A stretch of DNA of 64,000 nt from Marivita hallyeonensis (lineage in GTDB: Bacteria > Pseudomonadota > Alphaproteobacteria > Rhodobacterales > Rhodobacteraceae). The notes beneath the pieces were generated by a model. The model was not told the DNA's origin, did no database searches, and saw only the letters and a program-made list of their open reading frames with translations. Both the position numbers and the translations under genes were made by a program. Within the stretch, counting starts at the first letter, position 1. Every line of letters begins with the position of its first letter. Location of the stretch: positions 496,001 to 560,000 of the forward strand of contig NZ_FQXC01000002.1 of NCBI RefSeq assembly GCF_900129875.1. The letters run 5' to 3'. Positions 1-64,000 of the stretch are shown here, one piece after another.

Positions 1-93
1 CAGTGTCAGAACCGTGTGACGGGTCAACAAATGAAAAAACACAACTCAAAGTATCGGCTTTTTCCCGCGCAAATTGACCCTGCGTAAGCGACT

Positions 94-453
94 TCATGCC
101 CATTCCCCGTCCTCAAACGCCTCGGGAAAGGACGATCTGGCTGTTTTTTCATCAATAATCAGCAGCGACTCATAGCTTTCCGGGTCGAACGGATCGTCAA
201 AGGGCAGCACTTCTCGCCCGAACAGCCAGCTCAACCGCCCCGCATCGAGGTTGCCGCGCTCGAAAGGTTCATCCCCGAACTGCCGCCAAAGCGCCGCCAT
301 GAAGGCCAAGTCGGCCCGGCGGTCGGGTGGACGCCGATCGCGATAGCGTTCGCGCCGGATCAGCGGCGTCACCCCCTTGGGGTTCGGTCTGCGAATGGTG
401 AACTGGAAATCCGTACCCGGAAGACGCCCCGGAAAGCCGCGATGTTTCAGCAT
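94..453 (-). CDS. Conserved hypothetical protein, 119 aa, downstream of pccB
   Basis: I do not recognise a domain. The protein is 119 aa, begins MLKHRGFPGR, is rich in Arg and Pro in its first half and acidic in its C-terminal third, and has no signal peptide or membrane segment, so it is probably cytosolic. It is the last gene seen in a minus-strand string that starts with pccB and continues past the left edge of the window. In related roseobacters small uncharacterised genes lie between pccB and pccA, so pccA may follow beyond position 1; that is inference. The ATG at 451-453 has a G-rich stretch just upstream that can serve as a ribosome binding site. Function unknown. Confidence 0.6.
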   Translation of the reverse strand: MLKHRGFPGRLPGTDFQFTIRRPNPKGVTPLIRRERYRDRRPPDRRADLAFMAALWRQFGDEPFERGNLDAGRLSWLFGREVLPFDDPFDPESYESLLIIDEKTARSSFPEAFEDGEWA

Positions 454-513
454 GGGACACCCCCACGCGCAATCGCCGAAAAGGGGGCGGGGGTCGCCCG
501 CCCCGAAATCAGT

Positions 514-660
514 TTACTTGTACTTACCGGTATGTTTGGGCTCGTAGCTGATCGGCTCTGGGTCGATAACCACAAACTCTTCTTCGGCTTGCTTTTGTCC
601 GCACGCTGTAAGCGCGGCAAAGATGCCGACAACGGCAAGAAGCTTGATGCTCTTGGACAT
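514..660 (-). CDS. Small putative lipoprotein, 48 aa
   Basis: This short gene reads MSKSIKLLAVVGIFAALTAC and then GQKQAEEEFVVIDPEPISYE, ending a few residues later. The lysine near the start, the hydrophobic core and the LTAC lipobox (Cys at residue 20) predict a lipoprotein signal, leaving a mature acidic peptide of about 29 residues anchored in a membrane. An AGGAG ribosome binding site lies about 8 bases before the ATG, which argues that it is real despite its size. It sits on the same strand as pccB and its followers. I infer a small periplasm-facing lipoprotein of unknown role. Confidence 0.75.
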   Translation of the reverse strand: MSKSIKLLAVVGIFAALTACGQKQAEEEFVVIDPEPISYEPKHTGKYK

Positions 661-874
661 CTTGTTCTCCTGTCAGGTTCAAAGGACCCAACAAGACCTG
701 ATGGCCCTGCCTGTCCTCGGTTCGAGGTAGTGACTGCTTGGGTGCAGTCGCCGCCAAGATACCGCAGAACCCGCTGAAAAAGATATCCACAGGACAACAG
801 ACCAGCGGTTTGTGGCGCAAAAGACTCAAACCACACCGGGACTGAAGACTGGGCCGCAACATATTGTGGAGCCA

Positions 875-1288
875 TCAGAAAAACTCCAAGATGCAGGACC
901 CGTTTTCGATGCGATACGCCTCGAAAAACTGGGTCACATCAGGGCTGGCCTCGCCGAATTCAATCTCGGACTGGCTGAAGGAAATCACGATCTGCTTGGG
1001 CTTCGGACCGGTCGTCGTCTCGACCCGCGGGATCGCGAAGGTCTCGCACAGATGCTCCATGTCTGCCTCCACATCCTCGTACTCGCGCCCCTCTGCGCCG
1101 ATTTCTGGCGCGATGAACCGGAACCGATAGATCAGCCCCCCGCCGGGGCGATCCCACAGCATTTCGTGGAACGTGACGGGCTGGCCCGAGGGCACCTCAA
1201 GAGTTGGCTTATTTACTTCCCCGCCCGCCGCCAAAATCATCACGAGCGGTACGGTCAGAGGCAAGAATATCGCTCTCGGATCGCTCAT
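875..1288 (-). CDS. Conserved hypothetical exported protein, 137 aa
   Basis: The first 20 or so residues (IFLPLTVPLVMILAAGG) form a hydrophobic segment compatible with a signal peptide or single anchor. The rest is a soluble, mixed-charge domain with TFHEMLWD, YRFRFIAPEI and SILEFF-like elements near the end (the exact ending is SCILEFF). It resembles small exported proteins that accompany pccB in Rhodobacterales, but I cannot assign a function. Its ATG follows the stop codon of the upstream gene with no spacer (TAAATG), so translation may be coupled. That upstream gene looks like an insertion, so this gene may originally have followed pccB directly. Confidence 0.7.
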   Translation of the reverse strand: MSDPRAIFLPLTVPLVMILAAGGEVNKPTLEVPSGQPVTFHEMLWDRPGGGLIYRFRFIAPEIGAEGREYEDVEADMEHLCETFAIPRVETTTGPKPKQIVISFSQSEIEFGEASPDVTQFFEAYRIENGSCILEFF

Positions 1289-2167
1289 TTATCCGGCCGC
1301 AACCTGTTCATGAGGGTCAACAGCATCCAGAAAGCCACAACCAACTTGCGTCAAATAGCACCCGGTTATCTCAAGGACGAGGTTTTCACCTGATGGCTCA
1401 ATCTCAGCGCGCCTAATCAGTCTTTTTTCTGTCCTTTCAATTAAACCCTGTGCAGAAAGCATATCGAGCGATGCCCAATCGTCAGTCGTGTGCACAAATC
1501 CATTTGTAGCATGCGGTTCGATTATGGCCTCCAGCCCCCAGTTCGGGTTTTCGTCAAATCGATAAACACTGAACTCCTGTATCTTTAGTCCAGCTTTTTC
1601 TACCTTTTGCTTAAGGTAGGACTCAAGTTTCGCTTCATCTGAATAGGAAAAGTCTACAAAAAACAATCCTTTGGGGTCATTTTCCAAATGCTTCCACACA
1701 AATTCTGCGTCGTCAGGGAATCGATAGACATCGCTACTTTCGCCATGCTTCCTAAGCCTTTGGAGCAACTCGGCCTCAGACTTGGTGATCTCTTTAAGAA
1801 ATCGCTTATAAAGAAAGTGCGAGCGGGCTTTATTTTCGGCTTCCGAAACAAACAGATTTGCCCACATCTCAACTAAGACATCATCTTCCTCTAAAGATAC
1901 CCCTTCAATCCAGTCCACAGTAAACTTCGCAGCTGGAGGATTGAGGTTTTTGCCAGCTTTATGACTAATCGCACGAACGCGCTGAAGAGCACGTACCGCG
2001 TTTTCTTCTCGATAGGTTCTGACCATGTCACCAAGCAAACCAGCACTCTCAGTGAATGGGCTGCCGAGATCGCAGAGCGCATTGATCAAACGCGCTGTCG
2101 TTCGACCGCGAGACTGAATCTCAAAGCCGTCTACTTTGGCACCAACCTTTAGCTCATCATCAGTCAT
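1289..2167 (-). CDS. DUF4393/Abi-alpha-like protein, candidate phage-defence gene
   Basis: This 292-aa soluble protein resembles the DUF4393 (abortive infection alpha) family. The supporting pattern is a helical N-terminal half with VDWIEGVSLEEDDVLVEMWA followed by NLFVSEAENK, the typical acidic run then EMWANL block, and then LLQRL. Its DNA is visibly more AT-rich than its neighbours, for example around 1420-1460 and 1790-2000, with many codons rare in the adjacent genes, which suggests transfer. I chose ATG 2165-2167, five bases after the pccB stop and preceded by GAGAGA; a longer reading starting at 2203 would overlap pccB. In Abi-alpha systems such proteins limit phage infection by an incompletely known mechanism; a defence role here is inference. 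No partner toxin or restriction gene is adjacent. Confidence 0.6.
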   Translation of the reverse strand: MTDDELKVGAKVDGFEIQSRGRTTARLINALCDLGSPFTESAGLLGDMVRTYREENAVRALQRVRAISHKAGKNLNPPAAKFTVDWIEGVSLEEDDVLVEMWANLFVSEAENKARSHFLYKRFLKEITKSEAELLQRLRKHGESSDVYRFPDDAEFVWKHLENDPKGLFFVDFSYSDEAKLESYLKQKVEKAGLKIQEFSVYRFDENPNWGLEAIIEPHATNGFVHTTDDWASLDMLSAQGLIERTEKRLIRRAEIEPSGENLVLEITGCYLTQVGCGFLDAVDPHEQVAAG

Positions 2168-2172
2168 TTCTC

Positions 2173-3705
2173 TCACAACGGAATGTTGTCGTGCTTCTTC
2201 CACGGCATCGATTGCTGCTTCGACCGCAGCGCCGCGAATGCCCGCGCCACCCGTTTGCGGGTCGAGCGCGGCTGGATCACCTCGTCGATGAACCCCCGCT
2301 CCGCCGCGACAAACGGGTTCGCGAACCGGTCTTCATACTCCGCCGTATGCGCCGCGATCTTGTCCGGGTCGCCAAGGTCCGCACGGTGGATGATCTCGGT
2401 CGCACCCTTTGCGCCCATCACCGCGATCTCGGAGGTCGGCCAGGCATAGTTCACATCCGCGCGCAGGTGCTTGGACGCCATCACCACATACGCCCCGCCA
2501 TAGCTCTTGCGGGTGATGACGGTCACCTTTGGCACCGTCGCCTCACCATAGGCAAAGAGCAGTTTCGCTCCGTGCTTGATCACCCCGTTGTATTCCTGAG
2601 ACGTCCCCGGCAGGAAGCCCGGCACGTCGACCAGCGTCAGGATCGGGATCTCGAAGCAATCGCAGAACCGCACGAACCGTGCCGCCTTGCGGGCGCTGTC
2701 GATGTCGAGCACGCCCGCGAGCACCATCGGCTGGTTCGCGACCACCCCAACGGTCTGCCCTTCCAGACGAATAAACCCGGTGATGATGTTCTTAGCGAAG
2801 TCTTCCTGGATCTCGTAGAAATCCGCCTCATCGGCGATCTTCAGGATGAGCTCTTTCATGTCGTAGGGCGTGTTGGGGTTTTCCGGAACAAGCGTATCCA
2901 AGGACGCCTCCAGCCGGTCCACATCGTCAAAGAACGGACGTGTCGGGGGCGGCTGACGATTGTTGAGCGGCAGGAAGTCCACCAGACGCCGCACCTCGGC
3001 CAGCGCTTCGACGTCGTTCTCGAATGCGCCATCCGCGACCGAGGACTTCTTGGTATGCGTCGATGCGCCCCCAAGTTCTTCTGCCGTGACATGTTCGTTG
3101 GTCACAGTTTTCACCACGTCGGGACCAGTGACGAACATGTAAGAGCTGTCTTTCACCATGAAGATGAAGTCCGTCATCGCAGGGCTGTAGACCGCGCCAC
3201 CCGCGCAAGGGCCCATGATCACGCTGATTTGCGGCACCACGCCCGACGCCATTATGTTGCGCTGGAACACTTCACCATAGCCCGCAAGGCTGTCCACACC
3301 TTCCTGAATGCGCGCGCCACCCGAGTCGTTGATCCCGACCACCGGCGCGCCGTTCTGCATCGCCATATCCATGATCTTGCAGATCTTCATCGCGTGGGTC
3401 GCCGACACCGATCCCCCCAGAACGGTAAAGTCCTGAGAGAACACATAGACCATGCGCCCGTTGATCGTGCCCCAGCCTGTGACCACGCCATCGCCCGCCG
3501 GTCTGTTCTTCTCCATTCCGAAGTCCGTACAGCGGTGGGTGACGAACATGTCGTATTCTTCAAAGCTGCCCTCATCGAGCAGAAGCTCGACACGTTCCCG
3601 CGCCGTCAGCTTGCCGCGCGCGTGCTGCGCCTCGATGCGTTTCTGACCGCCCCCCAGTCGCGCGGCGGCGCGGCGGGTCTCCAGCTCTTGCAGAATATCT
3701 TTCAT
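2173..3705 (-). CDS. pccB: Propionyl-CoA carboxylase beta subunit
   Basis: The 510-aa protein is the carboxyltransferase subunit that moves carboxyl from biotin to propionyl-CoA, forming methylmalonyl-CoA in the cytosol. It has full family length, beginning [20 protein letters not shown]. Characteristic segments are [46 protein letters not shown] in the N-terminal crotonase-like half and [26 protein letters not shown] and ATEIIHR in the C-terminal half. The biotin-bearing alpha subunit is not in the window but may lie beyond the left edge. Its upstream region carries tandem TTTGCAAA sites for PccR, whose gene is about 1.4 kb away. Propionyl-CoA arises in roseobacters from propionate, odd-chain fatty acids and DMSP breakdown. 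Confidence 0.97.
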
Positions 3706-3775
3706 GGACTGTCCCTTTTTCGCTTTGGCGCGAACATACTGCGGCGCGGCATTGGCTCAAGAGCTAATGAGCAAA

Positions 3776-3823
3776 TTTGCAAACCTTGAAAACGCTCGGC
3801 CCTGCAATTTGCAAATTTGCAAA
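3776..3823. promoter_or_regulatory. Tandem TTTGCAAA sites, putative PccR/ScfR operators
   Basis: Three perfect TTTGCAAA octamers occur at 3776-3783, 3808-3815 and 3816-3823, the last two directly abutting. They lie between divergent pccB (starts 3705) and the MFS gene (starts 3882). TTTGCAAA repeats are the known recognition element of the short-chain fatty acyl-CoA regulator PccR of Rhodobacter sphaeroides, and a homologue is encoded nearby. The sites could act on both divergent genes. Confidence 0.85.
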
Positions 3824-3881
3824 GAACCGCCGACGTGCCTAATATATGGACATTCCCCAATCTCGGGCGTAGCGAAGAGAC

Positions 3882-5111
3882 ATGAGCTATGCCTCCAAGG
3901 TCCGATTTCTGGACCGCACCACACCGCCGCATATTGTCACACTGATCCTGCTCGCAGGGCTTTCAGCGCTTGTGATGAACATCTTTCTGCCGTCGCTGCC
4001 GAACATGACAGCCCATTTCGAAACCGACTACAGGCTCATGCAGTTGTCGGTCGCGGTTTATCTTGGCGTGAACGCGGTACTGCAGCTGGTGATCGGTCCA
4101 ATCTCGGACAAACTGGGCCGCCGCCCGGTGATCCTCTGGGGCCTTCTGGCGTTCTGCGTTGCCACGGTTGGCTGCATCTATGCGCCCGATATCTACACGT
4201 TCCTCGCGTTCCGCATGGCGCAGGCCTCCGTTGTGGTCGCCATGGTCCTGAGCCGCGCCGTGGTGCGGGATTGCGTCCCGCAGGATCAGGCCGCATCGAT
4301 GATCGGCTATGTGACCATGGGCATGGCTGTCGTCCCGATGATCGGTCCCGCCTTTGGTGGCGTGCTTGATCAGGTCTTCGGCTGGCAAGCGAATTTCTGG
4401 CTCCTGCTTTTTCTGGGACTGGGCATGGCCTGGCTTTCCTGGGCCGATCTGGGCGAAACGGCTCGGGCGAGCGGGTTGACCCTGACAGAGCAATTCAAGC
4501 AGTACCCCGAACTGCTCACCAGCCCGCGCTTCTGGGGCTACGCGCTGGCCTCCGGTCTCGCGTCTGGGGCGTTCTTCGCCTATCTCGGCGGCGCGCCCTT
4601 TGTCGGCACCGAGGTGTTCGGCATGACACCGGCCGAGCTTGGCTTCTTCTTCGGCGCTCCGGCGATCGGCTACTTTCTCGGCAACTTCATTTCGGGCCGC
4701 TACTCGTCCCGCATCGGCGTCAACCGGATGGTCTATGTCGGATCGCTGATCAACGGCACCGGTGTATCCCTCTCCATCCTTGTGTTCTGGCTTGGCTTGG
4801 GCAGTGAATGGACCTTCTTCGGCTTCATGACCTTCGTGGGTCTGGGCAACGGCATGGTCATCCCCAACGCTACCGCAGGCATGCTGTCGGTGCGCCCGCA
4901 TCTGGCGGGGACGGCATCGGGTCTTGGCGGGTCGATCATGCTGGGCGGCGGCGCGGCCTTGTCCGCCCTGGCCGGGGCCTTGCTGGTGCCTGGGTCCGGT
5001 CCCTGGCCGCTGCTCTGGATCATGCTCGGCACCGCGGGCGGCGCGATCATCGCGATCCGTTTCGTGATCTGGCGGGCGTCACGTCTGGCGGGGCTGGACA
5101 CCGCCGGGTGA
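3882..5111 (+). CDS. Bcr/CflA-family MFS multidrug efflux transporter
   Basis: The 409-aa protein has about 12 hydrophobic segments and fits the drug:H+ antiporter-1 group (Bcr/CflA type) in length. Diagnostic motifs are LPSLPNM in the first helix, GPISDKLGRRPVILWG (the MFS A-motif between helices 2 and 3, residues about 68-83) and the RAVVRDC segment typical of Bcr proteins. It should sit in the inner membrane and export small hydrophobic compounds; the substrate cannot be read from the sequence. It is divergent from pccB and 46 bases upstream of pccR, so it lies inside the TTTGCAAA-controlled interval and might be regulated with propionyl-CoA metabolism. ATG 3882 follows GCGAAGAGAC. Confidence 0.9.
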   Translation: MSYASKVRFLDRTTPPHIVTLILLAGLSALVMNIFLPSLPNMTAHFETDYRLMQLSVAVYLGVNAVLQLVIGPISDKLGRRPVILWGLLAFCVATVGCIYAPDIYTFLAFRMAQASVVVAMVLSRAVVRDCVPQDQAASMIGYVTMGMAVVPMIGPAFGGVLDQVFGWQANFWLLLFLGLGMAWLSWADLGETARASGLTLTEQFKQYPELLTSPRFWGYALASGLASGAFFAYLGGAPFVGTEVFGMTPAELGFFFGAPAIGYFLGNFISGRYSSRIGVNRMVYVGSLINGTGVSLSILVFWLGLGSEWTFFGFMTFVGLGNGMVIPNATAGMLSVRPHLAGTASGLGGSIMLGGGAALSALAGALLVPGSGPWPLLWIMLGTAGGAIIAIRFVIWRASRLAGLDTAG

Positions 5112-5112
5112 A

Positions 5113-5149
5113 TTTGCAAACCCTTGGCAAGACGCTGCAAACTTGCAAA
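5113..5149 (+). promoter_or_regulatory. TTTGCAAA-type sites before pccR, putative autoregulation
   Basis: A perfect TTTGCAAA lies at 5113-5120, and two degenerate copies, GCTGCAAA (5134-5141) and CTTGCAAA (5142-5149), abut just before the pccR start codon at 5158. The arrangement of one site plus an abutting pair mirrors that upstream of pccB. It predicts autoregulation by PccR, as known for the R. sphaeroides protein. Confidence 0.8.
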
Positions 5150-5157
5150 GGGACGCC

Positions 5158-6555
5158 ATGGCCACCCAGAAACTCTACGCCGGTGCCAAGCTGCGCGAAA
5201 TCCGCACGCGGCTCGGGATCACCCAGCGCGATTTCTCAACCAAGATGGGCGTGTCCCTGCCCTATCTGAACCAGATGGAGAACAACAAACGCCCGCTGTC
5301 GACAACCGTCGTGCTGGCGCTGGCTCAGGAGTTCGGCGTCGATGTGACCGAGCTGGGTCAGGGCGATGCGGAGCGCATGATATCGGACATGCGCGAGGCA
5401 CTGGCCGACCCGGTATTCGCCGATGCCGCCCCGCCCATCGCCGACCTGCGCCTGACGGCGTCCAACGCGCCGGGCCTAGCCCGCGCCTTTCTCGAATTGC
5501 ACCGCGCCTATCGCCAAACCCATGAACGGCTGGCCTCTCTGGACGAAGCGTTGGGTCGCGAAGGCGCGCAGCTTCAGCCTTCCCCCTGGGAAGAGGTGCG
5601 CGATTTCTTCCACTACTGCGACAACTACATCGATGCCGTTGACAAGGCTGCGGAGCATGTGGCCACGAAGCTTACTGGATCAGACCGCGTGCGCGCCGCG
5701 ATCCGGGGGCTGGAGAACGAGGGGCTGCATGTCCGTTTCGCCAACATCCCCGAATTGCGCAAATTCGATGAGCTGCGGCAGGAACTGACCCTGTCGAACC
5801 TCGCCGCGCCGGAGACACAGACCTTCCAGATGATGCTGCAACTGGCGCTTGCGCGGCACGGCAAACTGCTCGACGCGACGCTCGATCTGGGGCGCTTCCA
5901 GTCTGACGCCGCCCGCGATATCGCGCGGCTTGGGCTTGCCAACTATTTCGCAGGGGCCGCCGTGATGCCCTACGGGCAATTCCTGCAAGCCGCGCATGAC
6001 ACGCGTCATGATCTGGAACTGATGGCCCGCCGCTTTGGTGCTTCCATCGAGCAGGTGGCCCACCGCCTTTCGACCCTGCAACGCCCGGGCGCGAAGGGCA
6101 TCCCGTTCTTTTTCGTCCGCGTCGATCAAGCCGGCACGATCACCAAGCGTCACTCCGCCACCCGGTTACAATTCGCCCGCTTCGGAGGGGCTTGCCCGCT
6201 CTGGAACGTCCACCGTGCATTCGAGACACCGGGCCGTTTCCTGCGCCAGTTGGCCGAAACCCCGGACGGGGTGCGCTACATCTCTCTGGCACGGGACGTG
6301 TCGAAAACCGGCGGCCATTTCGGCGCGCCGGTGCGCCGCTACGCCATTGCCTTGGGCTGCGAGGTCAAACACGCGGGCGCGATCGTGTACGCCGATGGGT
6401 TGGATCTGAACCGCGACGGTGCGTTTGAGCCGATCGGGATTTCCTGCCGCATCTGTGAGCGGGCGAATTGCCATCAACGGTCGGTGCCACCCTTGGAGCG
6501 CAACCTGACGATCCAGCCGCATCGGCGCGGAATATTGCCCTACGAATTGAGTTGA
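5158..6555 (+). CDS. pccR: Short-chain fatty acyl-CoA regulator (ScfR/PccR family)
   Basis: The 465-aa protein has an N-terminal XRE-type helix-turn-helix (residues about 8-62, KLREIRTRLGITQRDFSTKM and SLPYLNQMENNKRPLS). A central IrrE-like region includes the family pattern ARLGLANYFAGAAVMPY. The C-terminal domain is of the DUF2083/ScfR type and contains a cysteine cluster (SCRICERANCHQRS, around residues 433-446). Members of this family bind short-chain acyl-CoAs and control acyl-CoA assimilation genes; PccR of R. sphaeroides controls pccB. The TTTGCAAA sites before pccB and before this gene support the same role. I start at ATG 5158 rather than the in-frame codon at 5143, because the operator pair occupies 5134-5149. 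Confidence 0.9.
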   Translation: MATQKLYAGAKLREIRTRLGITQRDFSTKMGVSLPYLNQMENNKRPLSTTVVLALAQEFGVDVTELGQGDAERMISDMREALADPVFADAAPPIADLRLTASNAPGLARAFLELHRAYRQTHERLASLDEALGREGAQLQPSPWEEVRDFFHYCDNYIDAVDKAAEHVATKLTGSDRVRAAIRGLENEGLHVRFANIPELRKFDELRQELTLSNLAAPETQTFQMMLQLALARHGKLLDATLDLGRFQSDAARDIARLGLANYFAGAAVMPYGQFLQAAHDTRHDLELMARRFGASIEQVAHRLSTLQRPGAKGIPFFFVRVDQAGTITKRHSATRLQFARFGGACPLWNVHRAFETPGRFLRQLAETPDGVRYISLARDVSKTGGHFGAPVRRYAIALGCEVKHAGAIVYADGLDLNRDGAFEPIGISCRICERANCHQRSVPPLERNLTIQPHRRGILPYELS

Positions 6556-6605
6556 GCGAGGGGCGATGCGCAAACGCATCGCTGCGTTTCGGGAGGCCGA
6601 AACGC

Positions 6606-6638
6606 TTGGGGCTCTGCCCCAAACCCCGGGATATTTTT
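6606..6638 (+). terminator. Hairpin and T-run after pccR
   Basis: A perfect 7-bp stem TTGGGGC/GCCCCAA with a TCT loop (6606-6622) is followed 11 bases later by five T residues (6634-6638). It lies 51 bases after the pccR stop, between convergent genes. The following CCCGGGATATTTTTG resembles a sequence I recall recurring after genes in Rhodobacterales. The long gap before the T-run makes it an imperfect intrinsic terminator. Confidence 0.5.
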
Positions 6639-6651
6639 GAACCAGAGAAGA

Positions 6652-7347
6652 TCAGGACCGCTTGACCGGCCAGCGCTGCGCGAGATTTGCCATCAGAGCG
6701 CGGTCCGTGTCGTCAAGCGGGCCAGCAGCGCCGGGGCGGAAGCGCAGGCGAAAACTGTTGAGCAGCGCATCTTCCGGAACGTCCGCCGTATAGCCAAACA
6801 CACGCGCGTTCTGCATGAACTCACCGCTGCCCTCCGCATCCGGCCAGATCGACAGCCCCTGCCGCGCCAGTCTTTGCCAGTCAAATCGCGGGCCGGGATC
6901 GATCTTGCGCCCCGGCGCCATGTCCGAATGGCCGATCACGCGCTCCGGCGGGATATCATGGCGCTGCAGGATCTCGGCAAGCAGGGACTCGACCGCATCG
7001 ACCTGATTGGCGGAGAATGGTGTGCTGCCCGTATTGGCGATCTCGATCCCGATCGACCGAGAATTCACGTCCTCAACGGGCCCCCAGGCCCCTGCCCCGG
7101 CATGCCAGGCGCGCGCGTCTTCGTCGACAAGGTGCCAGACAGTGCCGTCCGGCGCGATCACGTAGTGGGCCGAGACCTGCGCCTCTTCGTTGCAGAGCCA
7201 ATCGCGGGCCTTTTCGGCATCGTCCATCGCCGTATAGTGCAGTACCACGAGATCGGGTTTCGCCCCGTCCCTGCGCGGGCCACAATTCGGAGACGGATGC
7301 CAGACCGGCGTCAGTTGCGCACCGCGCGGAACGGGGCCGGATCCCAC
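6652..7347 (-). CDS. N-acetylmuramoyl-L-alanine amidase (Amidase_2, AmpD-like)
   Basis: This 231-aa protein has the zinc amidase fold of AmpD/Amidase_2 enzymes, which cut the bond between N-acetylmuramic acid and the stem peptide of murein fragments. Visible motifs are VVLHYTAM (first zinc His), SAHYVIAPDGTVWHLVDE, AWHAGAG, NSRSIGIEI and VIGHSDMAPGRKIDPGPRF (second zinc His and the conserved Lys/Asp). No signal peptide is seen, which fits a cytosolic AmpD-type role in murein recycling. The first codon of this reading is GTG and overlaps the upstream lipoprotein gene by 37 bases. The real start may be a little further in, near TPVWHPSPN, but no ATG is available there. Confidence 0.88.
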   Translation of the reverse strand: MGSGPVPRGAQLTPVWHPSPNCGPRRDGAKPDLVVLHYTAMDDAEKARDWLCNEEAQVSAHYVIAPDGTVWHLVDEDARAWHAGAGAWGPVEDVNSRSIGIEIANTGSTPFSANQVDAVESLLAEILQRHDIPPERVIGHSDMAPGRKIDPGPRFDWQRLARQGLSIWPDAEGSGEFMQNARVFGYTADVPEDALLNSFRLRFRPGAAGPLDDTDRALMANLAQRWPVKRS

Positions 7348-8048
7348 GCACAGGCGAAGCCGTCACCGTCCGGATCAAGGTTCTGGCGGTCCCGTTCGGG
7401 CCCCCCTGCTTCGAGGAAGGCTTCCTGAGCAAGGTCGGACGACGGGAACGCCGCGCAGTTGCGTTGATGCCGCGCTTCCGTGACGAAGGCCGACCGGCGA
7501 TAGATCGGCGCGCCCTTGGGATTGTTGGTCTGAAGAGCATAGGCCACGATATTGGGCGTATTGGTTCCCGGCCGTGTCGGTAGCGCTTCGGGCGCGATGA
7601 TCTGGTAGCGCGCACGGTTCTGCGCGATCAGCGCCGCGTCGCTTTCGATGCTGCGGCTTTCGGACACCGCGTTGAAATCATTCTCGGCCGAGATGCCGAC
7701 CGCGTTTTCAACGATTTGCGGCGCAGGATTGCTGGGCGACGCCTGTACCGGATCAACGCCAGAGTTCGCCCGACGCGCCTCTGCCGTGGTGGCATCCAAC
7801 GGGCGTGGTGTGGCGGGCGCCACGGGCGCGGTGGCTGTGAGCGGCTGGGCGGTGACCCTCGGCGGCGCGGTGACCGTCGTCGGCGCAGACCGTCCTTCGA
7901 GCACCGCATCGCGGCGCTGCTGATACGAGTCATAATCGTCGAACCCGACGCCACGTGCGCTGTCCGGAATTTCGGACGCGCAAGCGGCCAGAGCAAGCAG
8001 TGCCACGCCGCCAGCCATCACGCGCCAGGAAGATCGGGATTGTCGCAT
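7311..8048 (-). CDS. Lipoprotein with C-terminal Excalibur-like calcium-binding motif
   Basis: The 245-aa protein starts MRQSRSSWRVMAGG with a hydrophobic core ending in LALAAC, a lipobox with Cys near residue 23. The middle is Ala/Thr/Pro-rich and low-complexity, typical of a cell-wall-spanning linker. The C-terminus has RNCAAFPSSDLAQEAFLEAG and NLDPDGDGFACAWDP, matching the Excalibur pattern in which DxDxDGxxC follows a paired Cys. Such domains bind calcium and occur in envelope proteins. The ATG at 8046-8048 has an AGGCAGGAC ribosome binding site. It overlaps the amidase gene downstream, so the two may be co-expressed in cell-envelope maintenance. Confidence 0.75.
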   Translation of the reverse strand: MRQSRSSWRVMAGGVALLALAACASEIPDSARGVGFDDYDSYQQRRDAVLEGRSAPTTVTAPPRVTAQPLTATAPVAPATPRPLDATTAEARRANSGVDPVQASPSNPAPQIVENAVGISAENDFNAVSESRSIESDAALIAQNRARYQIIAPEALPTRPGTNTPNIVAYALQTNNPKGAPIYRRSAFVTEARHQRNCAAFPSSDLAQEAFLEAGGPERDRQNLDPDGDGFACAWDPAPFRAVRN

Positions 8049-8071
8049 GTCCTGCCTCTTTTTTGCGCCGT

Positions 8072-9556
8072 TTACCACCATTTGGTGGGTTTCGCCACAA
8101 ATCCTGCAGCCTGCTCCAAAGCGCAAGCGGTATTCAGCAGGTCGCCCTCTTCCCAAGGTCGCCCGATCAACTGCAGGCCCAGCGGCAGGCCCGACTTGTC
8201 GAGACCGGCGGGTATCGCGATGCCCGGCAGACCGGCGAGGTTCACCGTCACGGTGAAGACGTCGTTGAGATACATCTCGACCGGATCGGTCATTTCCTTG
8301 CCCAGCTCGAAGGCCGCAGACGGTGTTGCAGGCGTCAGGATCGCGTCCACGCCCTGCGCGAAGACGTCCTCGAAATCCTTCTTGATCAGCGTCCGCACCT
8401 TGCGCGCGCGATTGTAATAGGCGTCGTAGAAGCCCGCCGACAGCACGTAGGTGCCGACCATCACGCGCCGCTGCACCTCGGCTCCGAAACCTTCGGCACG
8501 GGTTTTCTCGTACATCTCGGTAATGCCATCGCCTTGGGCAAGCTTAGCGCGGTGGCCATAGCGCACGCCGTCGTATCGCGCGAGGTTCGACGACGCCTCG
8601 GCCGGCGCGATCACGTAATAGGCGGGTAGCGCGTATTTGGTGTGCGGCAGGCTTATATCCTTCATCACCGCGCCCGCATCTTCGAGCATCTTGCGGCCTT
8701 CGGCCCAGAGCGCCTCGATCTCGTCGGGCATGCCGTCCATGCGGTATTCGCGCGGGATGCCGATGGTCTTGCCTTTGACATCGCCGGTCAGCATTGCCTC
8801 GAAGTTCGGGACAGGCAGATCGGCGGAGGTGCTGTCTTTGGGGTCATGCCCGCACATCGCTTCAAGCATGATCGCGGCGTCGCGCACATCCTTGGTCATC
8901 GGACCGGCCTGATCGAGCGAGGACGCGAAGGCAACGATGCCCCAGCGCGAGCAGCGCCCGTAGGTCGGTTTGATGCCGGTGATGCCGACAAACGCGGCGG
9001 GCTGACGGATGGACCCGCCGGTGTCGGTGCCGGTCGCGCCGAGGCAGAGGTCAGCGGCCACGGCGCTTGCCGATCCGCCCGACGACCCGCCCGGCGTCAG
9101 CGCCGCATCGTCATTGCCACGCCGCCAGGGGTTCACGGCGTTGCCATAGGTCGAAGTCTCGTTCGACGACCCCATGGCAAACTCGTCCATGTTGAGCTTG
9201 CCCAACATGACAGTACCAGCGTCCTGCAATTTCTGCGACACGGTGCTTTCGTATTCCGGTTTGAACCCCTCAAGGATCGCGCTTGCGGCCTGGCTTGGCA
9301 CGCCCTTGGTGCAGAACAAGTCTTTGATTCCCAGAGGAATACCGCACAGATCGGGTGCATCTCCCGCCTTGATCCGCGCATCCGCGGCCGCCGCGCGTTC
9401 GCGGGCGATCTCCGGGGTTTTGTGCGCAAACGCGCCGAGCGCATCGGCACTCTCAATCGCGCTCAGGCACGCTTCGGTCAGTTCCACGCTCGTGACGTCT
9501 CCGGCGCGCAGCGCGTCGCGCGCCTCAGCGATTTTCATCTTCGTCAGATCGGTCAT
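8072..9556 (-). CDS. gatA: Aspartyl/glutamyl-tRNA amidotransferase subunit A
   Basis: The 494-aa protein is the amidase subunit of GatCAB, which converts Glu-tRNA(Gln) (and Asp-tRNA(Asn)) to the amidated form. The amidase-signature residues are present: the catalytic Lys in [14 protein letters not shown], the Ser of [20 protein letters not shown] and the nucleophile Ser in [14 protein letters not shown]. Length is normal for the family. It follows gatC with a TAATG overlap of one base, indicating translational coupling. gatB is not in the window, as is common in alphaproteobacteria. Confidence 0.98.
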
Positions 9557-9843
9557 TATTCCACCACCTTCGGCACGGCGAAAAACCCTTCGCGGGCATC
9601 GGGCGCGTTTGACAGGATCTTCTCCTGCATATTGCCGTCGGTCACGCCGTCCTGACGGCGCTTGAGGCGCATCGGCGTCACGCTGACCATCGGCTCCACG
9701 CCTTCAACATCGACCTCGTTCAATTGCTCGATGAAACCGAGGATGTTGGAAAATTCCTGCGCCAAGGCTGGCAGTGCATCGTCTTCGACGCGGATGCGCG
9801 CGAGTTTCGCGACGCGGGCGGCGGTTTCGGTGTCGATGGACAT
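9556..9843 (-). CDS. gatC: Aspartyl/glutamyl-tRNA amidotransferase subunit C
   Basis: The 95-aa protein has the GatC pattern: [20 protein letters not shown] at the start, then [20 protein letters not shown] and EPMVSV, and the C-terminal [19 protein letters not shown]. GatC stabilises the GatA-GatB complex. It is directly upstream of gatA with a one-base overlap. Length is normal for the family. Confidence 0.97.
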
Positions 9844-9970
9844 GGCGCGTCGTCCCTTTAAATTGCAAAATGGCCTGTGGCGACGCGTTTAGCGTTGTGG
9901 TGAAGGGGGTTCAAGTGGCGGATGCGTCCGGCACCGCCGCAGGGACACGCCAAGGGCCTCCGCCGCAGGA

Positions 9971-11152
9971 TCAGGCGGATTTCGCGCGCTGCGATGAGAA
10001 AATGCCAAGCGGTAAGCGCAGCGTGTGTTGAACACCATCGTGCGACCATTCGGTGTCGAGCGATCCACCCAATTGCGACCCGATTGCGATCTCGATCAGC
10101 CTGCTGCCAAATCCCGTTTCCGAGGGCGCACCGTCAACACTCGGACCGCCGACTTCCTGCCAATGCATTATCAGAGTGTCGCCCTCAATGCTTGCCGAGA
10201 CGATCAGCGTGCCGTCAGGATGGCTCAGCGAGCCGTATTTCGCCGCGTTTGTTGCCAATTCGTGGAAGACAAGGGCGAGGTCGGTGACAGCACGTCCGTT
10301 CAAGCCAATGTCCGGAAGGCGCAACTCCACAGTGTTGGTGCCGTGAGTGACATGCGGTTCAAGCAATCGCGAAACCAGCGTTTCGAGTTCGATGGAGACC
10401 TGTTCGACATTGCCCTTGAGCAAGGCCGGGCTGATCAATTCATGGGCCCAACTCAACGCGGAAAGCCGACCTTGCAATGCCTGCGCCATGTCCGACGGCG
10501 TGTCTGCCGACCGTGCCGTCATCGAAATCATGCCGCCAACAATCGTGAAAAGGTTTTTGACGCGGTGATTCAGTTCATTTGCCAAGAGCTGGATCGACTC
10601 CCGCTCTTGTCGCAAACGCAATTCGGTTTCGAGCATTGCGGTCAGGTCGCGCAGCACATCCAAGTCCTGCCGATTCCAATCACGTGCTTCGCCGTCGATG
10701 GCACAGAGCGACCCAAGCGGTTCGCCGCCGGGCGCATGTACCGGTACGCCGAGATAGGCCACCACACCCAGGTCGGGCACGGCCAGGTTCTCTTTCAACA
10801 GCGGATGCGTGCGGGCGTCCGCCACCGCCAGAGGTTGGTCCTTGGACACCACATATTGGCAAAACGAGTGGCTCAAAGGCGTCTGAGACGCGCTCGCAAC
10901 TTCAGGCGGCAAGCCTTTGTGAGCCTTGAAGAATTGGCGCGTGCCATCAACGAAGGACACAAGCCCGACCGGGACCCCGATGATGTGCGTCGCCAGTCGC
11001 ACGACCCGGTCGAAGGCCTCCTCTGGCAGGGAATCCATCACTTCGGTGCGCTGCAGCGCGTTGAGACGTTTTTGATCGTTCAGCACCGCGCCATGTCCGT
11101 CTGGCACTGCAACAGGAAACCCGGCGATAGGGTCCTGATCAAACGCGTTCAT
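9971..11152 (-). CDS. GAF-domain sensor histidine kinase, HWE type
   Basis: The 393-aa soluble protein has an N-terminal GAF sensor domain (residues about 35-180, including DGTRQFFKAHKGLPPEV, SHSFCQYVV and YLGVPV). An HWE/HisKA_2 phosphoacceptor region follows, with His in LLANELNHRVKNLFTIVGGM (about residue 200). The ATPase domain contains ALVFHELATNAAKYGSLS, LIMHWQEVGGP and GFGSRLIEIAI. The W-x-E element and FHELATNAAKYG place it in the HWE family. HWE kinases often feed the PhyR/NepR general stress pathway, but no response regulator is adjacent, so its output is unknown. No membrane segment is visible. Confidence 0.88.
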   Translation of the reverse strand: MNAFDQDPIAGFPVAVPDGHGAVLNDQKRLNALQRTEVMDSLPEEAFDRVVRLATHIIGVPVGLVSFVDGTRQFFKAHKGLPPEVASASQTPLSHSFCQYVVSKDQPLAVADARTHPLLKENLAVPDLGVVAYLGVPVHAPGGEPLGSLCAIDGEARDWNRQDLDVLRDLTAMLETELRLRQERESIQLLANELNHRVKNLFTIVGGMISMTARSADTPSDMAQALQGRLSALSWAHELISPALLKGNVEQVSIELETLVSRLLEPHVTHGTNTVELRLPDIGLNGRAVTDLALVFHELATNAAKYGSLSHPDGTLIVSASIEGDTLIMHWQEVGGPSVDGAPSETGFGSRLIEIAIGSQLGGSLDTEWSHDGVQHTLRLPLGIFSSQRAKSA

Positions 11153-11383
11153 GGCAACTGTCCTCCCTCTGCCGCATGGTCAGCGCACGTTCATCCCGCA
11201 GTCTTCATGACGACCCGCCTGCCACCCCGACCGCAGGCCATCACACGCGTCGGTTCCGCGAAAATGCGCACCATGGTCGGTGAAAAGTAAAGCGGCGCAA
11301 TCGGATGTCCAGATGTGGCTGAAAGGTTTACGGCTTTTCTGCCGTCCTTCGATGACGGCGTAGTTCGCGCGCGGGAAACGCCG

Positions 11384-11974
11384 CTATGGCAGCGTCAGTT
11401 CAAAGCGACACATACCATCAGCCGACGTCGCGCAGCAGGTGGTCTCTTCACAGGTCACGTGTGGATGAACAAGCACCCGATACAGACGTTCGAAAACAGC
11501 GGTATGCCAATGGCAGAGCGGTGTCGCGCTATGTTCCCCGCGCACGATCGGGTTGTGCGCAATCTCGAAGCACCATGGCGAAACGACCCGGAATTCCCCG
11601 GACCCGGCAAAGGTCCACGCGTGTTTGGCAATGGCCCTAGACAGGCTGCGCGCTGCCAGAGGTGCGGTCAGCAATTTCAGAAGGATTTGCGCAAACTCCG
11701 GGATCCGATGCGCAAGGATGTAGTCCGCTGTGGCCCGCCCCGCCTTGGCCGCCAGCTGCGGGGCCAAATCCGGCTCATCCCGCCGCAACACCTGATGCAG
11801 CCGCGCCGCGTCGCCTTCGGGGATCATGTGCGTGCCATCCGGCACGTCGAAAATCCCCGCTTCGGCCAGCATCTGCGCCACGCGTGCTTCCCCGCCGATC
11901 CGGGCGATCTGCGGCAAGAGTTGCAGAATGGCGTTGGGGCCGATCATGGCCCCGGCTTGGCCAGTCTCAGACAT
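11384..11974 (-). CDS. bchJ: Bacteriochlorophyll biosynthesis protein BchJ (V4R domain)
   Basis: The 196-aa protein matches BchJ, a 4-vinyl-reductase-type (V4R) domain protein of bacteriochlorophyll synthesis. Supporting features are the start [51 protein letters not shown] and a C-terminal cysteine-rich segment, [20 protein letters not shown], typical of the family. BchJ was named a 4-vinyl reductase, but later work assigned that activity mainly to BciA/BciB; BchJ probably helps handle porphyrin substrates. It overlaps bchE by 8 bases and must be co-transcribed with it. Confidence 0.93.
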
Positions 11975-13631
11975 CTTCCATTTGCTGATTGCCGCCGCCG
12001 CACGCCTTGACCTCGGCCCCGTTCGGCATCTTGAATTCTTGGCTTCGCTCTACCGCGCGTTCTTTCATTTGCGCTTTCACTGCCTCACGTCGCTCTTTCG
12101 CCGCCGCAGCCTTGTCGGCGGACGCTTCCCAATCCTCAAGCTGCGCCTCGGCCAGTTCCCGCGTCTCGTCGAAATGGAAATCGACCGAATTCTTGGTCTG
12201 CGGCCCCCAGTAACCTGCCTTGCCCAGATCGTAGAAGGTGCGTCCGACGCCGGCCTTGAGGAATGCGTAGAGGCATCCCAACAAGTACCGGCGTCGGAAC
12301 CCAGTCCCGCGCCACGGGTAATGAAACAGCGCCTTCTTCATGTAGAAACGGCGATAGTTGTTCATCACACCATCGAGCAGGTCCCCGCGCTCCATCGCGG
12401 CTGGTTTCATGATCGGAGTTACAAAGTTGTATTTGGAGAAGTCGTAGATCTCGACCTGATCCTTCAACTCCTGAAAAAGCGGCGTGAAGGGCCAGGGCGT
12501 GTACATCGACCAGTTCGCCAGATCGGGCTGCCAGTCCCACGCCATCTGGTAGGTCTCTTCCAGCGTCTCGCGCGTCTCGTTATCAAGGCCAACGATGAAT
12601 TGCGCCTCCACGAGGATATCGGCCTCGCGCAACAGGCGGATCGCTTCCTTGTTTTCCTCGACCTTTGTTTCCTTGTTGAAGATGTCGAGCTTCATCTGCG
12701 CCGCGGCCTCGGTGCCGAGGCTCACATGCACCAGCCCCGCCTTACGGTAGAACTTGAGCTGCTCGCGGTCGCGGTAGATATCCGTGACACGCGTATTGAT
12801 GCCCCATTTCACCCGGTCCGGCAGGCCCCGGTCGATCAATTCCTGACAGAAAGCTACGAATTTCTTCTTGTTGATGGTGGGTTCCTCATCGGCGAGGATG
12901 AAAAAGCCAACCCCATGGTTTTCCACAAGGTCTTCGATCTCGTCCACCACATCTTTCGGGTCGCGCACGCGGTAGTCGCGCCAGAATTTCCACTGCGAAC
13001 AGAAGGAACAGGTGAACGGACAGCCCCGCGCGAGGTTCGGGATCGCCACGCGCGTGTTCAGCGGGATGTAGATGTACTTCTCCCACTCCAGCACCGACCA
13101 GTCCGGCTTGATCTTCGACAGATCCTTGACCGTGCTCGCCGCAGGGGTCGCGACGATCTGACCCTCGTCGTGAAAGGCCAGACCCTTGATCTTGTGCTTG
13201 TCCGCAGGCCAGCGCCCGTCCTCGATGGCAAGCATCAACTCGGTGCAGATCTCCTCGCCTTCGCCCCGCACGATCACATCGACCCACGGCGCTTCCGACA
13301 AAACCTGCTTGAACATGAACGTCGCGTGCACGCCACCCAGCATCCGCACGGCATCCGGCACGACTTCGCTTGCCACTTTCAGGACGTCTTCGGCGCGGTA
13401 GATCGACGGGGTGATCGCGGTGACACCCACCACATCCGGCTGGATCTCTTCCATCCGCCTCGCCAGATCGGCGTCCGAGATATTATCGGTCATCGCATCA
13501 ATGAAGTGAATGTCATCGAAGCCCGCCTGCCGCAGATGCCCTGTCAGATACGCCACCCACGCCGGGGGCCATGTGCCAGCGATTTCGGCCCCGCCAGACC
13601 GGTAGTTTGGATGGACAAACAAAATGCGCAT
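11967..13631 (-). CDS. bchE: Mg-protoporphyrin IX monomethyl ester oxidative cyclase, anaerobic (BchE)
   Basis: The 554-aa radical-SAM protein makes the fifth ring of bacteriochlorophyll without oxygen, using water as oxygen source. It has an N-terminal cobalamin-binding-like domain ([20 protein letters not shown], then [15 protein letters not shown] and LGGVHATFM). The radical-SAM core has the CxxxCxxC cluster in [17 protein letters not shown] (around residues 190-206), followed by [15 protein letters not shown]. Length is normal for BchE. The promoter region carries a TGT-N12-ACA site (PpsR/CrtJ type) and a TTGAC-N4-ATCAA site (FnrL type). The gene is followed only by bchJ; none of the other photosynthesis genes are in the window. 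Confidence 0.97.
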
Positions 13632-13648
13632 GGCGACTCTCCCGAATG

Positions 13649-13666
13649 TGTAAACTAATTCTGACA
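13649..13666 (-). promoter_or_regulatory. TGT-N12-ACA palindrome, putative PpsR/CrtJ site for bchE
   Basis: TGT (13649-13651) and ACA (13664-13666) are separated by exactly 12 bases, the established PpsR/CrtJ recognition pattern in purple bacteria. The site lies 18-35 bases upstream of the bchE ATG, where it could cover the promoter core. PpsR represses photosynthesis genes under oxygen or high light. Confidence 0.75.
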
Positions 13667-13685
13667 GTATGTGCGTCCATTTTGT

Positions 13686-13699
13686 TTGACATGGATCAA
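13686..13699 (-). promoter_or_regulatory. TTGAC-N4-ATCAA box, putative FnrL site for bchE
   Basis: TTGAC (13686-13690), four bases, then ATCAA (13695-13699) match the FNR consensus TTGAY-N4-RTCAA. The centre is about 61 bases upstream of the bchE ATG, suitable for activation at low oxygen. bchE is an established FnrL-dependent gene in Rhodobacter sphaeroides. The box also lies 73-86 bases upstream of the divergent hydrolase gene. Confidence 0.8.
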
Positions 13700-13771
13700 G
13701 GAAACAGGCCCCCTTCTCACCCGCTCTGCCTGTGGTAGCGTTACGGGGTCAGGGAGTAGGGAGATCGACAC

Positions 13772-14464
13772 ATGAATATCATTTGGCTTGGGCACGGATC
13801 CTTCCGAATTGAAATCGGAGACCAGATCCTGCTGGTAGATCCGTGGCTCAACGGGAACCCGATGATGGAGGGGCAAGACCACGAAGCGGCCATCGCTGGC
13901 GCGACGCATATCCTTGTCACGCATGGCCATTTCGACCACACCACCGACATCGTCGAGATCTCGAAAAAGACGGGCGCGCCGGTGTCTGCTCTGTTCGAAT
14001 TGGGAAAGCACCTGCACGGTCTCGGCGCTGTCGAAGGTCACGCGTTCGGCAAAGGCGGGACCATCACGCTTGGCAACGTGGCAGCCACGCTCGTGCCTGC
14101 GACGCATTCGTCATCCATGCAGGTGGACGGCAAAAATGCGTACATGGGTGCCGAGGCCGGATTCATCCTGCGCGGTGAAGGCCATACGGTCTACATCTCG
14201 GGCGACACTGGAATCTTGGCCGATATGGAATGGATCGGGGATTACCACAAGCCCGATATCGGTATCCTTTCGGCGGGTGGGTATTTCACCATGGACATGT
14301 CAGGCGCGGCCTATGTGGCGAAGAAGTATTTCGACTTCAAAACGCTCATCCCCTGCCACTACAGGACGTTCCCGCTGCTTGAGCAGTCGGCAGAGGGTCT
14401 GATCCGGGCACTGCCGGACGTGGATGTGATCGAACCGCAGGTCATGCAGCCGATCACGATCTGA
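13772..14464 (+). CDS. UPF0173-type metal-dependent hydrolase (metallo-beta-lactamase fold)
   Basis: The 230-aa protein has the UPF0173 start MNIIWLGHGSFRIEIGDQIL and the metal-binding signature HxHxDH in VTHGHFDHTTDI (residues about 48-59). A further His occurs in VPATHSSSMQ, an Asp in YISGDTGI and a final His in LIPCHYRTFP. These features define a dinuclear-metal MBL hydrolase of unknown substrate. It is divergent from bchE, sharing about 140 bases of upstream DNA, and convergent with metY through a double hairpin. No signal peptide is visible, so it should be cytosolic. Confidence 0.9.
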   Translation: MNIIWLGHGSFRIEIGDQILLVDPWLNGNPMMEGQDHEAAIAGATHILVTHGHFDHTTDIVEISKKTGAPVSALFELGKHLHGLGAVEGHAFGKGGTITLGNVAATLVPATHSSSMQVDGKNAYMGAEAGFILRGEGHTVYISGDTGILADMEWIGDYHKPDIGILSAGGYFTMDMSGAAYVAKKYFDFKTLIPCHYRTFPLLEQSAEGLIRALPDVDVIEPQVMQPITI

Positions 14465-14473
14465 TTTGAGCGG

Positions 14474-14521
14474 AAAAGCCCGTTCGAACGGGCGTGGGCA
14501 CCGCGTTTCGGCGCGCGGTGC
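14474..14521. terminator. Double hairpin between convergent genes, bidirectional terminator
   Basis: A perfect 16-bp palindrome GCCCGTTCGAACGGGC (14478-14493) is followed on the minus strand by TTTT, a classic terminator for metY. Next to it GCACCGCG (14498-14505) and CGCGGTGC (14514-14521) form a second 8-bp stem. The pair lies in the 65-base gap between the two converging genes. Confidence 0.8.
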
Positions 14522-14529
14522 CGCCAGAG

Positions 14530-15819
14530 TTACATCACCGCGTTCAACGCGCGATCCAGATCGGCCTTCAGGTCTTCCGGATCCTCGATCCCGATGGAAA
14601 TCCGCACAACGTTCGGCGCTGCGCCAGCCGCCTCCTGCTGTTCCCGGGTGAGTTGCCGGTGGGTTGTGGACGCCGAGTGAATCACGAGGCTGCGCGTATC
14701 GCCAAGGTTTGCCACATGGCTGAAAATCTCGAGCGAATCCACGAATTTGACGCAAGCGTCGTAGCCCCCCTTCAGAGCAATCGTGAACAAGGCCCCCGCC
14801 CCTTTCGGGCAGATCTTGGCGACGCGGTCGTTATAAGGCGAGGACGGCAGTCCCGCGTAGGTCACCTTCTCAACCGCGGCATGACCTTCGAGCCAGGATG
14901 CCACCTCCATCGCGTTTTCGACATGCTTCTGCATCCGCAGCGACAGCGTCTCGATCCCCATCAGCGTGTAATGCGCCGCCTGCGGGTTCAGCGTCATTCC
15001 AAGATCGCGCAGACCCACGGCAATGCTATGGAAGGTGAAGGCCAGAGGTCCGAACGTCTCGGCAAATTTCAAACCGTGATAGGCCGGTTCCGGCTCGCTC
15101 ATCGACGGGAACTTGTCCGACGCGGTCCAGTCGAACTTGCCCGAGTCGACCACGACACCGCCGGTCACAGTGCCATTGCCGGTCAGGTACTTCGTCAGCG
15201 AATGCACCACCAGTGTCGCGCCATGTTCGATCGGGCGGCAGAGATACGGCGTGGCGGAGGTGTTATCGACAATGAGCGGCAGACCCGCGTCATCCGCGAT
15301 CTTCGCCACCGCGTCGAGATCAGTGATGTAGCCGCCCGGGTTTGCGATGGATTCACAGAACACGGCCCGCGTATCATCATCAATCGCGGCCTTCACCGCG
15401 TCCAGATCGTCGAAGTCAACGAAGGTGCAGGACCAACCGAAGCGTTTGATCGTCTGGCTGAACTGCGTGACCGTGCCGCCATAGAGGCGCGTCGACGCGA
15501 CGATGTTCTTGCCCGGCCCCATCAGCGGGAAGAGCGCCATGATCTGCGCCGCGTGACCCGAGGAACAGCAAACCGCGCCGACACCGCCTTCGAGCGTCGC
15601 CACGCGTTCCTGCAACGCGGCCACCGTCGGGTTGGTCAGGCGGGAATAGATGTACCCCACTTCCTGCAGGTTGAACAAAGCCGCCGCGTGATCGGCATCG
15701 CGGAACACGTAGGCCGTGGTTTGATAGATCGGCGTCTGCCGCGCGCCGGTGGCGGGATCGGGCCGCGCCCCTGCGTGGATTTGAAGCGTATCGAAGCCGT
15801 ATTCGGGTCCGTCTTTCAT
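14530..15819 (-). CDS. metY: O-acetylhomoserine sulfhydrylase (MetY-type PLP enzyme)
   Basis: The 429-aa protein is a Cys/Met-metabolism PLP enzyme that probably makes homocysteine from O-acetylhomoserine and sulfide. Visible features are YGFDTLQIHAGARPDPATGA, RQTPIYQTTAYVFRD, YSRLTNPT, SSGHAAQIMALFPLMGPG and the PLP lysine in VHSLTKYLTGNGTVTGG. The length near 430 and the LQIHAG start favour MetY over the shorter cystathionine synthases. I start at ATG 15819, which has GGGGGA just upstream; an in-frame TTG at 15834 is less likely. I found no convincing SAM riboswitch in the 225 bases upstream. Confidence 0.9.
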   Translation of the reverse strand: MKDGPEYGFDTLQIHAGARPDPATGARQTPIYQTTAYVFRDADHAAALFNLQEVGYIYSRLTNPTVAALQERVATLEGGVGAVCCSSGHAAQIMALFPLMGPGKNIVASTRLYGGTVTQFSQTIKRFGWSCTFVDFDDLDAVKAAIDDDTRAVFCESIANPGGYITDLDAVAKIADDAGLPLIVDNTSATPYLCRPIEHGATLVVHSLTKYLTGNGTVTGGVVVDSGKFDWTASDKFPSMSEPEPAYHGLKFAETFGPLAFTFHSIAVGLRDLGMTLNPQAAHYTLMGIETLSLRMQKHVENAMEVASWLEGHAAVEKVTYAGLPSSPYNDRVAKICPKGAGALFTIALKGGYDACVKFVDSLEIFSHVANLGDTRSLVIHSASTTHRQLTREQQEAAGAAPNVVRISIGIEDPEDLKADLDRALNAVM

Positions 15820-16044
15820 TTTGGTGTCCCCCAAAAGGATAATTCGTTGCGCACAGGATTAGGCCATCGCGCGACGGCTCACAACTGCCCGGAGCGCGGA
15901 TAAGCTGGCTTCTTTCCGTAATGCGGCGAGTTAACGAGCCTCCGATCCCCCATCCAATTCCGGACCAGCCGCCAACCGGCTTGCAGCTTTGGACCAATCT
16001 GCGAAAACGAGGGGCGCACAAACCCAAGTACAAAGGCCTCTCTC

Positions 16045-17037
16045 ATGTCCCTGCCCGATACGATGACCGCGATCGAAATCACCGAATTCGGCGGACCGGA
16101 GGTGCTCAGGCCGACGACTGTGCCGGTCCCCGCGCCGGCCGCGGAACAGATCCTGATCAAAGTGGCCTATGCCGGGGTGAACCGCCCCGATGCGTTGCAG
16201 CGCGCGGGGAATTACGCTCCGCCCGCCGATGCATCGCCCCTGCCTGGCCTGGAGTGTTCCGGTACCGTGGTCGCTGTCGGCGATGGCGTGTCGCGCTGGA
16301 AGATCGGCGACGCGGTGACTGCCCTTTTGCCCGGAGGCGGCTATGCGGAATACGTTGTCACCTATGCCGACCACGCACTGCCAGTGCCGGAGGGCATGCC
16401 GATGGATCAGGCGGCGGCCCTGTGCGAGACGTTTTTTACCGTTTGGTCAAATGTCTTTGTACGGGGCGGTTTGCGCGCAGGGGAGCGGCTGCTTGTGCAT
16501 GGCGGATCATCCGGGATCGGCACGACCGCGATCCAGCTTGCCGCGATGCGTGGGGCACGCGTGTTCACCACCGCCGGGTCAGAGGAAAAATGCGCGGCGT
16601 GCCGTGCGCTTGGCGCCGAGCAGGCGTGGAACTACCGTGACGTCGATTTCGTCGAAACCATGCGTGCCGAGGGCGGCGCGGATGTGATCCTCGACATGGT
16701 GGGCGGAGGTTACATTCCCCGCAATGTCAAAGCCTTGGCTGACGATGGGCGGCTGGTGCAGATCGCGTTCCTGCAAGGGCCGAAAGTCGAGATGAATTTC
16801 GTCCAGATGATGACCCGACGGCTGACCCTCACCGGATCGACACTCAGGCCCCAATCGGTCGCCGCAAAAGCTGGCATCGCACGTGACCTGCAGGCCGAGG
16901 TCTGGCCGCATTTGGCGTCAGGTCGGATCGCGCCGGTGATGGACAGCGAATTTGCCCTGAACGATGCCGCCGAGGCACACACACGGATGGAAGGCTCTAC
17001 CCATATCGGGAAAATCGTCTTGAAGGTCGGCGGCTGA
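16045..17037 (+). CDS. NAD(P)H quinone oxidoreductase, zinc-independent MDR (PIG3-like)
   Basis: The 330-aa protein is a medium-chain reductase of the quinone oxidoreductase/PIG3 type. It has the NADPH-binding element LLVHGGSSGIGTTAIQLA (around residues 150-167), AYAGVNRPDALQRAGNY and GLECSGTVVAVGDGV, and lacks the structural zinc cysteines. Members reduce quinones or enoyl ketones with NADPH in the cytosol. A second ATG (MTAIEITEF) lies 18 bases in and is an alternative start. It is convergent with glpK across an 18-base gap and shows no operon partners. Confidence 0.9.
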   Translation: MSLPDTMTAIEITEFGGPEVLRPTTVPVPAPAAEQILIKVAYAGVNRPDALQRAGNYAPPADASPLPGLECSGTVVAVGDGVSRWKIGDAVTALLPGGGYAEYVVTYADHALPVPEGMPMDQAAALCETFFTVWSNVFVRGGLRAGERLLVHGGSSGIGTTAIQLAAMRGARVFTTAGSEEKCAACRALGAEQAWNYRDVDFVETMRAEGGADVILDMVGGGYIPRNVKALADDGRLVQIAFLQGPKVEMNFVQMMTRRLTLTGSTLRPQSVAAKAGIARDLQAEVWPHLASGRIAPVMDSEFALNDAAEAHTRMEGSTHIGKIVLKVGG

Positions 17038-17055
17038 GCGCTTTGCAGGCGGCTT

Positions 17056-18546
17056 TCAGCCCGCAAACCCGATGGTGGCATCCACCGCGCGTTTCCATGC
17101 GGCGTATTTGCCGTCGCGCACCTCGGATGACATGTCGGGATCGAACCGCGCATCGACGGCCCATTGGGCGGCAAAGGCCTCCATATCCGGCAAGACGCCA
17201 GCCTTGTATCCCGCCAGCCACGCGGCACCCATCGCAGTCGTTTCCAGCACCTTGGGCCGCTCGACCGGCGCGTCGATAATGTTGGACAGGAATTGCATCG
17301 TCCAGTCCGACGCGCTCATCCCGCCATCGACACGCAGCGCGGTCTCGGAGGAACCGGACCAGTCCGCCTTCATCGCTTCAAGCAGATCGCGGGTCTGGTA
17401 GCCGACGCTTTCCAATGCGGCCCGCGCAAAGTCTTCCGGCCCGGAATTGCGGGTCAGTCCAAAGATCGCACCTCGGCATTCGGCATTCCAGTATGGTGCA
17501 CCGAGCCCGGTGAAGGCCGGAACCAGCACGACATCCTGCGTCGGATCGGCCTTCTCGGCCAGAGGCTGCGTTTCCTTTGCGTCTCGGATGATCTTGAGCC
17601 CGTCGCGCAGCCATTGAACGACCGCACCTGCAATGAAGATTGACCCCTCAAGCGCGTAGGTCGGTTTGCCGTCCAACTGATAGGCAATGGTCGTCAGCAG
17701 ACGGTTTGCAGACGTCACCGGCGTGTCGCCCGTGTTCAGAAGTGCGAAACATCCTGTACCGTAGGTCGATTTGAGCATGCCCGGTTTGAAACACGCCTGC
17801 CCGACGGTTGCAGCCTGTTGGTCGCCTGCGATGCCGAGGATCGGGATCGCGCGGCCGAAGAGATCGGGACGCGTTTCGCCGAATTCGGCGGCACAGTCCT
17901 TGACCTCTGGAAGCATGGACATCGGGATGCCCAGCTTGTCGCAGATCGTCTGAGACCACCGACCCTTGCGGATGTCGTATAGCATCGTGCGCGCCGCATT
18001 CGTGGCGTCGGTGACGTGCACCTTGCCGCCAGTCAGGTTCCAGACAAGCCAGGTGTCGACCGTTCCAAACGCGAGCTCTCCGGCCTCGGCCCGCGCGCGG
18101 GCGCCCTCCACGTTGTCGAGGATCCAGGCAAGCTTCGTGCCGCTGAAATAGGGATCGAGCAGGAGGCCGGTGCGATTGGTGACGGTGTGCTCGAATCCCT
18201 CCGCCTTCAGTGTCTTGCAGAACTCGGACGTGCGTCTGTCCTGCCAGACAATCGCGTTGAACACCGGCTTGCCGGTCTTGCGGTCCCAGACCAGCGTCGT
18301 TTCGCGTTGGTTGGTTATCCCGATCGCTGCGATCCCGTCGGTGCCTGCTCCGGCCTTTTCGATGGCCGCGCGGCAAGTGGCGGCTGTGGTTGACCAGAGG
18401 TCGGAGGGATCGTGTTCCACCCAACCGCTGTTCGGGTAATGCTGCTCGAACTCTTCCTGCGCCGACGCGACGGCGTTGAGATCTGTGTCGAACAAAATCG
18501 CGCGTGTCGATGTCGTGCCCTGATCGATGGCAAGGATATGCGTCAT
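17056..18546 (-). CDS. glpK: Glycerol kinase
   Basis: The 496-aa FGGY-family kinase phosphorylates glycerol to glycerol-3-phosphate. It starts [20 protein letters not shown], the ATP-binding element, and contains [61 protein letters not shown] and [16 protein letters not shown]. Length is that of standard GlpK. It lies 79 bases after glpD on the same strand and is probably co-transcribed with it under GlpR control. No glycerol facilitator or sn-glycerol-3-phosphate transporter is adjacent. Confidence 0.98.
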
Positions 18547-18625
18547 GGCGCGGACCTCCCGAGTGTGTTGGTTTTTGGTAATTATTCAGGCGACCGGGAA
18601 TTATGCAATCCGGCCTGTGCTGGCG

Positions 18626-20221
18626 TCACTCCGCAGCCTGGGCAGAACCGTTGCGGTGCGCGGCCATCCAGCGATCAAGCGTGTCGATCTCGTCCGTGCT
18701 GAGCCGCAGACCCAGTTTGTTGCGCCGCCAGACGACATCCTCGGCGGTCACGGCGTATTCGTTATGCATGAGCCAGACGATCTCGGCCTCGGTCAGCGTG
18801 GCGCCAAAATCGACGCCCAGATCCTGCGCCGTCTTCGCATCGCCCAGCACCTCCTTTGCCTCTGTGCCGTATGCCCGGATCAGGCGGCGCGCCCAGAAGT
18901 CGTTGAGAAACGGATAAACGTCTTTCAGGTCCTCGACTAATCGGTCGACCCCATCCACCGGGAAGTCCCCACCCGGAAACGGCACCCCAGCGGTCCACGC
19001 GCCTTTCGCGAGCGGCAAGTGTTTCCCGATCTTCTCGAGTGCACTTTCGGCCAGGCGGCGATAGGTGGTGATCTTGCCCCCGAACACGTTCAGCATCGGC
19101 GCGCCGCCATCGGCATCGACCTTCAGCGTATAATCGCGGGTGGCCGCTGTAGCGCTGCTTGCACCGTCATCATAAAGCGGGCGCACGCCGGAATACGTCC
19201 AGACAACATCTTCATCGGTCAGAGTGTCCTCGAAATACTGGTTCGCGAAGTTGAGCAGATAGGCTTGTTCTTCGGGCGTGCAGGACGGTTTCTTTGACGG
19301 ATCAAAGTGTTCGGCATCGGTGGTGCCGATAAGCGTGAAGTCGGTCTCGTACGGGATCGCAAAAATGATCCGTCCGTCGGTGCCCTGGAAGAAGTAGCAT
19401 TTGTCATGGTCGAACAAACGACGTGTGACGATGTGAGACCCGCGGACAAGACGCACGCCTTCCTTGGAGTTCAGGCGCACTTTCGTCTGGATGATGTCAC
19501 CGACCCACGGTCCACCGGCATTCACCAGCATCTTTGCGTGATGAATTTTGGTTTCTCCGTTTTCGGTATTGCGCGTTTCGATACGCCACAGATCGTCCTC
19601 GCGCGCTGCGCTGAGGACCTCGGTCCGCGTCATGATCTTGGCGCCCCGCGCTTCCGCATCGCGCGCGTTCAACACGACCAGTCGGGAATCCTCGACCCAG
19701 CAATCGGAGTATTCATAGGCTTTCGCAAATCGCTTCTGGAGCGGCGCGCCTTCCGGAGTGCCCTCAAGATTGCGCGTGCAGGTGCCCGGCAGAATTTCAC
19801 GCCCGCCGAGGTTGTCATACAGAAATAGCCCCAAGCGGATAAGCCAAGCGGGACGACGGCCTTTCATCCAAGGCATCACATAGCTGAGCAGCCGGGACGT
19901 TGGCGTTTCTGAATCGAAGCGCATATCTTTATGATAAGGCAACACAAACCGCATCGGCCATGAGATGTGCGGCATCGCACGCAAGAGCACCTCGCGTTCG
20001 ATCAGTGCCTCGCGCACAAGGCGAAATTCGAAATACTCGAGGTAGCGCAATCCGCCATGAAAGAGCTTGGTCGATGAGGAGGAGGTCGCCGAAGCAAGAT
20101 CGTTCATTTCCGCCAGTGTCACAGACAACCCGCGTCCGGCCGCATCGCGGGCAATGCCGCATCCATTGATCCCGCCGCCGATGACGAACAGATCGGTTGG
20201 CTCTGCTGTTTGACGCGACAT
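18626..20221 (-). CDS. glpD: Aerobic glycerol-3-phosphate dehydrogenase
   Basis: The 531-aa FAD enzyme oxidises glycerol-3-phosphate to dihydroxyacetone phosphate at the inner membrane and passes electrons to quinone. It has the dinucleotide-binding start DLFVIGGGINGCGIARDAAG, then SSSTKLFHGGLRYLEYFEF, LVNAGGPWVGDI and FGGKITTYRRLAE. The C-terminal part has the family's helical domain ending near DRWMAAHR. I start at ATG 20221 (MSRQTAEPTD), with GAGGGG upstream, rather than further upstream at 20245. It heads the glpD-glpK pair and is divergent from glpR. Confidence 0.97.
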   Translation of the reverse strand: MSRQTAEPTDLFVIGGGINGCGIARDAAGRGLSVTLAEMNDLASATSSSSTKLFHGGLRYLEYFEFRLVREALIEREVLLRAMPHISWPMRFVLPYHKDMRFDSETPTSRLLSYVMPWMKGRRPAWLIRLGLFLYDNLGGREILPGTCTRNLEGTPEGAPLQKRFAKAYEYSDCWVEDSRLVVLNARDAEARGAKIMTRTEVLSAAREDDLWRIETRNTENGETKIHHAKMLVNAGGPWVGDIIQTKVRLNSKEGVRLVRGSHIVTRRLFDHDKCYFFQGTDGRIIFAIPYETDFTLIGTTDAEHFDPSKKPSCTPEEQAYLLNFANQYFEDTLTDEDVVWTYSGVRPLYDDGASSATAATRDYTLKVDADGGAPMLNVFGGKITTYRRLAESALEKIGKHLPLAKGAWTAGVPFPGGDFPVDGVDRLVEDLKDVYPFLNDFWARRLIRAYGTEAKEVLGDAKTAQDLGVDFGATLTEAEIVWLMHNEYAVTAEDVVWRRNKLGLRLSTDEIDTLDRWMAAHRNGSAQAAE

Positions 20222-20267
20222 CGCGACACCCCTCGAAACGCACACTTACATGCGCATGATATGCAAA

Positions 20268-20315
20268 ATTTCGACCGATTTCGCAAGGGATCAATTTTCG
20301 CTTTTGATCGATTTC
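20268..20315. promoter_or_regulatory. Repeated ATTTCG elements, putative GlpR operator
   Basis: ATTTCG occurs at 20268-20273 and 20278-20283, one helical turn apart, followed by ATTTTCG (20294-20300) and ATTTC (20311-20315). DeoR-type regulators often bind such short tandem repeats. They lie in the divergent glpD-glpR interval, 47-94 bases upstream of the glpD ATG. Assignment to GlpR is inference from position. Confidence 0.5.
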
Positions 20316-20419
20316 AGCAGAATGGAAACAAACTCGAACATCTCCGCACTTTATTACGTGCCGGGTTTGTCGTAACACGAGAACCAACCGCGCTGCGTCG
20401 AAGTAAGTAGAAGATTGGA

Positions 20420-21184
20420 ATGGCTCAGAATTTTCGTCATCGCGACATCCTGCGCATCGCCGAGGAAGAGGGAAAAGTCACCGTCGAAGGCTTGGCGCGA
20501 GAATTCGGCGTCACACTACAGACCATTCGGCGCGATCTGACCGAGATGGCCGAAACCGGTCAGCTTGAGCGCGTGCACGGTGGTGCGGTGCTGCCCTCGG
20601 GCACGAGCAATATCGGCTATGAAGAACGGCGGCAGCTGAACCAAAACGCGAAGATGGCAATCGCCCGGGCCTGTGCAGCACGTATTCCGAACGACATTTC
20701 GCTATTTCTCAATATTGGCACCAGCACCGAGGCCGTTGCTCGACAATTAGACGTGCACAAGAACCTGCTCGTGGTGACCAACAATATGAACGTCGCGAAC
20801 ATCCTGTCAGGGCATGCGGATTCCGAGATCATTGTCACCGGTGGCAGTCTGCGTCGTGCAGACGGCGGGCTGATCGGGTCACTGGCGACGGACACCATTC
20901 TGAAATTCAAGTTCGATCTGGCGATCATCGGATGTTCCGCGCTGGACCATGATGGAGATCTGCTTGATTTCGACATTCAGGAGGTCGGCGTGAGTCAGGC
21001 GATTTTGCAGCAGTCCCGACGCACGTTCCTGGTCGCGGATGCCTCCAAACTCCAGCGCAGCGCGCCCGCCCGGATTGCGTCGCTACGGTCGGTCGATGTG
21101 ATTTTCACGGACGTCCCGCTGCCCAAGAACCTCGCAGCCAAGTGCGCCGAGTGGGGAACCGAAGTCGTGGTCGCGCAAATCTGA
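20420..21184 (+). CDS. glpR: DeoR-family glycerol-3-phosphate regulon repressor
   Basis: The 254-aa protein has an N-terminal DeoR helix-turn-helix (HRDILRIAEEEGKVTVEGLA, REFGVTLQTIRRDLTEM, then LERVHGGAVLPSG). The C-terminal sugar-phosphate-sensor domain (DeoRC) contains SLFLNIGTSTEAVARQL, VVTNNMNVANIL, VTGGSLR and VADASKLQRSAPARI. It is divergent from glpD, so it most likely represses glpD-glpK until glycerol-3-phosphate binds. Length is typical of GlpR. Confidence 0.93.
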   Translation: MAQNFRHRDILRIAEEEGKVTVEGLAREFGVTLQTIRRDLTEMAETGQLERVHGGAVLPSGTSNIGYEERRQLNQNAKMAIARACAARIPNDISLFLNIGTSTEAVARQLDVHKNLLVVTNNMNVANILSGHADSEIIVTGGSLRRADGGLIGSLATDTILKFKFDLAIIGCSALDHDGDLLDFDIQEVGVSQAILQQSRRTFLVADASKLQRSAPARIASLRSVDVIFTDVPLPKNLAAKCAEWGTEVVVAQI

Positions 21185-21189
21185 GAGGA

Positions 21190-22689
21190 TCACTTCGACG
21201 CCCGTGCCACCTTCAGAATTGCGTCGATATCGAGGTGGCTTTCCATATGCTCTGCAAGTGCGTCCAGCGTTTGCTCGACCGTGGCCGTATAGTCCGCTCC
21301 GCCCGAGTGCTGACCCCGCTCTGCCAGAAACGCATGCCGAAATGCACCCTTGCTGAAAAGGCCGTGCAGGTAAGTCCCCATCACGCGCCCGCTTTCCGAG
21401 ATCGCGCCATCGGGCACCTGATCAAAATGTGAAAACGGGCGATCACAGTCGGGCCCGGTCGTCTCTCCGATGTGGATTTCGTAGCCGTCCATGGCCGCGC
21501 CGGTTGCCGCGTGCCGTGCCTGAACACGAGTGAGCGTTTTGCCCGGTTGCATCCGCGTGGTGACATTGAGCAAGCCCAGACCCTCGGTCGTCCCCGGCGG
21601 GCCTTCTATGCCTTCCGGATCGTCGATGCGGGTTCCGAGTATCTGGTAGCCACCGCAGATGCCAAGCACTGTTCCTCCACGGCGCAGATGCGCGCGAAGG
21701 TCGATATCCCACCCCTGCTGCCGCAGGAAATCAAGGTCAGCGCGGGTGGATTTCGTGCCCGGCAGAATAACCAGATCGGCATCGCCCGGAAGGGCACGGC
21801 CCGGCGGTACCATTGAAACGCGTACATCCGGCTCGGCCCGCAAGGGGTCCAGGTCGTCGAAATTGGCGATCCGTGACAGCATCGGGCAGACAACGTGATA
21901 GCCCTGCCCTGCGCCGCTCCGGCCCACGTCGACCGCGTCTTCGGCTGGCAAGAGATGCGCGGCGTCGAACCAAGGCAGCACCCCGAAACCCGGCCAGCCC
22001 GTATGGTGTTCGATTGCGGCGTACCCGTCATCGAACAGCGATACATCCCCTCGGAACTTATTGACGAGGAACCCTGCAATCTGTCGCCTGTCTTCCGGTG
22101 ACAACACGGCATGTGTTCCGACGAGCTGGGCAATGACGCCGCCTCTGTCGATGTCCCCAGCCAGAATAACCGGCACATCGGCGGCACAGGCGAAGCCCAT
22201 GTTGGCAATGTCTCCCCTGCGCAGATTGACTTCCGCCGGACTTCCCGCACCCTCGACAATGACAAGGTCCGCCGTTTCCGCAAGCGTATGAAAACTGTCC
22301 AGAACCACGTCCAGCAAGGCCCCGCGATCTTCGCGAAACCGACTGGCTTGCAGGCGACCGCGCACCTTGCCTTGCACCACAACCTGAGACGCCCGGTCGC
22401 TTTCGGGTTTCAGCAACACCGGGTTCATGTGGACCGTCGGTTCTCGTCCACATGCCACGGCCTGCAACGCCTGAGCGCGGCCGATTTCCCCACCATCCGC
22501 TGTCACCGCCGCGTTGTTCGACATGTTCTGCGGTTTGAAGGGCGCAACCGAGATCCCGCGCCGTGCGGCAACCCGGCAGAGGCCAGCCACCAACATGGAT
22601 TTGCCGACATTCGAACCAGTGCCTTGAATCATCAGGGCCCGGGACGCGCGCTGCGTGGTCGGATGTGGGTCAGTGCCTTGGGCGGTCAT
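21190..22689 (-). CDS. cobQ: Cobyric acid synthase
   Basis: The 499-aa enzyme amidates four side chains of adenosyl-cobyrinate a,c-diamide with glutamine in cobalamin synthesis. The N-terminal ATP-dependent part shows [50 protein letters not shown] and [15 protein letters not shown]. The C-terminal glutamine-amidotransferase part has the cysteine in [12 protein letters not shown] and a His in MGTYLHGLF. Length is that of CobQ. It is convergent with glpR five bases away, and no other cobalamin genes are adjacent. B12 would be needed by BchE and by methylmalonyl-CoA mutase downstream of PCC. Confidence 0.97.
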
Positions 22690-22726
22690 GGCTGGCGGAG
22701 ACGCGTCTCTGGAAATCGGACATCAC

Positions 22727-23749
22727 TCACTCTTTCGGTGGGGCCAGAGACCCGCGCATCTTGAGCGTAATCGGGATTTCGACAGACGCGACGGGGGCCT
22801 TGGTTTCGACCATCTCGATCAAGGCCTCCGCCGCTTTGCGCCCCATATCCCGGTGCGGGACGTGGACGGTGGTGAGTGCCGGGGTCACGATGCGGGCCAG
22901 TTCGATGTCATCGAACCCGGTGATCGACACATCCGCGGGAACAGTCAGGCCAAGGTCCTGTGCGCCCAGCAGCGCACCCACAGCCAGAACATCGTTGCCG
23001 CAGATGACCGCTGTCGGCGGCGTTGCCGATGTCATCAGCGACTTGAACGCCTCCGTGCCATTGTCGATCTCATAAGGGGTCTGCAGCACTGGCACGGTGT
23101 CAGGATCGATGCCGTGTGCTGACAACGCCTCGCGGATGCCTTCGACACGTTCGGTGGTTCGATCGTTTCCATCCAACATCCCCGACACAACGGCAATCCG
23201 GCGATGGCCCAGACCGATGATCGCTTCGGCGATGGCGCGCATGCCCTTGCGGTTGTCGAACCCGACCGTCGGCACGTTTTGCTGGGCGTCGAAGGCCCAG
23301 GAGATCAGTACTGGTACAGATTGCTGTGCGAGATAGTCGTAGACGGCCGGATCGCGTTCGTACCCGATCAGAAACAACCCATCCGCGCCCCGCGCCACAA
23401 GCGAGCGGATTTGATCGGCCTCGACCTGTGGGTCGTAGGACGAACTTGCGACCAAAAGCGTGTAACCGCGTTCGAACAGGGCTTCCTGAAAGGCCTGGAT
23501 ACCGCGCGCGAAGATGGCGTTGTCCATGGTCGGGATGATGGCACCGATCGTGAACGTGCGCTTGGCGGCCATGGCGCGCGCACCGAAATTCGGTGTGTAT
23601 CCAAGCTCGTCGACGGCGGCCAAGACCTTTTTGCGGGTCCCCTCGACGACCCGGTCCGGCGCATTGAGACACCGCGACACTGTGGCCGTCGAAACCCCAG
23701 CGAGTTGGGCAACGTCATCAAGCGTGGGAGCAGAGCGGGTACGTGTCAT
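22727..23749 (-). CDS. LacI-family regulator, probable controller of the hps operon
   Basis: The 340-aa protein has a LacI helix-turn-helix at residues about 7-26 (TLDDVAQLAGVSTATVSRCL), the hinge-helix region FGARAMAAKRTFTIGAIIP and a periplasmic-binding-protein-like effector domain ending with DMGRKAAEALIEMVE. I start at ATG 23749; another in-frame ATG is at 23761. It is divergent from the hpsN operon. The interval contains a perfect 14-bp palindrome of LacI-operator type, so local control of that operon is likely. The effector is not known; DHPS or an oxidation product is a guess. Confidence 0.88.
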   Translation of the reverse strand: MTRTRSAPTLDDVAQLAGVSTATVSRCLNAPDRVVEGTRKKVLAAVDELGYTPNFGARAMAAKRTFTIGAIIPTMDNAIFARGIQAFQEALFERGYTLLVASSSYDPQVEADQIRSLVARGADGLFLIGYERDPAVYDYLAQQSVPVLISWAFDAQQNVPTVGFDNRKGMRAIAEAIIGLGHRRIAVVSGMLDGNDRTTERVEGIREALSAHGIDPDTVPVLQTPYEIDNGTEAFKSLMTSATPPTAVICGNDVLAVGALLGAQDLGLTVPADVSITGFDDIELARIVTPALTTVHVPHRDMGRKAAEALIEMVETKAPVASVEIPITLKMRGSLAPPKE

Positions 23750-23819
23750 CTTTTGGCACATCTCAAAACACGCCCGTGCGTGCAAGCGGTAGTGCGATCA
23801 TAATCCGGCATCGGAAAAA

Positions 23820-23856
23820 TGTAAGGGCTTGCATGCGCGCAATGTAAGCGCTTACA
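23820..23856. promoter_or_regulatory. LacI-type operator pair before hpsN
   Basis: TGTAAGCGCTTACA (23843-23856) is a perfect 14-bp palindrome with a central CG, the typical LacI-family operator form. A degenerate copy, TGTAAGGGCTTGCA, lies at 23820-23833, so the centres are 23 bases apart. Both are between the divergent lacI-type gene and hpsN, about 90-127 bases before the hpsN ATG. Confidence 0.85.
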
Positions 23857-23946
23857 CTTCGCGACAGAATCGCACAGTCACCTGCGAATCAACGGGTCGC
23901 AGTGCAGCATTTCGGTTCGGTCACACATGAAAACGGGATCCCAGAT

Positions 23947-25254
23947 ATGACGCGTGAATACCTCAAGAAGGCGACTTTGACCGCGAAATCCGACGCCTCT
24001 GAGGTGCACGAGACGGTACAAACCATTCTGGCCGATATCGAAGCGGGCGGCGACGCGAAAGCGCTCGAATACGCGAAGAAATTCGACAAGTACGAGGGCA
24101 ACATCCTACTGACGCCGGAAGAGATCGACGCGGCCTGCGCCGAAGTGCCGGAGAAATTGAAGCGCGACATTCAATTCGCCCATAACAACGTGAAACGATT
24201 TGCCGAGGCGCAAAAAAGCACGCTGACGGATGTGACGCTCGAAATTGTGCCCGGTATGATTGCCGGTCAGAAAGCCATCCCGGTCGACGCCGCCGGCTGT
24301 TATGTGCCGGGCGGGCGCTACAGCCACATCGCGTCGGCCATCATGACGGTGACGACGGCAAAGGTCGCGGGCTGTCGTCACATCACCGCGTGTTCGCCCC
24401 CTCGCCCTGATGTCGGCGTCAACCCGGCCATCGTCTACGCGGCGCATATTTGCGGTGCCGACAAGATCTTGTCGATGGGCGGAGTACAGGGCGTGGCTGC
24501 GATGACGTTCGGACTGTTCGGCTTGCCGAAAGCGAATATCCTCGTGGGTCCGGGCAACCAGTTCGTGGCCGAAGCCAAGCGCATCCTCTTCGGGCGCGTT
24601 GGCATCGACATGATCGCGGGACCGACCGACAGCTTGATCCTTGCCGACAAAACCGCTGATCCTCTGATCGTGGCCACCGATCTGGTGAGCCAGGCAGAGC
24701 ATGGCTACAACTCGCCCGTCTGGCTGGTGACGGATGACCGCGCGCTGGCCGAAAAGGTCATGGACATGGTGCCGGGTCTGATCGACGACCTGCCGGAGCT
24801 CAACCGCGAGAACGCGTTCGCGGCGTGGCGCGACTATGCTGAAGTCATTCTGTGCGCGGATCGCGAAGACATGGCGGCCTGTTCAGACCAGTACGCGCCG
24901 GAGCACCTGACCGTGCAAGCGGATGACCTCGACTGGTGGCTCGACCGGCTGACCTGCTACGGGTCGCTGTTCCTTGGCGAAGAGACAACCGTGTCCTACG
25001 GCGACAAGGCGACCGGCACGAACCACGTGCTGCCCACCTCTGGCGCGGCCAGCTACACGGGCGGGTTGTCGGTGCACAAATACATGAAGATCGTCACGTG
25101 GCAGCGGGCAACCCGCGAAGGGTCAAAGGCCGTGGCCGAGGCGACCGCGCGGATTTCCCGTCTCGAAGGCATGGAAGGTCATGCTCGTGCAGCGGATGTG
25201 AGGCTGGCGAAATACTTCCCGGGGGTGAATTTCGACCTGACCGCAGATGGGTGA
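23947..25254 (+). CDS. hpsN: Sulfopropanediol 3-dehydrogenase (HpsN), histidinol dehydrogenase family
   Basis: The 435-aa protein belongs to the histidinol dehydrogenase superfamily, with AEHGYNSPVWLVT and the catalytic Glu-His in YAPEHLTVQ. It lacks a histidine-biosynthesis context and closely matches HpsN as I remember it: MTREYLKKATLTAKSDASEV, then VDAAGCYVPGGRYSHIASA and TSGAASYTGGLSVHKYMK. HpsN oxidises (R)-2,3-dihydroxypropane-1-sulfonate to (R)-sulfolactate with two NAD+. The two genes that follow overlap it and match hpsO and hpsP by fold. I start at ATG 23947, after a GGGA ribosome binding site. No sulfolactate lyase (suyAB) or DHPS transporter is in the window. Confidence 0.88.
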   Translation: MTREYLKKATLTAKSDASEVHETVQTILADIEAGGDAKALEYAKKFDKYEGNILLTPEEIDAACAEVPEKLKRDIQFAHNNVKRFAEAQKSTLTDVTLEIVPGMIAGQKAIPVDAAGCYVPGGRYSHIASAIMTVTTAKVAGCRHITACSPPRPDVGVNPAIVYAAHICGADKILSMGGVQGVAAMTFGLFGLPKANILVGPGNQFVAEAKRILFGRVGIDMIAGPTDSLILADKTADPLIVATDLVSQAEHGYNSPVWLVTDDRALAEKVMDMVPGLIDDLPELNRENAFAAWRDYAEVILCADREDMAACSDQYAPEHLTVQADDLDWWLDRLTCYGSLFLGEETTVSYGDKATGTNHVLPTSGAASYTGGLSVHKYMKIVTWQRATREGSKAVAEATARISRLEGMEGHARAADVRLAKYFPGVNFDLTADG

Positions 25255-26008
25255 TCCGTCACGCCTGTTCGATCTCACGGGCCATGTCGCGGTCATCACC
25301 GGCGCAAGTTCTGGCCTTGGCCGGCAAGCGGCCAAGGTTCTGGCGGCGGCCGGGGCGCATGTCGTCGGCATCGCAAGACGTCAGGCTGAATTGGAAAGCC
25401 TTGTCGCCGAGATCGGCGACCGCGTCGCCTTCCACGTGGCCGATGTCACAGACCGTGACCAAATGGATGCCCTGCGCGACGCGATCAGCGCGCCGTTCGG
25501 CGCACCGGATATCGTGGTCCATGCAGCAGGGGTGAACACGCGCGAGGCGGCGGACGATGTCACGCAGGACGGGTGGGACAAAACGCTTGCGCTCAACCTT
25601 TCTGCGCCCTTCTTTCTCTCTCAAGCGCTTGTTCCGGGAATGAAATCAAAGGGCTGGGGCCGGATCGTGAATTTCGCGTCGCTCCAGACCACCCGCGCCT
25701 TTCCGGGCGGCATTGCCTACGGTGCGACCAAAGGCGGGATCGCGCAATTGACGCGCGCGATGGCCGAAGCGTGGTCGCGGGATGGGATCACTGCAAATGC
25801 CATCGGGCCGGGGTTCTTTCCGACCGAACTGACCGAAGCCGTCTTTTCCGACCCAGACCGTGCCGCGCGGAACGCGGCACAAACCTGCATCGGGCGCAAC
25901 GGGCAGATGTCGGATATCGATGGGCCCCTGCTCTTCCTCTGCTCCGAAGCGTCTGCTTATGTTACAGGGCAGGTCCTGATGGTTGACGGGGGGTTCACCG
26001 CAAAATGA
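25247..26008 (+). CDS. hpsO: SDR oxidoreductase, probable HpsO (DHPS 2-dehydrogenase)
   Basis: The 253-aa short-chain dehydrogenase has the NAD-binding motif VAVITGASSGLGRQAAKVL, the Asn in VVHAAGVNTRE, catalytic Ser in IVNFASLQTT, Tyr-x-x-x-Lys in GIAYGATKGGIAQLTRAMA, and the C-terminal GQVLMVDGGF. It overlaps hpsN by 8 bases and the next gene by 4. In characterised hps clusters, HpsO and HpsP interconvert DHPS enantiomers through the 2-keto form so that HpsN can use both. The role is assigned from operon order and fold rather than from specific residues. Confidence 0.72.
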   Translation: MGDPSRLFDLTGHVAVITGASSGLGRQAAKVLAAAGAHVVGIARRQAELESLVAEIGDRVAFHVADVTDRDQMDALRDAISAPFGAPDIVVHAAGVNTREAADDVTQDGWDKTLALNLSAPFFLSQALVPGMKSKGWGRIVNFASLQTTRAFPGGIAYGATKGGIAQLTRAMAEAWSRDGITANAIGPGFFPTELTEAVFSDPDRAARNAAQTCIGRNGQMSDIDGPLLFLCSEASAYVTGQVLMVDGGFTAK

Positions 26009-26985
26009 AAGCGCTGGTCTATGAGGGCGTTGAAGCGCTGGCGTACCGGGAAGTCCGGTCGGCAACGCCGCGCGAGGGTGAGCATCTGGTGCGCGTGGAT
26101 GCTGTAGGCATTTGCGGGTCGGACATGCATGCCTACCTGGGCCATGACGCCCGTCGCCCTGCCCCGTTGATCCTCGGCCACGAGGCGGCCGGTGTTGTAG
26201 AAGGCGGGCCGATGGCCGGTACGCGGGTGACGATCAATCCGCTGGTGCCCTGCGGCACTTGCCCGGCGTGCCAAAGCCAGCGTGAAAACCTGTGCCCCGG
26301 GCGTCAAATCATCTCCATGCCGCCGCGCGAAGGCGCGTTTGCGCAATACGTGGCGATGCCCGAAGCAAACCTTGTCGCGGTGCCGGACCATGTGCCCTTG
26401 AGCAAAGCGGCGCTGGCGGAACCGTTGGCGGTAAGCTGGCATGCGGCGAAGCTTGCGCTCGGCGCGCTTCATCCGGCGATGGAACGCCGCGCGCTGGTCC
26501 TGGGCGGCGGAGCCATCGGGCTGGCGGCATCACTGGCGCTGAAGGCGATGGGGGTCGAAGACGTGACCATCGTAGAGCCGAACGACCACCGCCGTGCGTT
26601 TCTGGCCGACGCCTGTGGCGAAACCGCCGTTGCACAAAGCGACGTGCCTGCACCGATGATTATTGACGCTGTGGGATACGCGGCGACGCGGGCCACCGCC
26701 TCCGCCCTCGTCCTGCCCGGCGGCGTGATCGCTCATATCGGGCTTGGCGAAGATACAGGCGGTCTTGATGTGCGACGTATGACGTTGCAGGAGATCACGT
26801 TTATCGGCACCTATACCTACACCGCGCAGGAATTCCGCGATACGGCACAGGCGATCTACGACGGTCGCCTCGGTCCGCTCGACTGGATCCGGACAATGCC
26901 GCTGGAAGATGGTATTCAGGCATTCAAAGACCTGCGCGCCGGCGTCGTTGCGTCGCCGAAAATCGTGCTGCATCCCTGGGCCTGA
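26005..26985 (+). CDS. hpsP: Zinc-dependent alcohol dehydrogenase, probable HpsP
   Basis: The 326-aa MDR protein has the catalytic zinc elements VGICGSDMHAYLG and LILGHEAAGVV. The four-cysteine structural zinc loop is in CGTCPACQSQRENLC, and the nucleotide-binding turn in ALVLGGGAIGLAASLALKAM. It overlaps the SDR gene by 4 bases (ATGA), so the three genes form one operon. I infer that it works with the SDR as the second DHPS 2-dehydrogenase of the racemising pair. It could instead oxidise another polyol, since sorbitol-type dehydrogenases look alike. Confidence 0.7.
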   Translation: MKALVYEGVEALAYREVRSATPREGEHLVRVDAVGICGSDMHAYLGHDARRPAPLILGHEAAGVVEGGPMAGTRVTINPLVPCGTCPACQSQRENLCPGRQIISMPPREGAFAQYVAMPEANLVAVPDHVPLSKAALAEPLAVSWHAAKLALGALHPAMERRALVLGGGAIGLAASLALKAMGVEDVTIVEPNDHRRAFLADACGETAVAQSDVPAPMIIDAVGYAATRATASALVLPGGVIAHIGLGEDTGGLDVRRMTLQEITFIGTYTYTAQEFRDTAQAIYDGRLGPLDWIRTMPLEDGIQAFKDLRAGVVASPKIVLHPWA

Positions 26986-27012
26986 CGGCCCGAGCCAAGA
27001 CCGGAGGCCCCC

Positions 27013-27426
27013 ATGTACAACAAGATCCTCGTTCCCATGGCGCTCGACCACGGGATCTCGCCCCAGTCGTTGCAGGTGGCACGTGTTCTGGCCGGGGGCA
27101 CCGGCCGTATCGTCGCTCTGCACGTCTATGAGATGCCGCAGGGTACCGTTAGCGCCTATGTCGATGAAGATGTGATCAAGGCGGGATTTGCCAACGCGAA
27201 AACGCGGATGGACGAAAAGCTGGCCGATGTGGAGGACGTGACGCCGGTTCTGATCCAGGGACACTCGGCCCGGACCATCATCGATTACGCCACCGATAAC
27301 GCGTTCGACTGCATCGTGATCGGGTCGCACAAACCGGGTCTGAGCGACTTTTTCCTGGGCTCCACGGCGGCCCGCGTCGTACGCCACGCGCCCTGTGCCG
27401 TACATGTGGTGCGCGACAGCGCCTGA
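27013..27426 (+). CDS. Universal stress protein (UspA family)
   Basis: The 137-aa protein has the UspA fold signature: start YNKILVPMALDHGISPQSLQ, DCIVIGSHKPGLSDFFLGST and AARVVRHAPCAVHVVRD, the G-2x-G-9x-G(S/T) ATP-binding pattern. It lies 27 bases after the hpsP candidate and so may be in the same operon. In roseobacters, Usp genes of this length commonly accompany TRAP transporters, where they bind nucleotide and modulate uptake. No TRAP genes are here, which suggests loss or relocation of the transporter. That is inference. Confidence 0.9.
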   Translation: MYNKILVPMALDHGISPQSLQVARVLAGGTGRIVALHVYEMPQGTVSAYVDEDVIKAGFANAKTRMDEKLADVEDVTPVLIQGHSARTIIDYATDNAFDCIVIGSHKPGLSDFFLGSTAARVVRHAPCAVHVVRDSA

Positions 27427-27501
27427 CCCGGCTTTTCAAATTGCCCACGCGCACCGAATGTCGCACAGTCTCATGCGGGGAGACCGCTTGGGGAGGATGA
27501 C

Positions 27502-28233
27502 ATGGCAGAGCGCAAGTCCGCGCTGGTGATCTCGGCGCATGCGGCGGATTTCGTCTGGCGCTGCGGCGGGGCGATCGCACTGCATCAGGCGCGCGGTTAT
27601 GACGTCACCGTTGTCTGCCTGTCCTACGGCGAACGCGGGGAAAGCGCGCGTCTTTGGAAAGACGGGAAAACGCTCGGCGAGGTGAAATCCATCCGTCGAA
27701 AAGAGGCGGAAGCTGCGGCCAAGGCGTTGAATGTGCACGACATTCAATTCTTCGATCTGGGCGATTATCCCCTCGTCGTTGACCAGGACAGCAAGATGCG
27801 CCTCGTCGATGTGTTGCGCAGTGTGCAGCCGCGCTTCATGCTTTGCCACTCAAAATATGACCCCTACAACACCGACCACATGTACGCGACCGAGGTGGCG
27901 CTTGAGGTCCGAATGATCGCGCAGGCTTGGGGGCACAATCCGGGTGAACAGGTGCTTGGCGCGCCGCAGCTCTACCTTTTCGAGCCGCACCAGACAGAAC
28001 AGATGGGCTGGAAGCCCGATACGCTGCTCGACATCACGGAGGTGTGGGATCAGAAGCGCGCCGCCATCGAGTGTATGGAAGGCCAACAGCACCTTTGGGA
28101 TTACTACACCAACGTGGCGGAAAACCGGGGCAACCAGTTCCGACGCAACTCCGGTGGGCAGGCAGGCGGCCGCCCGGCGCGCTTTGCCGAAGCGTTTCAA
28201 TCGGTTTTCCCCCGTACGGTGGACGAACTTTGA
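27502..28233 (+). CDS. galB: 4-oxalomesaconate hydratase GalB (PIG-L family)
   Basis: The 243-aa protein is a PIG-L-superfamily metalloenzyme resembling Pseudomonas putida GalB, which hydrates 4-oxalomesaconate to 4-carboxy-4-hydroxy-2-oxoadipate. Matching segments are [77 protein letters not shown] and [14 protein letters not shown]. The AHAADFVW metal site, in place of the usual HPDD, is characteristic of GalB. Its stop overlaps the start of the aldolase gene (ATGA at 28233), and the tautomerase gene follows. A GGGGAGGATGAC ribosome binding site precedes the ATG. Confidence 0.9.
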
Positions 28234-28904
28234 TGAACGTGGTCGTGCAACACATCGACCGGGCCGCGCCTGAGGTCATCGACCGGCTTGCGCGCTGTGG
28301 CGTCGCGACGGTGCACGAAGCACAGGGGCGCACCGGGCTTCTCGCCTCTTATATGCGGCCGATCTATCGCGGCGCTTCGGTTGCCGGGTCGGCCGTCACC
28401 ATTCTCGCGCCGCCCGCCGACAACTGGATGCTGCATGCGGCCATCGAACAGGTGCGGCCCGGCGACTTGCTTGTTCTCGCGACGACCTCCCCGTCGGACG
28501 CGGGCTATTTCGGGGATCTGCTTGCAACCTCTGCACAAGCGCGGGGATGTCGTGGGCTGATTATCGATGCCGGCGTGCGCGACGTGGCGACGCTTGAGGA
28601 AATGGGTTTTCCGGTCTGGGCCAAGGCGATCTCGGCCCAAGGGACCGTCAAGGAAACGCTTGGGTCTGTGAATGTCCCCGTCGTCTGCGCGCGCGCGGCA
28701 ATCGTACCGGGAGATGTGATCGTCGCGGATGACGATGGCGTTTGCGTGGTTAAGCGCATGGACGCAGCATCCGTTTTGGAGAAGGCCGAAGCTCGATTGG
28801 CGAATGAAGAGGCGAAACGCACGCGCCTCGCGTCAGGTGAGCTGGGGCTCGACATGTATGACATGAGGGACCGTCTAGCCGAGAAAGGCTTGCGATATGA
28901 GTGA
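28233..28904 (+). CDS. galC: 4-carboxy-4-hydroxy-2-oxoadipate aldolase (GalC/LigK, RraA fold)
   Basis: The 223-aa protein is a class II (divalent metal) pyruvate aldolase of the RraA fold that splits 4-carboxy-4-hydroxy-2-oxoadipate into pyruvate and oxaloacetate, and in homologues also decarboxylates oxaloacetate. Family segments are [69 protein letters not shown] and [17 protein letters not shown]; the IDAGVRD stretch holds the substrate Arg and metal Asp. The length of about 223 aa and the C-terminal extension favour the aldolase over the shorter RraA proteins. It overlaps galB by one base. Confidence 0.9.
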
Positions 28905-28921
28905 TCTGCGTTGCTTTTCTC

Positions 28922-29995
28922 ATGCGAAACTTGAACGGATGGGCGCAAGTGTCTGACGGCGTGCGCGTCATGTGGATGCGCGGGGGGACGTCTAAGGGCG
29001 GGTACTTTCTGGCCGAGGATTTGCCAGCAGATCGGGATGCCTTTTTTCTCCGCGCGATGGGATCTCCGGACCCGCGCCAGATCGACGGGATGGGCGGTGC
29101 CGATCCGCTCACATCCAAAGTCGCGGTCGTTTCACGATCCTCGCGTCCCGGTGTAGATGTGGATTACCTGTTTCTGCAGGTTGGCGTGGACACGCCTACT
29201 GTGTCCGACGCACAGAATTGCGGGAACATCCTGGCCGGGGTCGCGCCTTTCGCGATTGAGCGCGGGCTGGTCGATGTGCAAGGCGACCAAACGCGGGTGT
29301 CCATCTACATGGAGAACACCGGACAAACCGCAATGGCGACCGTGGAAACACCCAACGGTGCCCCGACTTACGAAGGCAACGCGTCCATCGACGGCGTTCC
29401 GGGAACCGCGGCTCCAGTTGCGTTGGAGTTCGTCGGAAGTGCGGGGTCGACCTGCGGAGCTCTGCTGCCAACCGGGAACACCCGAGATGAAGTCGCGGGC
29501 GTGGAGGTCACACTCATCGACAACGGAATGCCGGTCGTCATTCTGAAAGCAACGGATATGGGCATCGACGGCGCCGAACCGCGCGAGAATTTGGACGGCG
29601 ACGCACAGTTGAAAGCACAACTCGAAGCGATCCGACTGGCCTGCGGCCCGCTGATGAACCTCGGCAACGTGCGCGACAAGACCGTCCCGAAAATGACGGT
29701 AGTCAGCCGCGCACGCCAGGACGGCACGATCTGCACGCGCACCTTCATCCCGCATCGCTGCCACGCCTCTATCGGCGTTCTGGGTGCTGTCAGTGTGGCA
29801 ACAGCCTGCCTTCTGCCCGGCTCTGTCTCGGCCGAACTGGCAGCTGTCACGGGTGGTCCTGAACAGACGCTTCGGATCGAGCATCCGCTTGGCCAGACAC
29901 GCGTCCTGACAAAGCTGTCAGACAGCGGCGACATCGTGTCGGCAGCGGTCCTGCGGACGGCACGCAAGCTGATGGATGGTGTGATCTTTGGGTGA
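28922..29995 (+). CDS. galD: 4-oxalomesaconate tautomerase GalD (PrpF family)
   Basis: The roughly 357-aa protein is a PrpF-type isomerase that interconverts keto and enol forms of 4-oxalomesaconate. It resembles P. putida GalD in MWMRGGTSKGGYFLAEDLP, GSPDPRQIDGMGGADPLTSK, NCGNILAGVAPFAIERGLV, IDGVPGTAAPVAL, LLPTGNTRDEVAGVEVTLID, NGMPVV and TFIPHRCHASIGVLGAVSV. The start is uncertain: ATG 28922 is given, a GTG at 28901 would overlap galC, and GTG 28949 (VSDGVRVMWMRGG) aligns best with the usual start of PrpF proteins. It follows galB-galC, completing the lower gallate/protocatechuate 4,5-cleavage set. Confidence 0.88.
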   Translation: MRNLNGWAQVSDGVRVMWMRGGTSKGGYFLAEDLPADRDAFFLRAMGSPDPRQIDGMGGADPLTSKVAVVSRSSRPGVDVDYLFLQVGVDTPTVSDAQNCGNILAGVAPFAIERGLVDVQGDQTRVSIYMENTGQTAMATVETPNGAPTYEGNASIDGVPGTAAPVALEFVGSAGSTCGALLPTGNTRDEVAGVEVTLIDNGMPVVILKATDMGIDGAEPRENLDGDAQLKAQLEAIRLACGPLMNLGNVRDKTVPKMTVVSRARQDGTICTRTFIPHRCHASIGVLGAVSVATACLLPGSVSAELAAVTGGPEQTLRIEHPLGQTRVLTKLSDSGDIVSAAVLRTARKLMDGVIFG

Positions 29996-30040
29996 TGCCG
30001 ATCTCATATCCTTGGGCCGGGATCGGAAAGGACAGTTGGC

Positions 30041-30919
30041 ATGAAATTAGCATTCATCGGGTTCGGCGAAGCCGGGTCTGCCTTCGTGCGTGGATGGGGC
30101 GATGCGCATAAGGGCGCAATCAGCGCCTATGACATCAAGTCTGCCGACCCGCGCACCGCGCCCGAGATTGCCGAGCGCGCGGCGGTATTGAATGTCGAGA
30201 ACTGCGCTGACGCGGCCACGGCGGTGGCCAGCGCGGACCTCGTGTTCTGCACCGTGACAGCGGACCAGGCCGGGGTCGCCGCCCGAACGGCGGCACCGCA
30301 TCTTGGTTCCGGCACCGTCTGGCTTGACCTCAACTCTTGCGCACCCGAAACCAAACGGGGATCGGCCGCAGTGATCGAAGCCGCTGGCGGTCGCTATGTC
30401 GACGTCGCGGTGATGTCGCCGGTCTATCCGAAATTGAATCGGGTTCCCTGCCTGATCTCCGGACCACAGGCTGCCGCGCTGTCGGACACGCTGACTGAAT
30501 TGCCGATGAATGTCCGCGTGGTAAGCGATCTGGTGGGTCACGCCTCTTCGATCAAGATGATCCGCTCTGTCATGGTGAAGGGTCTCGAAGCGCTCATCTC
30601 CGAATGTGTGCTCGCCGCGCATGCGGCCGGGGTGGAAGACGAGGTGCTGACCTCCCTCGGCAAGAGCTATCCCGCGATGGATTGGCCGAAGCGGGCGACG
30701 TATAATTTTGAGCGCATGCTGGTGCATGGCACACGCCGCGCGGCAGAGATGGAGGAAGTGTCGAAGACGCTGCGCGATTTGGGGCTGTTTGCTGACGTCA
30801 CGGAGGGCACGATTGCGTGGCAGCGAAGGATGGCCGGATTGGATGTCGCGCCCCCGGACGAAGAGGCTGACCTGCGAACTGTTGCAACCAATCTTCTTGC
30901 GGCGCTTCGGAAAGACTAG
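30041..30919 (+). CDS. NAD(P)-dependent oxidoreductase with DUF1932 C-terminal domain
   Basis: The 292-aa protein looks like a beta-hydroxyacid/6-phosphogluconate-type dehydrogenase. It has a Rossmann start MKLAFIGFGEAGSAFVRGW, the VFCTVTADQ segment, VWLDLNSCAPETKRGSA and YVDVAVMSPVYP. The middle segment SSIKMIRSVMVKGLEALISE, with its Lys, fits the DUF1932 helical domain. It is 45 bases after galD on the same strand and probably part of the operon. It may reduce or oxidise a hydroxy/oxo acid related to the GalBCD substrates. The substrate is unknown. Confidence 0.8.
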   Translation: MKLAFIGFGEAGSAFVRGWGDAHKGAISAYDIKSADPRTAPEIAERAAVLNVENCADAATAVASADLVFCTVTADQAGVAARTAAPHLGSGTVWLDLNSCAPETKRGSAAVIEAAGGRYVDVAVMSPVYPKLNRVPCLISGPQAAALSDTLTELPMNVRVVSDLVGHASSIKMIRSVMVKGLEALISECVLAAHAAGVEDEVLTSLGKSYPAMDWPKRATYNFERMLVHGTRRAAEMEEVSKTLRDLGLFADVTEGTIAWQRRMAGLDVAPPDEEADLRTVATNLLAALRKD

Positions 30920-31659
30920 AGCGACGTGAGACCGCTCCAGATCAGTCGCAGCGAAATTAGGATGAGAAGGACGTTCAGCGCCAAACCGAACCGCGCATCT
31001 GTCAGACGGTTCAGCACCAGCCGTCCGCTGAATGTCCCGATCAGACCCACCACGATGAGAGCGACACTGACCATGGCCCATTCACCGAAAGCAAAACCCA
31101 GAAGGCCGAACACGACAACCTTCAACCCGTGCTGCACTGTCATCAACGTGGCATGCGTGGCGACATGAGCATGGCGGGCGAGCTTGAGCGATTTGGTGAA
31201 ACTTGCCACGAAAAGCCCGGTCGCCCCGAAGAACATCGTCAGGAAACTGGAAATGAAGCCAGTCACGACGGGCCATCGGCTGAACCACCGCGGCGCACGG
31301 GCGAGGACGGTGTAGATGACGAAGACGCCGATGCCAATCTGCACCCATTGCGGCGGCAGCGCGATCACGACGCGCCCGCCAAACACAACACCCACGAGCG
31401 TGCCAAGCGTGAACCATGGCAGCGCGCCCCAGAAGATCGAGCGCCACAGCATCGCCATGCGTCCGGCGTTCGACCCCAACTGGACAACACCATGCACCGG
31501 GATCAGGGCAGCAGGCGGCATGACGGTCGCCATGATCGCCAGCAAAAGACCGCCTCCGCCGATCCCGAACGCGGCGGTGATGAACGACCCCAGAAAGCTG
31601 CCGATCAGGATTGTCCAGAAGGCGAATTCGGACAGGCCTTCGGGCAGAAACTCAATCAT
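30916..31659 (-). CDS. TauE/SafE-family membrane transporter (putative anion/sulfite exporter)
   Basis: The 247-aa protein has about 8 hydrophobic segments and the TauE/SafE (DUF81) glycine-rich signatures FITAAFGIGGGGLLLAIMA and FGATGLFVASF in its two repeats. Members export sulfite, sulfoacetate or other organic anions from the inner membrane. The start is set at ATG 31659, with GGGGG upstream. Its 3' end overlaps that of the DUF1932 gene by 4 bases (convergent), and it is divergent from an RraA-like gene. Export of sulfite from DHPS breakdown is one possible role, and export of an acid linked to the neighbouring pathway is another. Confidence 0.85.
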   Translation of the reverse strand: MIEFLPEGLSEFAFWTILIGSFLGSFITAAFGIGGGGLLLAIMATVMPPAALIPVHGVVQLGSNAGRMAMLWRSIFWGALPWFTLGTLVGVVFGGRVVIALPPQWVQIGIGVFVIYTVLARAPRWFSRWPVVTGFISSFLTMFFGATGLFVASFTKSLKLARHAHVATHATLMTVQHGLKVVVFGLLGFAFGEWAMVSVALIVVGLIGTFSGRLVLNRLTDARFGLALNVLLILISLRLIWSGLTSL

Positions 31660-31700
31660 GCGACCCCCGGTCGGTCGCACAACCCTCGGAGAGACTTATC

Positions 31701-32189
31701 ATGAAACCGACATGCGACCATTTCGATGACCACGGCGATGCGCTTGGCGTCTTGCCCGCTGGCTTGCGCCATTACGGTGGAACACCTGCGTTTCACGGCC
31801 CTGCGGTCACGGTGAAGACATTCGAGGTGAACAGCCGCGTGAAGGAACTGGCCAATACGCCAGGCGAGGGTCGTGTCATCGTGGTGGACGGTGGCGGGTC
31901 CTTGCGGCGCGCGCTCTGCGGCGATGTCATCGCGGCAGAAGCTGCAGAGCATGGGTGGGCCGGTATCATCATCTGGGGTGCCGTGCGCGACGTCGAGATG
32001 CTGTCGAAAACACCGATCGGCATCATGGCCATGGGTCACACCCCGGCGCGCTGTGTCCGAAAGGGCGAAGGTGAGGTGGACTGCGCGATCCGGATCGACG
32101 GGGTCGCTATCGCTCCCGGTGATTACGTCGTCGCCGACGCGGACGGGGCCCTCGTTTTTCCAAAGGACGGACCGCAACCAAGCTTCTGA
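31701..32189 (+). CDS. RraA-fold protein (RraA-like regulator or aldolase)
   Basis: The 162-aa protein has the RraA fold: MKPTCDHFDDHGDALGVLPA, FHGPAVTVKTFEVNSRVKEL, VVDGGGSLRRALCGDVIAAE, GWAGIIIWGAVRDVEMLSKT and PGDYVVADADGALVFPK. The short length matches RraA, the RNase E inhibitor, but the G-x-x-RD metal/substrate signature also occurs in small hydroxy-acid aldolases. It is the second RraA-fold gene in 3.5 kb. The catabolic context makes an aldolase/decarboxylase role plausible, so I leave the function open. A GGAGAG ribosome binding site precedes ATG 31701. Confidence 0.8.
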   Translation: MKPTCDHFDDHGDALGVLPAGLRHYGGTPAFHGPAVTVKTFEVNSRVKELANTPGEGRVIVVDGGGSLRRALCGDVIAAEAAEHGWAGIIIWGAVRDVEMLSKTPIGIMAMGHTPARCVRKGEGEVDCAIRIDGVAIAPGDYVVADADGALVFPKDGPQPSF

Positions 32190-32194
32190 CCCCG

Positions 32195-33181
32195 TCACGC
32201 TTTCGCGCCCTTCTCCCAAACCTCCGGATTGATCATGTGGATCGGAGTGCCCGCCGCGTAAGCAACGATCTGGTCGTAGATGTCGCCGAATTGCATGTCC
32301 AATTCGTCTTCCGTGACATACCCGATATGCGGTGTGACGATGACATTCGGCGCGGTCAAAAGCGGATCATCCGGGTTGGTGTGCGGCTCTTCATCGAACA
32401 CGTCCAGCGCCATTCGTCCCGGACGGCCCTGGGCCAGTACCTTGTCCAGCGCGCCCGGCTCCACCAGGCGGGACCGCGACGTGTTCACGAAGGTGGCGCT
32501 TGGCTTCATTGCAAGCAGATCCTCGGCGCGGATCAAGCCACGCGTCTCGGGGGTAAGGCGTACATGGACCGAGACGAAATCGCTATCGGCAAAGAACGCC
32601 TGCCGACTGTTCGCCACGGTTTGCCCGTCGGCGCGCGCACGGGCGCGCCCGTCTTCCGATCCCCACCAGACCACCTCCATCCCGAAGGCGCGGGCGAAGT
32701 TCCCTACCTGTTTGCCAATACGCCCGTACCCGTAAAGACCGATCCGGCGACCCGCCAGCGTCTGTCCCGGCGCGAGCTGCCAGTGTCCGGCCTGCATGGA
32801 CGCCATCTGTTGCGGGATTTGTCGGGCGGAGGCGAGGATCAGGGCAAACGTCAGCTCTGCCGCAGCCGGAGACGGCGCACCGCCTTTCATCTTGGAACAC
32901 AACAGAACATCGTTTTGCGTGCACGCTTGGACGTCGACATGCGGATAGACGCTGCGCTGACTGATAAGCCTCAGCTTCGGTAACCGATCCAGCAAGGGTT
33001 TGTGGATCGCGGTCCTTTCACGGAACAACACAAGCGCATCCGCTTCCGCAAGACGCGAGGCCAAAACGTCCAAGTCCTCGGTATGATCCGTCCAAATTTT
33101 TACGTCGTGTCCGTCGAGCTTTGAAAAGCTGGGCAGCGTCTTCAGCGTGTCGAACCAGTCATCAAGGATATGAACCTTCAT
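32195..33181 (-). CDS. D-isomer-specific 2-hydroxyacid dehydrogenase family protein
   Basis: The 328-aa protein has the D-2-hydroxyacid dehydrogenase layout. The NAD-binding motif is LAGRRIGLYGYGRIGKQVGN (around residues 145-164). The catalytic Arg is in FVNTSRSRLVEPGAL, the Glu in ALDVFDEEP and the His in VIVTPHIGYVTEDELD. It should interconvert a 2-hydroxy acid and a 2-oxo acid in the cytosol. It overlaps the small upstream gene by 4 bases (ATGA), so both are translated from one message starting near the GTATAC palindrome. The substrate is probably a di- or tricarboxylic hydroxy acid given the neighbours, which is inference. Confidence 0.9.
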   Translation of the reverse strand: MKVHILDDWFDTLKTLPSFSKLDGHDVKIWTDHTEDLDVLASRLAEADALVLFRERTAIHKPLLDRLPKLRLISQRSVYPHVDVQACTQNDVLLCSKMKGGAPSPAAAELTFALILASARQIPQQMASMQAGHWQLAPGQTLAGRRIGLYGYGRIGKQVGNFARAFGMEVVWWGSEDGRARARADGQTVANSRQAFFADSDFVSVHVRLTPETRGLIRAEDLLAMKPSATFVNTSRSRLVEPGALDKVLAQGRPGRMALDVFDEEPHTNPDDPLLTAPNVIVTPHIGYVTEDELDMQFGDIYDQIVAYAAGTPIHMINPEVWEKGAKA

Positions 33182-33417
33182 CGGCTTTCGACGCCCGCCT
33201 GTGGTGAGGGTGTCCGGGGTGTTGGTACGAAGACTTCGGCGTCGAGCGCGTCCAGCGCATCACTGACCCGCCGCCGGAGGGCGAGAAGGTGGTTGAATTG
33301 CGCGTCACAGCCCGAAATCGGCGTTGGATAGGCGCGTATCTCTTCGATCAGGATCTGGCGTGCAGAGCGCAGCGAAGCACGTGCCTCGGCAATGGCGGTC
33401 TCGATTGATGTTGACAT
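33178..33417 (-). CDS. Hypothetical helical protein, 79 aa
   Basis: I do not recognise this 79-aa protein. It starts MSTSIETAIAEARASLRSAR, is largely helical (RQILIEEIRA, HLLALRRRVSDALDALDAEV) and ends in a short Pro/Thr tail. There is no signal or membrane segment. A strong GGGAGGAC ribosome binding site precedes ATG 33417, and the stop overlaps the dehydrogenase start by 4 bases, which argues that it is real. It may be a small partner of the dehydrogenase; nothing more can be said. Confidence 0.7.
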   Translation of the reverse strand: MSTSIETAIAEARASLRSARQILIEEIRAYPTPISGCDAQFNHLLALRRRVSDALDALDAEVFVPTPRTPSPQAGVESR

Positions 33418-33437
33418 GTTGCGTCCTCCCAAGCGCG

Positions 33438-33453
33438 GTATACTATTGTATAC
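33438..33453. promoter_or_regulatory. GTATAC-N4-GTATAC inverted repeat, putative GntR-type operator
   Basis: GTATAC (33438-33443) and GTATAC (33448-33453) are separated by TATT. Each arm is itself a palindrome and the whole is an inverted repeat, flanked by G and AT. It sits 21 bases upstream of the 79-aa gene and downstream of the ThDP gene. FCD-type GntR regulators often bind GTATAC-like sites, and one is encoded at 43.8 kb. Confidence 0.55.
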
Positions 33454-33480
33454 ATCATCTGCCCGCGTCAATAAAGATCG

Positions 33481-35145
33481 TCATTTCGGCGGGTGCGCGC
33501 GACGGATGACCGGAGAGGCGACCTTGTCCGATATCGGCACATCCCAGACGGCAGCCCCTCCCGCAGCAGCAAACGCGGAAACCAGATCGGGGATTGCATC
33601 GAGGTCGGTCACTGTTTCGCCGCCGATGCCAAATCCGCGCGCGATGGATGCGAGATCGGTCCGGCCGAAGACCGCGCCTTCGTCGGACAGTCCTTCGGCC
33701 CGCAATTTGTGGATCTCGGACCCGTAGGCACCATCATTCAGCACCACGATCAGGATGTTCATCTTGTGCCGCGCGATTGTCTCAAGTTCTTGAACATGCA
33801 TGAGAAGACTGCCGTCGCCATCAAACATCACCACGGTGTCGTCGGGCCGGGCCGCGGCAACCCCCATCGCAAAGCTGATCCCGTTTCCGATGGCACCGAA
33901 TTCGCGGATGGTCAGGAAATGCGTCTGCGGGCGCGACGGCATTTGTGCGACGTAATACGAACAGTGTCCCGATGAATTGACCATTTGCCAATGCTTTGGA
34001 AGGTGCTCTTCAAGCGCGGCGACAACATCACGCGGGTCGTGCAACCCGGCTTCTTTCGGAAACTCTGTGCTATCGGCGGGTGCATTGGCGATGCGGTGCG
34101 CAAGGTCTTCCGTCCGCCATGTTGCAGCCCGCGTGGGCAAATGATCCAGAAGCGCCTCGACCCCTAAACGCGCATCCGCACGTAAATGCGTGTTGGCAGC
34201 GATGCGCCCTTGGCTGATCGTCGCCGGGTCGGTGTCGATGTGCAAAAGCTGGGCGTTGGGCCACAGCTTTCCCCCGTCGGCGTTGTGATGCGACAAGGAC
34301 GTCCCCACGCCAATCACAAGGTCTGCTTCCGCAAAGCAAGTGCGGGCTGTCTCTGTCGAAAAACCGCCCGCGACGTTGAGGTTGAACGGATGGTCATGAA
34401 ACAGCCCCCGCGCCGGGAGCGTCGTGGCCAAAAGGCCATCGCACCGATCCGCCAGCGCACGACAGGCGTCCCCTGCCCCAGCCTCTACCGCGCCGAGGCC
34501 TGCCATCACCACGATCCTCTGCGACGCCTCGATCAAGGAGACCGCAGCGGACACGCTCTCGGGATGAGGCGGCATGGGCAATGGGTTAGGCGCCAGCGCT
34601 TTCGACGTCACCGGATCGGGCGGTGCGCCTGCCCATGGGCGGTTCTGCAGATCGAACGGTACACCGACGACGACCGGACGTCTCTCGCGCCGAGCTTGCA
34701 GGAATGCGTCACGGATGGCTGCGGGCATACGTTCGGGATGATGCAAGACGTGGTAATCCGCGCCAGTGGCCAGCACGAACGGGGCCTGGTCGATGGCCTG
34801 ATTGTACCACGCCGATTTCAACGGCGCTTCGCCGGTGAAAATGACGAGCGGAATGCGCGCCCGCACCGCTGCGGGAAGCGCAGTCATCACTTGCGTGAGA
34901 CCCGGACCACAGGTCGTCGTTGCCACGCCGACCTCGCCCGACTTGCGTGCATACGCCATCGCGGCGGCGACGGCGCAATGTTCGTGGCGGACGTAGATCA
35001 TTTCGCACCCACCTTCGGCGAGGCGGGTGGCGAAGTTCATGTTCGCATCGCCCAAGAGCGCAAAACAGGTGCTCACCCCTTCGGCAACGAAGGTCTGCGC
35101 CAGAATGTCAAAGAGTTTGAGGTCCATGACCATATCGTCCTTCAT
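33481..35145 (-). CDS. Thiamine diphosphate-dependent enzyme (acetolactate synthase/decarboxylase family)
   Basis: The 554-aa protein has all three domains of the ThDP family. The N-terminal PYR domain has the activating Glu in MIYVRHEHCAVAAAMAYARK and TTTCGPGLTQVMTALPAAVR. A central Rossmann-like domain (VVMAGLGAVEAGAG) follows. The C-terminal PP domain has the cofactor motif from VVMFDGDGSLLMHVQELET to VVLNDGAYGSEI. The best guess is decarboxylation of a 2-oxo acid or an acyloin-forming reaction; true acetolactate synthase is unlikely because no small subunit is nearby. It starts at ATG 35145 (GGGAGAC site), 10 bases after the PrpF-like gene, in the Tct operon. Confidence 0.88.
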   Translation of the reverse strand: MKDDMVMDLKLFDILAQTFVAEGVSTCFALLGDANMNFATRLAEGGCEMIYVRHEHCAVAAAMAYARKSGEVGVATTTCGPGLTQVMTALPAAVRARIPLVIFTGEAPLKSAWYNQAIDQAPFVLATGADYHVLHHPERMPAAIRDAFLQARRERRPVVVGVPFDLQNRPWAGAPPDPVTSKALAPNPLPMPPHPESVSAAVSLIEASQRIVVMAGLGAVEAGAGDACRALADRCDGLLATTLPARGLFHDHPFNLNVAGGFSTETARTCFAEADLVIGVGTSLSHHNADGGKLWPNAQLLHIDTDPATISQGRIAANTHLRADARLGVEALLDHLPTRAATWRTEDLAHRIANAPADSTEFPKEAGLHDPRDVVAALEEHLPKHWQMVNSSGHCSYYVAQMPSRPQTHFLTIREFGAIGNGISFAMGVAAARPDDTVVMFDGDGSLLMHVQELETIARHKMNILIVVLNDGAYGSEIHKLRAEGLSDEGAVFGRTDLASIARGFGIGGETVTDLDAIPDLVSAFAAAGGAAVWDVPISDKVASPVIRRAHPPK

Positions 35146-35155
35146 GTTGTCTCCC

Positions 35156-36229
35156 TCACACCCGGACCATGACCTCGCCGCGCGCGATGAGGCGCGCCGT
35201 GCGCACGATACCGGCGGACTTGAAGTCCAGTTCACTGCCATTGCGAGCGAAATCGACGGTCACGTCCATTTGCCCCGTCGCATAGTCGATCGTGATGACG
35301 GACGGCCCGGTTGCCACGGGTTTCGCAATCCCGTCGGCGACGGTTCCCGGTGCCAAAGCACAGGCGGCAAGACATTGCGATCCGGTCACGGCAAGCGTCG
35401 GATGCGTTTTCCATGGCATGAAATACCGCGCGAGAAGATGCGCCTCGCCGGTGGGTGGCCCGATCAGACCGATCTTTGGCACAACCGATTTGCTGACGTC
35501 GCCGAACCCCATCAGATGCCCGGCCTGAAGACGCAATGTCTCCATCCGTTCAAAAAGCGCGGTATTGTCATCAAGGGCGGCTTTCGATTCCTGTCCTGTC
35601 AGTCCGAAATCTGCGAGGCGTCCGATCATCATCGGCATGGCAACATCGATGCATGTCACTCCAACCCCGTCGATCACATCAATCGCGCGCCCGGTTGGAA
35701 ACATCGTGCCGGTCTTTGAGCCGACGACCCCAAGAAAATTCAGTGCGACGGGGGCGGCAGTTCCGGGAACGCCGTCGATTTCCGTATCACCTGCGTAAAG
35801 CACCTCGCGATCTGGGGTCTGGACGATGGCTTCGACGAGGGCACCGGTGTTCACCGCGCGGATGCGCACGGGCGTTGTCCCGCTTTGCGCCGGCACCATG
35901 CCCATTTCGATGGCGGCCGGCCCGACGCCGACAAGGATATTGCCGCATGTGGGTCCGTAATCGACCTCTAGCTCTGTCGGTGAGACCTGCGCGAAGAAGT
36001 AGTCGACATCGGCGCCGTCTTCTTCCGAGGGACTCAGCATCGCTACCTTGGTGGTCACGGCATCACCTCCGCCGATGCCATCGATGTTGCGCGGGTTTCC
36101 GGCACCGATCACTTGCAGAAGGACGCTTGTCAGTGCGTCTCGATCCTCTGGCAGATCCGCGCGGTTGAAGTATGGCCCCCGCGATGTGCCGCCACGCAGG
36201 AAATGAAACGGGATCGAGCGTTGTGTCAT
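35156..36229 (-). CDS. PrpF-family isomerase, second GalD/PrpF homologue
   Basis: The 357-aa protein has the PrpF fold signatures FHFLRGGTSRGPYFNRADLP, NPRNIDGIGGGDAVTTKVAM, GPTCGNILVGVGPAAIEMG, TEIDGVPGTAAPVALNFLG and GTMFPTGRAIDVIDGVGVTC. PrpF proteins shift double bonds in unsaturated tricarboxylates (trans-aconitate, methylaconitate, oxalomesaconate). It is clearly divergent from the galD product at 28.9 kb; for example, the HRCHASIG motif is replaced by WKTHPTLAV. It therefore probably acts on a different substrate. It overlaps the isopropylmalate-dehydrogenase-like gene by 4 bases. Confidence 0.87.
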   Translation of the reverse strand: MTQRSIPFHFLRGGTSRGPYFNRADLPEDRDALTSVLLQVIGAGNPRNIDGIGGGDAVTTKVAMLSPSEEDGADVDYFFAQVSPTELEVDYGPTCGNILVGVGPAAIEMGMVPAQSGTTPVRIRAVNTGALVEAIVQTPDREVLYAGDTEIDGVPGTAAPVALNFLGVVGSKTGTMFPTGRAIDVIDGVGVTCIDVAMPMMIGRLADFGLTGQESKAALDDNTALFERMETLRLQAGHLMGFGDVSKSVVPKIGLIGPPTGEAHLLARYFMPWKTHPTLAVTGSQCLAACALAPGTVADGIAKPVATGPSVITIDYATGQMDVTVDFARNGSELDFKSAGIVRTARLIARGEVMVRV

Positions 36230-37287
36230 ATTGGTCCGTCCGAAATATGGGAAAGAATGGCGGCGGTCATCTCGCTTGTCCGAGCTGTCCCTCGAAGGTC
36301 AGGCGTCCGCGTTTCGCTCCGGGACAGCGCGGCATCCAGAGCCGCTTGGATGAGGCGCGCCGCCGCAGGGTGTCCCAGATGGTCCAGCAACATGGCGGCG
36401 GATCCGATCAGCGATGCCGGGTTCGCAATATCCTGACCGGCAAGGTCCGGCGCTGAGCCGTGCTGTGCCTGAGCAACTGCGTGCCCGGTGCCGTGATTGA
36501 GCGAAGCCGCCAGACCCAAGCCCCCGGCAAGCTCTGAGGCGAGGTCGGACAGAATATCCCCGTACATGTTGGTGGCGATCACCACGTCAAAGCGCGACGG
36601 GTCCCGCACGAACAGCGCCGCAGCGGCGTCGATCAACACCTCTTCGGTCTCGATTTCGGGAAAGCCTTTTGCAACGTCCCGCACGGTGTCGAGGAACAGA
36701 CCGTCGGACTGGCGCAGCACGTTGGCCTTGTGAATGACCGCAACGCGCTTGGCTGTTCGGCGCATCGCCAGGGCATAGCCGGTTTCGGCGATGGCGCGAG
36801 AGTTGGCTTCGGTGATCCTGCGCATGGACAGGGCCACGCCGGGCACCGGCATGAATTCCGCCGGTCCGTGCTCCATGTTCCGATCGGCATAGAAGCCTTC
36901 GAGGTTTTCGCGCACGATGACCATATCGACGGCCTGCCCGGTTGGCGTCGCCACCGCCGGGTGGCTTCGGGCCGGGCGGATATTGGCATGCAGGTTGAGC
37001 GCCTTGCGCAAGACACCGGAAGGGTTCAACCCGCCCTCGCTGATTGGCGGATAGGCATTGTGCGACACCGGTCCCAGGATCACCCCGTCCGCAGCCTTTG
37101 CCCGCGCAATCACATCTTCGGGAATGGTCGTTCCGTACCGTTCTAGGGCATCGAAGCCGATCTCGGCCTCTGAAATGGAGACTTCCACATCGCTCGCGTC
37201 ACAGGCGGCGCGCACCAAGTCGCACGTCGCCCGGGTGATTTCGGGACCAATCCCATCACCTGCCAGCGCAAGCAGATGCAGCGTCAT
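36226..37287 (-). CDS. Isocitrate/isopropylmalate dehydrogenase family enzyme
   Basis: The 353-aa protein starts MTLHLLALAGDGIGPEITRA and has the decarboxylating-dehydrogenase landmarks. These are RPARSHPAV (substrate Arg), VIVRENLEGFYADRN, the Tyr in TGYALAMRRT, the catalytic Lys in VAVIHKANVLRQSDGLF, the metal-binding Asp residues in VIATNMYGDILSDLASEL, and HGSAPDLAG. Such enzymes oxidise and decarboxylate 2-hydroxy-3-carboxy acids (isopropylmalate, tartrate, homoisocitrate). Leucine synthesis is unlikely as a role because the gene is embedded between TctAB and PrpF genes with ATGA overlaps at both ends. The substrate is probably the imported tricarboxylate or its derivative. Confidence 0.88.
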   Translation of the reverse strand: MTLHLLALAGDGIGPEITRATCDLVRAACDASDVEVSISEAEIGFDALERYGTTIPEDVIARAKAADGVILGPVSHNAYPPISEGGLNPSGVLRKALNLHANIRPARSHPAVATPTGQAVDMVIVRENLEGFYADRNMEHGPAEFMPVPGVALSMRRITEANSRAIAETGYALAMRRTAKRVAVIHKANVLRQSDGLFLDTVRDVAKGFPEIETEEVLIDAAAALFVRDPSRFDVVIATNMYGDILSDLASELAGGLGLAASLNHGTGHAVAQAQHGSAPDLAGQDIANPASLIGSAAMLLDHLGHPAAARLIQAALDAALSRSETRTPDLRGTARTSEMTAAILSHISDGPI

Positions 37288-39299
37288 GTGAGCGGCCAGG
37301 GAAGATCAACGACGTCTTGCAGCAGGCCGGGAGGGAAATCACGCCCAAGCGTACCGCCAAGGAAGATCAGAACGCCCACACCGGCAGCGGTCAGGATGGA
37401 CGCCCGCACCCAGCTGATGCCCGCGCGCAGTCGCAGGAAGCTCATCAAGAAGACGGCCAAGGCCAGCACAAAGCCAATAAGCGCGGACAACGCCAGAAGG
37501 AAAGCGAACCAAGACAGCGTCGCCCAAAGCCCGTGCGGTGCCGCCGCGTCGTCACCCCCCGCTTCCAGGTCAGCGAAGACCGGGTCTGTTTCGGGCACCC
37601 GCATCATGCGGATCAGCAAGGCCGCACAGGCGATCAGCGTGACGATGCCGATGGTGACGGGGAAGATCTTGTCGCGCAGAACTGTGATCGTCGACGCATC
37701 GAGGACCGCGATGGCGACGTAGGCGGTCACGGCCAGAAGGAAGATGAGCGGCGCGCGCTTCGATCCGGTGGGGGGGCGGCTGTCGCCAAGGATGTGCTTG
37801 CCCTGACGGAGGCCGATGACGACCGAGATCACCAGAAGGATCAGGATGCCGATGGACACGGGTGAAAAGATGTACTCCATCCCCTGCCAGAAATCGCGGC
37901 GGAACTGGATGCGCCCGATCTGGACCGCCTGATTGGCAAAGCTCTCGGCCTGCGAGGACAGCACGAAACCGATGAGAAACGCAGGCCGCGACCACTCGAA
38001 CCGGCGCAGGAAGATGCCAAGACACCCGATAAGGAGCAGCATCGCGAGGTCCATCAGCGACTGGCTCGACTGGAATGCGGCAAAGGCGATCAGCATGAAA
38101 AGGAAGGGCGCGACAAGCGTGAAGCGGATCGTCGTGATCCGCGCGATCTGACCGGACAGCAGGATGCAGAGCGCGGCACCGAACACGTTGGCAAGCGCGA
38201 GTGACCAGACGATGGTGTACGTGATGTCGAGGTTGTTCCGCACCATGTGCGGGCCGGGATCATAACCCAGAAGCGCGATGCCGCCGAGGAAGACCGCCAT
38301 CGAACCTGACCCGGGAATGCCGAAGATCAGCGTCGGCACAAGGCCCCCTCCCTCTTTTGCGTTGTTCGAACTCTCCGGCCCGATCACGCCGCGGATGTCG
38401 CCCTTGCCGAATTGCGATTTGTCCTTGGCCGATTGCACGGTGAAGCCGTAGGCGATCCAGTCCACGACAGACCCGCCGAGACCCGGAATGACACCGACCA
38501 CGACACCGATGGCGGCGGATCGGACCGACAGCCAGATATTGGCGAACCAGTCCTTGATCCCGCGCATCCAGCCCGAACCAAGCCCACCGGTTTTGGAAAT
38601 CGCCCGATCCTGCCGCAACAGCGCGACGATCTCGGGGATGGCAAAGATGCCAAGGCCAACGATGACCAGTTTGATACCCTCGGTCAGGTAGGGAATGTCG
38701 TAGGTCGCCATGCGTAGCGAACCTGAAGCGTCGGATTCACCAATCGTGCCGACCATGAGGCCTAGACCGGCCGCCGCAACGCCCTTGAGCGGGACGCGTC
38801 CTGCCAGAATGGCCACCATCGACAGACCGAGGAGTGTCACCATCAGCATTTCCGGCGTGCCAAAGGCGAGGATGAGCGGGCGCGCGATCAGAATGAAGAA
38901 CGTCAGGACAATCGCGCCCAGAAGGCCGCCGAACAGCGACGCAATGAAGGCGGCAGAGAGCGCGCGTGCAGCCTCCCCTTTCTTGGCGAGCGGAAAACCG
39001 TCAAGCACCGTGGCTTGACTGGCCGTCGATCCCGGTATCCCAAGGAGGACAGAGGCGAAGGTGTCTGAGGTCGGAACCACGGCAATGAGACCGACCATCA
39101 GGGCCAGACCCGAAACCGGGTCCATGCCAAAGATAAAGGGCAGAACCAGCGACAGGCCCGCGATGCCACCCAGTCCGGGAAAGATCCCGACCGAGAGGCC
39201 AAGAAGCACACCCAGCATCAGGAATGCGATCTGCTGCGGTTGGAGGATAAGCGAAAACGCTTCGCCAAGCGCCGGTAGCGCTGTCGCCAAAAGGTCCAT
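37284..39299 (-). CDS. Tripartite tricarboxylate transporter, TctA-TctB fusion
   Basis: This 671-aa membrane protein combines the large TctA subunit (residues about 1-500) with a C-terminal TctB-like part of four hydrophobic helices (about 520-671). TctA signatures are GIFPGLGGIAGLSLVLPFIF, GIPGSTASQATVLDGFPLAK, GVIPGLGGSVVDWIAYGFTV, GPESSNNAKEGGGLVPTLIF and GIPGSGSMAVFLGG. These transporters import citrate-like acids with sodium or proton coupling, guided by a TctC binding protein. Usually TctA and TctB are separate genes; no separate tctB is present here. ATG 39299 follows AGGACCCGTG. It overlaps the dehydrogenase gene by 4 bases. Confidence 0.9.
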   Translation of the reverse strand: MDLLATALPALGEAFSLILQPQQIAFLMLGVLLGLSVGIFPGLGGIAGLSLVLPFIFGMDPVSGLALMVGLIAVVPTSDTFASVLLGIPGSTASQATVLDGFPLAKKGEAARALSAAFIASLFGGLLGAIVLTFFILIARPLILAFGTPEMLMVTLLGLSMVAILAGRVPLKGVAAAGLGLMVGTIGESDASGSLRMATYDIPYLTEGIKLVIVGLGIFAIPEIVALLRQDRAISKTGGLGSGWMRGIKDWFANIWLSVRSAAIGVVVGVIPGLGGSVVDWIAYGFTVQSAKDKSQFGKGDIRGVIGPESSNNAKEGGGLVPTLIFGIPGSGSMAVFLGGIALLGYDPGPHMVRNNLDITYTIVWSLALANVFGAALCILLSGQIARITTIRFTLVAPFLFMLIAFAAFQSSQSLMDLAMLLLIGCLGIFLRRFEWSRPAFLIGFVLSSQAESFANQAVQIGRIQFRRDFWQGMEYIFSPVSIGILILLVISVVIGLRQGKHILGDSRPPTGSKRAPLIFLLAVTAYVAIAVLDASTITVLRDKIFPVTIGIVTLIACAALLIRMMRVPETDPVFADLEAGGDDAAAPHGLWATLSWFAFLLALSALIGFVLALAVFLMSFLRLRAGISWVRASILTAAGVGVLIFLGGTLGRDFPPGLLQDVVDLPWPLT

Positions 39300-39331
39300 C
39301 ACGGGTCCTGTCGATAAAGGGAAAGCCTAAA

Positions 39332-39359
39332 GGGCCCTGCCGGATCACCGGCAAGGCCC
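39332..39359 (-). terminator. Hairpin between tctC and tctAB, probable attenuator
   Basis: GGGCCCTGCCGG (39332-39343) and CCGGCAAGGCCC (39348-39359) form a 12-bp stem with one G-U pair on the minus-strand RNA, a four-base loop, and a short TTT after it. It lies in the 68-base gap between the binding-protein gene and the permease gene. Partial termination here would raise TctC over TctAB, as usual for binding-protein transporters. Confidence 0.7.
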
Positions 39360-39367
39360 GGCATGTG

Positions 39368-40480
39368 TCACTCCAGAGTGACGCCGTAGCTTTCTTCGAG
39401 CCAGTTCACGACAAAGGCGCGCGCTTCTTCCGGCACCTGTGTTCCCAACTGGAATGCAGCCTTGGCACCATCGCGGGTCATCTGCGGATAGACACCAAGC
39501 GTTTTCTCGGCCAGCGTGTCGAAGTCATCCCGCGCGATGATATCATCAAAGGCCTGCGAGAAGGTTTCCACAACATCCGCCGAGGCGCTTCCGGGAAGGA
39601 ACACCATCTTCTGCGCCGGGAAGCCCGCGATGAAGAACGCCTTCCACGCGTCCCAGGCATCGCCTTCTGTGGCACAGGCCGGTGTCGCTTCGCACACTTC
39701 CTTGAAGGACGGAATGTCCGGGAAGGTCGGGTCGCGCACGATGTTGCCCGCGTTGTCTAGCGCGCCCCATGTCATCATCGGGACGGCCAGACCTTCATCG
39801 ACCATCGGCTGAACCGAACGCAGATAGGCCGAGGATGTCTGGTAGTCGATATTCGCCTCACCGCGTTCGAACATGAGACGGCCGTCGCCGCGCCCCTCGA
39901 TACCGAAGACCGGCTCGACATTCATACCCAGCATTTCCCACGCGAGGTTGGCAACGAGGTCAAGCCGTGTCGCCCCCTGGCTGCCCCAGATGTAGTCGGT
40001 ACCTTGCAGGCCCGTTGCATCCAGACCATCCATCTTCGCCGCTTCGTCAGGCGGGAGGTAAGCCACACCGCCGGTGCCCGAGGCAAGCACCACCTGCCAG
40101 TCATTGTATTCGTAGCGCACACGCGGATCGCCCAGAAGATACGGGAACTGCGTCGATCCCGAAGTGCCGAAAATCAGCGTGCCGTCATCGGTTGTCTGTT
40201 CCTGGAACCAATTCGCGCCGGTGGTGGATCCGGCACCGGGACGATAGCGTACGACAACCGTCGGGTTGCCCGGCAACGCTTCGGACAAAAGCGGCGCGTA
40301 GAAATTGGCCCAGCGCGCCGACCCGCCCGATTCCGAGAACGGGATCACGAATTCGATGGTTTGGCCTTCGTAGTTGACGCCGCCGTGGCTGCCGGCCGTT
40401 GCGGTTGTCGCCAAGGCCAGGGTCGCTGCGCCCACGAGGGCGGCTTGCGCCGTGTGGCGCAGAGTTGTCTTGTCAGTCAT
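39368..40480 (-). CDS. Tripartite tricarboxylate transporter substrate-binding protein (TctC/Bug)
   Basis: The 370-aa protein has a signal peptide (LRHTAQAALVGAATLALATT, ending near TATAGS) and the TctC/Bug fold. Features are INYEGQTIEF-like start (seen as VNYEGQTIEFVIPFSESGGS), VVVRYRPGAGSTTGANWF and MMTWGALDNAG. It is longer than typical Bug proteins (about 320 aa) and contains two cysteines in SFKEVCEATPACATEG. It should bind a carboxylate in the periplasm and deliver it to the TctAB fusion. It is the first gene of the minus-strand operon and is divergent from tctD, with a GGAGGAC ribosome binding site. Confidence 0.85.
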   Translation of the reverse strand: MTDKTTLRHTAQAALVGAATLALATTATAGSHGGVNYEGQTIEFVIPFSESGGSARWANFYAPLLSEALPGNPTVVVRYRPGAGSTTGANWFQEQTTDDGTLIFGTSGSTQFPYLLGDPRVRYEYNDWQVVLASGTGGVAYLPPDEAAKMDGLDATGLQGTDYIWGSQGATRLDLVANLAWEMLGMNVEPVFGIEGRGDGRLMFERGEANIDYQTSSAYLRSVQPMVDEGLAVPMMTWGALDNAGNIVRDPTFPDIPSFKEVCEATPACATEGDAWDAWKAFFIAGFPAQKMVFLPGSASADVVETFSQAFDDIIARDDFDTLAEKTLGVYPQMTRDGAKAAFQLGTQVPEEARAFVVNWLEESYGVTLE

Positions 40481-40582
40481 GTTGTCCTCCCAAAACCGCC
40501 GACCGCCCCCTCTGGACGTGTCGTACGGTCATCTCCGCGAGGCATATCTCCCCGCTTGATAACCATGGTGTGCCCTGCGAAC

Positions 40583-40599
40583 CTTGCGTCAAGCTTGCG
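40583..40599. promoter_or_regulatory. CTTGCG direct repeats, possible TctD site
   Basis: CTTGCG occurs at 40583-40588 and 40594-40599, 11 bases apart, in the divergent tctC-tctD interval. Direct repeats at one-turn spacing are the usual target of OmpR-type regulators such as TctD. The evidence is position and spacing only. Confidence 0.35.
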
Positions 40600-40621
40600 A
40601 AGCGGAAAGTGGAACACGCAA

Positions 40622-41296
40622 ATGCGCATCGTTTTGGTGGAGGACAACGCCAGTCTTGCCAAAGGCATCGCCTACCGGTTGCAGGACGCGGGCCATGCGG
40701 TGGATATGCTCGACGACGGGTTGCAGGCGTCAGATTTTCTGCGCGACGAACCGGCGGATCTGGTGATCCTCGACATCAACCTGCCGGGAATGGACGGGCT
40801 GGACGTGCTTCGCGGGATGCGTGACCGGGGCGATACACGGCCGGTTTTGCTGCTGACAGCACGGTCCGACACGGTGGACCGGGTGCGCGGACTGGATGCC
40901 GGGGCGGACGACTATCTGGTCAAGCCGTTCGAGATGGCAGAGCTTGAGGCCCGCGTGCGCGCCCTGTCGCGTCGCAGCCCGCAACCCTTTCGGAAGGAAC
41001 TGACCTTTGGCCGCCTGACGCTTGACCTCGATGCGCGTCAGGTGCTGGTCGATGGCGCGCCGCTGTCCCTGCCCCGACGCGAGGTCAGTCTGCTTGAAGC
41101 GCTCATCACGGCCGAGGGGCGCACGGTCCCTAAGGCGCAATTGCTGGAGCACACTTACGGCACCGGAAGCGATATCGAAGAAGCTGCGATCGAAGCGCAC
41201 CTGTCGCGCCTGCGCAAACGTCTGAAGCCCTACGGTGTCCGCATCAATGTCCAGCGCGGATTGGGCTACGCCATCGCCCCGGAGGCCGCGTCGTGA
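40622..41296 (+). CDS. tctD: TctD-like OmpR-family response regulator
   Basis: The 224-aa protein has a receiver domain (acidic pair in RIVLVEDNASLAKGIAYRL, phosphoacceptor Asp in LVILDINLPGMDGLDVLRGM, Thr/Lys in LLLTARSD and DYLVKPFEMAELEARV). A winged-helix DNA-binding domain follows, ending in SRLRKRLKPYGVRINVQRG and LGYAIA. It pairs with the kinase gene that overlaps its end by 4 bases. Divergence from tctC suggests it activates the Tct operon when the tricarboxylate is present, as TctD does in Salmonella. Confidence 0.9.
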   Translation: MRIVLVEDNASLAKGIAYRLQDAGHAVDMLDDGLQASDFLRDEPADLVILDINLPGMDGLDVLRGMRDRGDTRPVLLLTARSDTVDRVRGLDAGADDYLVKPFEMAELEARVRALSRRSPQPFRKELTFGRLTLDLDARQVLVDGAPLSLPRREVSLLEALITAEGRTVPKAQLLEHTYGTGSDIEEAAIEAHLSRLRKRLKPYGVRINVQRGLGYAIAPEAAS

Positions 41297-42669
41297 CGCT
41301 GTCGCTCCGCCTTCGGCTGACGCTGATCATTCTTCTGCCGCTTCTCGCCATCGGTACCGCGGTGGGGTTCTGGCAGGTCAGCAACGCCCGGGCGACCGCC
41401 GCGGATCTGTTCGACCGCAGCCTTTTGTCCGCAGCGCTCGCCATCTCGGCGGATGTGGAGCGCACGAATGGCAACGCGATCTCGCTGGAGACATCTGACA
41501 TTCTGGCCGACACCTCCGGAGGCCCGGTGTTCTACCACGTCTACGCCCCTGACGGCATCTACGTGCTGGGCTACGCGACACCACCGGTTCCAAGCTCTGG
41601 CACCTATGCGCCCGAGGCGGAGGTGATCTATTACGACGGTCGGTACCACAGCCGCGAAGTCCGCGTGCTTCGGTATCGGTCCGAGACGACTATCGACGGC
41701 GTGAGCGGCCTTTTCACCTATACCGTCTGGCAGGACGTTGCAGTGCGCAATGCGTTCGTCAGCGATCTTGTTCTGCGCACCTTTACGGTGATCGCGGTCC
41801 TGATCGGATCGGTCGCGCTTGTCGTGTGGTTCGGGGTCAGCCTCGGATTGCGCCCGCTTCTGGCATTGGAGGATGCCATATCGCGGCGCAGCTCGGACGA
41901 CCTGCGTCCGATCAAGCGCGCTGTCCCGCCGGAAACGGTGGGCCTTGTCACACGGCTGAATTCGCTGTTCCGGCAGGTCGAACAGGCGATGGAGACTCAA
42001 TCCACGCTGATCTCGAACGCCGCACACCAACTGCGCAACCCCATCGCAGGAGTGCTTGCCATGGCCGAGGCGGTTCACAGCGCGCCCACCGACGCGGCGG
42101 CGCGCGAGCGATCAACCGAAGTGCTCGAGGCCGCCCGGCGTGCCAGTGCTTTGGCCAACAAGCTTCTCACCCTCGAACGCGTACAGGCGGCACCGCCACA
42201 GGCCCTGCAATCGGAGGTCGACGTGACCGAGCTTGTCACGGAAACGGTGAAGGCCTTTCAAAGTCTGGTGGAAACGCGCGGCGTCGAACTGGTGTCCCGC
42301 GTACCAGACAGCGCTGCCACGGTCGTCGCGGACCGGGTGATGCTGGGAGAAGCGTTGGCCAACCTGATCGACAATGCCGTACAACACGGGGGACCCGAGC
42401 TGACCCGTATCGCGGTCTCGTTGGCATCAAAGGGAGATCACCTGGAGATTACCGTACAAGATAACGGCAAGGGTCTTGCCGCATCTGACGTCAGCACAGC
42501 GCTCGCACGGTTCGGGCAAGCCGGGCCAAGCGATGGCAGCGGTCTTGGCTTGTCGATCGCACATGCAGTGGCGCTTCGGCACGACGGCTCTCTGGACCTG
42601 CAGACAGACGGTCAGGGGTTGACCGTCGTGCTGCGTCTGCCGCTTGCCCACGCCGCCACCAAGACCTGA
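41293..42669 (+). CDS. tctE: TctE-like sensor histidine kinase
   Basis: The 458-aa membrane kinase starts with a GTG that overlaps the tctD stop (GTGA). It has a first membrane helix (LTLIILLPLLAIGTAVGFW), a periplasmic sensor of about 130 residues, and a second helix (FTVIAVLIGSVALVVWFGVS). The phosphoacceptor His is in STLISNAAHQLRNPIAGVLA, and ATPase motifs are NLIDNAVQHGG, VQDNGKGL and GSGLGLSIAHAVA. The layout and operon match TctE, which senses tricarboxylates in the periplasm. A short extra sensor motif GVSGLFTYTVWQD precedes the second helix. Confidence 0.88.
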   Translation: MTLSLRLRLTLIILLPLLAIGTAVGFWQVSNARATAADLFDRSLLSAALAISADVERTNGNAISLETSDILADTSGGPVFYHVYAPDGIYVLGYATPPVPSSGTYAPEAEVIYYDGRYHSREVRVLRYRSETTIDGVSGLFTYTVWQDVAVRNAFVSDLVLRTFTVIAVLIGSVALVVWFGVSLGLRPLLALEDAISRRSSDDLRPIKRAVPPETVGLVTRLNSLFRQVEQAMETQSTLISNAAHQLRNPIAGVLAMAEAVHSAPTDAAARERSTEVLEAARRASALANKLLTLERVQAAPPQALQSEVDVTELVTETVKAFQSLVETRGVELVSRVPDSAATVVADRVMLGEALANLIDNAVQHGGPELTRIAVSLASKGDHLEITVQDNGKGLAASDVSTALARFGQAGPSDGSGLGLSIAHAVALRHDGSLDLQTDGQGLTVVLRLPLAHAATKT

Positions 42670-42680
42670 ACACCGCATGG

Positions 42681-43754
42681 CTACGTGTCACCACGGTCCT
42701 TCGCGGCGCGCTCGTTGACTCCAAGTAGCCTTGCTGCAATCGGCGCCCCGGCGATGACGACGACGATCCGGGTCAAATGGTGCACAATGACAAACCCAAG
42801 GTCGGCCCCGGCCACAATCGCCAAAACCGTCATCTCGGCCTGCCCGCCCGGTGCAAAGGCAAGAAAGCTTTCGACCGGGGGCGCCAGACCCAGAACATAG
42901 GCGATCTCGGTAAATCCGGCTGCCAGCGCCGCCAGAAGAAGGACAAAAATCACACCCGCTGCAACGTCGCGGCGCAGCTCGAGCAACGTGACGCCGACAT
43001 AGCCGACACCAATGCCCATACCGATGAAGAACTGTGCGACAAGAATGGCCTCGGACGGCGGGCGCACGTGGATCAGACCTGACAGGGACAGAATAGCCGT
43101 GACAATCATCGGACCGAGGATCGACGCCCCGAAGAGGCCGATCTTCTCTCCGCCTTTCCAACCGACAAGGGCGGCAAGAACCATCAAGGCCAGTTCGCCC
43201 ATGGGCAAGGTAACCACCGGTGCGCCAATGGGGTTGTCCAGCGACACGCCGAAACCGGCGGTCAGGATGATCGGAGCCACGGTCACGATGATCAACACCC
43301 GCGTGGCGTGGATCAGTGACAAGGCACGCACGTCGCCGCCCGCTTCCTGGCCGAAGATCACCATGTCCTGCAAACCGCCAGGCATCGCGGCGTACCAGCT
43401 TGTTGCCCAGTCGAATTTGTACACCCGGCGGAAGAACGGCACGCCGATCAATCCGATGATGACAATGTAGAACGGGATCAATGCCACCGAGTAGGCCAGC
43501 TGCGGCAACCGAGCCAGCAAGTCCGGTGTGATAGACGCGCCAACGGCGACACCGAGGATCGTCCGCGCCGCGACGGAGATTTGCCCCATGCCACGCAGGC
43601 GCGCCCCGGCAAGGGCCGCGATCAGACACGCCAGCATCGGGCCGAACAGAAACGGCAGTGGCAATCCGGTTGCCCAGAAAGCTCCGGTTCCTGCAATCGC
43701 AAGACACACAGTCAGGATGCGGTCCCGCGCGGATGAAGACAATGAATGCAGCAT
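42681..43754 (-). CDS. AbrB-family membrane transporter
   Basis: The 357-aa protein has about 10 hydrophobic segments in two repeats, as in the AbrB (putative ammonia monooxygenase, DUF4150-type misnomer) family. Repeat motifs are GLPLPFLFGPMLACLIAALA, SYAAMPGG-like WYAAMPGGLQDMVIFGQEAG, and in the second half FLAFAPGGQAEMTVLAIVAG and FVIVHHLTRIVVVIAGAPI. The function of these proteins is not established; they are often near GntR regulators and carboxylate transport genes. I start at ATG 43754, with AGGA upstream. It is convergent with tctE and divergent from the GntR gene, sharing its promoter interval. Confidence 0.82.
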   Translation of the reverse strand: MLHSLSSSARDRILTVCLAIAGTGAFWATGLPLPFLFGPMLACLIAALAGARLRGMGQISVAARTILGVAVGASITPDLLARLPQLAYSVALIPFYIVIIGLIGVPFFRRVYKFDWATSWYAAMPGGLQDMVIFGQEAGGDVRALSLIHATRVLIIVTVAPIILTAGFGVSLDNPIGAPVVTLPMGELALMVLAALVGWKGGEKIGLFGASILGPMIVTAILSLSGLIHVRPPSEAILVAQFFIGMGIGVGYVGVTLLELRRDVAAGVIFVLLLAALAAGFTEIAYVLGLAPPVESFLAFAPGGQAEMTVLAIVAGADLGFVIVHHLTRIVVVIAGAPIAARLLGVNERAAKDRGDT

Positions 43755-43770
43755 CAAGAGGTGATCCTAT

Positions 43771-43800
43771 TGCATCCGGTTGTATCCAAGTGTATCCAAT
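43771..43800. repeat. Three 10-bp tandem repeats, probable GntR binding array
   Basis: TGCATCCGGT (43771-43780), TGTATCCAAG (43781-43790) and TGTATCCAAT (43791-43800) follow each other without spacing, each one helical turn. They occupy the 74-base interval between the AbrB gene and the GntR gene. On the other strand each unit reads TTGGATACA-like, resembling half sites of FCD-type GntR regulators. Autoregulation and control of AbrB is the simplest reading. Confidence 0.6.
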
Positions 43801-43828
43801 TTGGGAAGCCACAATCACGCCGCCGGAT

Positions 43829-44491
43829 ATGCCTGATCCAAAATCACATGACGCCAGCCAAGGTCAGGACGCGTACGCGCGGCTTCTGTCGGAGATCAGA
43901 TTGGGCAGTCTGCAACCTGGCGACCGCCTCACCGAGACCGATCTCGCGTCGCGTTTCGGCATCAGCAGAACCCCGATCCGCGAAGCAATCCGTCTGTTGG
44001 AGGCCGATGGCCTTGTGACGCACAAACCGCGCGTCGGCGCGACGGTCCGATCGTTGGATTACGCTGAAATTACGGAGCTGTACGAGATGCGCGCAGTTCT
44101 GGAGGGCACGGCTGCCCGTTTCGCGGCACGCGCGGCCTATGACAGCGAAACCGATGAATTGGCCGCAATCAATGACGCGATGGCGCAATCACCTGAGGAC
44201 GTAGAGCGCCTCTTCACGCTGAACGCCCGGTTCCACACCGTCTTGCTGAACGCCGCGCGAAACAAATTTCTGATCCGCGCCATGAAGTCCATTCAGAAAA
44301 CGCTCCTCATACTCGGGCCCTCGACGCTCGTAGAAGCCGAACGCGTGACCGGAGCGTTGCAGGAACACGCCGCGATTATCGACGCACTGCGCGCGCATAA
44401 CGGCGATCACGCCGAAGCGGCCATGAAGACCCATATCGAAGCGGCCCATCGTGCACGCCTTCGAAAACTGCGTGGAGGCGACGTCGCATGA
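43829..44491 (+). CDS. GntR-family (FadR/FCD-type) transcriptional regulator
   Basis: The 220-aa protein has an N-terminal winged helix (YARLLSEIRLGSLQPGDRLT, then DLASRFGISRTPIREAIRLL and LVTHKPRVGATV). The C-terminal FCD domain has ELYEMRAVLEGTAARFAARA, the metal-binding His in NARFHTVLLNAARN, and HIEAAHRARL. FCD regulators commonly sense carboxylic acids. It overlaps tcuA by 4 bases (ATGA), so it is the first gene of a gntR-tcuA-tcuB operon and likely controls it. The ribosome binding site before ATG 43829 is weak. Confidence 0.92.
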   Translation: MPDPKSHDASQGQDAYARLLSEIRLGSLQPGDRLTETDLASRFGISRTPIREAIRLLEADGLVTHKPRVGATVRSLDYAEITELYEMRAVLEGTAARFAARAAYDSETDELAAINDAMAQSPEDVERLFTLNARFHTVLLNAARNKFLIRAMKSIQKTLLILGPSTLVEAERVTGALQEHAAIIDALRAHNGDHAEAAMKTHIEAAHRARLRKLRGGDVA

Positions 44492-45882
44492 CCCAGCTCG
44501 ACAAGACCCGATGGGACGTGATCGTTGTGGGCGGCGGCAATGCAGGTCTTTGCGCAGCGATTGAAGCCGCGGAAACCGGCGCGCGCGTTCTGATCCTCGA
44601 AAGTGCACCAAAACCCTACCGTGGCGGCAATTCGCGTCACACTCGGAACTTCCGCTGCATGCACCGTGGTCCACTGTCGGTCTTAACCGGCTCTTACGAA
44701 GAAGACGAATATTTTGACGATCTGATCCGGGTCACTAAGGGCAAGACGGACGAACATCTCGCACGAATGACGATCCGCACCTCGGAAGAGTGTCTGCCCT
44801 GGATGGAAGCCCATGGCGTTGCATTTCAGAAATCCCTGTCCGGCACGTTGTCCCTGAGCCGGACAAACGCCTTTTTCCTTGGGGGCGGCAAGGCTCTGGT
44901 CAACGCGTATTACAACACCGCGCAGGACCTTGGCGTGACCGTCGCCTACGAGGCCGAAGTGAAACATGTCGTCGTCGAGGAAGGTCGGTTTCAAGGTCTC
45001 GACGTCCTGATCGGCGGGTCGGAAACTCGTATCGAGGGCCGCGCGCTGGTGCTGGCCTCTGGCGGGTTTCAGGCAGACCTTGACTGGTTGGCCGACGCTT
45101 GGGGTCCCGCCGCCCGCAACTTTCTCATCCGGGGCACCCCTTACAATCGCGGCGTAGTTCTACGCGACATGCTCGACCAAGGCGCGGACAGTGTCGGTGA
45201 CCCGACCCAGTGCCACGCCGTCGCCATCGACGGACGCGCCGCAAAGTTCGACGGCGGCATCGTAACCCGCCTCGACTGTGTCCCGTTCTCGGTCGTGGTG
45301 AACAAGGACGGCGAGAGATTCTATGACGAAGGCGAGGACGTCTGGCCGAAACGCTACGCCATTTGGGGTCGCCTCGTCGCGGCACAGCCCGATCAAGTGG
45401 CATATTCGATCATCGACAGCAAGAGCATCAACAACTTCATGCCATCCGTTTTTCCACCCGAGACCGCCGACACGCTGGACGGGCTGGCACAGAAACTGGG
45501 TCTCCCGGGCACGAAGCTGCGCGAGACGGTCACTGCATTCAATGAGGCCTGCCAGAACGGCACCTTCATGCCGACCGAACTGGACGGTCTGTCGACCAAC
45601 GGTCTCACACCCGAAAAGACGAACTGGGCCCGTCCCATCGATACACCGCCCTACTATGGCTACTCCCTGCGTCCCGGTGTGACCTTCACCTATCTTGGCC
45701 TCAAGGTGGACGATACCGCGCGCGTGTCAGGCCCGACCGGACGCTTCGCCAATATCTGGGCGGCGGGCGAGATCATGGCCGGTTCGATCTTGGGTGAAGG
45801 CTACCTTGCCGGGTTCGGCATGACCATCGGAACCGTCTTTGGACGCATCGCCGGACAGGAGGCCGCGAAACATGTCGCTTGA
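44488..45882 (+). CDS. tcuA: FAD-dependent tricarballylate dehydrogenase TcuA
   Basis: The 464-aa flavoprotein belongs to the fumarate reductase/succinate dehydrogenase group. The FAD motif is DVIVVGGGNAGLCAAIEAAE, then GGNSRHTRNFRCMHRG, an Arg-containing active-site segment FMPSVFPPE, and the C-terminal ANIWAAGEIMAGSILGEGY. The overall pattern matches TcuA of Salmonella, which oxidises tricarballylate to cis-aconitate. The overlapping iron-sulfur/haem partner gene tcuB supports this. It could equally act on another tricarboxylate present in this island. Confidence 0.9.
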   Translation: MTQLDKTRWDVIVVGGGNAGLCAAIEAAETGARVLILESAPKPYRGGNSRHTRNFRCMHRGPLSVLTGSYEEDEYFDDLIRVTKGKTDEHLARMTIRTSEECLPWMEAHGVAFQKSLSGTLSLSRTNAFFLGGGKALVNAYYNTAQDLGVTVAYEAEVKHVVVEEGRFQGLDVLIGGSETRIEGRALVLASGGFQADLDWLADAWGPAARNFLIRGTPYNRGVVLRDMLDQGADSVGDPTQCHAVAIDGRAAKFDGGIVTRLDCVPFSVVVNKDGERFYDEGEDVWPKRYAIWGRLVAAQPDQVAYSIIDSKSINNFMPSVFPPETADTLDGLAQKLGLPGTKLRETVTAFNEACQNGTFMPTELDGLSTNGLTPEKTNWARPIDTPPYYGYSLRPGVTFTYLGLKVDDTARVSGPTGRFANIWAAGEIMAGSILGEGYLAGFGMTIGTVFGRIAGQEAAKHVA

Positions 45883-46960
45883 TACCACACCCGCACTCAC
45901 GCCGGTGGACGAGGCACGCCGCCAGGTCGAAATCTGCAACGCCTGCCGTTATTGCGAAGGCTACTGCGCGGTCTTTCCATCGGCGTTCAGCCAACGCGCC
46001 TTCAGCGACGGCGACATCACGCAACTCGCCAACCTGTGCCACAACTGCCGTGGCTGCTACTACGCCTGCCAATACACGGAACCGCATGAATTCGCCTTGA
46101 ACCTGCCCGCAGCACTGGCAGAGGTGCGCGTCGAAAGCTGGGAACGATACGCGTGGCCGAAGGGGTTCGCGCGTCTGTTTCAGGAAAGCGGCGTCGCGCT
46201 GGCGGGGGCGCTTGTCGTTGGCATTGCCCTGCTCTTTTTCGCGCTGACCGCGTTGACGCCAGAGGCTGGTGAGGGCTTCTATGCGTATCTCTCACACGGC
46301 GCGATGGTCGCCATTTTCACGCCCGCGTTTTTGCTCCCGCTCGTCGCGGTCGGGATCGGTCTGCACCGCTATTGGCGCGACGTGGACGGCAGGCCGATTA
46401 CGTTCGCGCATCTCAAAAGCGCGTTTCAGGATGCCGCCCGTTTGAAGAATTTGTCCGGCGGTGCCGCAAACGGGTGCAATTTCGAAGACGGCGACCGCTA
46501 TTCGCAAGCGCGTCGGCACGCCCATCACGCGGTCATGTACGGGTTTCTGCTTTGCTTCGCGTCCACCTCAAGCGGCACCGTGCTGCATTACGGGTTCGGA
46601 ATGGAGGCCCCCTACAGCCTCTTCAGCCTGCCAAAGCTCTTGGGCGTTCCGGGTGGCATACTTCTGACCATCGGCGCGACGTATCTCGTCTGGCTGAAAA
46701 CCAAGGCCGATCCGGACCTGGGCGCGGCATCAGTCTGGGGCGGCGAAATGGCCTTCGTTCTCCTGCTCGGCGCCACGGGCGCGACCGGCCTCGCGCTTTA
46801 TGCCGCCACCGGAACCAGCTGGGTGGCACCCTTGCTGGCGATCCATCTGGGCACCGTCCTCGCGTTCTTCGTCACAACGCCCTATTCCAAAATGGTCCAC
46901 GGCTTCTACCGCCTCGCCGCCCTCATCCGGGATGCGCAGAGGCCGTCGGGTGCGGTGTGA
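45872..46960 (+). CDS. tcuB: TcuB, iron-sulfur membrane partner of TcuA
   Basis: The 362-aa protein has two four-cysteine clusters near the N-terminus (CNACRYCEGYC and CHNCRGCYYAC), giving two 4Fe-4S sites. About six membrane helices follow, with conserved His residues (RRHAHHAVMYGF) suited to haem or quinone binding. TcuB reoxidises the FAD of TcuA and passes electrons to the respiratory quinone pool. Its start overlaps tcuA by 11 bases. Length and layout match TcuB. No TcuC (tricarballylate permease) follows; the Tct transporter may take its place. Confidence 0.92.
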   Translation: MSLDTTPALTPVDEARRQVEICNACRYCEGYCAVFPSAFSQRAFSDGDITQLANLCHNCRGCYYACQYTEPHEFALNLPAALAEVRVESWERYAWPKGFARLFQESGVALAGALVVGIALLFFALTALTPEAGEGFYAYLSHGAMVAIFTPAFLLPLVAVGIGLHRYWRDVDGRPITFAHLKSAFQDAARLKNLSGGAANGCNFEDGDRYSQARRHAHHAVMYGFLLCFASTSSGTVLHYGFGMEAPYSLFSLPKLLGVPGGILLTIGATYLVWLKTKADPDLGAASVWGGEMAFVLLLGATGATGLALYAATGTSWVAPLLAIHLGTVLAFFVTTPYSKMVHGFYRLAALIRDAQRPSGAV

Positions 46961-47826
46961 TAATTTGGGCTTTCTTCTTCAGGCGACCGCTTTGGCATAG
47001 CGCCACGAGCGACACGCACACCCGCGCGTCATGGGCGCTATCCAAACCGGTCATACAGTTGGTCTTGGATGGTCGGAAGGCAACACCTGTCGGTCGATTT
47101 CGCAGAACATCTTTCCCGTTTCGCAGATAGGTCTCGACACACCGGAGGTCGCGTCTGCAAGAGCTTTGCTGATCGCTGTTTTATGGTTCGTGAAAGCTGA
47201 ATCGACGGTCGAAGCTTCGACGGTCTGGGGTTTCTGATCTCACAGGGCTGGGTGAGGGTCGCCGGATCACCTAGGTTCATGTCAATTCGGCGGACGAGAA
47301 CTGCTCCAAACACCCTTTTGATCAAAACTTCCCGCATCATGTGATCTTCGACTCAACAGCACGGTGCGGCTATCGCATTTGGGCGCACCGCCGATAGGCG
47401 CGGCGGTCCATAGGCCACGCCGCAATGGGCAGCCCACCGACGCACATCGCATTCGCGCACATCCGGCGCGTATTGTCCTTGAAGTACCGGCTGAACAAAT
47501 GGAGCCTCCGCTCTACGCGACCGCCTTGCGAGGTCGACCTAATTGATCGTTATCCAGTCGAAGATGGCACTCGTTTCTTGCGAGATCCGACCGAGTTGCG
47601 TGCAGGCTCGGAACGGGGAGCGACGGTCAAGTTCACGATATGCCTCTACCGGCAGGCCAGCGCCTTTATCCATGCTAAACGTCCAAAAAAGCGCTCGGCG
47701 TCTGGTCTCACATTGGCAAGCATCGTCACACAGATCAGAGGCATGTGACTTCTGCCGAAATTCGGAGGAATGACTTAGCTCTACACGTTTCGCACAACAC
47801 ACGCGCGGAACCGCAAACGTTCGCGA
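46961..47826. other. 866-base stretch without a supported gene
   Basis: Between tcuB and the truncated gene at 47827 I see only short, unconvincing open frames with no recognisable motif, no good ribosome binding site and base composition less skewed than the neighbours. A perfect 14-bp palindrome GTCGAAGCTTCGAC lies at 47208-47221, and its surroundings repeat CGACGGTC. There are no terminal inverted repeats or transposase motifs that I can recognise. The stretch plausibly represents decayed DNA next to a broken gene. Confidence 0.5.
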
Positions 47827-48393
47827 TCATCGCGCGTCAAATCGTGCCACTTCGGCTTTGAAGAAGGGGAAGTCGTCCGGGATACCAAAGTGGTCGCCGC
47901 CTTCGACGTAATTCGGGAGTTTGCAGCCCTCGAACTCCCGGCACTCTGAGCGCGTGCCTCCGAAGGGTTTGTCCCGGAAGACCTTCTCGGAGTTTTTGTT
48001 GCTCCGACGCAGGATGACCGCCTTCGTAGGATGACAGAATGCCTTGACCTCAACGTCGACGCTCTGGCGGAACGCGCCATACCGCACCGTCGCGCGTGCG
48101 GTGTTATCGTCTACCGCATCCCAACTGACGGTCTCGCCGGGAAACAGGCTGGCCGGTTCCCAGGACTCCGCCTCAGTGACCAGACGGCCAAACGCGGATC
48201 TGTGGTGGTCGGGGCCGTCTGCAAGGGCGACGGGCAACACGCCAAAGAGCCAGAAACGGGTCAGCGACCCATCCGGCACGCTACATCCGAACCCGCCTAA
48301 GGCCCGGCTGCCACGCGTCACACAAGCAAAGAGAACGACGAGAGCAATTGCCGCCATTGCGTAAACCGGGGCCATCATGAGCCGCAGCCCCAT
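47827..48393 (-). pseudogene. Truncated DUF6544-like gene remnant
   Basis: The 188-aa reading frame matches the C-terminal two-thirds of DUF6544/DUF6920-type proteins in FWLFGVLPVALADGPDHHRS, AFGRLVTEAESWEPASLFPG and KPFGGTRSECREFEGCKLP. The family is usually around 250-300 aa, so the N-terminal domain is missing. Several aromatic or charged positions are Cys here (SECREFEGC, VKAFCHPT), and the segment before FWLFG looks scrambled, as after a frameshift. I infer a broken gene. It is bounded by the gene-poor stretch on one side and by an intact amidohydrolase on the other. Confidence 0.5.
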
Positions 48394-48414
48394 GAGCTTT
48401 TTGCACCGATCCGC

Positions 48415-49836
48415 TCAGTCCGCTAGCAGAAGCCGACGTCGCATGTCTTCCAGCATCGCCCGGTCGAGGACCTTTCCGCCCACAATCACCGCGCGCGGGC
48501 TGCGCAGTGTGGCTAGCCCATCGAGCGGGTTGGCATCAAGAAGGACAAGATCGGCACGGCGTCCCGGTGTGATGCGGCCGTCCTGATCGTCAAGCTCGAA
48601 AAAGCGCGGCGGGGCAACCGTCGCGGTAAAGAGCGCCTCGCGAGGGGTCAGGCCAGCCGACACGTAAATCTCCAATTCATCAAGAAGTGAGAAGCCATGG
48701 AACAGATACGGGTTCGCAAAAGACGCGTCCGAAGACGCGAGGATCGGGACACCCGCAGCATGGGCCATGCCAAAGACATGCCGGTCGAGCGCCACGCTGT
48801 CTTCGGCCAAGGCCCGCAGTTCGTCCGTCATAGCCTCCAAGCGAAAGTCGGGTTTACCCCATGCCTCCAGTACGGATGAAGGGAGCATACGCATCCGCTC
48901 TGCGTCGGGTGCAGGCCAGTTGCCCAGGTAAAAATCGGCCACAACCAGTGTCGGACTGACGTGAAGCCGTGCGTCGGTCATCTGACCTAGAATGTCGGAA
49001 CACAGGGCGCTGTCCCAGGTCCGCAGGATGATACCGTTGCGCTCTGCCATAATACTGAAAACGCGTGATACATCCGCACCTTCGGACATTGCGTACCGTA
49101 GCGCGTCGAGCATCCCTGCCTCTTCGGTCGAACAGGCCATCGGAATGCGACCAAAGTGTTCCATTCCGTCCTGCCCGGCCATAATAGCTGTGCCCAGCGC
49201 GACACGCTCGGGGATATGGCCAACAAGCGGAAGACCTTTCGCAGCGGCCGCCTCGGCCAACGCCAGATAGGTGCGTTCATTGAGCATTGAATACGATTTG
49301 ACGGCGGCCCACCCTTCGGAGGAGATCTGATCCACGATCGCTTGTGCGTCATCTGGCGTATCGGCGAGGAACATACCGGGCCATGAGCCCGGGCTTGCAT
49401 CGACCCAGGCCCCCGACAGGATCAACCGAGGCCCGATTATCTCGCCCGCTTCGATGCGCGACTGCAGCGCTCTTTGTTCTTCAAACGGCCAGAGCCCGCC
49501 CATGTCGCGAATGCCTGTGACGCCGTTAATCAGGTAGAGCGGCAGGGCCGTGTCCGGTTCTGTCGGGGTCGAGAAGATGTGGACGTGGGAATCCCACAGG
49601 CCCGGAATGAGATACCCGCCTGCCCCGTCGAGCACATCGACCCCCTCTGCGTCGATCTGGGTGGCAATCTCAGCGATTTGGCCGTCGCGAATGAGCAGCG
49701 ATTGGCCGTTCACCAATTCACCGGTTTCGACATCAACCAGAGTCACATCTGTGACCAGCGTCGCGGCGTGCGTCACCGACCCGATGACCAAAACCGCCGC
49801 GATCGCCATGATGTTACCGAGCAAAGACTTTTTCAT
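48415..49836 (-). CDS. Exported amidohydrolase (imidazolonepropionase-like)
   Basis: The 473-aa protein has a signal peptide (MKKSLLGNIMAIAAVLVIGS, cleaved after VTHA) and the amidohydrolase metal site. The site includes HVH in GLWDSHVHIFSTP, Lys in WAAVKSYSMLNE, His in LVGHIPERVALG, DGMEHFGR and Asp in ILASSDASFANP. The C-terminal part returns to the beta-sandwich (GRITPGRRADLVLLDANPLD). Such exported members are dipeptidases or cyclic-amide hydrolases; the substrate cannot be read. It overlaps the upstream oxidoreductase gene by 4 bases. Confidence 0.88.
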   Translation of the reverse strand: MKKSLLGNIMAIAAVLVIGSVTHAATLVTDVTLVDVETGELVNGQSLLIRDGQIAEIATQIDAEGVDVLDGAGGYLIPGLWDSHVHIFSTPTEPDTALPLYLINGVTGIRDMGGLWPFEEQRALQSRIEAGEIIGPRLILSGAWVDASPGSWPGMFLADTPDDAQAIVDQISSEGWAAVKSYSMLNERTYLALAEAAAAKGLPLVGHIPERVALGTAIMAGQDGMEHFGRIPMACSTEEAGMLDALRYAMSEGADVSRVFSIMAERNGIILRTWDSALCSDILGQMTDARLHVSPTLVVADFYLGNWPAPDAERMRMLPSSVLEAWGKPDFRLEAMTDELRALAEDSVALDRHVFGMAHAAGVPILASSDASFANPYLFHGFSLLDELEIYVSAGLTPREALFTATVAPPRFFELDDQDGRITPGRRADLVLLDANPLDGLATLRSPRAVIVGGKVLDRAMLEDMRRRLLLAD

Positions 49837-50849
49837 GGGTGCGATACCCGAAGAACCAGCTTCCCCGGCACCTCGCCCGCCTCGAGCCGTTCATGCGCGC
49901 GCCGCACCTCGGACAGGGGTAAGACCTCGGCCACAGCTGGTGTCAGCCGCCCTTCGGCCAGCATTGCGAACAGTTTCGCGAGGTCATCCTTGAACCAATC
50001 AGGATGCCGACGCCGCATGGAGCCAATCGAATAAAAGGCCGTACCATGACCGTTGGGCAACCAGTCCCAGAGCTTCAGCTTCACGAAATCCAACGGGATC
50101 GACCCGCCATGGCCCAAAACCTCATTCGTGAATCCAAAGGCCACGAGCATCCCGCCGGGCTTCAACGCGTGCAAGGACCGCGGGAAACTGTCGCCTCCGA
50201 GCGCGTCGAATGCCGCGTCGACACCCTCGCCCACGGCGGCCTTCAACCTGTCGTCCAAATCTGCCGCATCGGCGTCGATCGGGATACCACCGAATGAGAC
50301 GATCAGGTCGTGCTTCTCCGCGATGTCGGTGCCAAAGGCCCGGATCCCCGCGTCCCGCGCCAGTTGCAGCATCGCTGTGCCAACGGCCCCGCCCGCACCG
50401 TGGATCAAGATGCTCTGCCCCGCCGAAACCCGCGCCACACGGTGAAGCATCTGATAGGGCGTCACGGCCGACAGGACCATCGCCAAGGCATCTTCGTCGG
50501 ATACATGCTCTGGCACGCGGGTCAGACGATCGGACGGCAGACAGATGTATTCGGAATACGCCCCAATCGTGGTCAGATCGGCAACCCGGTCACCTGTTTG
50601 AAAACCGGACACGCCTGCACCCAGCTTGTCCACGACGCCCACCAGATCGTATCCCGGCACAAACGGCGGCTTCTCCTTCACATCGGGATACATCCCCTTG
50701 CGGATCATGACGTCGGTAAAGGCTGCGCTCGTGACAAGAACGCGAACACGCACCTCTCCATCACCCGGTTCAGGAAGCGCGTCGAGCGTCCGGATCGACA
50801 ACTCCTCCGGTCCTCCAAACCCATGCAAAACGACTTGCGAGAACGTCAT
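49833..50849 (-). CDS. Zinc-independent MDR oxidoreductase (quinone oxidoreductase-like)
   Basis: The 338-aa protein has the quinone-oxidoreductase fold: FGGPEELSIRTLDALPEPGD, AAFTDVMIRKGMYPD, VPGYDLVGVVDKLGAGVSGF, and the NADPH-binding element ILIHGAGGAVGTAMLQLARD. No structural zinc cysteines are present. I start at ATG 50849, with AGGGG just upstream; an upstream in-frame start would add an unconserved 28-residue stretch. It is followed by the exported amidohydrolase with an ATGA overlap. The pairing suggests a shared minor catabolic or detoxification task. Confidence 0.87.
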   Translation of the reverse strand: MTFSQVVLHGFGGPEELSIRTLDALPEPGDGEVRVRVLVTSAAFTDVMIRKGMYPDVKEKPPFVPGYDLVGVVDKLGAGVSGFQTGDRVADLTTIGAYSEYICLPSDRLTRVPEHVSDEDALAMVLSAVTPYQMLHRVARVSAGQSILIHGAGGAVGTAMLQLARDAGIRAFGTDIAEKHDLIVSFGGIPIDADAADLDDRLKAAVGEGVDAAFDALGGDSFPRSLHALKPGGMLVAFGFTNEVLGHGGSIPLDFVKLKLWDWLPNGHGTAFYSIGSMRRRHPDWFKDDLAKLFAMLAEGRLTPAVAEVLPLSEVRRAHERLEAGEVPGKLVLRVSHP

Positions 50850-50962
50850 GCCCCTAACCCACCTATTCCAGAAAACCGCGCAATTGACGCCTGCAAAGCC
50901 TACACCCCGGACGCGGGAAATAGGTTGACGCACATCAAGTGTCAGTTGGTTGTCGGACTAAT

Positions 50963-51859
50963 TCAGGGACGTGCCAAAACGAAATTCGGGGTTATTCCCG
51001 ATCGTGCAATGGCTTTTGAGACGTCGCTATTCGCAAAGAATCCGTATCCAGCGACCAGGGCCGATGAAACCCCGGCAATATGCGCACCCAAAATGTCCGT
51101 GTGCAGACTATCTCCAACCATTACGACCCTAGATCGATCGACCTGTCCCAACCTCTCGAAGACAAGTTCGTAAATGTTTGGAAATGGCTTTCCAAAGAAA
51201 TGCGGCACCGCAGAAGTTTTTTTTGACAGCTGATGTGCGAAATAGCCGGGTTCTACAGAAAAGCCTTCGTTGCGTGGCGCCACGATGTCCGGGTTGCCGA
51301 CGAGTATGGTTCTTGGCCGCGATGCGAGGGACTGCTCCAGTCGGCGTTGTCGGTCTTCCGTCCAGCTCCCGCTGCCGATAAGCAGAAACCCGTCAGCGTT
51401 ATAGTACGCATCAGGGTCGTCCAGTAGCGAGGCCGTGCGCGAAACACCAAGATCGTTGAGCCCGTCAAGATCACCACCCATGACGCCCCAAAGGCGATCA
51501 TTCATGGACTTCAACGCAATCGCAAGCGTTTGTCGGCTGGTGACAATGTCTTCCGGTTCGAAATCATATCCAAGCCGCCGGTACTTTTTGACCAGTGACG
51601 CCAATGGGACGCTTGCCGCATTCGAGACGATCATTGCACGTTTGCCTGCCGAGACGAGATCAGCCACCCTTTTCTGAACTCCGGGTATGGCTTCTTCCCC
51701 GATGTTCAGCACGCCAAAAGCGTCCAACAGGAACACATCAAACTGGTCGAACAGATCGGAAAGATCTTCGAGGTAAACGGTATCCCGGCTCGTGGTATCC
51801 GCGGCTGGCAGCACATGACGAACGGCCTCGTACTCTGCGAACGCCCGGTCAACCGTCAT
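50963..51859 (-). CDS. HAD-superfamily hydrolase (NagD/class IIA-like), last gene of phn-type operon
   Basis: The 298-aa protein has HAD motif I in FLLDAFGVLNIGEEAIPG, motif II in MIVSNAAS, the motif III Lys in HFFGKPFPNIYELVF and motif IV in VVMVGDSLHTDILGAHIAGV. The cap between motifs II and III is of the large C2 type, as in NagD-like phosphatases. In motif I the second Asp of DxD is replaced by Phe, a change also seen in related class IIA enzymes with DxWGV. It lies five bases after the permease gene of a phosphonate-type ABC operon. I infer that it dephosphorylates the imported compound. Confidence 0.85.
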   Translation of the reverse strand: MTVDRAFAEYEAVRHVLPAADTTSRDTVYLEDLSDLFDQFDVFLLDAFGVLNIGEEAIPGVQKRVADLVSAGKRAMIVSNAASVPLASLVKKYRRLGYDFEPEDIVTSRQTLAIALKSMNDRLWGVMGGDLDGLNDLGVSRTASLLDDPDAYYNADGFLLIGSGSWTEDRQRRLEQSLASRPRTILVGNPDIVAPRNEGFSVEPGYFAHQLSKKTSAVPHFFGKPFPNIYELVFERLGQVDRSRVVMVGDSLHTDILGAHIAGVSSALVAGYGFFANSDVSKAIARSGITPNFVLARP

Positions 51860-51864
51860 GGAGA

Positions 51865-52680
51865 TCAAATGATCGCCCCCCGAACCTTGGCCGAAACCCA
51901 TTCGCTTATGACGACGGCGGCCAGGATCACGAGCAGGATCAGGCTGACCTGGGGCCAGGCCAAGACGTTCAAAGATGCGGACAGTTGCAGGCCGATGCCG
52001 CCTGCGCCGACAAGTCCAAGGACGGTGGACTCGCGGATGTTGATGTCCCAGCGGAAGACGGCGATGCCCGCGAATGCCGGCATGATCTGAGGGACAATTC
52101 CGTAGGCCATAACTTGCCAGCGCGACGCGCCGGTGGCGGTGATCGCTTCCACCTGGCTCTGGTCAATTTCCTCGATGGCCTCGTAGAGGAGTTTCGCGCA
52201 AAATCCGATGGACCGGATTGCGATGGCGATGACACCCGCGAAAACGCCCGGTCCAATGATCGCAATCAGCAGAAGCGCCCAGATCAGAGAATTGATCGAG
52301 CGCGTCGAAACGATAATCAAAAGCGCGATGGGCCGGATGAAGAGTGCCGAGGGCGTGGTGTTGCGCGCCGCAAGAAAGGAGACCGGCACCGCCAAAAACA
52401 GCGCGATGATTGTGCCAAGTGTCGCGATGTTTATCGTGTCCCAGATCGGACGACCGAGTTGTGTGATGTATTCCCATCGCGGCGGGGTCGCGCGGGACCA
52501 GATATCATCTGCGATGCGTGGTGCATCCCACACAAAGAACCAGGTTGTCGCCTCGGATATCCGTTGCCAGCACACCACGAAAACGGCGACACCGATCAGC
52601 CAACCAAACCAGCGGATCAGGCTCTCGCCGGTCGTGCGGCGGCGCCACTCATGGCCGCCATTCCGTTCGAGTACCGGCAT
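51865..52680 (-). CDS. phnE: Phosphonate-type ABC transporter permease (second PhnE)
   Basis: The 271-aa protein has six or so membrane helices and the permease EAA loop in VEAITATGASRWQVMAYGIV. The PhnE-like sequence RSINSLIWALLLIAIIGPGV and the C-terminal [20 protein letters not shown] mark the phosphonate/phosphite subfamily. It forms a heterodimer with the upstream PhnE-like protein. It overlaps that gene by one base (TAATG). The substrate is a small phosphorus compound rather than proven phosphonate. Confidence 0.9.
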   Translation of the reverse strand: MPVLERNGGHEWRRRTTGESLIRWFGWLIGVAVFVVCWQRISEATTWFFVWDAPRIADDIWSRATPPRWEYITQLGRPIWDTINIATLGTIIALFLAVPVSFLAARNTTPSALFIRPIALLIIVSTRSINSLIWALLLIAIIGPGVFAGVIAIAIRSIGFCAKLLYEAIEEIDQSQVEAITATGASRWQVMAYGIVPQIMPAFAGIAVFRWDINIRESTVLGLVGAGGIGLQLSASLNVLAWPQVSLILLVILAAVVISEWVSAKVRGAII

Positions 52681-53495
52681 TACTGCACCCTCGCACGGAT
52701 GATGCCCGACAGATATTCAAGCGCCATGACGATCCCGATGATCAAAAGCAGGATGGCCGCGGCCGTATCGTACTCGTAGCGGTCAAAGGCAGTGTTGAGC
52801 GTCGCCCCGATCCCGCCTGCGCCGACAAGACCGAGGATCGCGCTTTCGCGAAAGTTGATATCGATCCGGTACATGGAAAGCCCGACAAGACGTGGCATAA
52901 CCTGCGGTTGAACGCCGTAATTGATCCACTGCATCCACCGTGCACCAGAGGCGCGGATCGCTTCGGCCTGCACCTTGTCCATCGACTCGATGTCTTCGGC
53001 GAGCAGCTTGGACAGGAAACCGATCGTTGCGAAGGACAGCGTCAGGAACCCGGCCAGTGGACCAAAGCCAAAGATCGCCACCAAAAGGATTGCGACGATG
53101 ATTTCCTGAAGTGCGCGGCTGATGGCCACAATGCCACGGCAGATCAGGTAGATCGGCATGGGCGCGATGTTGCGGGCGGCGCCAAGGCCGATGGGGATAG
53201 AGATGAGAATACCGACAACAGACGCGGCCACCGTCATGACGACGCTTTCCAATAGCCCACTCCAGATGTCACCGGCCCGAGACACGAAATCGGGTTTGGT
53301 GAACGCCAGAACGAACTGTGCGCCTCGGTCCAGGCCTTCGTAGACGCGCGCCCAATTCACGTCGATCGTCATGTACGCGGCGATCAGGTAGGCGATGAAA
53401 CCGACGGTCAGGGTCCATCGCAGATACGGGTTCGGGACAAATCTGGGCTTGCGCCATTTGGTGCCCAGCATGTCGTCCAGTTCGCGATGGCTCAT
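52680..53495 (-). CDS. phnE: Phosphonate-type ABC transporter permease (first PhnE)
   Basis: The 271-aa membrane protein shows the EAA loop in [20 protein letters not shown], the PhnE segment [20 protein letters not shown] and the terminal [20 protein letters not shown]. It starts at ATG 53495, overlapping phnC by 4 bases (ATGA), and is followed by a paralogous permease. Two different PhnE genes in tandem are common in alphaproteobacterial phn-type transporters. The N-terminal [20 protein letters not shown] is cytosolic. Confidence 0.9.
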
Positions 53496-54286
53496 TCCGC
53501 GGCCTCGATCTCGTCTTCGTCGTCCACCTTTTCGATGGTCGCTTCCCAATCTTCCTCACCGTAGATCTCGGTCAGCTTGTCGGGGGTCAGACCCGTGGGC
53601 AGACCATCATAGACGATCTCTCCGAAGCGCAGCCCGACGACGCGCGGCACGAACATCTGCGCCAGCGCCACGTCATGAATGTTGATGATCGCAGCCAGCC
53701 CGCGCTCCTGGCACAGCTCTGTGATAAGGCGCATGATCTGGCGGCTCGTCTTGGGATCGAGCGATGCGGTGGGCTCGTCCACAAGCAGTAGTTTGGGGTT
53801 CTGGATCAACGCGCGGCAGATGCCGACGCGCTGGCGCTGACCGCCGGACAATTCGTCGGCACGCTTGTCAGCCATGTGCAAAAGCCCGACGCGATCCAGC
53901 AATCGGAACGCTTCGTCCACGTCGGATTGCGGGTACTTTCGCAGGAAGCTACGCCAGAACCCGACATAGCCGAGCCGCCCGGACAACACGTTTTCCATCA
54001 CCGTCAGGCGTTCGACCAGCGCGTATTCCTGGAAAATCATCCCCATCTCGCGCCGCGCCTTGCGCAACGCACCCGATCCCAGTTTCGACAGGTCGACATC
54101 GTCCAGCAGGATTTCACCGCTCGTTGGTTCCACCAGCCGGTTGATACAACGAATCATCGTCGACTTGCCGGCCCCGGACGGCCCGATCAGGGCAAGGACC
54201 TGCCCTTTCGGCACGTCAAGGTCGATGGATTTCAGGGCCTGGTCACCTGTCTTGTAGGTTTTGACCAGCTTTTTCAGGCGCAGCAT
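53492..54286 (-). CDS. phnC: Phosphonate-type ABC transporter ATP-binding protein
   Basis: The 264-aa ATPase has Walker A in [20 protein letters not shown], the Q-loop in [20 protein letters not shown], signature in [20 protein letters not shown] and Walker B in [20 protein letters not shown]. The PhnC-type [16 protein letters not shown] segment places it in the phosphonate subfamily. I choose ATG 54286, with GAGGGG seven bases upstream. That site lies inside the palindrome CCCTCGCGAGGG, which could fold over it. The C-terminus is acidic ([10 protein letters not shown]). Confidence 0.92.
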
Positions 54287-54311
54287 AAACATCCCCTCGC
54301 GAGGGTTGGCG

Positions 54312-54332
54312 ACAGGTCCGAAGTTCGGACCT
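54312..54332 (-). terminator. Hairpin between phnD and phnC, probable attenuator
   Basis: CAGGTCCGAA (54312-54321) and TTCGGACCTG (54323-54332) form a perfect inverted repeat in the 66-base gap between the binding-protein and ATPase genes. No T-run follows, so it may stabilise the phnD message or pause transcription rather than end it. Equivalent hairpins occur after the other two binding-protein genes in this window. Confidence 0.6.
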
Positions 54333-54352
54333 GCCGATTCAAGAAAAGGCGA

Positions 54353-55327
54353 TCACTCGCAGGCGTAGCTGACACCGTTGGCTTCGTCGATCTGGCGGAT
54401 CACCGCCCAGAATTCCTTGTAGTTCATCGGAAGGAACTGACCTTCGTTGGACTTCGAGAATTCTTCCTCCAGCGAAGTGCCTTCCCACTCAAAGTTGATG
54501 AACGCATCGCGGATTTGCTCCTGCAGCTCCGGCGTCAGGTTGTGCGCCGTGCCGTAGCCTGTCGTCGGGAATGTCTGCGACTTGTAGATCGACACGATCT
54601 GGTCTTCGCTCACAACCTCGCGTTCGGTCATGCGGTGCAGAACGGAATTCGCGATAGACGCCGCCGGGTAGTCCTTGTTGGCCACGCCCAGGATCGAATT
54701 GTCGTGCTTGCCCGAGAAGACAGGTTCGAAATCGCGGTCGGCGACCATGTCGTACTCGGCCATGAGAATCGCGGACGGCGCCTTGAAACCCGAATTTGAG
54801 GTGGGCGAGGTGAACGCCAACTGGCCGCCCTTGATATCCTCGACCTTTTCAATGCCGGAGCCGGGATAGGTGATGATTTCCATCTCGTAGCCAAAGCTAC
54901 CGTCGGTTGCTGCCATCAATGCAAACGGACGGAAACCCGCGCAGTTCACCGCCAACGGATTGGATCCGGTGTTGAAACCCGCCACGTGCAGGCGGCCCGA
55001 GCGCATCGCCTCGATCTGGGCGGCGTTGTTCTGGACCGGGAAGAAGACGACGTCTTTTCCAGTGACTTCCGAAAGGTGATCGATGAAGTCCGACCATGCC
55101 GCAGCATAGACTGCCGGATCCTCAACCGGTGTATAGGCAAAGACCAGCGTGTCGGGATCGACCAGTTCGCTCGGATCGGTCGGGATGTCAGCGACCAGAT
55201 CACCATCTACATCGCAAAACCGTTCGTCCAGATCACCGCGCGGGCAGTCTTGCGCGGAGGCTGTTGAACCAAGTGACATCAACACAAAAGCCGATGCGCC
55301 CAGAAGCAGCTTCATATTCAATTTCAT
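54353..55327 (-). CDS. phnD: Phosphonate-type ABC transporter substrate-binding protein
   Basis: The 324-aa protein has a signal peptide (KLLLGASAFVLMSLGSTASA, mature start QDCPRGD). The PhnD fold is marked by DTLVFAYTPVEDPAVYAAAW, VVFFPVQNNAAQIEAMRSGR, HVAGFNTGSNPLAV, LAFTSPTSNSGFKAPSAIL and VSEDQIVSIYKSQTFPTTGY. The SPTSNSG segment lies where PhnD proteins bind the phosphonate oxygens. Two Cys near the mature N-terminus may form a disulfide. A GGGAGGAA ribosome binding site precedes ATG 55327. The exact ligand is not deducible. Confidence 0.9.
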   Translation of the reverse strand: MKLNMKLLLGASAFVLMSLGSTASAQDCPRGDLDERFCDVDGDLVADIPTDPSELVDPDTLVFAYTPVEDPAVYAAAWSDFIDHLSEVTGKDVVFFPVQNNAAQIEAMRSGRLHVAGFNTGSNPLAVNCAGFRPFALMAATDGSFGYEMEIITYPGSGIEKVEDIKGGQLAFTSPTSNSGFKAPSAILMAEYDMVADRDFEPVFSGKHDNSILGVANKDYPAASIANSVLHRMTEREVVSEDQIVSIYKSQTFPTTGYGTAHNLTPELQEQIRDAFINFEWEGTSLEEEFSKSNEGQFLPMNYKEFWAVIRQIDEANGVSYACE

Positions 55328-55364
55328 TATTTCCTCCCATGATTTGTTTTTGGTTTTTTGCAGA

Positions 55365-56183
55365 CTACGACGCGGCTTCGGCCACGACAATGTCCACTTG
55401 CGCGGCCCTAAGTGCCGCCAGCAAGCCGGTTCTCGGGCGAGCGTCCGTAAAAAGCACATCCAGTTCATCCAACTTTCCGGCCGATGCAAGCCCGGTGATG
55501 CCAAATTTCTCTGAGTCGATCAAAAGCGCGCATGTCGCCGCCCTTCGCAACATCTCCCGCTTGACCGCTGCAAATCCCCGTACTGTCTCCGAAATCCCCT
55601 CTTCAGACAGAGCGGACGCGCCGATCATGCAACGATCAACATGGTAATTTCTCAGAAATTCGAGAGTTTCGGTCCCGATCACAGCGCTTTCCGCGGATTG
55701 ATACTCTCCCGGACATAGCATCACGTCTGCCGCACCGTGACCAAGCGTCATCGCAACAGGAAGAGAGTTGGTGATCACCGTACAGGTGACGCTTCGAAAC
55801 GCGAGCGCCTTGGCCAACTCGATGGTCGTTGAACCGGAATCGATCATAACCGTTTCGCCATCGTGAACGGATTGAGCAGCAACCGCGGCGATGCGTTCTC
55901 GTTCGTGGACGCGGCCAGCAATGCGTTCGTTCAGAGGCGGATAAAGACCCTGAGAAGGAGCCGAAGCCCCGCCGTGGGCGCGATCAATCAAATTCTCCGC
56001 TGCCAAGGCATCCAGATCACGCCGTAATGTTTCTGGCGACACGTCGAACCGTTCAGCCAAGGTACTGATCCGCACGTGAGGGCGAAGTTTCAGCTCTAAC
56101 AGAATTTGCCGACGGCGTTCCTGCTTCTTGAGCTTTTTGCCCACCTTCCGCGCTGCAATATTGAGCATCGATCGGTCTTGCAC
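55365..56183 (-). CDS. DeoR-family regulator heading the phn-type operon
   Basis: The 272-aa protein has a DeoR helix-turn-helix (RRRQILLELKLRPHVRISTL, AERFDVSPETLRRDLDALAA, then DRAHGGASAPSQG). The DeoRC sensor domain has VMIDSGSTTIELAKALAF, VITNSLPVAMTL, IGASALSEEGISE and LLIDSEKFGITGLASAGKLD. DeoR proteins generally sense phosphorylated metabolites. The start is GTG 56183, preceded by GGGGAGGGG; ATG 56168 is the alternative. It is 37 bases upstream of phnD, so it is the first gene of the operon. Control by DeoR rather than by a Pho box suggests carbon rather than phosphorus use. Confidence 0.9.
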   Translation of the reverse strand: MQDRSMLNIAARKVGKKLKKQERRRQILLELKLRPHVRISTLAERFDVSPETLRRDLDALAAENLIDRAHGGASAPSQGLYPPLNERIAGRVHERERIAAVAAQSVHDGETVMIDSGSTTIELAKALAFRSVTCTVITNSLPVAMTLGHGAADVMLCPGEYQSAESAVIGTETLEFLRNYHVDRCMIGASALSEEGISETVRGFAAVKREMLRRAATCALLIDSEKFGITGLASAGKLDELDVLFTDARPRTGLLAALRAAQVDIVVAEAAS

Positions 56184-56227
56184 GCGACCCCTCCCCTGGT
56201 GGGAATTTGTGGTGTTTCAAAAATTAA

Positions 56228-56247
56228 TGCAAATATTTTGTTGCATA
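56228..56247. promoter_or_regulatory. ATGCAA-N8-TTGCAT inverted repeat, putative DeoR operator
   Basis: Perfect 6-bp arms ATGCAA (56228-56233) and TTGCAT (56242-56247) flank eight AT-rich bases. The site lies in the divergent interval between the deoR-phn operon and the Na/Pi transporter gene. A regulator bound here could control both, which would link uptake to phosphate export. Confidence 0.55.
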
Positions 56248-56344
56248 CACATCGTTTTGATGGTGACCTTTTATGAGAAGTGGAACTTGAGGTGCTCTTT
56301 TTGCCCACAACTCCCGCAGCAATTCGACGTGGAATCTTCGGCGA

Positions 56345-58006
56345 ATGATCATGCTTGCAGCAGAATTGGCGGCGGGCGTGGCGCTACTATTGTGGTCGGT
56401 CAGATTGATCCGTACCGGGGTGGAGCGCGCTTTCATGAGCGAATTAAAGCGCGGCTTGAAAAACATCTCGGGACACCGCGTCACCGCAGCCGCTGGTGGC
56501 GGGCTGGCGGCCATGTTGATGCAAAGCTCAACCGCCGTCGCCCTGATTGGCGCAGGCTTTGCGGTATCAGGCCTGCTGGCACCACACTCTGCCCTAGCTC
56601 TTCTGCTTGGCGCCGATCTCGGGTCGGCACTTTTGGCCCAGATCTTATTGCTCCCGGTGCAAGCGGTCATCCCGTTCGCAATGATTATCGGAGTTGTCAC
56701 CTTTTTGAAGGCAAGTACACGGCGGACAAAACAGATTGGACGCATCGTGATCGGGTTCGCCCTGGTATTCACTTCGCTTGGGATGATCCGCACGGCAACT
56801 GCGCCGATCAGCGACAACGTGATCGTCCAATCCGTCGCGATGTACTTCGAGGCAGATCTCCTGAGCGCGTTTGTCTTGGGGACAGTTCTGGCTTGGGCAA
56901 TGCACTCAAGTCTTGCGGCTGTCCTGACCTACGCGACATTCGTATCTACCGGTTTGATCACCGCACCCGTTGGTGCCGCATTGGTCATAGGAGCCAACTT
57001 GGGTGGCGCGCTCATACCACTCAGTCTTCTTTGGTCAAGTACGCGGCCTGCAAAACTGCTGGCTCTTGGAAACCTCATTGCGCGCGGAACCATCACACTA
57101 ATGTTTTTGGGAATGCTTTTCGCCAACCTTCTTGACCTCACGATCTTGGGTCCGTCGGCAAGCCAGCAAGTCATCACACTGCACGTCGTCATCAACACCG
57201 CGCTGCTTCTGATCGCACTTCCGTTCGTGAAAGTTATTGCGCGGTTGTGCGAAAGCGCGGTGCCCAAGCGTCCCGATCCTACACAGAACACCATGACTGC
57301 GCTTGACCCAAAGGCATTGGATCACGCGCCTTTGGCACTCGCTTGCACTCAACGCGAATTGCTTCTCATGGCCGAGACTGTACAGGCCATGCTGGTGCCC
57401 GTGATGCAGCTCTTCCGTCAATGGGATCCTGACATGGCGCGCGTTATCAGAATGCGCGAAGACGACGTGGATCGGATGCATTTCGAGACCAAAATATACG
57501 TTTCACGTCTACGCGAAACCGACCTGCGGCCAGCACAAGACAAGAAAACACTCGAAACGGTGGCCATGGCCAACAATCTCGAGGAGGCTGCAGACCGGAT
57601 TGCTGTCAACATTCTGACATTGGCAGAAAGAATGCATAACACCGGCGTGACTTTTTCGAACGAAGGGTTGTCCGACCTAGAGGATTTCCACGACCAGGTA
57701 GTCACCAACGGCCAACTCGCCCTGAGTGTTTTGACCACTGGAGACGCCGAGGCCGCACGCCAATTGGTGGCAGAAAAAGATCGTGTTCGTTTTGAAGAGC
57801 AAAGGCTGCAAGAACGCCATCTGAAGCGCCTACAAGCAGGCGAAGCGGCGAGTATTGAAACGACGAATATTCATCAGGAAACGCTTCGCCTGTTAAAGCA
57901 GATAAACGCTGAACTCACCTATGTGGCGTACCCAATTGCGGAAGAAACCGGCGATCTTCTTGATAGCCGCTTGGCGCAGCCGTCCAAGGCAGGAATATTG
58001 GGATGA
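56345..58006 (+). CDS. Na/Pi cotransporter family protein with PhoU-like domain
   Basis: The 553-aa protein has an N-terminal membrane half (residues about 1-310) with the two NaPi-II repeats. The first has the signature GGGLAAMLMQSSTAVALIGA and the second LAWAMHSSLAAVLTYATFV. The C-terminal half (about 340-540) is soluble and helical like PhoU (EAADRIAVNILTLAERMHNT, HQETLRLLKQINAELTYVAY). E. coli YjbB, of the same architecture, exports phosphate. It is divergent from the deoR-phn-HAD operon, so export of phosphate freed by the HAD enzyme is a plausible role. Import is the alternative. Confidence 0.87.
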   Translation: MIMLAAELAAGVALLLWSVRLIRTGVERAFMSELKRGLKNISGHRVTAAAGGGLAAMLMQSSTAVALIGAGFAVSGLLAPHSALALLLGADLGSALLAQILLLPVQAVIPFAMIIGVVTFLKASTRRTKQIGRIVIGFALVFTSLGMIRTATAPISDNVIVQSVAMYFEADLLSAFVLGTVLAWAMHSSLAAVLTYATFVSTGLITAPVGAALVIGANLGGALIPLSLLWSSTRPAKLLALGNLIARGTITLMFLGMLFANLLDLTILGPSASQQVITLHVVINTALLLIALPFVKVIARLCESAVPKRPDPTQNTMTALDPKALDHAPLALACTQRELLLMAETVQAMLVPVMQLFRQWDPDMARVIRMREDDVDRMHFETKIYVSRLRETDLRPAQDKKTLETVAMANNLEEAADRIAVNILTLAERMHNTGVTFSNEGLSDLEDFHDQVVTNGQLALSVLTTGDAEAARQLVAEKDRVRFEEQRLQERHLKRLQAGEAASIETTNIHQETLRLLKQINAELTYVAYPIAEETGDLLDSRLAQPSKAGILG

Positions 58007-58053
58007 GGCCCTCTAGGTCAAATCCCTATAAAAGTGTATTCACTTGAGTACCT

Positions 58054-58863
58054 TTACCCCGCATCGCGCTCTGCGATCCAGTTGTGGTCAGGGTCGTTCT
58101 GGAAGCGCCATTTGCGCAGCGGGCCTGCCATGACGTTGAGGTAGTACATATCGTAGCCATAAGGCGCGCCGCAAGGGTGGTGACCTTTCGGGACCAGCAC
58201 AACGTCTCCATCTTCAACCGCCAGCGTCTCATCCAGTGACCGATCGTCGGTGTAGACGCGCTGGATGCCAAACCCCTGTGACGGGTCGAGCCGGTGATAA
58301 TAGGTCTCTTCCAGATAGGTCATGCGGGGAAAGTCGTCTTCGTCGTGGCGGTGGCTTGGGAACGACGACCAATGGCCTGCGGGAGTGAAAACCTCTGTCA
58401 CCAGAAGGCTCGACGCGACGTCGCGGTCCTCCATTGCGATATTGTTGATGTAGCGGGTGTTCGTGCCCTTGCCGCGCGGGGTCAGCGCAATCCCGTCCGG
58501 GCCAAGCCGCTGCACCGCGTGCTCGGCAATTGCCGGAGCGGTGCAGACCGCAAAGGTCACATCCGTCTTTGCGGTGGCCGTCCATTCGCTTGACCCGGGC
58601 ACGTAAAGTGCATGCGGTGGCAGCTTTTCGAACACCGAAAGTCTTTCGCCCATGACACCGAATTCTTGACCTGCCGCAGAGACCTGCGCCGTGCCCTCAA
58701 CCAGCACCAGAATGGCTTCACGGTCACCCGTCGCCTCTGTCGCTGTGTCGCCAGGTCGGAGGTGGTACAGCCCAAAGCCGACATATCCCCAGCCCGCGCT
58801 TTCGGGGGTAATGTCATGCACCTTGCCGATCTTTCCTGACGGTCGCCGCTTCAGGTCATTCAT
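58054..58863 (-). CDS. iolB: 5-deoxy-glucuronate isomerase
   Basis: The 269-aa protein matches IolB, which isomerises 5-deoxy-D-glucuronate in myo-inositol catabolism. It is a double cupin with GWGYVGFGLYHLRPGDTATE, the metal-binding His set in PAGHWSSFPSHRHDEDDFPR, LEETYYHRLDPSQGFGIQRV, YTDDRS and VVLVPKGHHPCGAPYGYDMY. ATG 58863 is preceded by AAGGGGCGAG and overlaps the small membrane-protein gene by 8 bases. No iolC, iolD, iolE or iolG is in the window, but a MocA-type oxidoreductase is cut by the right edge. Confidence 0.95.
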   Translation of the reverse strand: MNDLKRRPSGKIGKVHDITPESAGWGYVGFGLYHLRPGDTATEATGDREAILVLVEGTAQVSAAGQEFGVMGERLSVFEKLPPHALYVPGSSEWTATAKTDVTFAVCTAPAIAEHAVQRLGPDGIALTPRGKGTNTRYINNIAMEDRDVASSLLVTEVFTPAGHWSSFPSHRHDEDDFPRMTYLEETYYHRLDPSQGFGIQRVYTDDRSLDETLAVEDGDVVLVPKGHHPCGAPYGYDMYYLNVMAGPLRKWRFQNDPDHNWIAERDAG

Positions 58864-59092
58864 CGCTCGCCCCTTCACCCTCTATGTCGAAATCAAAAAA
58901 CAGCACGTATCCAGCATAGACACCGATCCCGGCGGCCAAAAGCGCCCACCATGGATTGCCATAGAGGATCTCGATCACGCACCAAAGCGTGATCACCGCA
59001 ACGGTCGCGATCCGACGCCACATCGGGAGAAAGAACGATACCCGCAGGTTCAGCGCCGGATGCCGTTTTCGGGGCTTGCCGGTGTCGGGCAT
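58856..59092 (-). CDS. Small membrane protein, 78 aa, in the inositol/sugar operon
   Basis: The 78-aa protein has a basic N-terminus (MPDTGKPRKRHPALNLR) and two hydrophobic segments (IATVAVITLWCVIEILYG and WWALLAAGIGVYAGYVLFF), then an acidic tail. I do not recognise a family. It lies between the ABC ATPase gene (9 bases before it) and iolB (8-base overlap), so it is certainly part of the operon. It may be an accessory of the transporter. The tail with DFDIEGEGASDE is probably cytosolic. Confidence 0.75.
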   Translation of the reverse strand: MPDTGKPRKRHPALNLRVSFFLPMWRRIATVAVITLWCVIEILYGNPWWALLAAGIGVYAGYVLFFDFDIEGEGASDE

Positions 59093-59101
59093 GGGCCCTG
59101 C

Positions 59102-59896
59102 TCAGACCGTGCCGCCAAGCGCATCGTCAAGCTGTGCTAGTTCCTGACCGCCCGCCATCATATCCTGCAACTCGTCCGGTGTGATCTGACCCCGCTGCGC
59201 CGTACCGAGGGTCTGGCCGCGATTGAGCACGGTGAACCTGTCGCCCACAGCAAGCGCGTGGCGCACGTTATGGGTGATGAAGACCACCGCAACACCCTGT
59301 TTGCGGACCTTGTCGATGGTGGCAAGGACGTTGGAGGTCTGGCGCACGCCCAAGGCTGATGTCGGCTCGTCAAGGATCAAGACCTTTGCCCCGAAATGGA
59401 CCGCGCGCGAAATCGCAACCGTCTGACGCTCGCCACCGGATAAGGTCCCAACCGCTTGATCGGGACCACGCAGGTTGATCCCCATCTTGCGCATCTCTTC
59501 CATGGTTGTCCGGTCGGCCAGGTCCCGGTCGAAGAACGGAATACCGGCGATCTTCTTGACCGGCTCGTTGCCCATGAAGAAATTCCGGCTGACCGACATC
59601 AGCGGGATCATGGCGAGGTGCTGGTGCACCGTTGCGATTCCGGCATCCATCGCGTCGCGCGGCGTGGCAAAGTTCATCGGCTTGCCTTCGAAAAGGATCT
59701 CGCCCTTGGTCGGTTTGTGTACGCCGGACATCGTCTTGATGAAGGTGGATTTGCCCGCACCGTTATCGCCAAGAAGGCAATGGCATTCGCCGGGATAGAC
59801 ATCGACCGACACACCAGCCAGCGCGATCACCGGGCCAAAGTGCTTTTCGATGTTCCGCATCTCGACGATCGGGGCGTGTTCGGACCGTGCGTTCAT
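59102..59896 (-). CDS. Sugar ABC transporter ATP-binding protein (single ATPase domain)
   Basis: The 264-aa ATPase has Walker A in [21 protein letters not shown]-loop in [20 protein letters not shown], signature in [20 protein letters not shown] and Walker B in [20 protein letters not shown]. It belongs to the ribose/inositol (CUT2) class but has a single ATPase domain, as in FrcA-like proteins, and would work as a homodimer. Context with iolB and an inositol-type permease points to myo-inositol or a related cyclitol. It is one base away from the permease gene. Confidence 0.92.
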
Positions 59897-59897
59897 C

Positions 59898-61010
59898 TCA
59901 CCGCTCCCCCGTGATCATGCGGCGGATGTAGGTGTTCAGCACCACCGCACCGAGCAGAATGATACCAAGGAAGACGCGGAAAAGCGAGCTTTCGACACCA
60001 GCGAAGAACAAACCCTGTTGCACCACGCCAAAGATGAGCGCCCCAAGCGCTGCGCCGATGACGGACCCATAGCCGCCGGTCAGAAGCGCTCCGCCAATGA
60101 CCACGGCAATTATTGCCTCGAATTCCTTGAGCAACCCACGATCGGCTCCGGCGGACCCGAACTCCATCACCTGGCACGTCGCGAACACCGTGGCGCAGAA
60201 GGCCGTGAACATGAACATCAGAACCTTGACCCGGTTCACCGGAACGCCCGAGTTTCGCGCGGCCTCGGCATCTCCGCCCGCCGCAAAGACCCAGTTCCCA
60301 AAGCGCGTTCTCGTCAGAAGGATGTGCCCAAAGGCCACCAGCAGCAAGGCCCAGACGATCAGCATCGGCAATCCATCGACCACCGGCTGACCTTCCCGCG
60401 AACCCCGCTCGAAGACGCCGACGACACCGATATCACCGAGCCATTGGAAGAACCCGGTAAAGATCTTCCCGCCGAACACCGGTGCAAGCCAGTCGCCTTC
60501 CGCCGCGTCGCGGATACCACCGATGATGGTTTTGTTTTCGACGGTCTGAGGAATGTAGATCGTGAACCCGCGCAGGATGAACAGGAAAGCAAGCGTGACG
60601 ATAAAGCTCGGAAGCCCGGTGCGGATAACGATGAACCCGTTGAGCGCGCCAAGCGATACGCAGATCACAAAGGTGATCAGGATGGCGATCCACATCGGCA
60701 GATCAAGCACGATGCCGAACACCGCGATCATCATACCGGCAAACCCGATCATTGACCCGACGGACAAATCAAACTCGCCCGCGATCATCAAAAGGCACGC
60801 GCCGACCGCGATGATCATGAATTGCGCCGAGACAATCGACCAGTTCATGATGCCCTGCGCGGCGAACATGCCACTGTCGTACGCAAAGAGCAGGAAAAAC
60901 ACGAAAACGGCGACGGTTCCAACCATGCCGCCCAGTTCCGGCCTCATGAGTGAAAGTCGCAGACGCGACATTTCCTTTACGCGTTCGTCTGTCGTGGCCG
61001 TGTCAGCCAT
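59898..61010 (-). CDS. Sugar ABC transporter permease (CUT2, RbsC/FrcC-like)
   Basis: The 370-aa membrane protein has about 10 hydrophobic segments. CUT2 permease landmarks are [60 protein letters not shown] and the C-terminal [21 protein letters not shown] long loop (residues about 170-210) between helices is larger than in RbsC. GGAGGGGAAG precedes ATG 61010. It is between the binding-protein and ATPase genes, on the same strand. Confidence 0.92.
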
Positions 61011-61037
61011 CTTCCCCTCCCCAAGCCAAAAGGACAA

Positions 61038-61057
61038 CGGCCGCCCGAAGGCGGCCG
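61038..61057 (-). terminator. UUCG-loop hairpin between binding-protein and permease genes
   Basis: On the minus-strand RNA CGGCCGCC (61050-61057 region) and GGCGGCCG (61038-61045) close a TTCG tetraloop, a very stable hairpin. It lies in the 60-base gap after the binding-protein gene. It has no T-run, so it probably protects the upstream message from 3' decay, raising binding-protein yield. Confidence 0.65.
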
Positions 61058-61070
61058 CCTCATGTGCGGA

Positions 61071-62018
61071 TCAGCGGTACTCGCCCGCGAACTCTTCCAC
61101 CTTTTCAAGCCCGTCAGCGGTCACGAAGCCCGGACCCGAGTTGATGTTGTTTCCGGGCAGAACGCCGTAGCGGTCCCAGTTGGCCAGAACGACAACCGGC
61201 AGATAAGCTTGCAGGAACGGCTGCTGGTCGATGCCCCAGTTGATGGTGCCACTCTTGATGGCTTTTACGATCTCTTCACCAAGGTCGAACGTGCCGAAGT
61301 GGATTTCGCCCGACAAGCCCATCTCGTCGAGGGCTGCGATGGTGGGGTCAGCCGAAACCGGACCCAAGGTCAGAATGCCATCCACGTCGGGATTGGCCGA
61401 CAGATAGGCCATCACCTTGTTCTTGATTTCCGATGGGTCGGTACCCGAGTCCATCATCGCGTTGCCCAGTTCGATGCCCAGACCGTCGGCATAACCGCGG
61501 CAGCGCTCACCCACTGTGGGCTGTTGGATGGCGTGGTTCACGCAAAGGAAATTCGTCACACCTTCGCCCTTGGCCCGCATTCCCGCCGCGAGACCCGCGT
61601 CATATTCGGGTTGCCCGACATACATCAACGCGCCAACCTCACGCGCCTGCTCGGGCGTGCCGGTGTTCATGATGATGACATCGATCCCCTGATCGACAGC
61701 GTTCGAGATCGGACCCTGAAGAACGTCGAAATCCGCGAGCGTCGTGATAATCCCATCGGGGGCAGAGGCAGTCGCCTGCTCGATGATGCGCGCCATGTCG
61801 GCAATATCGCCGGTGGGCGGGTTACGATACTCGACATTCACCCCCACTTGCTCACCGGCCAGAGCGATGCCGTTCTTGATGGTGTTCCACCACGTGTCGC
61901 TGTCAGGCGCGTGGCTCACCAGTACGTAGTTGAGTTCTTCGTGACCAGCCGCAGTCGCCGCAACCGGGGCGGAAATAATCGCTGCGCCAATGGCGAGCGA
62001 CGCAATCATCTGTTTCAT
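61071..62018 (-). CDS. Sugar ABC transporter substrate-binding protein (inositol-like)
   Basis: The 315-aa protein has a signal peptide (MKQMIASLAIGAAIISAPVA, cleaved after TAAA) and the ribose-binding (Peripla_BP_4) fold. Segments include ELNYVLVSHAPDSDTWWNTI, MARIIEQATASAPDGIITTL, IIMNTGTPEQAREVGALMYV and GIDQQPFLQAYLPVVVLANW. Its ligand could be myo-inositol, judged only by the iolB neighbour. ATG 62018 follows AGGGAGGACC. The divergent LacI gene and its operator are directly upstream. Confidence 0.9.
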   Translation of the reverse strand: MKQMIASLAIGAAIISAPVAATAAGHEELNYVLVSHAPDSDTWWNTIKNGIALAGEQVGVNVEYRNPPTGDIADMARIIEQATASAPDGIITTLADFDVLQGPISNAVDQGIDVIIMNTGTPEQAREVGALMYVGQPEYDAGLAAGMRAKGEGVTNFLCVNHAIQQPTVGERCRGYADGLGIELGNAMMDSGTDPSEIKNKVMAYLSANPDVDGILTLGPVSADPTIAALDEMGLSGEIHFGTFDLGEEIVKAIKSGTINWGIDQQPFLQAYLPVVVLANWDRYGVLPGNNINSGPGFVTADGLEKVEEFAGEYR

Positions 62019-62097
62019 GGGGTCCTCCCTGACCTCTGTTTTTCTCCCTGAAGGCTTACGCCCTCGTAGCTTGAGAGAAGCATACAGGCGCAAAAAA

Positions 62098-62111
62098 TGC
62101 AACCGGTTGCA
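62098..62111. promoter_or_regulatory. TGCAACCGGTTGCA palindrome, LacI-type operator
   Basis: TGCAACCGGTTGCA (62098-62111) is a perfect palindrome with central CG, the canonical LacI-family operator form. It lies between the binding-protein gene (starts 62018) and the lacI-type gene (starts 62169), suited to control both. Flanking A-runs on one side match many such operators. Confidence 0.85.
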
Positions 62112-62168
62112 AAAATGACTTCAACCAACGGTGAGACTACCTTAAATCCAGTATCGGAAAGGAACGTC

Positions 62169-63167
62169 ATGCCCGTAACACTCAAGGAGGTCGCGGCTCA
62201 TGCCGGTGTATCGACATCGGCGGTATCGCGCACATTCACCGAAGGCGCCTCCGTCTCGCAGAAGACGCGGAGGAAGGTCGAACGCGCCGCAGCAGAATTG
62301 GGCTACCGCCCGAACGCGCTTGCCTCGTCTCTGACCACGGGTCGGACCAAACTGATCGGGCTGATTTCCAACAACTTTTACAATCCGATGTTCCTCGAGG
62401 TTTTCGACCTTTTCACCCGAAGCCTGCAGGAACGCGGCCTGCGTCCCTTGCTGGTGAACCTGACCGACGAAACCGATCCGGACAATTCGCTGAAACTGCT
62501 CCGGCAGTACTCGGTCGACGGCGTTGTCGTGGCGTCCTCGACCCTGTCACCCGAGTTTTCCGTCGCCTTCCAGGAAGCGCGTATTCCGGTTGTTCATTCC
62601 TTCGGACGCTTCGCCAGCGCGCCCCGCGTGCATGTGGTCGGGATCGACAACGCCGAGTGCGGACGGATGGCGGCCCGCACACTTCTCGCACGCGGTTACA
62701 AGCGGATTGGCTTTCTGGGCGGTCCCTGGGAAGCCACCTCGACCGCCGACCGACGCCGGGGGTTTTGGGATGTGATGAACGACCAGACTGTTGCTGAGGC
62801 GACCGAAAGCTTTGCCACCGCCTATTCCTTTGAGGCAGGTCGCGCTGAGATGCTCAACCTGCTCGATGGAGATCGGGCAGAAGCCTATTTCTGTGGCGAC
62901 GACGTCCTGTCTATCGGCGCCCTCAGCGCGATTGCCGATGCAGGTCTCAGCGTGCCGAAAGATATCGGCGTCATCGGGCTCAACGACATGAAGATGGCGG
63001 GATGGCAGAACATCAATCTGACGACCATACGCCAGCCGATCCGCCAGATCATCGACAGCTCGATCGAACTTGTCGTCGCGATGCTGGATGATCCCGAACG
63101 GCTCCCCGAAGCGCGGCTTTTCGCGTGCGAGATCATCGAACGCGGCACGCTGCGCCCGCTGCCCTGA
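62169..63167 (+). CDS. LacI-family regulator of the sugar/inositol transport operon
   Basis: The 332-aa protein has a LacI helix-turn-helix (TLKEVAAHAGVSTSAVSRTF), hinge region YRPNALASSLTTGRTKLIGL and a ligand domain with VVGIDNAECGRMAARTLLAR, YKRIGFLGGPWEATSTADRR and DIGVIGLNDMKMAGW. I start at ATG 62169 (MPVTLKEV), which follows AAAGGAA; an upstream in-frame ATG would put the operator inside the gene. It is divergent from the transport operon and likely its repressor. Its stop abuts the stop of the converging oxidoreductase gene. Confidence 0.92.
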   Translation: MPVTLKEVAAHAGVSTSAVSRTFTEGASVSQKTRRKVERAAAELGYRPNALASSLTTGRTKLIGLISNNFYNPMFLEVFDLFTRSLQERGLRPLLVNLTDETDPDNSLKLLRQYSVDGVVVASSTLSPEFSVAFQEARIPVVHSFGRFASAPRVHVVGIDNAECGRMAARTLLARGYKRIGFLGGPWEATSTADRRRGFWDVMNDQTVAEATESFATAYSFEAGRAEMLNLLDGDRAEAYFCGDDVLSIGALSAIADAGLSVPKDIGVIGLNDMKMAGWQNINLTTIRQPIRQIIDSSIELVVAMLDDPERLPEARLFACEIIERGTLRPLP

Positions 63168-64000
63168 TCAACGGAACATCGGCGGACGGGCATCCACCCA
63201 GACTCCGCGCTCAGCGGCTGACGCCACAGACGCATGCACCGCCGCCATCGACCGCAACCCATCTTCCGCAGTCGGGAAATTGGCAGGCGCACCGCTGTTC
63301 AGCTGCGCGGCGAGATCGACATAGATGTTGGCGACGGCGAGTGGGAATCCCTCTGGGTGGGCTATCGCCACGCGGCTCAGCCGTGACGCTTCGTCGGACA
63401 GGCCAGCCTCGCCTTTCTCCATAATCTCCACGCGCCGGCCCAACCGGTGATAGTAGACTTGGTTCGGTTGTTCAGACGCCCAGCGAAACCCTCCTGTCTC
63501 ACCGAAAACCTGAATGTCGAGACCGTGCTGACGCCCAAGCGCAATGGTCGATGTCCAAAGACGGCCAACGGTTCCACGCTCGGTTCGGAAATTGACCATC
63601 GCGTCGTCTTCCAAGACGCGGCCTGCAACCGTCGAGGCGAAATCAGCGGACAGTTCCCGCACCTCGTCGCCAAGGATGAAGGACGCCAGATGCAGCGCAT
63701 GAATCCCGCAATCGGCCATCTGTCCGGACACGCCGGCCTGCGCAGGATCGTACCGCCAGCGCACGCGCGGGTTTTCAGCATCGTCCCCTGCAGCGTGATG
63801 CCCGTGGCTGAAATTCGCCACTACGGTCCGAATGCGCCCAAGTTCTCCGGCCGCGACCATCGCCTTCATCTGGCGCACCATCGGATAGGCGCTGTAGCAA
63901 TAGTTGACTGCACAGATTTTCCCGGAGGCGCGTGCGACGCGCACAATCTCCTCGCCTTCCTCGACCGTCATGGTCATCGGCTTCTCGCAGAGCACATTGA
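63168..64000 (-). CDS. Gfo/Idh/MocA-family oxidoreductase, 5' end beyond window
   Basis: The visible 277 residues cover the end of the Rossmann domain and the whole substrate domain of a Gfo/Idh/MocA dehydrogenase. The Glu-Lys-Pro signature is in VLCEKPMTMTVEEGEEIVRV, then NYCYSAYPMVRQMKAMVAAG and the Asp-x-x-x-His pattern in QMADCGIHALHLASF. Members oxidise inositols or sugars with NAD(P). The gene runs off the right edge, so the start is not seen. The inositol context suggests an inositol- or sugar-related dehydrogenase. Confidence 0.88.
   Translation of the reverse strand, partial: NVLCEKPMTMTVEEGEEIVRVARASGKICAVNYCYSAYPMVRQMKAMVAAGELGRIRTVVANFSHGHHAAGDDAENPRVRWRYDPAQAGVSGQMADCGIHALHLASFILGDEVRELSADFASTVAGRVLEDDAMVNFRTERGTVGRLWTSTIALGRQHGLDIQVFGETGGFRWASEQPNQVYYHRLGRRVEIMEKGEAGLSDEASRLSRVAIAHPEGFPLAVANIYVDLAAQLNSGAPANFPTAEDGLRSMAAVHASVASAAERGVWVDARPPMFR

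Follow-up and report, generated by a model that had tools for sequence, protein, structure and literature searches.

The tricarballylate genes of Salmonella are arranged in the order tcuRABC. The island described here, which is located in a window of 64,000 nucleotides of Marivita hallyeonensis, resembles this system in that its TcuA and TcuB genes are adjacent and lie next to a regulator gene; however, it features a TTT transporter instead of the MFS transporter TcuC, a GntR instead of a LysR regulator and, in addition, PrpF2, a D-2-hydroxyacid dehydrogenase (2HDH), and a ThDP-dependent enzyme. Neither an MFS TcuC nor a LysR TcuR was found beside tcuAB of the island, the neighbours being the GntR regulator and an AbrB-family permease. 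The lower branch of the protocatechuate 4,5-cleavage and gallate pathways is represented by all of its members (GalD/LigU, GalB/LigJ, and GalC/LigK), but GalBCD is tied here to a tricarboxylate transporter and TcuAB, and neither a LigB-family nor a gal-operon VOC dioxygenase was found in the genome of the window. The trans-aconitate system tarRAB of Bacillus velezensis (PMC11495376) likewise has a PrpF-superfamily isomerase beside a transporter and a regulator, its importer being, however, of the MFS and not the TTT type. In ybhD-ybhHI of E. coli, YbhH, to which PrpF2 is closest among solved structures (6otv, taken as the E. coli protein from its entry name), also adjoins a putative tricarboxylate transporter, but the transporter differs, and a LysR regulator and a putative hydrolase are named as YbhH neighbours (PMC9068703). 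In the open PMC literature searched, no paper among the matches listed contained the gene set of the island.

Gene Content and Layered Organization of the Island

A sequence-only reading had proposed that positions 27502 to 46960 represent one catabolic island for a tricarboxylate. Every gene family named in that proposal was found in the region, and the gene set proved to be real and layered, not a single conserved pathway (Table 1). The TauE/SafE exporter, the AbrB-family permease, and the GntR regulator were observed beyond those families.

Table 1. Features of the island, with positions in the window and the matches on which they were assigned.
Feature	Position	Strand	Layer	Evidence
GalB, PIG-L-type 4-oxalomesaconate (KCH) hydratase	27502..28233	+		PF02585 5e-24; 5cgz 2e-91
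GalC, CHA aldolase/oxaloacetate decarboxylase, RraA fold	28233..28904	+		TIGR02798 374.7 bits (cut-off 304.5); NF006731 381.6 (cut-off 179)
GalD, LigU-type oxalomesaconate delta-isomerase, PrpF fold (first PrpF of the sequence-only reading)	28901..29995	+		NF033377 510.5 (cut-off 440)
DUF1932 NAD(P)-binding dehydrogenase	30041..30919	+		PF09130 1.1e-19; often adjoins Gal operons
TauE/SafE-family exporter	30916..31680	-	ThDP add-on	PF01925 3.9e-16
RraA2, small RraA-family protein	31701..32189	+		PF03737 2.9e-42; NF006875 177.4 (cut-off 136)
2HDH, D-2-hydroxyacid dehydrogenase	32195..33181	-	core	PF02826 1.3e-48
ThDP-dependent enzyme (acetolactate-synthase superfamily, subfamily unassigned)	33481..35145	-	ThDP add-on	PF02775/02776/00205
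PrpF2, allylic isomerase nearest YbhH and LigU	35156..36229	-	core	NF033377 448.3 (cut-off 440)
Iso_dh, beta-decarboxylating dehydrogenase (isocitrate/isopropylmalate/homoisocitrate/tartrate superfamily)	36226..37287	-	variable accessory	PF00180 3.6e-88
TctA permease	37284..39302	-	core	PF01970 387.6 bits, residues 25-443 of 672
TctC-type periplasmic binding protein	39368..40480	-	core	PF03401 17.5 bits (Pfam cut-off 27)
TctD-like response regulator	40622..41296	+		PF00072/PF00486
TctE-like sensor kinase (2CSK_N)	41293..42669	+		PF08521, PF00512, PF02518
AbrB-family membrane protein (permease)	42681..43757	-	core	PF05145 3.1e-76
GntR/FCD regulator adjoining tcuAB	43829..44491	+		PF07729, PF00392
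TcuA, FAD-dependent tricarballylate-type dehydrogenase	44488..45882	+	core	NF006130 680.7 (cut-off 369); equivalogs passed
TcuB, 4Fe-4S membrane electron carrier	45872..46960	+		TIGR02484 359.9 (cut-off 246.6)

The first layer is a widespread Rhodobacterales core consisting of TctC-TctA-PrpF2, mostly accompanied by 2HDH, TctDE, the AbrB-family permease, the GntR regulator, and a TcuA-family dehydrogenase. Among 390 Rhodobacterales genomes, 90 carried it, at 91 loci, and chance assembly of the island (approximately 20 kb) is excluded because this core is conserved across loci. Of 99 loci fetched with a TctC of 53% identity or more, 97 had TctC, TctA, and PrpF2 side by side (the Sagittula sp. 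P11 locus is counted twice among the 97), and all 99 had TctA. The two exceptions, G255_L251, which lacks PrpF2 although TctC and TctA are there, and Jannaschia L142, where the sequence record breaks off within TctA, were dropped from the neighbourhood counts, as were NT-25, L005, G107, G221, G244, and G302, which have no core. The fetched loci comprised TctC matches down to about E 1e-143, weaker ones being only G131 and G255_L251, while TctC orthologues occurred in 113 of the 390 genomes at E 1e-90. Within the 97 core loci, 2HDH was found in 87, the AbrB-family permease in 72, the GntR regulator in 60, and TcuA in 55 (57 by tblastn instead of gene calls); a different TcuA-family protein occurred in 27, and both kinds together in none.

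PF03401 remained below its cut-off for the putative TctC, but a profile of 97 orthologues aligned to a clear TctC (95% probability, E 2.6e-8); the structure model of TctC (pLDDT 45.2) was too poor for use. TctD is the best NCBIfam match of the response regulator, with 214.3 bits under a cut-off of 337. Neither a separate TctB gene nor a Pfam match for one was found in the island, and the C-terminal extension of TctA, about 230 residues long, may stand for TctB. PrpF2 scored higher with YbhH and LigU (310 and 280 bits) than with PrpF (132), and it matched the solved structures 6otv (2.1e-91) and 6p3j (2.5e-82). In the alignment, it retains the Lys and the Cys by which the LigU entries 6p3j, 6p3h, and 6p3k can be told apart; these are the catalytic residues in LigU. 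For PrpF, PMC5690661 gives K73 and C107 as catalytic. TcuB reached 385.4 against the subfamily model PRK15033, under its cut-off of 524. A cobalamin-related CobZ function of TcuA, after which model TIGR02485 is named, was not favoured, with no cobalamin gene among the genes scanned between 27.5 and 47 kb. A CobB/CobQ-type gene is located outside the island (21190-22689). The hpsN-like genes at 23902-26985 were rejected as island members, only one other core locus (G056, 36%) having such a gene nearby. An Rfam search of positions 22000-49000 returned no RNA match.

On the transporter tree, the second layer, which comprises the ThDP enzyme and the TauE-type exporter, forms approximately one clade. 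The ThDP gene was detected in 16 of the 390 genomes; its product fell below the cut-off of every NCBIfam model among the best 25 of 55, and its structure model (pLDDT 63.7) matched generic ThDP folds only, at 20-25% identity among the best 50 matches. TauE was encoded in 13 of the 97 core loci at a distance of 7.0-8.8 kb from TctC, namely in 13 of 15 loci with ThDP versus 0 of 82 without, and RraA2 in five, every one with ThDP. Iso_dh, which scored under all 17 NCBIfam cut-offs listed, was present in 13 of the 97 (14 by tblastn). When genome contigs were searched with IPMDH as the anchor, 80 loci were obtained; L003 and L004 have the island in common with the window, L005 and L082 have part of it (DUF1932; TcuAB-GntR), and the others match in the query and in scattered paralogues.

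The third layer is GalBCD, representing the lower end of protocatechuate/gallate 4,5-cleavage. GalB, whose match 5cgz is a solved 4-oxalmesaconate hydratase, has orthologues in 61 of the 390 genomes, and GalD matches LigU (6p3j) at 6e-152 with Lys and Cys aligned. The DUF1932 dehydrogenase was found in 11 of the 97 core loci, 10 of them bearing ThDP; in addition, 8 of 20 Gal loci not belonging to the island carry it. No reaction is assigned in the names of 4ezb and 3qsg, the solved structures closest to this dehydrogenase.

This distribution rules out one fixed pathway: 82 of the 97 loci have the core but none of ThDP, TauE, Gal, and RraA2, Iso_dh requires eight changes on the transporter tree, and GalBCD is also embedded in LigAB or catechol-2,3-dioxygenase-like operons elsewhere. 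Conservation in other Rhodobacterales, which the sequence-only reading had named as a check, holds for the core, whereas the full set varies by module.

Coupling of GalBCD to the ThDP-Type Island

Our computations showed that the ThDP-type island is coupled to GalBCD in a non-random manner, often without a recognised ring-cleavage feeder. GalB was present in all 12 sampled genomes with core and ThDP, compared to 5 of 79 core loci without ThDP; in these five genomes, it was located on another contig or more than 500 kb away. Order-wide, GalB was detected in 15 of 16 ThDP-plus versus 46 of 374 ThDP-minus genomes, a count excluding named records (Boseongicola MAG, Roseivivax, Pacificitalea, and others), and, by genus, in 12 of 13 versus 29 of 126. 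The flanks fetched were unequal (approximately 20 kb for ThDP genome loci and 10 kb for TctC loci), and therefore the GalB test rests on whole genomes. In a TctA tree built from 91 genome loci, the ThDP label corresponds to two changes, its gain on the transporter tree amounts to about one event, and an independent-pairs test of ThDP against GalB had one usable pair.

The GalBCD genes of island genomes originate from several lineages, and Gal operons of several lineages adjoin the ThDP-type island. Linkage to the island required five changes on the GalBCD tree, and a single clade was rejected; these changes may be gains or losses, and the grouping was picked after sight of an earlier tree. In 7 of the 12 ThDP-plus core genomes, GalBCD was unlinked to the island. 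Because 74 of the 79 ThDP-minus core loci reside in genomes without GalB, 2HDH, PrpF2, and TcuAB would also need a task not ending in GalBCD.

Dioxygenases of the LigB family and of the gal-operon VOC type, the two kinds covered, were both absent in 7 of the 12 ThDP-plus genomes, including that of the window, versus 3 of 46 GalB-plus ThDP-minus genomes; by genus, the contrast was weaker (4/9 versus 3/33, p 0.028). PF02900 (LigB family), found in 4 of 14 control genomes, and the VOC query, which matches in other genomes, both gave no match in the genome of the window. Altogether, 10 of 58 GalB-plus genomes tested had neither kind.

The idea of a single pathway is consequently retained only in part: the enzymes do belong together, as indicated by the core found across the order, the tie of GalBCD to the ThDP-bearing form, and the often missing ring-cleavage feeders, but the modules assort. 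Independent assortment and regulation, named beforehand as speaking against that idea, were partly observed, since neighbouring regulators differ by module (TctDE or LysR, GntR, LysR); yet the assortment is non-random.

Proposed Route and Alternative Explanations

Tentatively, and with nearly even confidence, we suggest that the island supplies GalBCD with C7 tricarboxylates of an origin other than the cell's own ring cleavage, yielding pyruvate and oxaloacetate. A Tct-type core that imports and oxidises tricarboxylic acids would have gained the ThDP enzyme and become linked to GalBCD. Each step is assigned from enzyme families and the C7 substrate from chemical reasoning. TctC/TctA would take in a C7 acid of the 2-hydroxy- or 2-oxo-4-carboxyadipate type, the D-2-hydroxyacid dehydrogenase would convert it to the 2-oxo acid, and TcuAB would desaturate the succinyl part to 4-oxalomesaconate (OMA) or its isomer. 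PrpF2 and GalD would shift the double bond (OMA to KCH), and cleavage by GalC would release pyruvate and oxaloacetate, the latter possibly being decarboxylated by GalC or RraA2. An optional beta-decarboxylation might be provided by Iso_dh or, in relatives, by an oxaloacetate decarboxylase. The same 2-oxo-tricarboxylate pool is probably where the ThDP enzyme works, as a decarboxylase or lyase, although neither it nor TauE can be placed firmly in the scheme. The route is supported by the conserved core, the GalB counts, the several lineages of GalBCD, the missing feeders, and the matches of GalC, GalD, and TcuA to curated models and of GalB to a solved hydratase; it is weakened by the many core loci in genomes without GalB, the roughly single gain of ThDP, the limits of the linkage and genus counts, the unlinked GalBCD in 7 of the 12 genomes, and the distant LigI-like protein described below.

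That TcuA passes the tricarballylate dehydrogenase equivalogs, that PrpF-superfamily proteins isomerise trans-aconitate (PMC5690661 and PMC11495376), and that the core mostly resides in genomes without GalB would also agree with a C6 substrate. The core would then import tricarballylate, trans-aconitate, or citrate, TcuAB would form cis-aconitate, PrpF2 would serve as aconitate isomerase, and the TCA cycle would finish the degradation, with Gal nearby for other reasons. We consider this unlikely, because PrpF2 is closer to YbhH and LigU than to PrpF, the role of 2HDH is left unexplained, and coincidence would have to account for both the GalB association and the linkage seen with the ThDP form.

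Less probable still is the import of OMA, KCH, CHA, or 2-pyrone-4,6-dicarboxylate shed by other lignin-degrading bacteria, to be finished by GalBCD. TTT import is compatible with it, and so are the 7 of 12 island genomes that have GalBCD but no recognised dioxygenase, as well as a distant LigI-like protein on another contig of the window's genome (33% identical, 5.2e-28); however, no LigI-type gene is among those called in the island, and TcuAB and 2HDH, both conserved in the core, would not be needed.

TauE/SafE proteins vary in their cargo, which counts against a very improbable third explanation, namely a sulfonated substrate from which the ThDP enzyme, like Xsc, strips sulfite for export by TauE. 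The restriction of TauE to ThDP loci, its role as sulfite exporter in C2-sulfonate metabolism (work cited within PMC5373536), and the hpsN-like genes directly upstream in the window speak for it, but the ThDP enzyme scored 154.7 with the Xsc model, far under the cut-off of 676.4, an hpsN-like gene lies near one other core locus only, and nothing ties GalBCD to sulfonates.

Returning to the C7 route, a wider form of it, which we hold with less confidence than its central claim, is a complete and undescribed pathway: imported C7 tricarboxylates that the cell does not itself produce by ring cleavage would be oxidised and desaturated to 4-oxalomesaconate/KCH, which GalBCD would degrade further. 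A ThDP enzyme with a new function would stand at the branch point, and Rhodobacterales would have assembled this pathway more than once by joining Gal operons of their own to a single travelling island that carries the transporter and ThDP genes. If so, the end of protocatechuate/gallate 4,5-cleavage would also be a funnel for C7 tricarboxylic acids, GalB-plus genomes without either dioxygenase kind need not be aromatic degraders, and a function would be at hand for the core in 90 of 390 Rhodobacterales genomes and for a ThDP subfamily lacking an assigned reaction. The co-occurrence of GalB with ThDP opens a clear genetic test.

Gene Content of the Island and Conservation of Its Core

The island had been proposed, in a sequence-only reading, to combine Gal, Tct and Tcu modules for tricarboxylate catabolism, and all families named there were recovered in place by Pfam and NCBIfam scans. 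The enzymes comprised GalB, GalC, GalD, a DUF1932 dehydrogenase, a second RraA-family protein (RraA2), a D-2-hydroxyacid dehydrogenase (2HDH), a ThDP enzyme, another PrpF-family isomerase (PrpF2), a protein resembling isocitrate and isopropylmalate dehydrogenases (Iso_dh), TcuA and TcuB, and transport and regulation were represented by a TauE/SafE exporter, TctA, a divergent TctC, TctDE, an AbrB-family permease and a GntR regulator. TauE, AbrB and GntR were missing from the earlier list, and the first of its two PrpF proteins, left without an identity, is GalD. TctC scored 17.5 against a Pfam cut-off of 27, and the profile of its orthologues matched a clear TctC (95%, 2.6e-8). The ThDP enzyme stayed under the cut-off in each of the best 25 of 55 matched NCBIfam models, as did Iso_dh for all 17 models among the matches listed, and for this reason neither carries an assigned reaction. 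The gene set is real, non-random and modular; among the open-access literature matches listed, no paper describing it was found.

The comparison covered the neighbourhoods of 97 loci, namely 12 genome loci obtained via the ThDP search (including that of the window), 79 obtained via the TctC search and six named records, with Sagittula sp. P11 entering twice. TctC matches at E 1e-90 occurred in 113 of 390 Rhodobacterales genomes. Conservation of one gene set across the order held for the TctC-TctA-PrpF2 core, which was contiguous (in some cases with Iso_dh inserted) in 97 of the 99 retrieved loci whose TctC reaches 53% identity or more, and did not extend to the add-on modules, ThDP being found in 15/97 loci and GalBCD in 6/97. 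The two exceptions were G255_L251, which lacks PrpF2, and a Jannaschia record (L142) ending inside TctA. Frequent companions within the 97 loci were 2HDH (87), TctE (84), TctD (79), the AbrB permease (72) and GntR (60). TcuA was present in 55 loci by gene calls (57 by tblastn) and an alternative TcuA-family protein (540 bits against a cut-off of 369) in 27, never together with TcuA, so that 82 of the 97 loci contain one of the two. This alternative dehydrogenase (e.g., in L191 and L178) is approximately 30–35% identical and occupies the place of TcuAB. An annotated Pseudosulfitobacter plasmid carries the core in its minimal form, and the annotations of Palleronia and Sagittula show no TcuAB adjoining the core. 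A universal-stress-type protein, typically located between PrpF2 and 2HDH, was observed in 29/97 core loci and in none of the 15 ThDP loci.

Coordinates of the island, its neighbouring gene sets and the universal-stress-type gene
Feature	Position	Content
Island (window)	27502-46960	Gal, Tct and Tcu modules
Upstream gene set (window)	22727-26985	LacI regulator, histidinol-dehydrogenase-like protein (HMM name hisD), SDR, Zn-alcohol dehydrogenase
Downstream operon (window)	48415-56183	Amidohydrolase, Zn-ADH, HAD hydrolase, DeoR regulator, ABC transporter with phosphonate-type binding protein
Core locus L141	17229-18044	Universal-stress-type protein

The Add-On Layer

All loci encoding TauE (13/97), RraA2 (5/97) or GalBCD also encode ThDP. 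DUF1932 was called in 11/97 loci, ten of these 11 with ThDP, and Iso_dh in 13/97, eight of these 13 with ThDP; tblastn gave 12 loci for DUF1932 and 14 for Iso_dh. In a TctA phylogeny covering 91 genome loci, two changes were required for ThDP, three for TauE, seven for GalB presence in the genome and eight for Iso_dh; these counts indicate that ThDP and TauE joined about once and then moved with the island, and that Iso_dh was gained or lost repeatedly. At the Iso_dh position, three loci contain a PA4872-like oxaloacetate decarboxylase (6.2e-53). Genome G107 (L127-L128) encodes a distant ThDP relative (57% identical) whose neighbours comprise an aminotransferase, an RraA, TctCBA, TcuAB and a homoaconitase-family protein, so that an enzyme potentially able to supply a 2-oxo acid is again close by. 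Judged by this context, the ThDP enzyme would fit a 2-oxo-acid decarboxylase or lyase. The G107 locus represents a tricarboxylate island of another kind, and GalB is absent from that genome. In four loci (L103, L118 and L184 from G016, G019 and G354, and L003), a gamma-glutamyltranspeptidase-family gene is located within the island or next to it, hinting at an amide-linked precursor.

Coupling of the ThDP-Type Island to GalBCD

One property escaped the sequence-only reading, namely a tie between the ThDP-type island and GalBCD, the lower end of protocatechuate/gallate 4,5-cleavage, often with ring-cleavage feeders missing. GalB, present in 61 of 390 Rhodobacterales genomes, occurred in 12/12 sampled genomes with core and ThDP versus 5/79 ThDP-minus core loci, and order-wide in 15/16 ThDP-plus genomes (G107 being the exception) versus 46/374 others (Fisher 2e-12; by genus 12/13 versus 29/126, p 1e-6). 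The genomes counted here do not represent independent observations, as the ThDP gain approximates one event on the transporter tree, with one usable pair in an independent-pairs test. GalB was linked to the island in 5/12 genome loci and in Roseivivax, unlinked in 7/12, and linked in none of the five ThDP-minus core genomes carrying it.

The history of GalBCD differs from that of the ThDP-type island. On the GalB tree (26 rows), island genomes were scattered, with seven changes, at least six of them forced, and showed no clear clustering, since 67 of 500 shuffles were equally low; the Gal genes of the window grouped with two same-genus genomes without a ThDP match. On the GalB+C+D tree of the same rows, linkage to the island required five changes, all forced by supported branches, this grouping having been picked after the GalB tree result and the change count being blind to gain versus loss. 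A single clade of island-linked GalBCD was rejected (p 1.7e-51). Most simply, Gal operons of varied ancestry would have become neighbours of the ThDP-type island on more than one occasion.

In a set of 20 Gal loci lying elsewhere than in the island (ten from genomes with a ThDP match), LigB-family genes were located in or by the operon in six, a catechol-2,3-dioxygenase-like VOC gene in eight (L285, L286, L288, L289, L291, L295, L296 and L301) and neither feeder type in six. The VOC gene (300.9 bits, cut-off 320.2) is possibly a type I extradiol enzyme replacing LigAB/GalA. No LigB-family or VOC feeder was detected in the genome of the window (99.99% complete) by queries that match in other genomes. 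Neither type was found in 7/12 ThDP-plus genomes (G000, G016, G124, G274, G343, G378 and G388), the remaining five having one, versus 3/46 GalB-plus ThDP-minus genomes (G013, G044 and G327; p 2.4e-4; by genus 4/9 versus 3/33, p 0.028). A feeder of another, unrecognised kind may exist; a LigI-like protein (33% identical) is present in the genome of the window.

Proposed Chemistry

By analogy, the chemical space common to the LigU/GalD, GalB, GalC and TcuA family reactions would be that of a C7 2-oxo-tricarboxylate. A starting acid of the 2-hydroxy-4-carboxyadipate type may be oxidized by 2HDH to the 2-oxo acid, which TcuAB would convert to 4-oxalomesaconate; PrpF2/GalD would then yield KCH, the GalB substrate, GalB would yield CHA, the GalC substrate, and GalC pyruvate and oxaloacetate. 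PrpF2 has kept LigU's Lys and Cys, and it scores closer to YbhH/LigU than to PrpF. The weak point of this C7 route is that the core without ThDP is seldom accompanied by GalB; the core must therefore have a role in some route that bypasses GalB as well, the simplest candidate being the channelling of C6 acids (tricarballylate, aconitate, citrate) into the TCA cycle.

Neighbouring Gene Sets

The downstream operon is a separate uptake and breakdown operon. The upstream gene set resembles an hpsNOP-type sulfopropanediol operon, and an hpsN-like gene (36%) was observed near only one other core locus, in G056.
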